Shown here piece by piece: positions 1 to 35,137 of a DNA stretch of 35,137 nt. Numbering within the stretch: position 1 is the stretch's first letter; each line of letters begins with the position of its first letter. The stretch is from IMG/VR virus record IMGVR_UViG_3300032462_000032, positions 1 through 35,137 of that record; one strand, given 5' to 3'. Below the pieces are notes generated by a model, which did no database searches, had not been told where the DNA came from, and was given only the letters and a program-made list of their open reading frames with translations. Both the position numbers and the translations under genes were made by a program. This DNA is from a virus.

Positions 1-116
1 TCGAAACGACCTGTTGCTTGTCCCGCTTTCGCATTTTGTTCTAAATCATTCCAATTATTGCCAGCAAAATTTAAGCTCATTGGCATCTCTTGCAAAAATT
101 GTTTAAATGTTTTCAT
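1..116 (-). CDS. partial phage protein with head-targeting-like N-terminus
   Basis: The 5' end of a minus-strand gene that runs off the left edge; 38 codons are visible from the ATG at 116. The protein begins MKTFKQFLQEMP, almost the same as the next gene upstream (MKTFKQFFQETT), and the DNA of the two starts matches at about 22 of 24 bases, so the starts are duplicated. The peptide resembles the T4 internal-protein leader MKTYQEFIAE, which directs proteins into the prohead and is cut after an (L/I)-x-E site; L-Q-E is present here. The start overlaps the end of the upstream gene by 14 nt. Function of the body is unknown because it is truncated by the window. Confidence 0.6.
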   Translation of the reverse strand, partial: MKTFKQFLQEMPMSLNFAGNNWNDLEQNAKAGQATGRF

Positions 117-672
117 GATGAAGTTCCATTGGTTTTGTCTGAGGTTTTGTCTGAGGTTTTGTCTGTTGAACAGACTGTTGTATATTTGGAGTAAAACTTG
201 TTAAATCAACGATTTCATCCGTGTGTGCGGGACGATTAGGACCAGTGCTCTTAGTGTATGTCACAACGCCGTCGTAACCTGCGTCCACAATAGCCTGACT
301 GAGCCTCTTGCCTTTCTTGCCATTGAATTGCTTGCTTAATGTCATTTTCCAATTTGTATCGGCTCCATAACCGCCGCCAAACTCCAAAACATAAGGTCTT
401 TTGAAATTTATCTTTCCTGATTCGTATTCGTGAGGAAAGTCCGAAACCAGCGATTTGTTGTAATTTAATGGATTGATTTGAGTCACATATCGCCCGTGAG
501 GCTCGATATCTTGTCCAAAAACACTTCCATAATTTCCGGCAGACTTATTGTGCCTGAAGAAATGAAATTCAAATGGTTTGCCGTGTATAGGGACTCTCCC
601 CTCCCCTTTAGCTGTATTTTGTAAATCGCTAATAATTGTCGTCTCTTGAAAAAATTGCTTAAATGTTTTCAT
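103..672 (-). CDS. ADP-ribosyltransferase-like protein, probable internal head protein
   Basis: A 189-aa protein. Residues 1-11 (MKTFKQFFQET) resemble the T4 capsid-targeting leader MKTYQEFIAE. The body has an F-G-Q-D-I..P-H-G-R-Y segment followed by A-I-V-D-A-G-Y-D-G-V-V and T-D-E-I-V-D-L near the C-terminus. This 'GYDG(I/V)V ... E(Y/I)VV' pattern is common in ADP-ribosyltransferase-like toxin and phage head-associated domains. T4 packages an ADP-ribosyltransferase (Alt) in its head, so a similar injected enzyme is a reasonable inference. The tail carries three QTKP repeats from a 12-bp tandem repeat. The start overlaps the upstream stop as ATGA, so translation is probably coupled. I see no certain catalytic triad, so the enzyme class is tentative. 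Confidence 0.5.
   Translation of the reverse strand: MKTFKQFFQETTIISDLQNTAKGEGRVPIHGKPFEFHFFRHNKSAGNYGSVFGQDIEPHGRYVTQINPLNYNKSLVSDFPHEYESGKINFKRPYVLEFGGGYGADTNWKMTLSKQFNGKKGKRLSQAIVDAGYDGVVTYTKSTGPNRPAHTDEIVDLTSFTPNIQQSVQQTKPQTKPQTKPMELHHENI
131..166. repeat. 12-bp tandem repeat, three copies
   Basis: Three head-to-tail copies of GGTTTTGTCTGA (the last ends in T) inside the minus-strand gene. They encode QTKP three times. In-frame expansion or contraction would change linker length only. Confidence 0.9.
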
Positions 673-1244
673 ATTGCTAAGTTTGAAGGCATTTGATTCG
701 GATTTTGAACAGGCTGTTGCATATCTGGAGCAGGACCGCCTTGACCCATGTCGTTTTTTGGTGCCATTTGAGGTGCCTTATTAAGAGACACATCATCTGC
801 TGTAGGAGAATCTGAATCAATCAACTGCTGATAAGTTTTACCAAAGATTTTCTGTAATAATGTGGCAATAGTTGTATCGCCATTGTTTTGAGTCTTGGGG
901 TCATCATCATTTTTTCCAAGCCATTCTTTAGCATCTTGAACTTGTTTGACAATTTCAGGATCTTGAAGTTGCAACAGTCGATTGAAGATTTGTCCATTTT
1001 CCAATCTTTTGTAAGCAGCTTTTTTTCCTTTGAAAGTGCTAGAAGCTCCTGTAGCAGCACGCTGCCCATATGTGATTTTGCCAAGAGACTGATATGCAGC
1101 GTCTTCATCAGACAACCCATTAACGCCCAAAGCCTTGAAAGTATCAGACCAGATATCTCTCATCTGTTGATTCTTTTGACTTTCGTTATCTTCTAACCAA
1201 ATGATAAATTTTCCCATGTCATTATTTAGCTTTCCAACAGCCAT
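669..1244 (-). CDS. hypothetical phage protein, possible head-targeted
   Basis: A 191-aa protein I do not recognise. It is mostly helical and polar, with a Pro/Gln/Asn-rich tail (residues about 150-191) that looks disordered. The first ATG is at 1244, but an in-frame ATG at 1217 would start MGKFIIWLEDNE, which fits the F-x-x-[FW]-[LIM]-E-[ND] leader of neighbouring proteins, so the shorter form (182 aa) may be the real one. Neither start has a convincing ribosome site. Its stop overlaps the next gene's ATG (ATGA), so it is cotranscribed with the ADP-ribosyltransferase-like gene. The residue 60-110 segment (TYGQRAATGASSTF, then a basic helix) is the best-ordered part by eye. Confidence 0.6.
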   Translation of the reverse strand: MAVGKLNNDMGKFIIWLEDNESQKNQQMRDIWSDTFKALGVNGLSDEDAAYQSLGKITYGQRAATGASSTFKGKKAAYKRLENGQIFNRLLQLQDPEIVKQVQDAKEWLGKNDDDPKTQNNGDTTIATLLQKIFGKTYQQLIDSDSPTADDVSLNKAPQMAPKNDMGQGGPAPDMQQPVQNPNQMPSNLAI

Positions 1245-1301
1245 TTCACAAAGAAAGAACCTTCTTGTAAAATTAAGTCAATACACAGTAAATAATATGC
1301 A
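1245..1301. other. divergent intergenic region
   Basis: 57 bp between divergent starts, AT-rich, with a short AAGAA/TTCTT inverted repeat near 1255. It must hold promoters for both directions. I see no good sigma70 pair; an A/T-rich late-type -10 (GTAAATAATATG, 1284-1295) lies just before the plus-strand ATG, but this is weak. Confidence 0.3.
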
Positions 1302-2087
1302 ATGGAAAAATTGACATTCAAAAAATTTATAGAAAATACAGATATATTTGGGTTTGACCGCAATAAAGATAAAACGGTTCCAGACCAAAGTATGCTTGAT
1401 CGCCCAATTCATCAATTCAATGTCGAATTGATGATGGAACTCTTGTCAAAGAAATCCATTGGAAACCTAAAGCCACAAATGCCTTTTATGAACGAAATTC
1501 GTTGGGGAAGCGAACCGGGAGCCATAAAACTAGAAGTCGATACAGGGTACACATTTTATGTTAAAAAACTTGGCAAAGACAAACAAGGTAACAATCGCTG
1601 GTTATCAAAAAAGATGTTTCAGCTAAATCGACAAGGTTACGGCGGATTAGAAGAGATTGTCTCTCAAGAAATTCACAATGAACTTTCAAAGGCATATGAA
1701 GTCCCACTTGAGTCTCCAATCATAGATTATACAGATCTTGAGCATCTTACACAGCAAATCTACACGAAAGTCAAAAAGGTAATGAAGAACATATTCATTC
1801 CAGAAGGAATTCGAAAAGTGAATGATCACGCTTATATTATCAAGATGGGCGTGCGTGGACATGGCTTAGAAGGAAAAAGCCAAAGACGTGTAGAACAAAA
1901 TCAAACTATGATTAGTTATGATCCAGAATGTGGTACTATTCGAATGACAAATTATAACATCGAATCACCAGTTGGTGGTCCGCACACATGGAAAATTAAT
2001 CCATCAGATCTTGATGTGTATTGCTTCCCATCTCAAGGAAGAGATGAAATCAGTGAACTTGCTGCCGTACATTACAAATATTACTAA
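1302..2087 (+). CDS. hypothetical phage protein with leader-like N-terminus
   Basis: A 261-aa protein with no recognised domain. It begins MEKLTFKKFIENTD, which fits the F-K-x-[FW]-[LIM]-E-[NS] N-terminal peptide shared by several genes here. The rest is a soluble mixed alpha/beta sequence with no signal peptide or membrane segment. The middle (residues 60-105) contains aromatic and lysine-rich strands (YTFYVKKLGKDKQGNN) and the C-terminal third has a Y-D-P-E-C-G-T-I-R segment. Its stop shares an A with the next ATG (TAATG), so the next small gene is coupled to it. A role as a packaged head protein is inferred only from the N-terminus and neighbours. Confidence 0.65.
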   Translation: MEKLTFKKFIENTDIFGFDRNKDKTVPDQSMLDRPIHQFNVELMMELLSKKSIGNLKPQMPFMNEIRWGSEPGAIKLEVDTGYTFYVKKLGKDKQGNNRWLSKKMFQLNRQGYGGLEEIVSQEIHNELSKAYEVPLESPIIDYTDLEHLTQQIYTKVKKVMKNIFIPEGIRKVNDHAYIIKMGVRGHGLEGKSQRRVEQNQTMISYDPECGTIRMTNYNIESPVGGPHTWKINPSDLDVYCFPSQGRDEISELAAVHYKYY

Positions 2088-2293
2088 TGGATAAAATCAT
2101 GAATTTCAAGAATTGGATGGAAAACACTATAAATCAAGGAGAATGGCACACCTTTAATGGAACTGGTTATTCTGTTAAGATGAGCCAACACTCAAACAAA
2201 GGACCAATTTTTATAATCGATGATCATCAAGGGAAAGAGATAGGAAGAGCTTATTTTGATGTGGCGGTATTAAAGTGGAAATCACAAAACTAA
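2087..2293 (+). CDS. small hypothetical protein
   Basis: A 68-aa protein, coupled to the gene before it by TAATG. A second in-frame ATG at 2099 would give MNFKNWMENTINQG, again the F-K-x-W-M-E-N leader motif. The body (about 50 aa) is a compact beta-rich sequence (HTFNGTGYSVKMSQ, then FIIDDHQGKEIG). It ends 12 bp inside the convergent sulfotransferase gene. No function assigned. Confidence 0.55.
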   Translation: MDKIMNFKNWMENTINQGEWHTFNGTGYSVKMSQHSNKGPIFIIDDHQGKEIGRAYFDVAVLKWKSQN

Positions 2294-2836
2294 GAAATCA
2301 ATAGCCGATTGATTTGAAGGTAATCCAACAAACTCGCAAATCGGTTCTAAAATTTGTAACATCGAATCTGTTTTATGAACTTCCAAAATAGGTCCAGTGT
2401 ATTCTTTTAATGACTGATTAAGTTTTTTTACATAGTGCTCAGCAAGCGGAATGAAAACAGTTCTAGCACTCACGCCAATGGCTCTGCCCATGCTAGATGC
2501 AATATCTTCTACTGGTCTGCGACAGACAATCAATTTTGAATCGATGAAGTTGAATTGCCCAAGATGATTGCAAATTAACGGGTCTTTGAATCCCCAAATT
2601 TCATGTTGAGAAATTCTTTGTTCAACAAGAACTTTGCAAAATTCACTTGCGGATGTATCACAATTTTCGTATTGATTTAGGATTTTTTTAAATTCTAGAT
2701 CTTCCCAAAACCCTTTTTTGTTGTTCTTGTTTGGTTGTTCGAATTGATCTCCCATAAAGACTCCAATGTGTCGCAAGGCTCCAGCTACTGCACTGGTTCC
2801 GCTACGAAAACAACCCATTACAATGATACATGTCAT
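2282..2836 (-). CDS. sulfotransferase-family protein
   Basis: A 184-aa protein with the sulfotransferase 5'-phosphosulfate-binding loop at its N-terminus (M-G-C-F-R-S-G-T-S-A-V, residues 7-17), then WGFKDPL and a second phosphate-binding-like segment C-R-R-P-V-E-D-I-A-S-S (about residues 103-113), as in PAPS-dependent sulfotransferases. The family moves a sulfuryl group from PAPS to sugar or other hydroxyls. It is shorter than typical cellular enzymes (250-300 aa), so the acceptor domain is reduced. The ATG is tied to the upstream 33-aa gene by TAATG. Together with the glycosyl-, pyruvyl- and methyl-transferases in the window it suggests modification of a glycan, but the substrate is unknown. 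Confidence 0.7.
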   Translation of the reverse strand: MTCIIVMGCFRSGTSAVAGALRHIGVFMGDQFEQPNKNNKKGFWEDLEFKKILNQYENCDTSASEFCKVLVEQRISQHEIWGFKDPLICNHLGQFNFIDSKLIVCRRPVEDIASSMGRAIGVSARTVFIPLAEHYVKKLNQSLKEYTGPILEVHKTDSMLQILEPICEFVGLPSNQSAIDFLVL

Positions 2837-2937
2837 TAATCATCATCGCAATCATCATGATTACGCCATTTAAGTGACATAGAACGAACTAAAATATTTA
2901 TAGCCAAAACCAATAAAATAACTCCAAGTAATTGCAT
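2836..2937 (-). CDS. 33-aa single-pass membrane peptide
   Basis: A short gene below usual length cut-offs. It starts M-Q-L-L-G-V-I-L-L-V-L-A-I-N-I-L-V, giving one hydrophobic helix (residues 3-17), followed by a short positive segment (RSMSLKWRN) and an acidic tail (HDDCDDD). Both ends are coupled: its ATG shares an A with the stop of the upstream gene, and its stop shares an A with the ATG of the sulfotransferase. This double TAATG arrangement is strong support that it is translated. The tail after the helix would be cytoplasmic by the positive-inside rule. Function unknown; similar tiny phage membrane peptides act in lysis inhibition or superinfection exclusion. Confidence 0.65.
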   Translation of the reverse strand: MQLLGVILLVLAINILVRSMSLKWRNHDDCDDD

Positions 2938-3290
2938 TAGAATCCGTACTCCTTCCAGTCAATTGTGGTTTTAATCATATTGCAATAAAAGTCAAAAAGT
3001 CTATGACTTTCATATTTTGTTAATGCAAAATGTTCGACCTCTCCATTCATTTCCCAGTTAATATAACAAATATCAAAGTAATTACGATCCCCTGCTTCAT
3101 AAAAAACTATACTTGTCAAATAATTTCTTGATGACCGCAGAATTCCATATAATTCTGAAGAAAAAACAGGACGGTAATTATAGTCTTGTGATTCAGTTGA
3201 GATGTTTTTAACCAATCCAATGTGAATTGGAATTTTTATTCCATCAATTTGAAGGGAGCCGAATTCTGTCAAACTCGTGATTGAACTCAT
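2937..3290 (-). CDS. hypothetical protein
   Basis: A 117-aa soluble protein, beta-rich in the first two thirds (alternating hydrophobics such as IKIPIHIGLV and IVFYEAGDRNYFDICYINWEM) with a C-terminal helix. It resembles no family I can name. The only in-frame ATG early enough overlaps the upstream gene by 47 nt; a later alternative start cannot be excluded. It is followed with TAATG coupling by the 33-aa membrane peptide, so it belongs to a four-gene minus-strand operon (3972 to 2282). Confidence 0.6.
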   Translation of the reverse strand: MSSITSLTEFGSLQIDGIKIPIHIGLVKNISTESQDYNYRPVFSSELYGILRSSRNYLTSIVFYEAGDRNYFDICYINWEMNGEVEHFALTKYESHRLFDFYCNMIKTTIDWKEYGF

Positions 3291-3972
3291 AATGAAAGTA
3301 ATCCCTTACTTCAGAAGTTATTTTTTCTCGAAACACTGGAGGGTCAAAAGAACACGATTGAGCTAAATCATTGATGAATGGTTGGGCATATGGAGACATC
3401 ATAACATAATAGATTGAAGCCTTGCCAGAAACAATCCAAAGTTTAAAAAATCCATTTTCCATGAATCCACGAATTTTTTCAGATGATGGTTCTCCATCAC
3501 ATTTTTCGAACAAAAACTTTTTCGTTCTATCAATTTCTCGAATGATCTTCGGATCTGTGGTCGATACAGATGGTGGTGGTGCGACACAAGATTTTTCGCT
3601 CATTTTTTGAGTGTACCATCTTTCCCAAACCTTCCATCTAATCCACGCTTTGTCTCCGCAAATGGCATTGGGAGAAACATGAGATTTGTTGATCTTCAAT
3701 ATCGCCAAATTAGCCTTAACATAATTAACGTACTGCTCTCCTGTTAACAAACCTCTTGTTTCTCGACGGAGTTTCCAGCATTGGCGAAACAAATCTGACT
3801 TTCGAGGGTCTCCACGTTTTGGAATTGTATTTCTTCTGAACCCTTGTCCATCAATTTCTTCTGTTCCTTCGAACAATCTTAAGAATTCTTGCTCATAAAG
3901 AACAGCCAATTTAAAGGCTTCGGTCTCTGGAGAAGTCATATTCCATTCAAAAATAGCGTCGTATCTGTGCAT
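3244..3972 (-). CDS. hypothetical protein, start inside a repeat-like hairpin
   Basis: About 242 aa with no recognised family. The open frame can be extended to 4002, but those extra codons (MLMLFSRIAL) are simply the translation of a CRISPR-repeat-like element, so I place the start at the ATG at 3972 (MHRYDAIFEW). It has AGGA eight bases upstream, also inside the element. A further ATG at 3939 (MTSPETEAF) is possible. The middle is basic and Trp-rich (IRWKVWERWY), followed by a Pro/Ser linker and an acidic-basic C-terminal half. Because ribosome site and start codon lie in the loop and 3' arm of a hairpin, its translation may be regulated by RNA folding. Confidence 0.55.
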   Translation of the reverse strand: MHRYDAIFEWNMTSPETEAFKLAVLYEQEFLRLFEGTEEIDGQGFRRNTIPKRGDPRKSDLFRQCWKLRRETRGLLTGEQYVNYVKANLAILKINKSHVSPNAICGDKAWIRWKVWERWYTQKMSEKSCVAPPPSVSTTDPKIIREIDRTKKFLFEKCDGEPSSEKIRGFMENGFFKLWIVSGKASIYYVMMSPYAQPFINDLAQSCSFDPPVFREKITSEVRDYFHYEFNHEFDRIRLPSN

Positions 3973-4002
3973 TAATGCAATCCTGCTGAATAACATCAGC
4001 AC
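3967..4002 (-). repeat. solo degenerate CRISPR-repeat-like hairpin (element 1)
   Basis: On the minus strand this reads GTGCTGATGTTATTC, then AGCAGGATTG, then CATTAATGCAC: 36 nt, the same length and ends as the array repeat, and identical to it over the first nine bases. GTGC pairs with GCAC and TGATG with CATTA, so the hairpin is kept although the sequence has drifted. It covers the ribosome site and the likely start codon of the downstream gene. Confidence 0.75.
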
Positions 4003-4091
4003 AATTAAAGAATTTTCATATTTATGCTTGTGAGCATGTACTGTATCTGTTTTAAAAGTTTATAACAATGGATCTTTTTACAGAAAAGGTC

Positions 4092-4120
4092 TTGCTTTCT
4101 TTAAGTTAACTTGATAAGAT
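4092..4120 (+). promoter_or_regulatory. sigma70-like promoter for the structured RNA
   Basis: TTGCTT, 17 bp, TAAGAT. The predicted start is near 4127. No coding region follows for about 560 bp, so it most likely drives the non-coding RNA. The same TAAGAT -10 is found before cas12 and the polymerase gene. Confidence 0.55.
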
Positions 4121-4126
4121 TAGAGT

Positions 4127-4540
4127 TGAAGCTACTTTCAAATTAACAGGTCGGGTATTTCAGGTCAGATGGTCACTTGAAATCCGGCGAAAAACCTTGA
4201 CAGCGGGTAGGTCTTACCGCAACCGGACGAGTTTAGGGAACTCAGCGTCTTGTGTCAAGAATCTAGGTAATCCAGATCACTAAACCCGGCGATGCCATGA
4301 ATGCTCGTTCTGCTTTTTAAAGCGGCTGCCGGGGCTACGAGCAGGTCATCTGGTTAGGAGATTCGTGATTATCACTTGGGAATCACCCAAGTGTGAAGCA
4401 CAACTACCATCAATTAAAACAACTTCAAGTTGTATCATAATAGACGCAGTGAGAGTCATTTTCACTGGGTGTAGAGAATGCACGCACTTTGTAAATCGCC
4501 TTATTACTTAAGGAAATATAAAGTGATTTTATTTTTTATA
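4127..4540 (+). ncRNA. large structured non-coding RNA, family unknown
   Basis: About 410 nt between a promoter and a terminator-like hairpin, with no sensible open frame and a higher GC content than its surroundings. Many complementary arms are visible: CTTGACA (about 4194) with TGTCAAG (about 4255), enclosing GCGGGTA/TACCGC and GAGTT/AACTC hairpins; ATCT/AGAT near 4262-4279; TGCTCGT with ACGAGCA (about 4302 and 4337), enclosing CTGCTTT/AAAGCGG; CCCGGC with GCCGGG, which crosses the previous stem and suggests a pseudoknot; CACTTGGG/CCCAAGTG at 4374-4394; ACAACT/AGTTGT near 4420. I looked for RNase P, tmRNA, group I intron and cobalamin riboswitch signatures and found none. Large phage RNAs such as GOLLD or ROOL, or a long tracr-type RNA, remain possible. 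Confidence 0.55.
4485..4538 (+). terminator. terminator-like hairpin ending the RNA unit
   Basis: CACTTT (4485-4490) pairs with AAAGTG (4520-4525), with an inner CTT/AAG, followed directly by ATTTTATTTTTTAT. The stem is weak but the T-run is long. Confidence 0.4.
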
Positions 4541-4581
4541 TCTATTATGATCACAACCATGGCATCCCTTATGGACTGAAG

Positions 4582-4618
4582 GTTCTTATGCCATTCAACA
4601 GGATCAGGATCAAGGCAC
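4582..4618 (+). repeat. solo degenerate CRISPR-repeat-like sequence (element 2)
   Basis: GTTCTTATGCC, ATTCAACAGG, ATCAGG, ATCAAGGCAC: 37 nt that aligns to the array repeat with four substitutions plus a changed 5-6 nt segment. The last ten bases are identical to the repeat. The upstream ATGGCAT (about 4559) is complementary to ATGCCAT within the element, with CCTT/AAGG inside, so the element can pair with its own flank like a repeat:anti-repeat. It lies 74 bp before the polymerase ATG, on the same strand as the array. Confidence 0.7.
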
Positions 4619-4691
4619 GACTGAGATAAGTTACAAAGTATTTAATTGATTCAGGGTAGTTTCGGAATCTCTGATCTGATAAGATTTGAGT

Positions 4692-6008
4692 ATGAATCTT
4701 GAAGAGACATCAATTTTACTGGCTGAACTACTGGAATCCAATGAAGTGGTTTTTGTGAAAACAGAACCAGAAACATTGGATTTTACAGACAGTATTTTAT
4801 TTAAGATTATTGTTTGTGGTAAAAACTCACGAGTGGAGTTAGATATTTCATCAGGCAACACAGCTTCTGTTATGGGTCTTCTCGACGCCACAATTTTTAA
4901 TAAAGAGTTTGTGCCTAGAGTGTTTTTTTGGAACTTCAAATCTTTAGCAAGCTTTTGCAAATATCATACTACAAAATTTGTAACACCAAAGAACAATATT
5001 CTTGATCTAAAAGTCATTGAAGCTTTTTTGGACATTCAAAAAAATGTCCCTGATAATTTTGTAGAAGCATCTAATCGAATTAACATCGTTTTTCAAAACA
5101 ATGATTGGAAAGATATATACAAATCCATTCACATTCCGTTGTCCTATCGAGTTTTACCAACAATCGAAACGACAGGATTATTAAACAGCGAGACCAGACG
5201 CACCGAGCATCCCTACTATGAAATTGAGGGACAAAGGAACGGAAGGTTAAGTTGTTCTAAGAAATTTTCACGATGCTACCTGCCTCACAACTTGGGACCA
5301 GATGTTAAAAAAGTTATGAAAACAAAGGGTTACGGCCTTCGTTTCGCAACTGCTGACTTTCGGTTCTGCGAAGTGGTTGTTTTGCAATGGTTATCAGGTG
5401 ACAATAAACTCAAAGAAATTTTAGATTCAGGAGAAGACTTACATTGCAAGATCTATGAAGTTGTTACTGGCTTGCCATGCGACACAGAGATTAAACGCAA
5501 AATGTCAAAGAAGATGTTTCTACCTGTCGTATATGGACTTGGACCTGTATCTCTCGCAGATATGTTAGGAGTTCCAGAGTCAGCGGCAGTTAGCGTAATA
5601 AAAAATATAAATTCTATTTTCTCGACAGCTATTAATTGGGTTAAAGAGAAACAAAGAATTGCATGCGACACAGGAACAGTTAAAGATCATTTTGGAAGAC
5701 CAAGAAAATACGAATCCAATAAAGCCTACTTAGCTCGCAATTTTGTTGTACAGTCTGTGTCCGCCACAGTATGTCAAGAGAAATTGATTGAACTTTGGCG
5801 AGCATTAAACAACACTGGAGCACAATTAGCTTTCAGCATACATGACGGTTACGGCGTAATTTGTTCTACACAAATAGCAAAAAACACCTACAGAATAATG
5901 AAAGATACATTAGAGGCAGAATCACGGCTTTGTCCCGGCTTGAAGATGAGCGTCGAGATCAAATTTGGAGTTAGACTCGATGATATGAGGGTGTTATGGA
6001 ACAACTAG
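4692..6008 (+). CDS. polA: short family A DNA polymerase without exonuclease domain
   Basis: A 438-aa protein whose C-terminal two thirds is a family A polymerase domain. Motif A is A-T-A-D-F-R-F-C-E-V with catalytic D near residue 222. The O-helix (motif B) is R-K-M-S-K-K-M-F-L-P-V-V-Y-G: the R, K and Y-G of Pol I are kept, but the position of Pol I F762 is Leu. Motif C is S-I-H-D-G-Y (D near 385), with Gly in place of the usual Glu. The N-terminal 150 residues do not show 3'-5' exonuclease motifs, and the usual 600-900 aa length is not reached. The DEDD exonuclease at 26308 could proofread in trans. ATG 4692 is chosen over a TTG at 4686. No ribosome site is visible, and a TAAGAT -10 at 4680-4685 would place the transcript start at the ATG, so a leaderless message is possible. 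Confidence 0.85.
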   Translation: MNLEETSILLAELLESNEVVFVKTEPETLDFTDSILFKIIVCGKNSRVELDISSGNTASVMGLLDATIFNKEFVPRVFFWNFKSLASFCKYHTTKFVTPKNNILDLKVIEAFLDIQKNVPDNFVEASNRINIVFQNNDWKDIYKSIHIPLSYRVLPTIETTGLLNSETRRTEHPYYEIEGQRNGRLSCSKKFSRCYLPHNLGPDVKKVMKTKGYGLRFATADFRFCEVVVLQWLSGDNKLKEILDSGEDLHCKIYEVVTGLPCDTEIKRKMSKKMFLPVVYGLGPVSLADMLGVPESAAVSVIKNINSIFSTAINWVKEKQRIACDTGTVKDHFGRPRKYESNKAYLARNFVVQSVSATVCQEKLIELWRALNNTGAQLAFSIHDGYGVICSTQIAKNTYRIMKDTLEAESRLCPGLKMSVEIKFGVRLDDMRVLWNN

Positions 6009-6045
6009 GAATTTTCGAAAAAAGTGGTCAAATTAAAGGAGGCAC

Positions 6046-6621
6046 ATGTTAGGAACGCTTGAAAATATTATGAATTTATTTCCGATTACAGATTCGGAAT
6101 ATGAGGTTTTGGATAAAAAGTTCGGAAAATTGGCGCATTATGCAGCATGGGAACTCAAAAGAAAAAATGCCAATAACGCCAATGTCAATGACCCAGATGA
6201 CGATGTTCAAGAGCTAAGAATTGCCTTAGTCAGGGCGGGCAGCTATTACAAAAGGCAGACATATATCGAAAGCTGTTTTGATGTTCTTAACAAATACATC
6301 AAAGATAAGTTCATTATGAAAGTTTTTATCGAGCTGACAATTTTGTGGGAAAATCGTCGTCGTCATGGAGCTAATCGTCAGAAATTTGGTCTGCATCAGC
6401 AAATCATTCTTGATCAATTAGTTAATAAGTACGTTCCAGAGAAAGAGCGACCAAAGCGAGATAAAGTCCTCAATTTGGATCTAAAATTTACAACTTATTG
6501 CAAACAAATCATTTGGAATGCCCAAAAGTCTCTAGGCAAAAAAATCACGAGAGAAAAGTCTTGGAGAACTGGATTGGTTTCGCTTTCGGACTATGATTAT
6601 TTAGCCAATAATGCTATATAA
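6046..6621 (+). CDS. putative phage sigma factor-like protein
   Basis: A 191-aa basic, helical protein. The segment from about residue 20 to 95 (KLAHYAAWELKRKNANN, then D-P-D-D-D-V-Q-E-L-R-I-A-L-V-R-A, then YYKRQTYIESCFDVLNKYI) has the layout of sigma70 region 2: a helical core with an acidic D-D-D-V-Q-E-L turn and an aromatic/basic helix. A basic C-terminal part follows (KRDKVLNLDLKFTTYCKQIIWN). Similar small proteins in T4-type phages are gp55-like late sigma factors. It has one of the best ribosome sites in the window (AAAGGAGGCAC-ATG), so high expression is expected. Region 4 is not evident, as in gp55. Another helical DNA-binding protein remains possible. Confidence 0.4.
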   Translation: MLGTLENIMNLFPITDSEYEVLDKKFGKLAHYAAWELKRKNANNANVNDPDDDVQELRIALVRAGSYYKRQTYIESCFDVLNKYIKDKFIMKVFIELTILWENRRRHGANRQKFGLHQQIILDQLVNKYVPEKERPKRDKVLNLDLKFTTYCKQIIWNAQKSLGKKITREKSWRTGLVSLSDYDYLANNAI

Positions 6622-6676
6622 TGCTATGTTTATATAAAACAAGAAGAATTATTTCGATTGTATATTGCAGAAAATA

Positions 6677-6695
6677 GTGCAGATCGCTGGGCATT
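6677..6695 (+). repeat. partial copy of the second hairpin element family
   Basis: GTGCAGATCGCTGGGCATT, identical over 19 nt to the start of the element at 6735, 58 bp further on. Here the 3' half is missing and replaced by an ATTACTA/TAGTAAT hairpin with a T-rich loop (6696-6715), which could act as a weak terminator after the sigma-like gene. Confidence 0.7.
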
Positions 6696-6734
6696 TATTA
6701 CTATTTTTTTAGTAATTTTAAACTATAACAAACA

Positions 6735-6770
6735 GTGCAGATCGCTGGGCATTCCCGGCTTTTATGGCAC
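6735..6770 (+). repeat. second-family 36-nt hairpin element before a gene start
   Basis: GTGCAGATCGCTGGG-CATT-CCCGGCTTTTATGGCAC: 36 nt, the same length as the CRISPR repeat and with the same GTGC...GGCAC ends, but a different centre. GCTGGG pairs with CCCGGC and the outer GTGC with GCAC. The ribosome site AGGGGG and the ATG (6783) follow directly, so it is the 5' leader hairpin of the next gene. A related copy at 16474 keeps the same pairing with a compensating base (CCCAGC). Confidence 0.75.
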
Positions 6771-6782
6771 ATAGGGGGACTG

Positions 6783-7073
6783 ATGGGCGGAATTAGAAGA
6801 CCGGTTGAAATTGTGCGTGTTATGGTTCCATATCGAGACTATCCGCACGAAAAAGGATCTTTGGAACTTAGTCATGGATGGAGTGAGGTGTTTGTTCCAA
6901 CAACACAACAGCCACGTAATGTATGGTTAAACCTAGACAATCATGAGGGAATACAGTGCTGTCTTGGTCAAGTTAATATGATTAGTACACACAACACACC
7001 AGAAGGTTTTGTCGTGATTGCCAATATTACCTCAGAAAGTACGTATGTGAAATGGATCGCCGAGTTTGTTTGA
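6783..7073 (+). CDS. small hypothetical protein
   Basis: A 96-aa protein I do not recognise. The frame is open from a GTG at 6735, but that GTG is the first base triplet of the hairpin element, whereas ATG 6783 has a good ribosome site (AGGGGG, 6 bp away), so I start there (MGGIRRPVEIVRVMV). It is beta-rich with a conserved-looking H-G-W-S-E-V-F-V-P core and an aromatic C-terminus (VKWIAEFV). It precedes the pyruvyl transferase by 18 bp and is probably in the same transcript. Confidence 0.6.
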   Translation: MGGIRRPVEIVRVMVPYRDYPHEKGSLELSHGWSEVFVPTTQQPRNVWLNLDNHEGIQCCLGQVNMISTHNTPEGFVVIANITSESTYVKWIAEFV

Positions 7074-7091
7074 TTAATCGTCGGAGTTTTC

Positions 7092-8099
7092 ATGAAAAAA
7101 GTAATGGTAGTTGGCTTTTATGGAAAATTCAATATTGGCGATGAAAGCTACAAACTTACATTTCCAATGCTGTTTCCTGAATACGATTTTGTGTTCAATG
7201 ATACTGGGACCGCTGATGTTTGTATTCTCGGCGGCGGAAACATTTTATCTGAGAGTTATGTTCGCATTGCACTTGATGCTAAGGTTGAAAAGAGATATGT
7301 CTTTTCCGCATCTGCAAATAATCACTCACCATTCTCACTTCTTAAAGAATTTGACGGCATTGTTGTTCGTGATAAATCCTCATATCAGCTTTTAAGAGAT
7401 AATGACGTTCCTTGTTATTTGGGGGCTGATTCGGCTTTTTGCCTTCAACCAAACCCATCCGCAGGAAAAGATTTGTTGCAGACGATGTTTTCAGAGAACA
7501 AGATCGATCTTTATTCAAAAGTCGTAGGAGTTGTTCTTAACGGGCATTTAGGGCAAGCTAAGGACGCACAGCTTGCCAGAGATTTTCTTACATTGAATAA
7601 AGCTGCTCAAGATATTGCTGCGGTAGCTGATTCGACTCCAGCTAGTTTTGTATTTTTTCCCATGTCTACCGGTGCTCCTTATGACGACAGGGTAACAAAC
7701 GGGTTAATTTCAAGTCGTTGCAAGTTTTGGAAGAAAAACCTTTCAATTTACGAAAGATTGTCTGTCCAACAGACCCTTGATGTCATTGCAGCTTGTGATG
7801 TTGTAATTAGCACTCGTTTGCACTCAACAATTTTTAGTATTTTATCCGACACACCTTTTATTGATTTATTGCATCATGATAAAAATGAATCATTCCTAAA
7901 TACTTGTGGCTTGGAAAATTTCGGTCTTTCTTATTGGAGTTTTGGCTCTTCTCAATTGAAAGTTCTTGTGAATGAAATGATTTCAGATAAAAAACCAGAA
8001 TTAATACAAGCTAAAAAATCACAAGAAAAGTTATTGCGGGAAAGCCTAAAATATGTACGTTTCGATCAATCAAGCAGGAATGATACAGGCGGTTTCTAA
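7092..8099 (+). CDS. polysaccharide pyruvyl transferase family protein
   Basis: 335 aa. The N-terminus (M-V-V-G-F-Y-G-K-F-N-I-G-D-E-S-Y) is the family's G-x-x-N-x-G-D-E signature. A D-I/V-C-I-L-G-G-G-N strand follows (about residues 40-48), then V-V-R-D-K-S-S-Y-Q-L-L near 95, and the C-terminal I-S-T-R-L-H-S-T-I-F (about residue 240), the conserved R-x-H-S of WcaK/CsaB-type enzymes. These GT-B-fold enzymes transfer pyruvate from PEP to sugars in surface polysaccharides. The ATG has GGAG six bases upstream. The last 47 bp overlap the following glycosyltransferase, so the two are translated together. The specific substrate cannot be deduced; a phage role in altering cell surface or virion glycans is an inference. 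Confidence 0.75.
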   Translation: MKKVMVVGFYGKFNIGDESYKLTFPMLFPEYDFVFNDTGTADVCILGGGNILSESYVRIALDAKVEKRYVFSASANNHSPFSLLKEFDGIVVRDKSSYQLLRDNDVPCYLGADSAFCLQPNPSAGKDLLQTMFSENKIDLYSKVVGVVLNGHLGQAKDAQLARDFLTLNKAAQDIAAVADSTPASFVFFPMSTGAPYDDRVTNGLISSRCKFWKKNLSIYERLSVQQTLDVIAACDVVISTRLHSTIFSILSDTPFIDLLHHDKNESFLNTCGLENFGLSYWSFGSSQLKVLVNEMISDKKPELIQAKKSQEKLLRESLKYVRFDQSSRNDTGGF

Positions 8100-9333
8100 A
8101 GATAAAGCCATTCGTATCGGCGGCAACAAAACCATTTATGTGCCGGGCTTGGAAGAAAACAAGTCTCTGGTCGGAAAGAAGGTTGTTGTAGGAAATGCAA
8201 AGCCGTTGAGTAAACTGAAGGTTGCCGGGATCTGTAATTGGGGCGATCAATGTGGAATCGCAACTTATAGCGAGCAACTAATTCCAGAACTTCGCAAACA
8301 TGTCAAAGAAGTCAAGATATTTGCAGAAACTATGGAAGGTGCTCATGATGATGTTGAACGCTGTTGGAAACGTGGGCAGAGTTGCATTGATTTAGCTCAA
8401 CAGATCATTGATTATGGTCCAGACATAATATTCATCCAACATGAATTTGGAATTTTTCCAAAAGCCACTCATTTCCTTAAATTACTTGAAATGTTTAATA
8501 ACATTCCTTATGTGATTACTTTGCATTCGGTTTATGAGCATCTTGATAAAACAATTTGCACTTCTTATATCAAAAACATCATTACTCATAATCCAAATGG
8601 AAAAATATGTTTGGAGAGGCTGGGTCATCGTAATGAAGTTTTTGTTTTGCCGCATGGTTGCAACTTATATGAAAACACACAGCAATTGTGGAATATATTT
8701 CAAAACGAACGCACGATTATTCAATTTGGGTTTGGTTTTGATTATAAAGGTCTTGATTGTGCAATAGAGGCTGTAAGTATATTGAAGAACAGATCAGAAG
8801 AGTTTAAGGATATATTTTATTGTTTCTTGTGCAGCGAGAGCAATCACACACGTTCAATTCAGGCTCGATATTACAATGAGATTAGAGATCTAGTTGAAAA
8901 GAAAGGGTTACAAGATAACGTAGTTGTGTTGCGTGGCTATTTGTCTGAGCAGCACATGCAGAACTTCTTGAGGACTGCTAAGTTGGCGGTCTTCCCATAC
9001 AAGAACGATCCGAAGAATACGGTTTATGGGGCATCTGGTGCGATTCGCAAGGCGATGTCAAATGGCATTCCCGTGATCGCTAGTGACTGTCATTTGTTTG
9101 ATGATCTCGATGGAGTTGTTCCACGACCAAGCAATCCAGAAGAATTAGCTGATGAGATCGCTAAAGTATTCACATCTGGAGATTACAGGAACTCATTGTT
9201 ACAGAAATCAAAAAACTTTGTTACAGAAAACTCATGGCAAAATGTTGGGTTAAAATATGCAGAAATCCTTGCTCAGTTAACACAGGATAATTCTGATGTG
9301 ATTCGAGTTGACAACATTGATTGTGTTCTTTAA
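8053..9333 (+). CDS. GT4-type glycosyltransferase
   Basis: 426 aa, GT-B fold. Residues 1-55 are an extra N-terminal beta-rich extension. The catalytic part starts at K-V-A-G-I-C-N-W-G-D-Q-C-G-I-A-T-Y, the G-I-A-x-Y donor-domain loop of group 1 glycosyltransferases. D-I-I-F-I-Q-H-E-F-G-I-F (about residue 115) and Y-V-I-T-L-H-S follow. The C-terminal domain has R-T-I-I-Q-F-G-F-G-F-D-Y-K-G, then V-V-V-L-R-G-Y-L-S, and F-P-Y-K-N..G-A-S-G-A-I-R-K-A-M-S-N-G-I-P-V-I-A-S-D, the typical E/S-G-x-x-x-A-x-x-x-G-x-P-V nucleotide-sugar site. It overlaps the pyruvyl transferase by 47 bp, so an operon is likely. The cas12 promoter lies across its last codons. Confidence 0.8.
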   Translation: MYVSINQAGMIQAVSKDKAIRIGGNKTIYVPGLEENKSLVGKKVVVGNAKPLSKLKVAGICNWGDQCGIATYSEQLIPELRKHVKEVKIFAETMEGAHDDVERCWKRGQSCIDLAQQIIDYGPDIIFIQHEFGIFPKATHFLKLLEMFNNIPYVITLHSVYEHLDKTICTSYIKNIITHNPNGKICLERLGHRNEVFVLPHGCNLYENTQQLWNIFQNERTIIQFGFGFDYKGLDCAIEAVSILKNRSEEFKDIFYCFLCSESNHTRSIQARYYNEIRDLVEKKGLQDNVVVLRGYLSEQHMQNFLRTAKLAVFPYKNDPKNTVYGASGAIRKAMSNGIPVIASDCHLFDDLDGVVPRPSNPEELADEIAKVFTSGDYRNSLLQKSKNFVTENSWQNVGLKYAEILAQLTQDNSDVIRVDNIDCVL

Positions 9334-9336
9334 GAT
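9308..9336 (+). promoter_or_regulatory. sigma70-like promoter of cas12
   Basis: TTGACA (9308-9313), 17 bp, TAAGAT (9331-9336): a consensus -35 and a good -10 with ideal spacing. The predicted start near 9343 gives a 29-nt leader. It overlaps the end of the glycosyltransferase gene. Confidence 0.65.
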
Positions 9337-9371
9337 TGTTTGATTACAATCAACAACTCAAAGGGACATCA

Positions 9372-12137
9372 ATGGCTACAAGATCTTTTATTCGAACCGG
9401 AAACCTTAAGGCAAAGAATACTGCTGAAGAAGTCATGCAGTGGTATGCAGATTTACAGTCGGACTACCGTTCTTTTTTGAATTTATTTTTTGGGTGGATG
9501 GCAATTGGCTATGGCACAAATGCCGAAGATGAAGTGTTTTACACATCTAAAGAAGAATCCGAAAGATTGAGATCATTAACAATCGGTGACGCCAAAAAAG
9601 AACAGTTGGCAGTTAGTTTTATTGAACTTCTTCTTAAAGGAGGTGAAAATGCTTCTTCTTGTTACAATGTTTTCTATAGAAATTACAAGTCTCTGGGGAA
9701 GGCTAAATTAACACAAAAAAAGAATGATTTTTTGTCAGCCTTGCCTTTGCTCGATGAAAACAAGATTAAAGAATACTTCAAGACCGATGAACAACTTTCT
9801 CAAATTTGCATTGAAGAATGGTTGGAATATGGAGTTAAAAATTTACCACTGCCTGAAATTTGGGCGGAAGTGTCTCCCAGATTGGCATCAATTGAAAGAT
9901 CGCTAGGAGTGGATCTCAGATTGGCATTTGGATTGTCTTGCATTCGTTCAAGAGATTGTAATTATTGTCGCATTCTCATAGAGATGGTTGGCAGGGATTT
10001 GAGGTCCATTTTCGAGAAGTACAACAACCATTTGTTGGAAACAGAAAAGATTAAACTGTCGATGAATGATAAACAAGGGCCTGTTTATGATTCTATTTGT
10101 TGTTTTGCAGCAGAATTAGAATCGAAAAATTCAGGTCTCACAAAGTATGTTTTGACAAAAGGCATAGATCATGTAAAAAAAGGAACTGGAGAAAAAACAG
10201 ATATCAGACTTGCTGTTAAAGAACTTAAGAAGAATAAATACAGGATTCTGATTGAATCATCATATTCAGAAATTATGTCAGCTTATTCTTGCTGGAGGAC
10301 AAAGAAACAGTTAGAAAAAAGAAAATTGTATCCTTGTTTCGATCCAAATAGAAATGACTATAAAGTTCCTGTAGGGCAGGGATCTCTAGGAAACTTCACT
10401 GTGTCAGTTGAAGATTCTGGCGATGTGCTTATTGAAATCGTCGGTGTCGGAGTCATAAGGTGTGCTGCATCTTGTTATTTCAGCGGTATTGTTTTTGATG
10501 AAATTAGGAATAAAAATGGTCGTACTGGTTATTCTTTGAATTTCTGTCATAAGTCGATAAGTAAAGGCAAGAAGGCCGTAAAAGCAGCATCTCATACAGG
10601 AGATAAAATTTCTGGGGTTCTTAAAGAGATTGGTTTGCGTAATACAGATTCTGGGTTTTTTGTATCACTCCCTTATTCGATTCATCACGACGAGAAAAAC
10701 TTCAAAATTGCAGAATTTTTTATGTCGGCTTGTCCAAAGAAAGAAAATGTAGAGAATCTTCCTGACAAAATAGTCGTCGGAGCTATTGATCTGAATGTGT
10801 CAAATCCTGTCGCTGCCGTTAAAGCAGTTGTTTATCGTGACGACAAAAGCGGACAGTTAAACGCTTTAGATTATGGTTCAGGGAATCTCATTAAAAAACC
10901 ATTCATGTTGGTGGCAAATGGTCCAAGAATCAAAAATTTGATAGAAATCAGAGACGATGCCAGACGTGTTATTGGAGCAATCAGAGAATTTAAAGTTTCT
11001 AACGCAGTTAAAGAACATGTGGGTGAAGACACTCGTGATTTTTTGATTTTATGTGGAGACACAAAATCTTCTTCAACTCGATATTTAATTCAGTCATGGG
11101 TTAAAAAAATCAATTCTCGCTTGAGAAAAATTAAGTTTGAGATGCGTTCTGGAGGATATCGTGATTGTGCAGATAATATTCGTTTGATTGAGGCTATGGA
11201 TCAGTGTGCTTCAATGGCTGAATCTTATAATAGAATTCATTTGAAATCGGGAGAAAAACTGGTAAAAGTCGCAAAGTTTGATAAAAGCAGAGCAAATTTC
11301 AGAAATTTTGTTTTGAGACAACTTGCGTCAAAGATTGCCAATGAAATGAAAGATTGTAATGTTGTGTTTGGAGAAGATCTTGATTTCATATTTGATTCAG
11401 ACAAAAACAACAATGCTTTGTTGCGTTTGTTTTCGGCGGCGACATTATTAAAATACATTATAGAAGCTCTTGAAAAAATTGGAGTTGGTTTTGTAAAAGT
11501 CGCCAAGAATGGCACTTCACAAAGCGATCCTGTTACTTCCAATCCCGGATGGCGTGATGACAAAAACAAATCTAGGTTGTATGTTGTCAGAGACAAACAA
11601 TTGGGTTGGATTGATTCAGATCTGGCTGCCACGATGAATATTTTGATTCAAGGTTTAAACCATTCTGTTTGTCCATACAAATTCTATGTCAAGGAATATG
11701 AAAATAAGCCGAATTCCACTCAGGATAGCATCAATGCGATTAAGAAACCTGAAGAAGCCATTGGCAAGCGTATTAAGAGATTTTTCAATTTGAAGTACGG
11801 TTCTTCTGTCCCTAAATTTGTTTCGGATGATAGAGGTCGAGTTACATTTGCAAAAAAAATTGATAGCACTCAAACTCGATTGATTAACCAGTTTGTTTAT
11901 GCACATTCCTCTTGTATTGTTACTTGCGAACTGCACAACGAGATGGTAAACAAAATCAAGCAATTAGCCGTGGAGAAGCCGAATTGCCAAGAATTTGACG
12001 TAACATGTGATCCAGATGGAAGATACAACAATTTTGCCTTACCAGAGGTGCATGATTCTTCAAAAGATGTTGGTGCTAAAGCACTTACGACAAAAGACGT
12101 TGACTTTAAAACGATTTTGAAAGATCATACGGCTTAG
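9372..12137 (+). CDS. cas12: type V CRISPR effector nuclease, Cas12 family, subtype unassigned
   Basis: 921 aa from the ATG with AAGGGA seven bases upstream. It is followed 66 bp later by a CRISPR array. RuvC-I is V-V-G-A-I-D-L-N (D about 473), RuvC-II is V-V-F-G-E-D-L-D (E about 668) and RuvC-III is W-I-D-S-D-L-A-A-T-M-N (D about 750). The segment N-G-T-S-Q-S-D-P-V-T before RuvC-III recalls the TS-x-x-DP of Cas12a and Cas12i, and the region after it (N-I-L..Y-K-F-Y-V-K-E-Y) recalls the Cas12b tail. There is no C-x-x-C zinc ribbon. The first 470 residues should form the recognition lobe and PI/wedge domains; the start MATRSF resembles some Cas12b. It is expected to process or use crRNA and cut dsDNA. 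No Cas1, Cas2 or Cas4 is nearby. Phage-restricted Cas12 groups such as Cas-lambda are candidates, but I cannot assign one. Confidence 0.85.
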   Translation: MATRSFIRTGNLKAKNTAEEVMQWYADLQSDYRSFLNLFFGWMAIGYGTNAEDEVFYTSKEESERLRSLTIGDAKKEQLAVSFIELLLKGGENASSCYNVFYRNYKSLGKAKLTQKKNDFLSALPLLDENKIKEYFKTDEQLSQICIEEWLEYGVKNLPLPEIWAEVSPRLASIERSLGVDLRLAFGLSCIRSRDCNYCRILIEMVGRDLRSIFEKYNNHLLETEKIKLSMNDKQGPVYDSICCFAAELESKNSGLTKYVLTKGIDHVKKGTGEKTDIRLAVKELKKNKYRILIESSYSEIMSAYSCWRTKKQLEKRKLYPCFDPNRNDYKVPVGQGSLGNFTVSVEDSGDVLIEIVGVGVIRCAASCYFSGIVFDEIRNKNGRTGYSLNFCHKSISKGKKAVKAASHTGDKISGVLKEIGLRNTDSGFFVSLPYSIHHDEKNFKIAEFFMSACPKKENVENLPDKIVVGAIDLNVSNPVAAVKAVVYRDDKSGQLNALDYGSGNLIKKPFMLVANGPRIKNLIEIRDDARRVIGAIREFKVSNAVKEHVGEDTRDFLILCGDTKSSSTRYLIQSWVKKINSRLRKIKFEMRSGGYRDCADNIRLIEAMDQCASMAESYNRIHLKSGEKLVKVAKFDKSRANFRNFVLRQLASKIANEMKDCNVVFGEDLDFIFDSDKNNNALLRLFSAATLLKYIIEALEKIGVGFVKVAKNGTSQSDPVTSNPGWRDDKNKSRLYVVRDKQLGWIDSDLAATMNILIQGLNHSVCPYKFYVKEYENKPNSTQDSINAIKKPEEAIGKRIKRFFNLKYGSSVPKFVSDDRGRVTFAKKIDSTQTRLINQFVYAHSSCIVTCELHNEMVNKIKQLAVEKPNCQEFDVTCDPDGRYNNFALPEVHDSSKDVGAKALTTKDVDFKTILKDHTA

Positions 12138-12202
12138 TTGTGCCACGTGCATGATTTTTGAATGTTTATGTTGTTTGGCTGATTGGACTTACGAAGACAG
12201 CA
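12138..12202 (+). other. probable array leader
   Basis: 65 bp between the cas12 stop and the first repeat. It has no strong promoter, so the array may be read through from cas12. The repeats next to it are all identical and the spacers uniform, whereas repeat decay is at the far end, which places the leader here. Confidence 0.4.
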
Positions 12203-14071
12203 GTGCTGATGCTATTCAATAGGATAGAATCAAGGCACGGCTCTGAAGGAAAGATAAGTTTTGCTGTCTTAGAGGTGCTGATGCTATTCAATAGGATAGA
12301 ATCAAGGCACAGCAAGCGTCTCGTAAAGAAAACGATCGTCAAGATGTGCTGATGCTATTCAATAGGATAGAATCAAGGCACTCACAAACTTAACTGCTGC
12401 TGTCTGTGTGACCAGCAGTGCTGATGCTATTCAATAGGATAGAATCAAGGCACAAAGGACATACGCTTTGAGTTTTGGGGGGTATACGTGCTGATGCTAT
12501 TCAATAGGATAGAATCAAGGCACTGGGGGGTTAATTTCGGACGCACCAGCAGAAAAAGTGCTGATGCTATTCAATAGGATAGAATCAAGGCACTAGAAAC
12601 TGGAGATTTATCAGCAGGTGGATACACGTGCTGATGCTATTCAATAGGATAGAATCAAGGCACTATCCTGATGAGATCAGAGAACTTGAGCGACAAGCGT
12701 GCTGATGCTATTCAATAGGATAGAATCAAGGCACCAACAGGTTTGCGTGGATGTGCGGAAACGGAATTGTGTGCTGATGCTATTCAATAGGATAGAATCA
12801 AGGCACAGCAGATATACACACTGGAAAGGTCAGACACTAAAGTGCTGATGCTATTCAATAGGATAGAATCAAGGCACTCACAGCCAACTGCCTACTTTGA
12901 GCAATTGATCACGTGCTGATGCTATTCAATAGGATAGAATCAAGGCACTCTTGAGTTGGTCAAAAACACAAATAGAACCAACGGTGCTGATGCTATTCAA
13001 TAGGATAGAATCAAGGCACTCCTCTCAACCTCTCTCTTCTGGAATACACACACCAGTGCTGATGCTATTCAATAGGATAGAATCAAGGCACCTATCACCC
13101 TGACGGCGGCAATGAGGTGCTGATGCTATTCAATAGGATAGAATCAAGGCACATTTGACTCCGCTTGTTGAGTGTCGGTTAGTAACAGTGCTGATGCTAT
13201 TCAATAGGATAGAATCAAGGCACTTGTCAGATAAGATTTGAGTCTTCTTCCCTCACAAGTGCTGATGCTATTCAATGGGATATAATCAAGGCACGGAAGT
13301 CACTACAGGTCGGGGAACTCACTTCTATTTTGTGCTGATGCTATTCAATAGGATAGAATCAAGGCACTAGACACAATGACACGACAAGAACAGTTAAATT
13401 CATGTGCTGATGCTATTCAATAGGATAGAATCAAGGCACGTTACTCACTGGACAAGATTCGAATCTTGAAATCAGGTGCTGATGCTATTCAATAGGATAG
13501 AATTAAGGCACTTTGATTGCCGACAAACGGTGAAAAATTGCCCCTCGGTGCTGATGCTATTCAATAGGATAGAATCAAGGCACGTGTCCACTGAAGACTC
13601 GGGTGTGCTGATGCTATTCAATAGGATAGAATCAAGGCACCAGTTAGTGATGTCAAAAAAGGGTTTGGTGCTGATGCTATTCAATAGGATAGAATCAAGG
13701 CACAAAGCAACCGACGACAGCGGTCAAATTGCTAGGATAGAATCAAGGCACTTGAAACCTTTGATCTCACAAAGGTCTTTGATCCTCGTGCTGATGCTAT
13801 TCAATAGGATAGAATTAAGGCACCAGCAAGAGACCAGTAAGTCATCAAGTGTCAAAAGTGCTGATGCTATTCAATAGGATAGAATCAAGGCACGAATCAG
13901 ACTTACTGTGCTGATGCTATTCAATAGGATAGAATCAAGGCACGCAAAGTACGTTGGCAGAAGAGCCACAAAAAGAACAAGTGCTGATGCTATTCAATAG
14001 GATAGAATCAAGGCACTAAAAGACCGATTTTTCTTGTGCTGATGCTATTCAATAGGATAGAATCAAGGCAC
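12203..14071 (+). CRISPR. CRISPR array, 28 repeats (one truncated), 27 spacers
   Basis: The 36-bp repeat reads GTGCTGATGCTATTC, AATAGGATAG, AATCAAGGCAC. It is an imperfect palindrome: GTGC pairs with GCAC, and GAT-G-CTAT with ATAG-A-ATC around the loop TCAATAGG. Repeats start at 12203, 12275, 12346, 12418, 12488, 12558, 12628, 12699, 12771, 12842, 12913, 12984, 13056, 13117, 13188, 13259, 13332, 13404, 13476, 13548, 13605, 13668, about 13733 (only the last 19 bases), 13788, 13858, 13908, 13981 and 14036. The first 15 are identical; variants occur at 13259 (two changes), 13476 and 13788 (C to T), and the truncated copy. Spacers are mostly 34-37 bp, but six full gaps in the second half, and one before, are short (25, 21, 27, 29, 14, 19 bp). 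Spacers are non-repetitive and look like ordinary protospacer DNA. Confidence 0.98.
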
Positions 14072-14171
14072 TTGCCTGCACAGTTCAGATTTCTTATTCA
14101 AGCTGACTAGACGAAATTCAGACTTTTCTGTAATATCTCGGCTAACAAGCCTAGTTAAAGAAGAGGTATAA

Positions 14172-15677
14172 ATGAGTGATATTTTTGACGATCCAACATT
14201 ATCTGATCCAGACGAAGACGGAACTGATGTTAAGTACAGTTGGGATGAGGAGTTTCAGAGACACATTATCGCTCTTGTTCTTTGTGACAGACAATTTCTG
14301 TTGCAATCTTTAGACCTTATAAAGCCAGCGTATTTCACAAACAAAGCACATCAAAAAGCCGCATTTTTAGCATTTAATTTCTTTAAGAAATACCGAATAC
14401 TTCCGGGCAAAGATTTCATTGTCCAAGAAATAAAAAGCAGTCTTAAGGACAATAAAGCTTTATCTTATTACATTGGTGAAATTAATACTCTTTATGATTA
14501 TTTTCAGCCGGGATTGGATGCTCGTGAATACTTGCAAGACAAAATCACATACTTTGCAAAGATTCAATCAGTAAAACAAGCATTTACTAATTCGCTGAAA
14601 GAAATTGACAAGAGTCCTGAATCGGAAGAAACTTGGACAAAAATATATGAAATGATGCGTACAGCGATGACAACGCATCAGAATTTTGAAGTAGGTCTTG
14701 ATTATTTCAAGACAATTCAGCAGAGATATGCTGATATGGTTACAGATGAAGAAGATAAAGAACGGTTTATAACTGGGCTGGAATCCATTGACAAATCAAT
14801 CAATGGTGGCGGTTATGGCAGAGGTGAAATCATCTCATTTGTTGCTGGTTCAGGGGTTGGAAAATCAGTAATGTTGGCGTGTCTTTCAGCTACAAATTTA
14901 ATGCGTGGCAAAAAGGGCGTGTACATTTCTTTGGAACTTGCAGAAGTTAAAGTGGCAGACCGCATGGATTCCATTCTTACTGGTTTTCCAGTGCAAAACT
15001 TATATGGGCATCGTGAGTCCATATTTGAAGAATTGGCAAAGATTGAAGGCGTAGATTATGAATCTAAAATGCCATTGGTAATCAAGCAGTTTCCGGCTGG
15101 CACAGCTACAGTAAACACTGTTAGAGCCTATATTTCACAACTCAGGTTTCATGGATTTGATCCAGATTTTGTGATTGTGGACTATGTTGGCGAAATGGCC
15201 GACATGCCCGGAATGAAGACTTACGAGAGTCGTGAAAAAACTGTTCGTGATTTGCGTGCTTTGGCTACAGAAGAAAATGTCTTTGTAGCAACTGCTATGC
15301 AGCCTAATCGTGGATCGAAAGAAGTTCAGAAAAATCAGGGCGGTCGTCTTGATGATGAACATTTGGCTGATTCATTTGGTCAGATACGACCATTGGATGG
15401 ATGTTTTTCTATAATGCAGAATGATGGAGAAAAATTGCTTGGAATTGGAAGGATGTATGTAATTAAGCAACGTGATGGTTTGAGTCGCTTCCAAATTTAT
15501 CTTGGCTTCAATAAACAAAATCTAAAAATTACAGAAATACATCAATCCACATATATGCAACTGCTTAACTCTCATAAAGAAAGTGTAGTTGATGATGTAA
15601 AAATGGATCACATCATTAAGCCGTTTGCACCAGAAGATGATGAAATCCTTCCAGCGGTTGACGAAAAAGAAGACTAA
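14172..15677 (+). CDS. dnaB: DnaB/gp41-like replicative DNA helicase
   Basis: 501 aa. The N-terminal helical domain spans about residues 25-130. The RecA-type motor follows: G-G-G-Y-G-R-G-E-I-I-S-F-V-A-G-S-G-V-G-K-S (Walker A about 226-232), Y-I-S-L-E-L-A (H1a), D-F-V-I-V-D-Y-V (Walker B D about 337), A-T-A-M-Q-P-N-R-G (H3) and a C-terminal G-R-M-Y-V-I-K-Q-R-D-G arginine-finger region. This order is that of hexameric 5'-3' helicases of the DnaB/T4 gp41 family, which unwind the fork and contact primase. The ribosome site is AGAGG before TATAA-ATG. The tail is acidic. It lies directly after the CRISPR array and before the UvsY-like gene, in a replication-recombination block. Confidence 0.9.
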   Translation: MSDIFDDPTLSDPDEDGTDVKYSWDEEFQRHIIALVLCDRQFLLQSLDLIKPAYFTNKAHQKAAFLAFNFFKKYRILPGKDFIVQEIKSSLKDNKALSYYIGEINTLYDYFQPGLDAREYLQDKITYFAKIQSVKQAFTNSLKEIDKSPESEETWTKIYEMMRTAMTTHQNFEVGLDYFKTIQQRYADMVTDEEDKERFITGLESIDKSINGGGYGRGEIISFVAGSGVGKSVMLACLSATNLMRGKKGVYISLELAEVKVADRMDSILTGFPVQNLYGHRESIFEELAKIEGVDYESKMPLVIKQFPAGTATVNTVRAYISQLRFHGFDPDFVIVDYVGEMADMPGMKTYESREKTVRDLRALATEENVFVATAMQPNRGSKEVQKNQGGRLDDEHLADSFGQIRPLDGCFSIMQNDGEKLLGIGRMYVIKQRDGLSRFQIYLGFNKQNLKITEIHQSTYMQLLNSHKESVVDDVKMDHIIKPFAPEDDEILPAVDEKED

Positions 15678-15687
15678 AGAATCGTAC

Positions 15688-15716
15688 TTGTTTTTCCGAC
15701 AAAAAAATGATAAAAT
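15688..15716 (+). promoter_or_regulatory. sigma70-like promoter
   Basis: TTGTTT, 17 bp, TAAAAT, in the gap after dnaB and before the UvsY-like gene. The leader would be about 35 nt with AAAGG as ribosome site. Confidence 0.45.
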
Positions 15717-15760
15717 TACATTAAGGCATATATAAAACATACAAAAAAGAAAGGTAAATC

Positions 15761-16303
15761 ATGTCAAGAAAAGAGAAGTTAGAGTTTGCAGGAGTTATTG
15801 TTGAAATTGATCCAGAAAACCTTCGTTTCAATGAAAACAATCTGTCTCAATATATTCAGACTGAAGCTGGTTACTACGACAATTTCGGAGCTTATCTCTC
15901 ATTAGCTGAGAAGAATTTACAGAACTTCGAATTACGCCATGAAAAACTGTCGGCTGATCGATTTATTGAAGCAAAGGAGTCTGGCGGCAGTGACAAGTTA
16001 GCTGAAGCAAAGGCAAAGGCTGATCCAGATGTTGTGGCTTTTAAAGAGAAAGTTAATGATGCAAAATATGCTGTCAATAGATTGAAGCAACATTTGCGTG
16101 CTTGGGACAAGAATCACGACAACGCTCAGAGTTTGGGGCACATGCAACGCAAGATGATGGATAAGCTCAATAGTGACATCATGGGTGGCAAAGGTTACAT
16201 GCACAGCGGAGTTAATGATGATTTGATTTCAGAAACAATCAAGTCTTATAGTGAAGATGAAAAAGGCGGATTCGCAGATGACTTACGTTCTGCGATGTAC
16301 TGA
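15761..16303 (+). CDS. UvsY-like recombination mediator (tentative)
   Basis: A 180-aa, highly charged, helical protein. The sequence N-N-L-S-Q-Y..E-A-G-Y-Y-D-N-F-G-A-Y-L (residues 26-47), a charged spacer, then A-D-P-D-V-V-A-F-K-E-K-V-N-D-A-K-Y-A-V-N-R-L (about 87-108) and H-M-Q-R-K-M-M (about 127-133) has the same layout as T4 UvsY, where helices flank an 'S/ADxDV' turn and end in an 'I-Q-D-M' helix. UvsY loads UvsX on gp32-coated ssDNA, and genes resembling both partners lie downstream. The ribosome site is AAAGG. The last codon and stop (TAC TGA) are inside a solo CRISPR repeat. The assignment rests on pattern and context, not on a computed alignment. Confidence 0.45.
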   Translation: MSRKEKLEFAGVIVEIDPENLRFNENNLSQYIQTEAGYYDNFGAYLSLAEKNLQNFELRHEKLSADRFIEAKESGGSDKLAEAKAKADPDVVAFKEKVNDAKYAVNRLKQHLRAWDKNHDNAQSLGHMQRKMMDKLNSDIMGGKGYMHSGVNDDLISETIKSYSEDEKGGFADDLRSAMY

Positions 16304-16332
16304 TGCTATTCAATAGGATAGAATCAAGGCAC
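16297..16332 (+). repeat. solo CRISPR repeat, 35 of 36 identical to the array (element 3)
   Basis: GTACTGATGCTATTC, AATAGGATAG, AATCAAGGCAC. Only the third base differs from the array repeat. It lies 2.2 kb after the array in the same orientation, and contains the stop codon of the UvsY-like gene. The next bases (TTTCTTAAATTATG) are T-rich, so the hairpin could end transcription, or could be a repeat with a single downstream guide. Confidence 0.9.
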
Positions 16333-16473
16333 TTTCTTAAATTATGTAATTCATAAGTGTAGATATGTTTAAGTCCGTCATCTGCCAATTCGAATAGTTA
16401 TGAGACTAACCTCAATGATGTTTCAAGCTGGATTGCAGAGAGGAAGGCTAATGAGGAAGTTTGTTCATTCTTT

Positions 16474-16508
16474 GTGCAAATCGCTGGGAATTCCCAGCTT
16501 TTATGCAC
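16474..16508 (+). repeat. second-family hairpin element, copy 2
   Basis: GTGCAAATCGCTGGG-AATT-CCCAGCTTTTATGCAC: 35 nt, 29 or so bases in common with the element at 6735. The core stem here is a perfect GCTGGG/CCCAGC; in the other copy it is GCTGGG/CCCGGC with one G-T pair. The ends GTGC/GCAC are kept. The pairing is therefore conserved between copies with a compensating change. Confidence 0.75.
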
Positions 16509-16551
16509 TGTATGAGTGAAAGCTTGTGCCGAACTCAAATAAAACCAGATG

Positions 16552-16590
16552 AGAGACTATGCTTGTTGTGTTAACAGTATGGTCTCTTTT
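16552..16590 (+). terminator. attenuator-like hairpin
   Basis: AGAGAC (16552-16557) pairs with GTCTCT (16582-16587), with additional TAT/ATG contacts, followed by TTTTCGTTTTC. It lies 25 bp before the start of the secreted protein gene and could act as a terminator or attenuator. Confidence 0.4.
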
Positions 16591-16614
16591 CGTTTTCAAA
16601 TTACAGGTACAAAA

Positions 16615-17094
16615 ATGCTTAAAGGAATAATCACAGTAGTAGCCGTATTTTTTGTGACATCTACATCGTTTGGTGGAGAATCATGGCACGCAAAAGAATT
16701 TGAAGTTAGAGAAAAACCAAGTGTTGTCTCAACATGGCTAAAGGCTCATCCAAAGGAAGTCGCTAGATCAACTGGCGGAGAAATAATTTCTAAGGATGGA
16801 GACAATATACGATTAAGACAAGATACACAAAAAGGTATGATGGAATTCACAGTGCGTGAATCCTCTTCTGATTCTGGAGACACTTACAATTACAGTTCAA
16901 AACTTATTGAAGTTCATAGTGGATTGATTGAAGACCAAAAAACAGTAATCAAAGTTGAACCATATCGTGGTGGATCAAAAATAACGATTGAGTTGTCTGC
17001 TAGTGTTAGAAACACAAAGCCAATTACAATAAAGCCGGAATTGACAAAATCAGCAAAAGGCTTTCAACACATGCTAGAAAGAAATTTTAGATAA
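16615..17094 (+). CDS. exported hypothetical protein
   Basis: 159 aa. The frame is open from an ATG at 16549 inside an inverted repeat, but the ATG at 16615 gives a clean signal peptide: M-L-K-G-I-I-T-V-V-A-V-F-F-V-T-S-T-S-F-G-G, with cleavage likely near residue 20. AGG lies seven bases upstream. The mature part is a beta-rich domain (VVSTWLKAHPKEVARSTGG, then alternating strands to residue 135) resembling a periplasmic START/SRPBCC-like or lipid-binding fold only in general outline. Its stop shares an A with the next ATG (TAATG). It suggests a Gram-negative host with a periplasm. Function unknown. Confidence 0.6.
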   Translation: MLKGIITVVAVFFVTSTSFGGESWHAKEFEVREKPSVVSTWLKAHPKEVARSTGGEIISKDGDNIRLRQDTQKGMMEFTVRESSSDSGDTYNYSSKLIEVHSGLIEDQKTVIKVEPYRGGSKITIELSASVRNTKPITIKPELTKSAKGFQHMLERNFR

Positions 17095-17528
17095 TGAGAA
17101 GGTCCATTGAAGTAAGATCACTTTCGGATGCTCGCAAGTTTGTATGTTCTGTGCCATGGGCAGGCATTAGCATTGTTGACAATGTAGGCGAAAACCCGAT
17201 TCTTTCTAAAGAGAATCGGGTTGGTCTATTAAACATGTCATTTGAAGACATTGATTTTCCTCGACCAACAACGCCTCCTGAGTTGATATTTGACGCACAG
17301 AAGGCTAAGCAAATTTTGGATTTTGTCAAAGAGATGTGGCCGCAGGTAGAATGTTTCTTAGTTCATTGTCATGCAGGCATGTCACGATCTCCAGCCGTTG
17401 CTGCTGCAATTGAGAATATTTATCATGGTCGTGGAGAAGATAATTATTGGTTCGAAAGAAAGGTGCCGAACATGTCTGTTTATCGAACTATTTTGAACAC
17501 GCATTATGAAATATCAACATCAGTTTGA
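17094..17528 (+). CDS. dual-specificity / tyrosine phosphatase-like protein
   Basis: 144 aa with the cysteine phosphatase P-loop H-C-H-A-G-M-S-R-S (C92, R98) after a hydrophobic strand (E-C-F-L-V-H). Asp52 or Asp54 in F-E-D-I-D-F is placed to be the general acid. The layout fits small dual-specificity phosphatases, which remove phosphate from protein or other phosphoesters through a cysteinyl intermediate. It is coupled to the exported protein by TAATG and ends 25 bp inside the convergent gene. A perfect 11-bp inverted repeat lies within the coding sequence (17193-17222). Small phosphatases of this kind occur in large phages, and the target is unknown. Confidence 0.75.
   Translation: MRRSIEVRSLSDARKFVCSVPWAGISIVDNVGENPILSKENRVGLLNMSFEDIDFPRPTTPPELIFDAQKAKQILDFVKEMWPQVECFLVHCHAGMSRSPAVAAAIENIYHGRGEDNYWFERKVPNMSVYRTILNTHYEISTSV
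17193..17222. repeat. perfect 11-bp inverted repeat inside a gene
   Basis: AACCCGATTCT, 8-nt loop, AGAATCGGGTT. It is in the coding region of the phosphatase and has no T-run, so it is not a standard terminator. Confidence 0.8.
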
Positions 17529-18292
17529 GCAGGAGTTGCCTGCTTTTGTTTACGAAAATCATTAGCTAATTTTTGTTTTGCTTGAAGATTCTTTAATCGT
17601 TCTTCTGCGGCAGCTATATTGAAATCTTTCTTTGACATTGATGTGTGAGGTCCAGAGTTGGCACCGAATGTAGGTTGGATTTTTCCTTGACCCACTGTGT
17701 ATGCTTCTTTTGCGACTCGTTCTGCTGGTATAAAAACCATCAATTTTGAGACGCCAGAACTATTATCGGTAGTTGGTCTTATTTCAACACCATTTTTCGT
17801 TCTGAACGCTCTGTCGATTATTCCGCTAGTTTGCTTTATAGCGTCAAGTGCTGTTGTTTTTAGCATATCTGCTGGAATGTGATATATTTGGGTTTCATCT
17901 TGATTCATAACAAAATAATGTTTTACAGATTGTCCTTTGTAATCACGACCTTGTGTTCTTGGATTGTTTAATTGATCTGCAACTGGCAGTTTTGGATCAA
18001 AGCCAAGAATTAGTTCATATGCTATATCATCACTACCTCGACCAGTTTTTCTCAATTTAATTTGAACTGGTTCGCTGGGATTTCCGTTGAGGTATCCGTC
18101 AATTTTCAACTTAGTGTCAAGTGACATCATGTTATCGACTGTGACGATTTTGATTCCGTGATTGAGAAGTTCATCTTTAATAAATTTCTCTCCAATATCT
18201 TTTCCTTGTTTTAATCTTTCATCTTTTGATAAATGGCTGAAATCGTGTCTGACTATTCCAGTTGATTCTATGAATTTTTTAAAATTTCCCAT
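17504..18292 (-). CDS. head-targeted protein, possible PD-(D/E)xK-type nuclease
   Basis: 262 aa. It begins MGNFKKFIESTGI, matching the F-K-x-F-[LI]-E leader found at the left end of the window. Residues 30-85 hold a helix, then V-D-N-M-M-S-L-D-T-K-L-K-I-D-G-Y-L and E-P-V-Q-I-K-L-R-K. The spacing of D, then Q-x-K on the next strand fits the D-(E/Q)xK core of restriction-like nucleases; Mrr-type enzymes use Q-x-K. The C-terminal 60 residues are a lysine/alanine-rich helix. A minus-strand promoter (TTGAAA, 17 bp, TATACA) lies just upstream and would start the message within a few bases of the ATG. The nuclease idea is low confidence; the leader is clear. Confidence 0.5.
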   Translation of the reverse strand: MGNFKKFIESTGIVRHDFSHLSKDERLKQGKDIGEKFIKDELLNHGIKIVTVDNMMSLDTKLKIDGYLNGNPSEPVQIKLRKTGRGSDDIAYELILGFDPKLPVADQLNNPRTQGRDYKGQSVKHYFVMNQDETQIYHIPADMLKTTALDAIKQTSGIIDRAFRTKNGVEIRPTTDNSSGVSKLMVFIPAERVAKEAYTVGQGKIQPTFGANSGPHTSMSKKDFNIAAAEERLKNLQAKQKLANDFRKQKQATPAQTDVDIS

Positions 18293-18311
18293 ATCTTATG
18301 TATAATAAAAT

Positions 18312-18341
18312 TTGTCGAAAATTTCAATACTAAAACATAAT
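18312..18341 (+). promoter_or_regulatory. promoter of the small-RNA locus
   Basis: TTGTCG, 18 bp, CATAAT. The predicted start is near 18348. It overlaps a minus-strand promoter (TTGAAA, 17 bp, TATACA) for the divergent gene, so the two units are divergent from shared DNA. Confidence 0.45.
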
Positions 18342-18435
18342 ATGAATAGTTGTCACTATAGTATGAAAGATGGGGGTTATGTGTCTGATTGACAAGAATT
18401 AGACACAACTGCGGCTAGACATGATGTCATTACTT

Positions 18436-18471
18436 GTGCCTATGCTATTCGTAACGATAGTATCAAGGCAC
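18436..18471 (+). repeat. solo degenerate CRISPR repeat (element 4)
   Basis: GTGCCTATGCTATTC, GTAACGATAG, TATCAAGGCAC: 36 nt, 29 identical to the array repeat. The changes keep or improve pairing: GTGCC/GGCAC is 5 bp and ATGCTAT/ATAGTAT is a 7-bp stem with one G-T pair, where the array repeat has a G-A mismatch. Confidence 0.85.
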
Positions 18472-18496
18472 TCTCGAAAGTGCCTTCATCTAACTG

Positions 18497-18534
18497 AGAG
18501 TGTGACAGAAGAAAACTTCTGTCACACTCTTTTT
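18497..18534 (+). terminator. strong intrinsic terminator
   Basis: AGAGTGTGACAGAAG, loop AAAA, CTTCTGTCACACTCT: 15 perfect base pairs followed by TTTT. It ends four bases before the ATG of the next gene. Confidence 0.85.
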
Positions 18535-18538
18535 GTTT

Positions 18539-19156
18539 ATGGACTCTGAATTAATTCGCAAACAACTTGAGTTAGGCTTAATATCTCCAGATATTTTGTT
18601 GTCTGGGACCAAGCTTATAGACGAATCTTCAAGAAATGCTGGAGATTACAAGGATGGCAACTACTTGCCGTTTTATTACCATCTTGGAAAACAGCTTAAA
18701 TCAAAAAATGTTTATCAGATTGGAGCCAAACTTGGACTTGTAGGAGCATGTTTCCTTAAAAGTTGTAAGACAGTTGAAAGTTGGCTGGCGATGAACAACG
18801 ACAAAACATTTACTGTTCAAATAATTACAGCCAATTTGAAGTTAAACACGAAATATTTTAATGATATTATGCCCGGTCCTATTTCTTGTATATCATTTAC
18901 GGATGATATATTGGAAACTGAGATTCCTAATGCAAAGAAATTTTCTGGATTCGATCTTGGGTTTCTTACAGAAAACTTTGGAGAAGAAAAATATCTGAAA
19001 CATCTGAATTTCTTGTGGAAATTTTTGGTTCCAGAAGGATTATTAGTCGCAGACTATATAACAGAACATGATGTTTTTCACGAGTTTTGCAGGGTAAAAA
19101 ACCGTGAACCAATAATTTTTAACACTCGTTATGGTGTAGGCATTATCCAGAAATAA
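18539..19156 (+). CDS. SAM-dependent methyltransferase-like protein
   Basis: 205 aa. N-Y-L-P-F-Y-Y-H-L-G-K-Q-L, then V-Y-Q-I-G-A-K-L-G-L-V-G-A-C-F-L (about residues 60-75) looks like a class I methyltransferase motif I (E/Q-x-G-x-x-x-G-x-x-x). F-D-L-G-F-L (about 137) and the helix F-L-W-K-F-L-V-P-E-G-L-L-V-A-D-Y (about 160-177) match motifs IV and the strand-5 'L-x-P-G-G' region. The acidic SAM-binding residue after strand 2 is not obvious, so it may be inactive or use another ligand. The ATG follows a terminator by four bases with no ribosome site, so how it is translated is unclear; the frame also allows a TTG at 18533. Confidence 0.45.
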   Translation: MDSELIRKQLELGLISPDILLSGTKLIDESSRNAGDYKDGNYLPFYYHLGKQLKSKNVYQIGAKLGLVGACFLKSCKTVESWLAMNNDKTFTVQIITANLKLNTKYFNDIMPGPISCISFTDDILETEIPNAKKFSGFDLGFLTENFGEEKYLKHLNFLWKFLVPEGLLVADYITEHDVFHEFCRVKNREPIIFNTRYGVGIIQK

Positions 19157-19172
19157 GGTAACAGGAGAAAAA

Positions 19173-20111
19173 ATGGGATACGAAATCAATTATATTTTCC
19201 ATCCACGCAAAGAAGATGGTGGCTATAACACAGATGTCAAAGAAGACAAGACTGTTAAAGTCGGAAAAGCATTCGACGATATGCCGTTAGAGAAGTGTGC
19301 TGCTGCCATCATGGCTCAATTAGCTCGTCGAGATGTTTGGGTTGTGGATGTTAAAGTTTATGAACTCATCAAGAGCGAGATAAATTTTAAAGAGGCGGCT
19401 GATGGACGTGGGATAATCTTAAAGAACAGAAAATACAATTTGGGAAGCACTGCTGAAGCGTTGGCTGAAGATTTGATTGAAGAAATTCAGCCACAAATTC
19501 AAGGAATGATTGTTCCTCCCGGAATGCAACCTCATGAAATCGCTGCGATGCAAAGACAAAAAACTTCTACAGATATGTCAAATCTATATGACGGGAACAG
19601 TAGGGTTCCAGTAAAACAAAATCCAAGACCGCAGGTTAATCAAAACAAAGTGATTTATTATGTGTATTTTGAGCCGCTTCAATGGACGAATGAAGCTAGA
19701 AAGAACAAGTTGAGATTTACAGAAGACAAGAAATATTCTGTTCATGCTGTAATTCCTAAGAAGACTGCCACTGGCGATATAAGGTTAGATGCTCAAGAAA
19801 TTGCTTTGACTGATGATGAGGGCAAGGTAATGATTCTTGATGAGAAATACTTTACTGTAGCTGGGAGGGGGTTAATTGCAGATGAGCAATTGGGGTTTTC
19901 AGGATCAAACGGAAGAAGAGATTCAAGACCAAAGCTTATGCACGAAAACGAACTCACAATTGGCAATCATCAAGAAGAAAGGCAGCCGCAGCCTTATAAG
20001 CAGGTTCGGAGGCTTAATCAAACGGATATTCCTGCTGGAGTCCCGTTAGATGATGGAACCATACCGGAAGAATTATTTCAAGTGCCGGATTTGCGGCCTA
20101 ACAGAAGATAA
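19173..20111 (+). CDS. hypothetical phage protein in the replication block
   Basis: 312 aa, not recognised. The first 90 residues are an alpha/beta domain starting MGYEINYIFHPR, ending with VWVVDVKVYELIK. A charged linker rich in Q, P and N (residues 105-155) leads to a second beta domain (V-I-Y-Y-V-Y-F-E-P, then KYSVHAVIPKK, ITLTDDEGKVMILDEKYF), and a Pro/Arg-rich tail. The ribosome site is strong (AACAGGAGAAAAA-ATG). It lies 17 bp after the methyltransferase-like gene and 12 bp before a coiled-coil protein, so all three may be cotranscribed towards SSB. Confidence 0.6.
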   Translation: MGYEINYIFHPRKEDGGYNTDVKEDKTVKVGKAFDDMPLEKCAAAIMAQLARRDVWVVDVKVYELIKSEINFKEAADGRGIILKNRKYNLGSTAEALAEDLIEEIQPQIQGMIVPPGMQPHEIAAMQRQKTSTDMSNLYDGNSRVPVKQNPRPQVNQNKVIYYVYFEPLQWTNEARKNKLRFTEDKKYSVHAVIPKKTATGDIRLDAQEIALTDDEGKVMILDEKYFTVAGRGLIADEQLGFSGSNGRRDSRPKLMHENELTIGNHQEERQPQPYKQVRRLNQTDIPAGVPLDDGTIPEELFQVPDLRPNRR

Positions 20112-20123
20112 GAAAGAAATATT

Positions 20124-20618
20124 ATGACATCTAAACAACAAAAAAAGTTGCAGAAGCGTGTGTCTCGTGAAAGAGACACACGCAAGAAAATTCTCGTAAG
20201 ACGAGAAGCAATACGTGCTCCAATTCGCAAAGAAAAAGAAGAGATTCTTCGCCAGAAGAGAGTTAAAAAACTTCAGCGTGATTTGGAACAGTTTGATCAA
20301 GTGATGACAGATCGTGAAATGTTTGAAGCAAGTGACAATACTTTGAGTCAGCTTGAAAAGAATATTGCGATTCTTAAAGCACTAGAAGAAGAACACAATC
20401 GAGAGATAACACAAAAAGAGAAGATCAATGAGAGGCTTGAATCTGAAGGATACTACACTTTGGAAGAAAAAATGAATGCTGCTCGTGAATTTTATGAATC
20501 AGATATGGGTGTCGGCGGATCTTCTGGTGCGAGTTTTTCTGTAAACAAACCGATGAAAGACACGGCAGAAATTTCTGTAATAAAAGCTCCTTCGAATGAA
20601 TCTACAGAAATTTCTTAA
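20124..20618 (+). CDS. coiled-coil hypothetical protein
   Basis: 164 aa. Residues 1-110 are almost wholly charged helix (MTSKQQKKLQKRVSRERD and onward), strongly basic at the start and acidic later, typical of a long coiled coil. The last 40 residues are Ser/Gly/Lys-rich and probably disordered. A perfect 11-bp inverted repeat (20156-20183) lies about 30 bases after the ATG. Its position just before SSB would suit a helicase loader or scaffold, but no motif supports this. Confidence 0.6.
   Translation: MTSKQQKKLQKRVSRERDTRKKILVRREAIRAPIRKEKEEILRQKRVKKLQRDLEQFDQVMTDREMFEASDNTLSQLEKNIAILKALEEEHNREITQKEKINERLESEGYYTLEEKMNAAREFYESDMGVGGSSGASFSVNKPMKDTAEISVIKAPSNESTEIS
20156..20183. repeat. perfect 11-bp inverted repeat near a gene start
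   Basis: GCGTGTGTCTC, loop GTGAAA, GAGACACACGC, within the early codons of the coiled-coil gene. In RNA it would be a very stable hairpin 33 nt after the ATG. Confidence 0.85.
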
Positions 20619-20634
20619 ACAATGCTAAAGTCCA

Positions 20635-20663
20635 TTGACCCGTTTTGCGAAAAGAACTATAAC
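20635..20663 (+). promoter_or_regulatory. sigma70-like promoter of the SSB gene
   Basis: TTGACC, 17 bp, TATAAC. The start near 20670 would give a leader of about 49 nt, ending with the ribosome site GGAG. Confidence 0.65.
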
Positions 20664-20718
20664 ATAAACATCTGAAACACATTGTTACAGATACTTTTCT
20701 ATTTACGGAGTAAAAACC

Positions 20719-21723
20719 ATGTCAGATTTTGGAACACTCGATCTCGAAGAAATGATGGGCGAAGACGCTCGTCTCAGTGAATCTGGTCAAGCGAATTTTC
20801 TTGACCAGTTCGTCCCAATGCCGGATGTAAAGCCCGGACAAACAGGCACTCTTTGTATACGAATTTTGCCCCCAGTGCGTTCTGGGAAGCTTTATCAGTA
20901 TAACAGAACCCATAAAATGAACGGTCGCAGCATTCATTGCCCTCGTCCGCTCGTTAATGGAAAATGGGAACGATCCATTGCCTGTCCTGTTTGTGATTAT
21001 TACAGTGGTCTGTGGGCACAAGCGGACAAGTTGGAGAAAGCTGGTCATGTTAATGAAGCCAATAAGCTAAAAGAAGAGGCTCGTAACATTAAGCCAGTTG
21101 AGCGTTACTATTACAACGCAATCGTCCGTTCAATGCCGGGTGATGGGGGAGCAATCCTGACGAACGTCGGGCCACGAATTCTTAGCGTAGGCAAGTTGTT
21201 GCATAAGCAACTTATTCGTGCCATTGTTGGAGAAGAAGGTGATCCAGATTCTAAGCTGGGCAACTTCACAGACCTCAAGTCTGGTTATGACTTCATCATT
21301 CGAAAGGAAGTCACCAGTGGAGACGGTTTTCCGAAGTATGATCGGTCTGGTTTCGCTCGCAGCACTTCTCCTGCTGGAAATCCAGAAGAAGTTAAGAAGT
21401 GGGCAGAAGCACTTCACGACTTGACAAAACTTCGCAATCCTCGTGATCTTGAAGTTTTGGAAAAAGAACTAGCGATCCATCGTGGATTGATTCCTGATGA
21501 TTTCGAGAAGTTCGATACTAACAGTTTTGATGCCAAGTGGGGCAAGAAGGCTGCTGAAGAAGTGCAAGAATTGATGGATCACAAGCCGGGCGGTGTGTCC
21601 GTTCCTGCTGGAGTTCCAGCCTCTGAAACAGTCGCCTCTGAAACAAGCGTCTCGACAAAGAGCGAAGATATTCCCATCGAAGATGAGGATTTCTTAAGTG
21701 CTCTTGAAGATATGGAAAAGTAA
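20719..21723 (+). CDS. gp32-like single-stranded DNA-binding protein
   Basis: 334 aa. The core has the T4 gp32-type zinc site: H65, then C74, C89 and C92 (A-C-P-V-C-D-Y-Y), matching His64, Cys77, Cys87 and Cys90 of T4 gp32. The OB-fold strand L-C-I-R-I-L-P-P precedes it and V-E-R-Y-Y-Y-N-A-I-V-R follows. The C-terminus is acidic with a final E-D-E-D-F-L-S-A-L-E-D-M-E-K, the typical protein-interaction tail. The protein coats ssDNA at forks and recombination intermediates and should work with the UvsX and UvsY-like proteins next to it. It has its own promoter, a good ribosome site (GGAG) and a strong terminator directly after, as expected for an abundant protein. Confidence 0.9.
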   Translation: MSDFGTLDLEEMMGEDARLSESGQANFLDQFVPMPDVKPGQTGTLCIRILPPVRSGKLYQYNRTHKMNGRSIHCPRPLVNGKWERSIACPVCDYYSGLWAQADKLEKAGHVNEANKLKEEARNIKPVERYYYNAIVRSMPGDGGAILTNVGPRILSVGKLLHKQLIRAIVGEEGDPDSKLGNFTDLKSGYDFIIRKEVTSGDGFPKYDRSGFARSTSPAGNPEEVKKWAEALHDLTKLRNPRDLEVLEKELAIHRGLIPDDFEKFDTNSFDAKWGKKAAEEVQELMDHKPGGVSVPAGVPASETVASETSVSTKSEDIPIEDEDFLSALEDMEK

Positions 21724-21735
21724 ACCTTTTCTAAA

Positions 21736-21770
21736 GAGGAGCGGATGAGTAGTCCGCTCCTCATTTTTTT
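21736..21770 (+). terminator. intrinsic terminator after SSB
   Basis: GAGGAGCGGA, 7-nt loop, TCCGCTCCTC, then ATTTTTTT: a 10-bp perfect stem with a T7 run. Confidence 0.9.
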
Positions 21771-21807
21771 ACTAAAAGCTTGTTTTAAGAGGGATATTAT
21801 TATTATT

Positions 21808-23061
21808 ATGGCAAAGAAGAAAATAACAGACGCATCAGTCGTGGACATGGATGCGGCATATGCTGCTATTGCAGAAAAAACTGGTGGAGACACTCTTGAT
21901 TGTCTTGAAGACATCAAATTTTTTATTGACACTGGAAATCTTTCGATCAATTATTCCTGCTCTGGTAGGTTTATTAAAGGCGGCATTCCGGGAAACAGAA
22001 TCACAGAAGCATATGGTCCAGAGGCTTCTGGAAAATCACTTATTGCGTCAAATTGTTTGTTTGGAGTTCAACAAATTGATGGATGGGCTGTGATCTTGGA
22101 TTGCGAAAATGCAACAAATGCAGATTTCATGAAAAAAGTCAGCCATCTGAATTTGAAACGAGTTATACGTTACGCACCATCATCTTTGGAGCGAGCATTC
22201 AGACAGATTCACACTACTACGAAAGAAATTCGTGATAAAGAAAAAGAATTAGGAATTGAAAGAAAACCAATTCTTTTTGTATTTGACTCTTTAACTGTTC
22301 CGCCTTGTGAACGTGAACTGAGAGAAAATAAACTTCCGATGGATTATAATCCTGCTCAATGGAAGACGATTGTAGGACGTCAAGAACAGCCGGGAGAAAG
22401 AGCTAAAGTAATTTCAGCAGAGATGCGTAAATTACAAGCAATGGTTGTTGAAAACGACGTAACAGTTTACCTCATTAATCAGACTCGTGATAAGATTGGC
22501 GTTATGTACGGAAACCCAGAAACAACGCCGGGTGGAAATGCAGTGAAGTTTTATGCTTCTCTAAGAATGAGAACATCAGCTAAGAAAAAGATTGAACACA
22601 AGAACTTGGAGAAATTTTCTGGCATCAACATGCAGGTAAAAAATGTAAAGAATCGTTCTTGCCGTCCATTCATTGTAGCTGATGATATTAAGTTGTATTT
22701 CGATGATGGAGTAGATCCATTGAGTGGTTTGCTTAACTGTTTAATTTCTGATGAGAGAATTACAGGCAAAGGCACCTATTCAGTTGCAGAAAATTATTTG
22801 CCAGAAGGACTGGCTGAATATAAGTTTAAAGCAAAGAAGTCAGATAATAGAGTTCCTATCCAAGTTCTGCTTGATTGCCCAAAGTTAATTGACGCAGAAA
22901 CAGAAGCTGAAGTTCAAGAGTATCTTGATAGATGGGGCGGAGGATTAATGGCTACTGAGAGTGGAGAGTACGGAGAAAAGAACGTACAATTCGACGCTGA
23001 TGGAAATCCATTTGAAACTGGTGGATATGACGATGAAGAAAGCGAAGAAAGCGAAGATTAA
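21808..23061 (+). CDS. uvsX: UvsX/RecA-family recombinase
   Basis: 417 aa from the ATG at 21808 (MAKKKITDASVVDMD); an in-frame ATG at 21745 lies in the terminator hairpin and is rejected. Walker A is Y-G-P-E-A-S-G-K-S (about residues 69-77). V-I-L-D-C-E-N-A-T follows, then F-V-F-D-S-L-T (Walker B) and L-I-N-Q-T-R-D-K-I-G-V-M-Y-G-N-P-E-T-T-P-G-G-N-A, equivalent to RecA loop 2 and its flanking N-Q. The C-terminus is very acidic, as in RecA and UvsX. It forms filaments on ssDNA and performs strand exchange in phage recombination-dependent replication. The ribosome site is weak (GAGGG about 14 bp upstream), followed by an ATT repeat. A 14-bp terminator closes the gene. Confidence 0.9.
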   Translation: MAKKKITDASVVDMDAAYAAIAEKTGGDTLDCLEDIKFFIDTGNLSINYSCSGRFIKGGIPGNRITEAYGPEASGKSLIASNCLFGVQQIDGWAVILDCENATNADFMKKVSHLNLKRVIRYAPSSLERAFRQIHTTTKEIRDKEKELGIERKPILFVFDSLTVPPCERELRENKLPMDYNPAQWKTIVGRQEQPGERAKVISAEMRKLQAMVVENDVTVYLINQTRDKIGVMYGNPETTPGGNAVKFYASLRMRTSAKKKIEHKNLEKFSGINMQVKNVKNRSCRPFIVADDIKLYFDDGVDPLSGLLNCLISDERITGKGTYSVAENYLPEGLAEYKFKAKKSDNRVPIQVLLDCPKLIDAETEAEVQEYLDRWGGGLMATESGEYGEKNVQFDADGNPFETGGYDDEESEESED

Positions 23062-23080
23062 AATACTTTTCTACGATAGT

Positions 23081-23116
23081 AAGGCAGATGGTCAATACTG
23101 ACCATCTGCCTTTTTT
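23081..23116. terminator. intrinsic terminator between convergent genes
   Basis: AAGGCAGATGGTCA, loop ATAC, TGACCATCTGCCTT, then TTTT. The 14-bp stem with A-rich 5' and T-rich 3' sides could work in both directions for uvsX and the convergent gene. Confidence 0.9.
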
Positions 23117-23149
23117 CGTAAGTAAAAATATAGTTTGATACCATCCTCA

Positions 23150-23626
23150 TCAAGAAAGCTTCGCCTCCACCAAGCAATAATTCCCCTGACCGATTTTCTT
23201 GACTTGTTTTCCGCTTCTTACCATTTGTTTTCTAACGGCAGATAAGTGATTACACAGACAAGCGTCGGTAATTTCACAATTTTTGTATTTTTTCTTAAGG
23301 TCTTTCAACGATACCGGATTTCCTTCTGACAATTTTTCGTAAATATACTCTCTAATTTTTTTGGCATTATTCAAAATAGAGCTTCTTGGGCGGCTTTTTG
23401 GATAAATCTTCTCAATAATCTTGATATCCATTTCTGTGTTGTAATCAAGGTTACATATTGCACCGGCGAGATTTTTTAGATGGTTTATGATTTCGCCTTT
23501 TAATACTTCCACTTGATACACTTCTGCATGGAACGTTTTTACAAATTCAATAATAGACGGCATATTTTTTTCATTGACAAGAAACTTCCTCTTGTCCGGG
23601 GTTTTTACAAGCAAACAGTTATTCAT
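23150..23626 (-). CDS. winged-helix domain protein
   Basis: 158 aa. The first 75 residues are a small alpha/beta domain. The C-terminal half (about residues 80-158) reads as a winged helix: R-S-S-I-L-N-N-A-K-K-I-R-E-Y-I-Y-E-K-L, V-S-L-K-D-L-K-K-K-Y, A-C-L-C-N-H-L-S-A-V-R-K-Q-M (recognition helix), and the wing K-K-I-G-Q-G-N-Y-C-L. Such domains bind DNA, or occasionally other proteins. It is divergent from the amidoligase gene over a 56-bp region holding a good promoter, so it may control that promoter. No other evidence of regulatory role. Confidence 0.55.
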   Translation of the reverse strand: MNNCLLVKTPDKRKFLVNEKNMPSIIEFVKTFHAEVYQVEVLKGEIINHLKNLAGAICNLDYNTEMDIKIIEKIYPKSRPRSSILNNAKKIREYIYEKLSEGNPVSLKDLKKKYKNCEITDACLCNHLSAVRKQMVRSGKQVKKIGQGNYCLVEAKLS

Positions 23627-23635
23627 AATTCTCCC

Positions 23636-23665
23636 TTGACATGGATTGACTGATAGTTACATTAT
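23636..23665 (+). promoter_or_regulatory. sigma70-like promoter of the amidoligase gene
   Basis: TTGACA, 18 bp, CATTAT. The predicted start is about 10 nt before the ATG at 23683, so the leader is very short. Confidence 0.5.
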
Positions 23666-23682
23666 ATCTAAAATATCAAGAT

Positions 23683-24708
23683 ATGAACAGACCTATTGAT
23701 TGTCGATCTTTAAGAAGATTTGGCGTAGAAATTGAACTCAATACTTTGGATGGTCTTATTAAAAGACCAGATCCAGATGCTGGGGAAATACCGAACGGTG
23801 CAGACTATGTGGCTTGCATTGTAAAGAAAATATCTAAGGGAAAAGTTGAAATAGCCCCATGGGATTTTGTTCACAACAATAATAACTGGATCATTAAACA
23901 TGATATGAGTTGCGGTTTTGAGATTAACACGCCTGTGTTAAAAGGGTGGTATGGTCTAAATAATCTAATACGTGTTGTAGATGAACTTTCTAAAGACCCA
24001 AAAATAAAAGCTAATCATCTTTGTTCTTTACATGTGCATGTTAGTGTAAATGATTTAGACTTACAACAGATGGCATCTGTAATTGCCTATTATATTAAAT
24101 GCGAACATGTATTTTTTGATTCTGTTCCATCTCAAAGGAAGATGAATCGTTATTGTCAGTGCATAAGCATGACAGATTGGTTTGGCACAGAATTTGATAT
24201 GCGACCAATGGAGCTTGTAACTCGTATTTCTCAATCAAAATATGGTTCTATCAACACATTTCATTTTATCCGTGGTGGCGGATTTTCTGCTGGGAATGAT
24301 CGTCGTCAAACAATAGAATTTAGAATTGCTGAGAATACTGCTTGTCTTGATCCATATTTTGTAAAGAATTGGATCAGGTTATTGATTCATTTTGTTGAAG
24401 TTACCAAATACAAAAGACTTCCAAGACCATATAGTTACGGCAATCAACATTCAGGATTAGCTTGGTTGGATTTCCAAGAAGTTTATAGTTTGCTGAAATT
24501 TGACAAGCCGTTGTCTCCGGGAATGCAGCAGGTTCGACAGTGGTTTATGGACAGAATTAGAAGAAATGGAGTGGATGCGGCAAATTCTGCAATATGGTCT
24601 AAATCTGGCCGCTCTGTTTGTCGAAAGCAGTTTTTAGAGATAGATTCAAATTTATCAAGGATCAATGATGTTGAAGACAATCTTTATGGACAGAAGTGGA
24701 TCGCATGA
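23683..24708 (+). CDS. putative amidoligase (ATP-grasp-like COOH-NH2 ligase family)
   Basis: 341 aa. It begins with R-R-F-G-V-E-I-E-L (residues 11-19), the first signature of the amidoligase-2 family. W-I-I-K-H-D-M-S-C-G-F-E-I-N-T-P-V-L (about 70-87) and C-S-L-H-V-H-V (about 115-121) follow, and Q-T-I-E-F-R-I-A is the usual 'H/T-x-E-F-R' strand near residue 210. These enzymes are predicted to form amide bonds from ATP, an amine and a carboxylate, as in glutamine synthetase-related ligases. In phages they are suspected of modifying cell wall peptides or proteins. There is no visible ribosome site, consistent with a near-leaderless start. Confidence 0.7.
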   Translation: MNRPIDCRSLRRFGVEIELNTLDGLIKRPDPDAGEIPNGADYVACIVKKISKGKVEIAPWDFVHNNNNWIIKHDMSCGFEINTPVLKGWYGLNNLIRVVDELSKDPKIKANHLCSLHVHVSVNDLDLQQMASVIAYYIKCEHVFFDSVPSQRKMNRYCQCISMTDWFGTEFDMRPMELVTRISQSKYGSINTFHFIRGGGFSAGNDRRQTIEFRIAENTACLDPYFVKNWIRLLIHFVEVTKYKRLPRPYSYGNQHSGLAWLDFQEVYSLLKFDKPLSPGMQQVRQWFMDRIRRNGVDAANSAIWSKSGRSVCRKQFLEIDSNLSRINDVEDNLYGQKWIA

Positions 24709-24825
24709 TGGGTACAAGCCGTTCAGAAAAACCTAATTTTTGGAACATTTTTCACTTGAAACCCTTTTTTTGTTGGCATTTGCATAGATTTATGTAAATT
24801 TATTGACAACTGGTACATACCCATA

Positions 24826-25269
24826 ATGAACGATGATATTACACATTCTGTGGATTCTATGAAGGCGATGGCCGATCATTTAATTCCTTATACATTTCCA
24901 AAAGTTTCTTTTGAAGAAGAACAGAAAATTTTGTGTTTTAAGCAAAGAATTATTATGGTTGATGGTTATGAATTGATTGTTTGTTACAGTAAAGCTGATT
25001 ATGAGCAGTATTGTTTAGAAACTTTACAAATACAATCTCCACAAGTTCCGTTTATTCCATTTAATATTGTGTGTAAAGTTGGGCAATTTTTTATGGGAAA
25101 AAAAAATTTGGCATATATTGATTTTTTTAGACACAATAGGAAAGTTTATTGTTGGGCTGTAAAATCCTTAGAAGAAAAGCGTTTGTCTCCGGGAAAGAAG
25201 ACTAGCCCAACAAGTTATGAAGGTTTTGATTTTCATTTATTACACCCCGGAACTGTAGATTTGTTCTGA
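24826..25269 (+). CDS. hypothetical protein
   Basis: 147 aa, unrecognised. It starts MNDDITHSVDSMKAM, then has alternating beta strands (I-I-M-V-D-G-Y-E-L-I-V-C-Y) and an aromatic C-terminal part (AYIDFFRHNRKVYCWAV). It has no signal peptide. The 117-bp gap before it has no ribosome site and no clear promoter. Confidence 0.55.
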   Translation: MNDDITHSVDSMKAMADHLIPYTFPKVSFEEEQKILCFKQRIIMVDGYELIVCYSKADYEQYCLETLQIQSPQVPFIPFNIVCKVGQFFMGKKNLAYIDFFRHNRKVYCWAVKSLEEKRLSPGKKTSPTSYEGFDFHLLHPGTVDLF

Positions 25270-25326
25270 TTTGAATGTGCTTTTGGATAAATACATTCAA
25301 CGTCGTTTTATCGAGAGGCAAGCACA

Positions 25327-25638
25327 ATGAAAAACGCTAAAGAACTCAAACTTCAGTATATGATGATTCAGCAACTTTTGGAAAATGGACATGTTTCTCT
25401 TTTGTTACCAGATGGTATCACCCTCGAAATTGGAATAACACAAGAAGACAAGCACGGTCAATTAAAGAAAGTTGATGATTATTGTTATGTTGTTTCAACA
25501 TCTAAAGATGGCCGTTCAGCAATGTTAGATTCATTTAATTTGGGCTTGCAGTTTGAAGACGGCGACGATACGATTATTTGTGAAGATCGTGTGCTGGGCA
25601 ATCATGGAACTCTTGTCCGCACTTTAGATGTTGTTTAG
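25327..25638 (+). CDS. hypothetical protein
   Basis: 103 aa, with a ribosome site (AGAGG) 8 bp before the ATG. Residues 5-20 are a helix and the rest is beta-rich (VSLLLPDGITLEIGI, CYVVSTSKDGRSAML). The last 65 bp overlap a convergent gene. Unrecognised. Confidence 0.6.
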   Translation: MKNAKELKLQYMMIQQLLENGHVSLLLPDGITLEIGITQEDKHGQLKKVDDYCYVVSTSKDGRSAMLDSFNLGLQFEDGDDTIICEDRVLGNHGTLVRTLDVV

Positions 25639-25972
25639 TAGTTTCCATTAAAAAATGGGTTCCATGTGATTCTTTAAGTTTGACCTCTCCGGACAATCTC
25701 AGGGATAATACATGCGTGCCGATGACGACTCCATTGTCCTTCGGCACACTGAACTCAATCCAAATTTCAAATTCTGGAGTAATTTCTGTAACTATAAATT
25801 TTGTTACAGACGCTCGGAATTGTATTTTAGGGATTTCTTTTTGTTGCAGCGTTTTGTAAGCTGCATTACGGGCGTATTCTAAGCATAGCCGTACAATTTG
25901 TTGGCGATCTAGGAATTCTGTCCAGTTCAACTGGAGCAACCGTTCCAGTTTTTCTGCAATCAATATTTTCAT
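25574..25972 (-). CDS. hypothetical protein overlapping a convergent gene
   Basis: 132 aa from the ATG at 25972 (MKILIAEKLERLLQLNW); an ATG at 25981 adds three residues. The frame reads like a real protein: an N-terminal helical part (to about residue 50), then alternating strands (IQFRASVTKFIVTEI, FEIWIEFSVPKDNG, LSLRLSGEVKLKE). It is the only sensible frame on either strand between 25639 and 25984. It overlaps the end of the plus-strand gene by 65 bp. No ribosome site is visible and the divergent start is 13 bp away, which lowers confidence. Confidence 0.5.
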   Translation of the reverse strand: MKILIAEKLERLLQLNWTEFLDRQQIVRLCLEYARNAAYKTLQQKEIPKIQFRASVTKFIVTEITPEFEIWIEFSVPKDNGVVIGTHVLSLRLSGEVKLKESHGTHFLMETTKQHLKCGQEFHDCPAHDLHK

Positions 25973-25984
25973 GTGAGGCATACC

Positions 25985-26239
25985 ATGAGCAGGAATACAA
26001 TAGTAGAGTTTGTTGGCTCAATTTCTGAGGAAGATCTACGCTTTCTCAACACTCGATTGAATGAAAGACTTCAGGGTGATATTGCAGAAGCATTGGATTT
26101 TATCAGCCATTTCAAGGCGATGGATGCAATGTTTGGGTCTGCAAAATCAGCCGATGAAGTTTATAACTTCTGCGATTTGATCACAGAAGTTTTACAAAAA
26201 GAGTACAAAAAACGAGGTGTTCAAACAGAACGTCGGTAA
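25985..26239 (+). CDS. small helical hypothetical protein
   Basis: 84 aa from the ATG at 25985 (GTGAGG six bases upstream; an in-frame GTG at 25973 is less likely). Almost fully helical: E-E-D-L-R-F-L-N-T-R-L-N-E-R-L, then a helix to residue 50 and a last helix ending in a basic tail. An AACTTCTG/CAGAAGTT inverted repeat lies inside (26163-26189). It is closed by a strong terminator. Confidence 0.6.
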   Translation: MSRNTIVEFVGSISEEDLRFLNTRLNERLQGDIAEALDFISHFKAMDAMFGSAKSADEVYNFCDLITEVLQKEYKKRGVQTERR

Positions 26240-26244
26240 TTAAT

Positions 26245-26284
26245 AAATAAGTAAGGCGGGTAGTTCCGCCTTACTTATTTTCAC
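26245..26284. terminator. intrinsic terminator
   Basis: AAATAAGTAAGGCGG, loop GTAGTT, CCGCCTTACTTATTT: a 15-bp perfect stem with a T-rich 3' arm. Confidence 0.85.
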
Positions 26285-26307
26285 GTCATTCAATAAGGAA
26301 AACAAGT

Positions 26308-26895
26308 ATGTTTGGTCCATCGCTAGTAAAAGCAAAAGCAAAAGAATGGAAGTTTGTCAGCATTGATATCGAGACACTAGGTCTCGATGAAAATTATTGC
26401 GACATTATTGAATTTGGAGCAGTATTAGATGACTTGGACACTCCGCTGGAAGATCTTCCAAGATATCATTGTTATTTAACCAATGACAAAAACAGATATC
26501 AAGGAGAAATTGCCGCTATGGCTATGCACGGCACTATCTTTAAGAGAATTGCTAGCCGTGAAAAAGGTTACAACTATATTCCGACCGATATTCTTGATGA
26601 AAATTTTTCTTCATGGCTTAAAGAACATGGATTGGATAAAATTGTTATCATCGGAAAGAACTTTGCAAATTTTGACCTGAAATTTTTACAGAAGATTGGG
26701 TTTGGAAATTCTACAAATTTTCATCGGAGAATTCTTGATGTTGGTAGCATGTTCTACGATTCTGTCAAAGACATTGTTCCTCCTAATCTTGAAGAATGCT
26801 TAAGAAGAGCGAGAGTTGAAAAAACAGTAGAACACACTGCTGTTGAAGATGCACTTGATGTCTTGCGTTGTGTTCGTTATAAACAATTTCATTAA
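26308..26895 (+). CDS. DnaQ-like 3'-5' exonuclease (DEDDh)
   Basis: 195 aa. Exo I is F-V-S-I-D-I-E-T-L-G (D20, E22), Exo II is G-K-N-F-A-N-F-D-L-K-F-L (D about 119), and Exo III is E-H-T-A-V-E-D-A (H and D about 175-180). The full DEDDh set is present in a protein of the minimal size. Such enzymes proofread or trim DNA or RNA 3' ends. Since the phage polymerase at 4692 has no exonuclease domain, this may be its separate proofreading subunit; T4 DexA-like DNA degradation is the alternative. It lies just before the helicase gene and is probably cotranscribed with it. Confidence 0.8.
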   Translation: MFGPSLVKAKAKEWKFVSIDIETLGLDENYCDIIEFGAVLDDLDTPLEDLPRYHCYLTNDKNRYQGEIAAMAMHGTIFKRIASREKGYNYIPTDILDENFSSWLKEHGLDKIVIIGKNFANFDLKFLQKIGFGNSTNFHRRILDVGSMFYDSVKDIVPPNLEECLRRARVEKTVEHTAVEDALDVLRCVRYKQFH

Positions 26896-26930
26896 ATACA
26901 GTTGCAAGCCACATCATAGGAGCGGCAATA

Positions 26931-28985
26931 ATGGCTGAAGTGATTAGGATTAGTGATAGTTCTGCTTTGGTTCCAACAAAAGACTATGAGTATGCCTCAT
27001 GGGAGTTTGATGACTTTAATCCAGTTCAAAGTCGTCTCATGGACACCTTTGCAGGAGACAGCAATGTTGCCATCGCAGCCGCAACATCAGCAGGAAAAAC
27101 TATCTGTTCTGAAATGTATCTTGCTTACGAAATTCGCAAGCGTGGTGGCAAGGGAATCTACGTTGGACCATTGAAAGCTCTTGCTAGTGAAAAAGAACAG
27201 GATTGGACTGATAGCAAACATCACTTCAGCAACGTCAATACAGCCATTGTTACTGGTGACTTTAGATTCACTGGCAGCAGAATATCTGAGTTAGATAAAT
27301 CTGATTTGATTGTCATGACTCCAGAAATGTTGGCAAGCAGATGTCGCAACAGTAAATCAGACAAGAGTAAATTTTTGGCCGATGTCGGAACTATCGTATT
27401 TGATGAAAGCCACTTGTTGACTGTTCCGAATCGAGGAGATCACATCGAGGTCGCTTTGATGAAGATGATGGACATAAATCCTAAAGTTAGGATTGTTCTG
27501 TTGTCAGCTACTATGCCGAATGTTGATGAGATCTGTGGTTGGATTACCAACCTGACTGGAAGAGACACTTACTTCTTGGAATCAGATTATCGTCCTTGTC
27601 CGCTGAGCATTCACTATGAAGCGTACTACGACGGCGATAAGATGTATGACGACAAAGAGAATCAGAAGATAAGTACGGCGTGCTCTATTGTCGATTATTA
27701 TCCAAATGACAAATTCCTGATCTTTGTTCATACTAAGCGTACAGGAAATTTGATGGTTAAGGAGCTTGACCATCATGGAGTAATTGCTGAATTCCACAAT
27801 GCTGATTTAGGTCTAAAAAAACGACGTGATCTTGAGGATCGTTTTAAGAATGATCCGAGTTTCAGAGTTGTTGTTGCGACTTCAACTTTGGCGTGGGGAC
27901 TGAATCTTCCTGCTCGACGTGTAATTGTCACTGGCGTTCATCGTGGCTTGCAGTTAGTCGAAAATTACGATATCTGGCAAGAAGTTGGTCGTGCTGGTCG
28001 TCCAAAATATGATCCTCGTGGCGATGCGTATATTTTGGTGCCTGAGAGCAGCAAAGACGAACATATTGCCAGATTGAAAAAGAAGTCTCCAATTCGATCA
28101 ACGATGTTGGAATATGTTGGAACAGATGAAAATCCACATTATAAAACCTTGGCTTTTCATGTTGTAAGTGAAATTCATCACGGAAGCATAAAAACAAAAG
28201 AAGGGTTTCATCAATGGTTTCGCAAGAGCTTGGCACATCATCAGGACCAAGACTTCAATGATGCGGTCGTTGACCGCACAATTAAAATGCTGGAACAGTG
28301 CAGAGCGATCGTTGTCGAAGATGGCGAGTACAAATGTACCGCTGTCGGAAAAGTCGCCTCAATGTTTTATTACAGTCCTTTTGATGTTTCTGATCTGCGA
28401 CGTAACTTCAAACAGGTATTTGACCAAAAGCTTGAAGATAATGATTATGCCTTGGCGATGGCGATGGGCAATGTGGACACGAACAAGTGGGCTATCGCTA
28501 ATCGTTATGAGAAAGAACAGATGGCAACATTCCAAGGAAAAGTCGAACGAATGTTCGGTGAATCGACATTTCTTCCGGGAGCAATTAAATACGGGTTCGT
28601 TTACTTCAACATGTTGAAGGGAAAGAAAAATGATGTATTTGCTGCTCTTCAAGGAGCAATGTTAGTCGATCTGGAACGAACGATGCAGGTCATTAATGCC
28701 CTCGACAATATGAGTTGTAAGTGGGAAAAACAAAATTGGTTTAAGACTTTTAAGATGCGTCTTCAATATGGAGTTGAAGCCGATCTAGTTGAATTGGTCC
28801 AGATTCCAAATGTTGGACACGTTAGAGCAAACAGACTCAAAGACAAGAAGATTAAAAGTCTTGGCGACTTCTTAAACTATGATGTTGGCACGATTGCCAA
28901 GATTATGAAATGTAGCACCAAGCTGGCTGAAGAAGCACTGGAAGGTGCTCGTTTGATAGAGTTGAAAGCGTCGATTGATGATTAA
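26931..28985 (+). CDS. Ski2/Hel308-like superfamily 2 helicase
   Basis: 684 aa. Q-motif region F-N-P-V-Q-S-R-L, Walker A A-T-S-A-G-K-T (51-57), M-T-P-E-M-L, D-E-S-H (about 158-161), L-L-S-A-T-M-P-N (motif III), then V-A-T-S-T-L-A-W-G-L-N-L-P-A-R (motif V) and Q-E-V-G-R-A-G-R-P (motif VI). After about residue 400 come a winged-helix and ratchet-like region, and the end (V-E-L-V-Q-I-P-N-V-G-H-V-R-A-N-R-L, 625-680) is a helix-hairpin-helix. This domain order is that of Hel308 and Brr2-type 3'-5' helicases, which act on forked DNA. It is expected to work in replication restart or recombination. The next gene begins inside its last three codons. Confidence 0.9.
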   Translation: MAEVIRISDSSALVPTKDYEYASWEFDDFNPVQSRLMDTFAGDSNVAIAAATSAGKTICSEMYLAYEIRKRGGKGIYVGPLKALASEKEQDWTDSKHHFSNVNTAIVTGDFRFTGSRISELDKSDLIVMTPEMLASRCRNSKSDKSKFLADVGTIVFDESHLLTVPNRGDHIEVALMKMMDINPKVRIVLLSATMPNVDEICGWITNLTGRDTYFLESDYRPCPLSIHYEAYYDGDKMYDDKENQKISTACSIVDYYPNDKFLIFVHTKRTGNLMVKELDHHGVIAEFHNADLGLKKRRDLEDRFKNDPSFRVVVATSTLAWGLNLPARRVIVTGVHRGLQLVENYDIWQEVGRAGRPKYDPRGDAYILVPESSKDEHIARLKKKSPIRSTMLEYVGTDENPHYKTLAFHVVSEIHHGSIKTKEGFHQWFRKSLAHHQDQDFNDAVVDRTIKMLEQCRAIVVEDGEYKCTAVGKVASMFYYSPFDVSDLRRNFKQVFDQKLEDNDYALAMAMGNVDTNKWAIANRYEKEQMATFQGKVERMFGESTFLPGAIKYGFVYFNMLKGKKNDVFAALQGAMLVDLERTMQVINALDNMSCKWEKQNWFKTFKMRLQYGVEADLVELVQIPNVGHVRANRLKDKKIKSLGDFLNYDVGTIAKIMKCSTKLAEEALEGARLIELKASIDD

Positions 28986-29934
28986 AGAACAAAAGCCAAT
29001 GATTTTGTATCATTGGTGGTGCGATGAACCTACAGTTAAGCCATATCAAGATATGGCTAATCCAGTTGTTCTATCCATTGCCGTTCTACGGGAACACAAT
29101 AAAAGTGTGCCTGTGACGGTTTTAGATCTTAGTCAAAGAGATACAGAGGATTGGGGTGTATTCCCAGAATTGCTTAACTTCAAAGTTGTGAAGTGGAATC
29201 CTCTGCTTAATTTGTCTTTGCCAAAATCATCAAAGTTGTGCTCCCGTGTTTGGGATGTCTGGGCATATGCTCATCAGATTGGATATAATAAAATACTGTT
29301 CACTGATTCAGATATCTTCTGGCTTAAAAATCCTCTGCCTCTTAACGAACAAGAGGACAACGGAGATATCACAAAGTTCTATTGTTCTTCAAACACTGGA
29401 GTCTGGTACTTTGATAAAACCACTTCTGTTTCTAAAGAAGTGTTCAGTATTTGGAAAAACATTATCGCTCGTGTGATAATTGGAGACATAGAGTTCTTTG
29501 ATGAACTAAGAGACAAAGTGCCAACTGCTAATGACCGATGCTTTCAAGATGAAGTCGCATTTGGATATCTCATTCTTCAATATCCAGAACTATACAATCC
29601 TGTTGGATACGAAGAGAATTACGTTGTTTATAGATTAAGAAGCGATAATGGAGATTTGAGCAGCATTAAGTGTTTACATGGACTTGGTGCTGTTCTTGGA
29701 AACAAAAGAGGTAGAATTTGTTTGGTGTTGAAAGAATTAAAGGATGCTGTAGAACGTGTCTTGACAATAGATCATTGCAAAATGATCTACGGAGATACAG
29801 ATTATAAAGATGTATTGTCAATTTTTGACATCAAAAAAATAACTCATCAAAGATTGAAACATGTTCTTGAGTTTACTGGAAATGTTACAGTAGAAAAACT
29901 GTTTGAAGAGCTTAAGGAAAACATAGATGTATGA
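28978..29934 (+). CDS. GT-A-type glycosyltransferase
   Basis: 318 aa. After a Rossmann-like start (P-M-I-L-Y-H-W-W) come V-W-A-Y-A-H-Q-I-G-Y-N-K-I-L-F-T-D-S-D-I-F-W-L, where D110-S-D112 is the DxD metal and nucleotide-sugar site. N-T-G-V-W-Y-F (about 140) and F-Q-D-E-V-A-F (about 195) are also typical of GT8-like or capsular transferase folds. It starts at ATG 28978, overlapping the helicase by 8 bp, and overlaps the next gene by 8 bp. The acceptor could be a glycan or modified DNA. Confidence 0.65.
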   Translation: MIKEQKPMILYHWWCDEPTVKPYQDMANPVVLSIAVLREHNKSVPVTVLDLSQRDTEDWGVFPELLNFKVVKWNPLLNLSLPKSSKLCSRVWDVWAYAHQIGYNKILFTDSDIFWLKNPLPLNEQEDNGDITKFYCSSNTGVWYFDKTTSVSKEVFSIWKNIIARVIIGDIEFFDELRDKVPTANDRCFQDEVAFGYLILQYPELYNPVGYEENYVVYRLRSDNGDLSSIKCLHGLGAVLGNKRGRICLVLKELKDAVERVLTIDHCKMIYGDTDYKDVLSIFDIKKITHQRLKHVLEFTGNVTVEKLFEELKENIDV

Positions 29935-30157
29935 AGTTTTAATTGATACAGGCGATGGAAATTTGCGTTTTTTGTATAATTTTTCTACATTAATCAAATG
30001 TGCTTTTTTCATTAAGACATATGATCCAGAAGGCACTGCTCGAATGAGCGTTCGCAAAGTTGGATCTTCTGAATGTTTGTTATTTGACGAAATTTGGAAT
30101 AAGAAAAAAGTGGTTAAAGAAGAAAATATTGTAAATTGGAATAAAGATGGATTTTAG
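29927..30157 (+). CDS. small hypothetical protein
   Basis: 76 aa, overlapping the glycosyltransferase end by 8 bp, so coupled. Beta-rich start (MYEVLIDTGDGNLRFLYNF), basic C-terminus (NKKKVVKEENIVNWNKDGF). Ends 4 bp into the convergent gene. Unrecognised. Confidence 0.5.
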   Translation: MYEVLIDTGDGNLRFLYNFSTLIKCAFFIKTYDPEGTARMSVRKVGSSECLLFDEIWNKKKVVKEENIVNWNKDGF

Positions 30158-30477
30158 ACATCTTCGTTTTCATTGATTTCTTTTTCTTTGCCAAAAAATC
30201 CTTTTGGATATTGAATTTTAACAATGCCGTCTCCTTTGACTTTATCTCCTTTTTCGTTTTCAACCCAGAACTTCACTTCTTGAATATCGTCTGTAAAGTT
30301 TTCCATTGATTTTGTAGTTGGATCAAAATATTCGGATTCGTACATACATCTATCTTCTGGCCACATTGGCACTTTAAGCCTCTTTCCTTCATGAAGAACA
30401 ACAACAGAGCATTCTTCAGCTTTTGAATTGTAAAGCTTACAGTTCATACAGATTCGTTTTATTTTTTTCTTAGTCAT
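30154..30477 (-). CDS. cysteine-cluster hypothetical protein
   Basis: 107 aa. The first 45 residues hold C-M-N-C-K-L-Y, E-E-C-S-V and D-R-C-M-Y, giving C-x2-C-x9-C-x19-C, a possible zinc or iron-sulfur site. The middle and end are charged strands (VKFWVENEKGDKVKGDG). Basic N-terminus, acidic C-terminus. It is divergent from thioredoxin, which may be coincidental. No known family recognised. Confidence 0.55.
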   Translation of the reverse strand: MTKKKIKRICMNCKLYNSKAEECSVVVLHEGKRLKVPMWPEDRCMYESEYFDPTTKSMENFTDDIQEVKFWVENEKGDKVKGDGIVKIQYPKGFFGKEKEINENEDV

Positions 30478-30544
30478 ATTGATGTTGACTCTCTTCTTAA
30501 AAAATGGTGAAATACAGGAACACTCAATAAATCCTGAATCACAC

Positions 30545-30550
30545 TATAAT
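30545..30550 (+). promoter_or_regulatory. -10 element of the thioredoxin transcript
   Basis: Perfect TATAAT, 40 bp before the ATG. The -35 (ACTCAA at 17 bp) is poor, so the promoter may need an activator or phage factor. Confidence 0.4.
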
Positions 30551-30589
30551 ACAGTTGCTTAAACTATTAATTCAAACAAGGAAGAAAAA

Positions 30590-30886
30590 ATGATAGAACT
30601 TAATGAATCAAATTTTGATTCAGAAACAAGCACAGGATTGGTTCTTGTTGATTTTCATGCTGCATGGTGTGGTCCTTGTCGTATGCTTGCCCCAGTATTG
30701 GAATCTGTAACTGGTGCAAAAATTGCAAAGGTTGATACAGATCAAAATGCAAATATTGCAGCTAGGTATAACATATCGGCAATTCCAAAGTTGCTGTTTA
30801 TGAAAGACGGACAGGTAGTTGATCAGTTGACAGGACTTGTTAGCAGAGAAACTATCCAGAATAAGATAGATGCTTTGTCGAAATAA
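30590..30886 (+). CDS. thioredoxin
   Basis: 98 aa, the usual thioredoxin length. V-D-F-H-A-A-W-C-G-P-C-R-M holds the redox pair C27 and C30; K-V-D-T-D-Q-N and the cis-proline segment I-S-A-I-P-K-L-L-F follow. It reduces disulfides and in T4-like phages supplies electrons to ribonucleotide reductase; in T7 host thioredoxin is a polymerase processivity factor. The next gene, a dNMP kinase, 17 bp on, supports a nucleotide supply role. Confidence 0.9.
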   Translation: MIELNESNFDSETSTGLVLVDFHAAWCGPCRMLAPVLESVTGAKIAKVDTDQNANIAARYNISAIPKLLFMKDGQVVDQLTGLVSRETIQNKIDALSK

Positions 30887-30903
30887 ACTTAAGGAGGAAA
30901 TAT

Positions 30904-31584
30904 ATGGCATTTGTAATTGGCGTTGCTTCTCAAGCACAACATGGCAAAGACACTTTGGCAGATCGTCTGTGCGAAAGACTGAATAGTAAGTCTGAAGGAA
31001 AATGGTACAGACGGGCATTTGCATCAAATGTAAAACGAGTTTTTTGCGAGATGTTTGGTGTCGATTCTGAATTTGTTGAAAAGTGGAAAGTTAAGCCAGA
31101 AAATCCTCCCGGATTTGATATGCCTGTACGACAGGCTCTTCAATTTATTGGTGATGGTTTTCGAAAAATCATGGCAAAGATTTGGATGGATCTTGCTTTC
31201 CGTGACACATTGCCAAAAATAATTTCTGATGTTCGCTATATCAACGAGTTCAGGCGTGTTAGGTCCGAAGGAGGGCTTAACATTCTTGTAGGAAGACCCG
31301 ACAGACTTAATGATGATCCAAATGCGTCAGAAGCAGAGATTCGACCATATATCGATTGGTGCCTTAAAGCATTTTCTCCCACTACAAAGTTCGTGGATTT
31401 GAGAGATATTGACTATGCAACATTGGATGAAATTTTGCCTGAAGTTGTCAAACCACCAGAATACATGAACCAGTTTGATGCGTTCGTCAGGAATGATGGA
31501 ACGATTGAAGAACTTTATGAAACAATTGATAGTAAATTGGTCCAATTCGTGGATCATTTTGTATTTGAATTTAAAGGAATATAA
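30904..31584 (+). CDS. deoxynucleoside monophosphate kinase
   Basis: 226 aa. The P-loop is G-V-A-S-Q-A-Q-H-G-K-D-T-L (residues 6-18). V-R-Q-A-L-Q-F-I-G-D-G-F-R and I-I-S-D-V-R-Y-I-N-E-F-R (about residues 108-119) are typical of the phage dNMP kinase family (T4 gene 1), where the D-V-R-x-x-N-E strand is conserved. It phosphorylates dNMPs, including modified ones, for phage DNA synthesis. A strong ribosome site (AAGGAGG) precedes it. It is followed within 2 bp by the next gene, so this is an operon with thioredoxin. Confidence 0.8.
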   Translation: MAFVIGVASQAQHGKDTLADRLCERLNSKSEGKWYRRAFASNVKRVFCEMFGVDSEFVEKWKVKPENPPGFDMPVRQALQFIGDGFRKIMAKIWMDLAFRDTLPKIISDVRYINEFRRVRSEGGLNILVGRPDRLNDDPNASEAEIRPYIDWCLKAFSPTTKFVDLRDIDYATLDEILPEVVKPPEYMNQFDAFVRNDGTIEELYETIDSKLVQFVDHFVFEFKGI

Positions 31585-31586
31585 CA

Positions 31587-32177
31587 ATGCCATATATTAA
31601 AACAGAAGACAGAGACAAATATCAAGGATTTATAGAATCCGTATTAGGGATTCTTAATGACCCTAACGACAATCCTTATCTTAAAGGAGAGTTTTTTGGA
31701 TTTTTTGTCAATCGTTTGCTCAGAAAGTTCTTAGGAACACCGGACTATACAAGTCCTGCATTCAACTCTACTTTCTTTAATGAAAGCAAGAGAAAATCAT
31801 TGGAAAATGCTGCTGATAGCATTGCTGCTTCGCTCAGTCGATCTGATCCAATGTCAGCAGCAGGAGAGATGAATTATGCTGTAAGTGCTGTGTATTGGGG
31901 TTTTCTTGGAGACGCCGCAGCATTTGCCAGAGCAGGTTATGGGATTAGAGCATATCTGAATGGTGTTTTGGATAAGATCATCAGTCAGATGGAGACATTT
32001 AGTGTTTCGGGAAATAACAAAGATGCAACCATGGCTTTTCGTCGCCAATTAGTGATTCGAGGCGTTCTTGATCATGTTAAACATGAAACTTACAGACGTA
32101 ATACAATGTGTTACGAAGATGAAAAGCGTATGGAAAATGGCGATATTTGGAATACAGGCACTTTAAAAATTTCTTAA
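31587..32177 (+). CDS. conserved phage protein of unknown function
   Basis: 196 aa. It starts M-P-Y-I-K-T-E-D-R, has G-E-M-N-Y-A-V-S-A-V-Y-W-G-F-L (about residue 93) and ends with R-G-V-L-D-H-V-K-H-E-T-Y-R-R and Y-E-D-E-K-R-M-E-N-G-D-I-W. This order (MPYI start, GELNY motif, RG-x-L-x-x-V-x-x-E-x-Y-R-R, Y-E-D-x-K-x-x-x-N-G-D) is that of a common small phage DUF family (I believe DUF6899) often found near nucleotide metabolism genes. The family's biochemical role is unknown. A 45-aa insertion around residues 30-75 is longer than in most copies. Confidence 0.6.
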   Translation: MPYIKTEDRDKYQGFIESVLGILNDPNDNPYLKGEFFGFFVNRLLRKFLGTPDYTSPAFNSTFFNESKRKSLENAADSIAASLSRSDPMSAAGEMNYAVSAVYWGFLGDAAAFARAGYGIRAYLNGVLDKIISQMETFSVSGNNKDATMAFRRQLVIRGVLDHVKHETYRRNTMCYEDEKRMENGDIWNTGTLKIS

Positions 32178-32191
32178 ACAAGGAGATAAAG

Positions 32192-32656
32192 TTGAAAGTT
32201 TTGTATTCAGATGAAGGTCATTTCGATGGTTGTGGCAAGGCGATTTTTTTAGCTGGTCCAACACCAAGAAAATCTGATGTTGTTTCATGGCGACCTAAAG
32301 CGATAGAGATTCTAAAAGAAGCTGGATTTGATGGAACCGTCTTAATTCCAGAAAGGAAAGATTGGTCTGTGCAATTTGATTATACAGATCAAGTTCAATG
32401 GGAACGTATAGGACTGGAATTAGCGTCAACAATTCTATTTTGGGTTCCTCGGCATATGGAAGATATGCCTGCTTTGACCACCAACATAGAATTTGGATAT
32501 TGGGTTGCTAAGTCTCCAGAACGTGTTCTTTATGGACGACCAAATGATGCTCCAAATAATAGATATTTGGATTGGTTAATTTGTCAAGAAAATAAAGACG
32601 CCGTTGTTATTTATAATGATCTGAAGTCTCTACTTTTAGTTGCTTCTAACCGATAA
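32192..32656 (+). CDS. nucleoside 2-deoxyribosyltransferase-like protein
   Basis: 154 aa, starting with TTG (M-K-V-L-Y-S-D-E-G), chosen because AGGAG lies six bases upstream; the open frame extends further back but overlaps the previous gene. I-F-L-A-G-P-T-P-R (about residues 18-26), W-R-P-K-A-I-E-I-L, V-L-I-P-E-R, Q-W-E-R-I-G-L-E-L-A, I-L-F-W-V-P-R and L-T-T-N-I-E-F-G-Y-W (Glu as likely nucleophile) match the nucleoside 2-deoxyribosyltransferase-like family. These enzymes cleave or exchange the base of (deoxy)nucleosides. Its place next to dNMP kinase fits nucleotide salvage. Confidence 0.7.
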   Translation: MKVLYSDEGHFDGCGKAIFLAGPTPRKSDVVSWRPKAIEILKEAGFDGTVLIPERKDWSVQFDYTDQVQWERIGLELASTILFWVPRHMEDMPALTTNIEFGYWVAKSPERVLYGRPNDAPNNRYLDWLICQENKDAVVIYNDLKSLLLVASNR

Positions 32657-32676
32657 ATTTTTAAGGATTTATATAG

Positions 32677-33277
32677 ATGATAAGATGGATTACAGCCGAT
32701 TGGCATTTGGGCGAAGATCGTATGGCAATCATGCAAAGACCATTCAAAGATCAGCGTGAGATGATCGAAGTTTTGGTTGAACGACATAATGCAATTGTTG
32801 GACCGGATGATTTGGTCTACGTGGTAGGAGATGTCTGCTACCAGAAGTATCCAGAATTTCTTGAAGAAGTTGATCGGTTCAATGGCAAAAAAGATTGTCT
32901 TGCGTGGAAATCATGATCGTGTTTTTACAGACGATCAGTTGTTGAAGCATTTTCAGGAAGTTATTCCCGAAGGTAAAGGTCTGGAACTCGACGTGGCTGG
33001 GATTCAGTGTAATTTAACACATTATCCAAGTCGTGCAGTTCATGGTATGTTCAATCTAGTAGGGCATATCCATGGGGCATGGAAGTATCAATTGAATTCG
33101 GTGAACGTTGGTGTAGATGCCAACCATTTTGTGCCACATAATTTGGATGAAGCGATTCCTTTTTTCTTAAAAGCGATCTCAGAATTCTATGATGATGATG
33201 TGTGGGCTGCTTACAATGCAGCGAACCAGCCATATTTGGGCATCCGAGGGAAAAAAGGCGTTTATTTTAATGAATAG
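32677..33277 (+). pseudogene. metallophosphoesterase interrupted by a one-base frameshift
   Basis: Two overlapping frames together make one calcineurin-like phosphoesterase. The first (32677-32916) has A-D-W-H-L-G-E-D and V-G-D-V-C-Y; the second (open 32831-33277) has I-V-L-R-G-N-H-D-R, H-Y-P-S and V-G-H-I-H-G. The break is at a run of six A (32887-32892): with five A the protein reads N-G-K-K-I-V-L-R-G-N-H-D without a gap. Either a sequence or assembly error, a real inactivating insertion, or +1 slippage at AAA AAA G. Family members hydrolyse phosphodiester or phosphomonoester bonds with two metals. All metal-binding motifs are intact, so the enzyme would be normal if the frame is restored. 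Confidence 0.8.
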
Positions 33278-33349
33278 GACATCAGGGAACTTATCAGGAT
33301 GAGATTCCCAATTTGATGCGTCAATATAGACCTGCCTTAAATTATTTTT

Positions 33350-33501
33350 GATGCCTTTCAGCCAAGATCAACTATCGTGGAAATCGAGCATTTTACTCAG
33401 TGGACAAAGACGAGATCACCGTGCCAAACAAACGTAAGTTTGTGTCTATGGGCAACTTTTACGAAACAGTGTTTCATGAACTGGTCCATCACACCAGATA
33501 A
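33350..33501 (+). pseudogene. fragment of an ArdC-like zinc metallopeptidase domain
   Basis: In the frame ending at the TAA at 33499-33501 the DNA reads I-N-Y-R-G-N-R-A-F-Y-S-V-D-K-D-E-I-T-V-P, then F-V-S-M-G-N-F-Y-E-T-V-F-H-E-L-V-H-H-T-R-stop. This is the ArdC (antirestriction) pattern: AfYsP-x-x-D-x-I-x-x-P, a linker, f-Y-x-T-x-x-HE-L-x-H-x-T. It stops directly after HELVHHT, whereas intact proteins continue for dozens of residues. Upstream the frame has a stop at 33349 and no start. So only about 50 codons remain. The remnant suggests a lost anti-restriction gene. Confidence 0.65.
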
Positions 33502-33528
33502 ACCATGAAGAAGCCGGAAGAAGACATC

Positions 33529-33915
33529 ATGAGCGGATTAATAAAACCAAAAGACATGAATTTTGTAAGTAAACCATGGGGTTGGGAACTTTGGATTTGC
33601 AATGGCGAAAAATATTGTGGAAAGAAAATTTTCATAAAACAAGGACATTGGTTGTCGTATCATTCGCATGATTTAAAGGACGAGGTTTTGTTTACAGAGA
33701 CTGGGCACGCTTGGTTGACATATGGTTCTAATGAGCAAGATTTCTCTTGTGTAGAAATGAAGCCGGGATTTGCTTTTCATGTGGAACCCGGATTGAAACA
33801 TCAAATTCAAGCAATCGAAGATATTGTAATTTTTGAATTCTCAACACAGCATTTTGATTCAGATAGTTATAGAACAACAACAGAATTGGTTGTTGACCAT
33901 GAGGTTGACTCTTGA
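33529..33915 (+). CDS. cupin protein, mannose-6-phosphate isomerase type II-like
   Basis: 128 aa from ATG 33529 (GGAAGA upstream); an ATG at 33505 would add eight residues without ribosome site. V-S-K-P-W-G-W-E-L-W-I, Y-C-G-K-K-I-F-I-K-Q-G, L-S-Y-H-S-H, D-E-V-L-F-T-E-T-G-H-A-W and P-G-L-K-H-Q-I match a single cupin barrel as in the isomerase domain of GMP/M6P isomerases: the three His and a Glu are present. It may supply or modify a sugar nucleotide. The stop overlaps the TTG start of the methyltransferase, so they are coupled. Confidence 0.7.
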   Translation: MSGLIKPKDMNFVSKPWGWELWICNGEKYCGKKIFIKQGHWLSYHSHDLKDEVLFTETGHAWLTYGSNEQDFSCVEMKPGFAFHVEPGLKHQIQAIEDIVIFEFSTQHFDSDSYRTTTELVVDHEVDS

Positions 33916-34736
33916 TCAAAATAAAGGACTGCAAACATGGTCCTATGTTGTACCTATCCAATGATAAATGGACTGGGAGATCATTTGATCTTTATGGAGA
34001 ATGCTACGAAAAGCAAATTGATTTAATGCTCAGATTCATCAATGCTGGCGATGTTGTAATTGACGCTGGAGCCAATATTGGCGACATGACAATTCCTTTG
34101 GCTAAAAAAGCTGGCATTGTTATTGCGTTTGAGCCTCAAGAATTTTTGTTTTACACAATGTGCGGCAATATTGCTTCTAACAATCTTTACAATGTCAGAG
34201 CACATTGCAAGGCTGTTGGAGATGTGTCCGGCAAGAAGTTATTTTGTCCATCGCCATTGCTTAAAAACAAAGATGGGATTTCTTTTTATGATGATCCTAT
34301 GCAACACTATGGTGGCGTATATCTGACAGAAGAGCCAAGATGTGAATCCGATTTTCAAGTAGAAACGATTTCTATAGATGATCTAAATTTGGATAGATGC
34401 GACTTTATTAAATTAGACATCGAAGGAGATGAATTCAAGGCGTTGATTGGATCAAAAAACACAATTGAGAAATTCAAGCCAATTATGTTCATTGAATCAA
34501 TGCCATGGAGCATGCCTAATCTCGCAGAAGCGATAAGAAAATTAGGATACGTATACAGAACAGTCAGAGCTAAATTTTACAATCCTGACAATTTCTTTAA
34601 TAATCCAATTGATGAACTTAGAGAAAAAGATAATCCTGATTTGCCAATGGTGTCTAGCGACATTATTTGTTATCACAAAGATCATCAGGAAAAAATGGAC
34701 TTGATGTATTTCAAAGCGATGAAAGAGATTATGTGA
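33912..34736 (+). CDS. FkbM-family methyltransferase
   Basis: 274 aa, starting with TTG at 33912. The start is supported by GAGG seven bases upstream and by the TTGA overlap with the preceding stop. Motif I is V-V-I-D-A-G-A-N-I-G-D (about residues 48-58), then V-I-A-F-E-P-Q-E, and the FkbM signature C-D-F-I-K-L-D-I-E-G-D-E (about 159-170), F-K-P-I-M-F-I-E-S. These SAM-dependent O-methyltransferases often act on sugars or polyketides. With the cupin next to it and three sugar-transfer enzymes elsewhere, a glycan-modification role is likely. Confidence 0.8.
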   Translation: MIKIKDCKHGPMLYLSNDKWTGRSFDLYGECYEKQIDLMLRFINAGDVVIDAGANIGDMTIPLAKKAGIVIAFEPQEFLFYTMCGNIASNNLYNVRAHCKAVGDVSGKKLFCPSPLLKNKDGISFYDDPMQHYGGVYLTEEPRCESDFQVETISIDDLNLDRCDFIKLDIEGDEFKALIGSKNTIEKFKPIMFIESMPWSMPNLAEAIRKLGYVYRTVRAKFYNPDNFFNNPIDELREKDNPDLPMVSSDIICYHKDHQEKMDLMYFKAMKEIM

Positions 34737-34772
34737 AATGTGTAATTTATTATCCTGTGCCTAAATACAGGT

Positions 34773-35137
34773 ATGCAAACGATTGACAATCTTTACAGCA
34801 TAGATTATCTCTATCCAAGAATATTAATTCTTGAATTGATCGAAAAAACCAAGGGCTGTGCCGTGGTTTGGAATAAGATCCGTCCAGCGGTCTATAAGAC
34901 TCATTGGAAAGTTGAAGATAGACACTATGACGTGTCTCTTACTTACCTAAAAACCACATTTAAGATAGATTTCGCAAGAAACGGAAGATCTGTTTATAAC
35001 GTGGATTCAAATGCAGTTGCAGAAATTGATGATTTGTATCAAATCGTAGATCTTTATCTTGAACAAGATGATTCGTTCTTGCCTGCTTTGCAAAGTCAAC
35101 TCAATTGTAGACGCTATCATAGGATAAAATCAAAAGG
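34773..35137 (+). CDS. partial hypothetical protein
   Basis: 121 codons, open to the right edge, starting ATG after ACAGGT. N-terminus MQTIDNLYSIDYLYPRI, then a mixed alpha/beta domain (AVVWNKIRPAVYKTHWKV, YDVSLTYLKTTFKIDF). The last codons fall in a degenerate CRISPR-repeat-like sequence (RRYHRIKSK), so the true end of the protein may be just beyond the window. No family recognised. Confidence 0.55.
   Translation, partial: MQTIDNLYSIDYLYPRILILELIEKTKGCAVVWNKIRPAVYKTHWKVEDRHYDVSLTYLKTTFKIDFARNGRSVYNVDSNAVAEIDDLYQIVDLYLEQDDSFLPALQSQLNCRRYHRIKSK
35107..35137 (+). repeat. degenerate CRISPR-repeat-like sequence at the right edge (element 5)
   Basis: TGTAGACGCTATC, ATAGGATAAAATC, AAAAGG. It follows the repeat through GCTAT, ATAGGATA, AATCAA, with a few changes and one deletion, and is cut by the window edge. 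The pairing is weak. It lies in the coding frame of the partial gene, as element 3 lies at the end of the UvsY-like gene. Confidence 0.5.

Follow-up and report, generated by a model that had tools for sequence, protein, structure and literature searches.

Single copies of a type V-H CRISPR repeat dispersed through a huge-phage genome

A Cas12h locus with four repeats outside its array

The window analyzed here, the whole 35,137-nt stretch of IMG/VR record IMGVR_UViG_3300032462_000032, belongs to a huge phage carrying a Cas12h system. The effector gene (9321 to 12137, plus strand; 938 aa) was identified as type V-H cas12h by the PADLOC Cas12h profile (1508 bits), and its product matched Cas12h1 (PDB 8y9l; E 8e-191) with 42% identity over the aligned segment. 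Adjacent to it, at 12203 to 14071 on the plus strand, is an array of 27 full-length 36-nt stem-loop repeats plus one truncated repeat (about 13732 to 13751), with several variant repeats and short spacers. Neither cas1 nor cas2 was found among the 30 window proteins scanned with PADLOC, a subset of the window ORFs. These properties agree with type V-H CRISPR-Cas, and the crRNA of Cas12h1 likewise retains all 36 nt of the repeat, first base included, folded as a long stem-loop (PMC11830025). Unlike other type V-H systems, the repeat here is also present as single genomic copies elsewhere.

When the 28 spacers were searched against the phage's own and related genomes, only self matches and matches of 18 nt or less were returned. 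Neither the array nor Cas12h matched the phages collection, and the repeat matched neither the phages nor the plasmids collection. Weak patterns recovered no Cas12h relative in genome_contigs, a result that says little, and in viral contigs Cas12h occurred in only four contigs, all of this species. Among open-licence PMC papers this repeat was not found, and their titles and abstract openings mentioned no solitary repeats in a type V-H phage.

The original prediction listed five solitary repeats, of which four proved real: 3967 to 4002 (minus strand; 29/36), 4582 to 4618 (37 nt with one inserted base), 16297 to 16332 (35/36), and 18436 to 18471 (29/36), the last three on the plus strand. Their gapped scores against the repeat (22, 24, 34, and 22, respectively) were well above those of 60 first-order simulations of the non-array window, for which the top score was 14 and the mean best score 10.8. 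Covariance-model E-values (4e-12, 1.1e-11, 2.4e-14, and 4.6e-12) match partly by construction, since all four copies were among the seven training rows, and the simulations are the fairer test. The fifth candidate, at 35107, was rejected: its score of 10 was at chance level, 96 of 200 shuffles folded equally well, and the covariance model gave no match there up to E = 5. The 28 kb that precede the window on a 64.7-kb contig of the same phage yielded no further copy. In five additional contigs of the species, every solitary repeat that was covered was identical; a looser scan of viral contigs returned four extra stretches (L064-L067) that fail to continue as repeat.

Coding sequence makes up about 87 to 89% of the window beyond the array. 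As first proposed, the copies were ordered around genes. That at 16297 overlaps the stop codon of the gene at 15761 to 16303, and that at 3967 supplies a gene start: the initiation ATG, at 3996 or 3972, of a gene that ends at 3244 falls inside it. The copy at 4582 has a long RNA-like region on one side and polA on the other, and that at 18436 sits within a transcript-like unit with a strong terminator of 16 pairs. This unit is a conserved small structured RNA (18363 to 18535, plus strand; core AGATGG...CTGCGGCTA...CATCT) also encoded by relatives without Cas12h. It belongs to no Rfam family; no Rfam match reached the gathering threshold, and those at 3900 to 4720 were at chance level only. Each copy is in sense with the adjoining gene or RNA, which for 4582 and 18436 means the downstream gene, because the upstream gene points the opposite way. 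All are bare repeats with no recognizable spacers alongside.

Phage-borne solitary CRISPR repeats have chiefly been described as imitations of those of the host (PMC10651486, PMC11656645). SRUFinder calls a solitary repeat unit when an intergenic sequence has at least 90% identity to, and coverage of, a known repeat and no other repeat lies within 100 bases (PMC10651486). With this phage's repeat as the reference in place of the published list, 90% identity and coverage were reached by 16297 and by a 36/36 copy in a related contig (G010), but not by 18436, 3967, or 4582. None of the solitary copies had a second repeat within 100 bases; 18436, 4582, and the G010 copy lie between genes, and 16297 and 3967 overlap gene ends. 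The copies resemble solitary repeat units and RNA anti-CRISPRs (Racr; PMC10651486) as single phage repeats at mostly noncoding sites, two of them (16297 and G010) at least 97% identical to a repeat. They differ in matching the phage's own array, in that three of the four window copies fall below the published 90% cut-off, in that most have lost the fold, and in that two overlap gene ends.

Fold of the copies and their absence from relatives

The expectation that GTGC...GCAC ends and hairpin pairing would be maintained held only in part. The copy at 16297 starts GTAC and that at 4582 starts GTTC. For the repeat folded alone, the 27 full array repeats had a mean basal-stem pairing probability of 0.95, compared with 0.01 for 16297 (where G3A breaks the stem), 0.01 for 4582, 0.33 for 3967, and 0.99 for 18436. 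Thus, only 18436 retained the full crRNA fold (-14.4 kcal/mol), with a fold energy matched by just 1% of repeats given 7 random changes (20,000 trials). In longer contexts the predicted basal stem was lost in many array repeats too, and loss in three of four copies is a small sample and no test of selection. Downstream of 18436, the sequence AGTGCCTT is predicted to be able to pair with the 3' end of the repeat, and may be a masking anti-repeat. In the Cas13 leader-repeat hairpins that block extraneous crRNAs (PMC13187072), a flanking anti-repeat can similarly hide a repeat from its effector; there it belongs to a type VI array leader, whereas here the repeat is solitary in a separate small RNA.

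Six related phage records lacked Cas12h, the array, and every solitary copy. Of a set of 80 loci, the 73 with DnaB identity of 35% or less were left out. Absence of Cas12h was determined by a profile search with a positive control, and absence of the copies by an alignment scan of the six records and a covariance-model search of these plus 300 kb of LR756511.1. Genes around the copies were colinear with those of relatives, and sites were aligned in the closest of them. At 4582 there is a 27-nt insertion relative to G007; at 3967 a gene start has been replaced; 16297 stands where four relatives (G006, G007, G008, and G012) have an ORF, with GT and CAC at the junctions common to both sequences; and 18436 fills a variable hairpin of the conserved small RNA. 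The exact inserted stretch at 18436 and 4582 is uncertain, as these copies share end bases with the ancestral sequence.

Had relatives that lack cas12 and the array carried these elements too, they would have counted as ordinary phage palindromes; with the copies missing from all six, they are not palindromes common to the clade. That no relative conserves them points to a recent origin, which cannot separate debris from young function.

A second hairpin family and a copy in a related contig

A second family of dispersed hairpins resembles the Cas12h repeat in length, ends, and fold. Its members, all on the plus strand, are a 36-nt copy (GTGC...GGCAC) at 6735 to 6770 with the same fold plan, a partial copy of the first 19 nt at 6677 to 6695, and a 35-nt copy at 16474 to 16508 that is absent at the aligned G007 site and whose flanks abut in G006; a degraded member lies upstream of the window at G003:22172. 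No array of this family was found within the 65 kb examined, and neither family occurs in the six relatives at the sequence level. The second family had no match in the phages collection, and its exact pattern was found in viral contigs only in the five contigs of this species. In relative G008, the equivalent of the 18363 to 18535 small RNA carries a 36-nt GTGC...GCAC hairpin of its own.

The exact copy in G010 lies within a tRNA cluster and retains the full fold. It is not on the plus strand; the hairpin scan was run on both strands. Within the 300 kb compared of the 595-kb huge phage LR756511.1, synteny extended both to the window (19 of 38 ORFs) and to G010 (17 of 34). The GC content and tetranucleotides of G010 are close to those of the window phage, but other relatives are only slightly more distant and half of the window is closest to G006, so the likeness in composition is weak evidence. 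G010 looks like a member of the same huge-phage clade and is possibly the same phage. We at first favored the idea that G010 was an enemy phage equipped with a decoy, a view weakened by this synteny and composition.

Origin and possible roles of the solitary repeats

Given their repeat-only boundaries, absence in relatives, insertion or replacement at aligned sites, sense orientation, and presence in near-identical contigs of the species, we give about even credence to the solitary repeats having been copied singly and without spacers from the type V-H array, or having arrived together with that array, and having settled in noncoding borders and RNA hairpins after the split from the Cas12h-less relatives; most would since have been broken as Cas12h substrates and taken up into RNA borders. 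Copying would have proceeded through short homologies and hairpin-mediated template switching, without use of Cas1-Cas2. Cas12h would accept a sense-strand repeat as substrate as long as the basal stem persisted, and hence three copies may have decayed at that stem and ended up as part of a start codon, a stop codon, and a border. The copy at 18436 would have become a stem of a small RNA, one that the anti-repeat downstream could alternatively mask; lacking a spacer, it might still serve as a decoy bound by Cas12h. Some observations sit less easily with copying from the array. We only infer the mechanism for bare repeats, and the junction homologies are just 2-3 nt. The second family (6735, 16474) is dispersed without an array of its own in 65 kb, so some copies may have a source other than the array. 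The exact G010 copy, with its full fold, speaks against general decay.

The intact copies may have a decoy or regulatory use. Transcribed intact repeats could act as RNA anti-CRISPR-like decoys that bind and restrain Cas12h, either a rival phage's or, at a late stage of infection, the phage's own. We regard this as unlikely as the explanation for the copies, even though viral solitary repeat units are known and some inhibit Cas proteins (PMC10651486), and the setting and fold of 18436, the exact copy in the G010 tRNA cluster, and the like-shaped second family are all consistent with it. However, three of the four copies have lost the basal stem, 18436 is maskable, and G010, apparently of the same clade, offers no clear rival. 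The suggestion that the copies are natural single crRNAs, or crRNA-like regulators steering Cas12h to phage or host genes, did not hold up well and now seems improbable. As described for Cas12h1 (PMC11830025), Cas12h would process at each full repeat and take the next ~26 nt as guide, but the 40 nt downstream of each copy matched, in the phage's own and related genomes, only self, orthologous sites, and 12- to 17-nt stretches. Moreover, the sequence downstream of 16297 and 18436 is partly conserved in Cas12h-less relatives, and the fold is lost in three copies. Self-regulators of the CreR/scaRNA type combine a degenerate repeat with a downstream guide that matches a gene or promoter. No such guide-like match was seen in the genomes compared, a search whose scope was longer matches than short seeds and phage rather than host targets.

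Debris of a longer or second array is very unlikely, as originally argued. Although the array does contain one truncated and several variant repeats and short spacers, the copies are 2-10 kb distant from it, in gene neighborhoods whose order matches that of relatives, at insertions or replacements, three on the plus strand and one on the minus. Their flanks were not spacer-like as a group (12 tests, uncorrected p 0.03 to 0.97, the lowest for 18436 downstream). The converse proposal, that the array grew out of a pre-existing dispersed 36-nt palindrome, is kept alive by the second family and by the G008 hairpin in the same small RNA as 18436. We nonetheless find it improbable: neither family occurs in the six relatives, the array repeats are homogeneous while three solitary copies have diverged, and all four occupy derived states. 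Cas12h1 elsewhere likewise uses a 36-nt stem-loop (PMC11830025), which makes the repeat plan older than this phage.

Short hairpins at gene borders and in structured RNAs are familiar from the small palindromes scattered in bacterial genomes, such as REP, Rickettsia palindromic elements, and cyanobacterial small dispersed repeats. Here, by comparison, the unit is a CRISPR repeat in length and boundaries. It is conceivable, if rather unlikely, that the two 35-36-nt GTGC...GCAC families, one of them the array repeat, are mobile RNA-border elements that hop singly, in the sense direction, into transcript ends and RNA hairpins; transcripts would thereby be exposed to Cas12h, which would bind or cut them, and such a pool might supply CRISPR repeats.

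This phage thus carries dispersed single copies of its own repeat that relatives polarize as new insertions, so that the movement or origin of repeats without Cas1-Cas2 becomes testable. The copies are also a natural test of how stray repeats affect a Cas12 effector that keeps the entire repeat in its guide.

Repeats inside and outside the type V-H array

The CRISPR locus of the window is type V-H, its 938-aa Cas12h scoring 1508 bits in PADLOC and sharing 42% identity with Cas12h1 of PDB 8y9l. The array (12203-14071), located 3' of cas12h, holds 27 full-length and one truncated 36-nt repeats; neither cas1 nor cas2 was found with PADLOC among 30 window proteins, a subset of the window ORFs. Several spacers at 13092-14035 were short (14, 19, 21, 25, 27, and 28 nt vs. 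34 to 37 nt), the truncated repeat lay at approximately 13732, and irregular repeat and short spacers fell mostly in the array's far half. A DEDDh exonuclease-like protein encoded at 26308-26895, distant from the Cas12h locus, matched PADLOC's CAS-associated DEDDh (E 1e-13) and probably represents a phage exonuclease of the ordinary kind.

When sequence outside the array was aligned to the repeat with gaps allowed, scores were 34 (16297), 24 (4582), 22 (3967, minus strand), and 22 (18436), against a best score of 14 in 60 first-order simulations, upholding the original prediction of solitary repeats (solos) at these places. The fifth predicted copy, at 35107, is attributed to chance, since alignment gave four repeat-like places only and a covariance model run on the window returned nothing there. 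This model, trained on the four solos plus three variants of the array repeat, recovered 27 array repeats and all four solos, the latter partly by construction.

Mature Cas12h1 crRNA is described in PMC11830025 as beginning at the first base of the repeat and keeping all 36 nt as a single stem-loop. By this yardstick, 18436 is predicted to be the only intact solo, with a basal-stem probability for the repeat alone of 0.99, compared to 0.01 (16297), 0.01 (4582), and 0.33 (3967). In longer contexts this probability varied with the choice of context, and it dropped for many array repeats too (array mean 0.41 with 100 nt added on either side). Since a repeat given seven random changes folded as well as 18436 in only 1% of 20,000 trials, the 18436 hairpin was probably kept by selection. 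Its 3' end is predicted to pair alternatively with downstream AGTGCCTT, recalling Cas13 systems, where a repeat can be hidden by a leader-repeat hairpin, as described in PMC13187072.

Distribution and ancestral state of the solo sites

Five further IMG/VR records of the same species (G001 to G005) were at least 99.95% identical to the window over common stretches. Cas12h was carried by G001 to G004, and G005 stops at the last bases of cas12h, ahead of the first repeat. Solos were identical at every covered site, 3967 and 4582 lying beyond the reach of G005; at 4582 in G004 the comparison was split at the site, with both sides matching in full. Alignment scanning and the covariance model found no further copies in 28 kb upstream (64.7-kb contig G003).

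Scanning with the phage's DnaB helicase, then with a DnaB alignment, identified six relatives from other species of the clade (G006, G007, G008, G009, G011, and G012; DnaB 64 to 90% identical); 73 further loci, at 35% identity or less, were left out. A profile search that detected G002 and G003 as positive controls found Cas12h in none of the six. Judged from gene positions, the polA-DnaB interval, the seat of Cas12h, was covered in G007, G008, G011, and G012; the G006 and G009 records start at DnaB or close to it. Repeat copies were likewise absent from all six (best alignment scores 12, chance level). The original prediction had allowed that the elements might be ordinary phage palindromes, shared with relatives lacking cas12 and array; they were looked for and occurred in 0/6. 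Across 35 stretches totaling 800 kb (the six relatives, three G003 pieces, a further contig, G010, and 300 kb of the 595-kb huge phage LR756511.1), the covariance model gave two significant matches, an exact copy on G010 and the 18436 solo of G003; the remaining five had E values of 1.2 or worse.

The sites themselves were compared with G007, and with G006 where covered. At 4582, G007 has GTTCTT and GCA, and the window carries 27 nt of the solo as an insertion between them. The 3967 solo takes the place of a gene start, the window ATG lying within it where G007 has MENEQVRYDAIFEW. The place of 16297 is occupied in G006, G007, G008, and G012 by an extra ORF of about 126 to 135 codons, directly 3' of the same gene in G006 and G007, and G007 shows a terminator-like hairpin past the stop codon too. 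In the window the solo stands in its stead; the stop region of the lost ORF is still alignable, and the junctions GT (left) and CAC (right) are common to window and relatives. The 18436 solo lies inside a small structured RNA directly 5' of the gene at 18539. The RNA has a core (AGATGG, CTGCGGCTA, and CATC, then a terminator) that five of the six relatives, not G011, also carry ahead of this gene; in G006 and G007 a short, different hairpin sits in the solo's position. Given these insertions and replacements at aligned sites, absence of the solos is, judged by these relatives, the ancestral state. The predicted ordering of the positions was judged borne out.

The small RNA (18363-18535) matched no Rfam family, and its terminator T-run almost reaches the next start codon. 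A noncoding stretch of approximately 500 nt ahead of polA (4060-4570), with blocks 80 to 85% identical in G007 and 76% in G012, also matched no Rfam family and is possibly a new kind of large structured RNA.

A second hairpin family and the G010 copy

A second family (GTGCARATCGCTGGG...CCCRGCTTTTATGGCAC), at 6735 (36 nt), 16474 (35 nt), partially at 6677, and degraded at 22172 of G003 (7172 of its stretch L014), has ends, length, and fold plan in common with the Cas12h repeat, but mostly different inner sequence. These hairpins are also terminator-like, and 16474 occupies an alignable site as an insertion. Strict-form hairpins numbered three in 63 kb of phage outside the array (6735, 16474, and 18436), compared to a mean of 0.135 and a maximum of two per genome in 200 simulated genomes of equal size; there were four in the relatives' 414 kb, one in G010 (the repeat copy), and none in 300 kb of LR756511.1. 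By sequence, the family was found in 0/6 relatives, bar a score of 13, at chance level, in G011, and among viral contigs its exact pattern matched only the five contigs of the window's species.

In a viral contig scan, the 36-kb G010 carried one solitary 36/36 repeat copy between tRNA-Phe and tRNA-Ser, in the same direction as both, and no Cas12h. At 8330-8405 of the G010 stretch L063, the copy is followed by what resembles, by eye, the 3' half of a tRNA, with a T arm and a CGA-like anticodon loop, where ARAGORN calls no tRNA, as if the repeat had replaced a tRNA's first half.

Origin and possible use of the solos

A role as natural single crRNAs, raised in the original prediction, is unlikely, because the 40 nt 3' of each solo, searched against the phage's own and related genomes, matched only themselves, orthologous sites, and 12- to 17-nt stretches, the flanks as a group did not resemble array spacers (12 tests; lowest p 0.03, 18436 downstream, uncorrected), and downstream sequence at 16297 and 18436 is partly conserved in relatives lacking Cas12h; short seed matches and host targets are possible. 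The main live alternative is that 18436 and the G010 copy serve as decoys or regulators. That G010 is a rival phage carrying a decoy was favored at first and then weakened by synteny of LR756511.1 with both window and G010 and by composition, GC being 37.7 to 37.8% in G010 vs. 37.9% in the window phage and tetranucleotides being close, with small margins that make the latter weak evidence. G010 may instead belong to the window's own huge phage, as a separate part of its genome, or come from a sister phage.

The best-supported reading is that single repeats were copied out of the array into RNA borders, by a mechanism that we infer, and that the Cas12h-binding stem would then have been lost in most copies. 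This copying does not explain a 36-nt GTGC...GCAC hairpin in G008, different from the repeat and in another slot of the small RNA that holds 18436 (14885-14920, minus strand, of the G008 stretch L048). The solos are new to this lineage and carry no recognizable spacers, and among the records examined they go together with the array.
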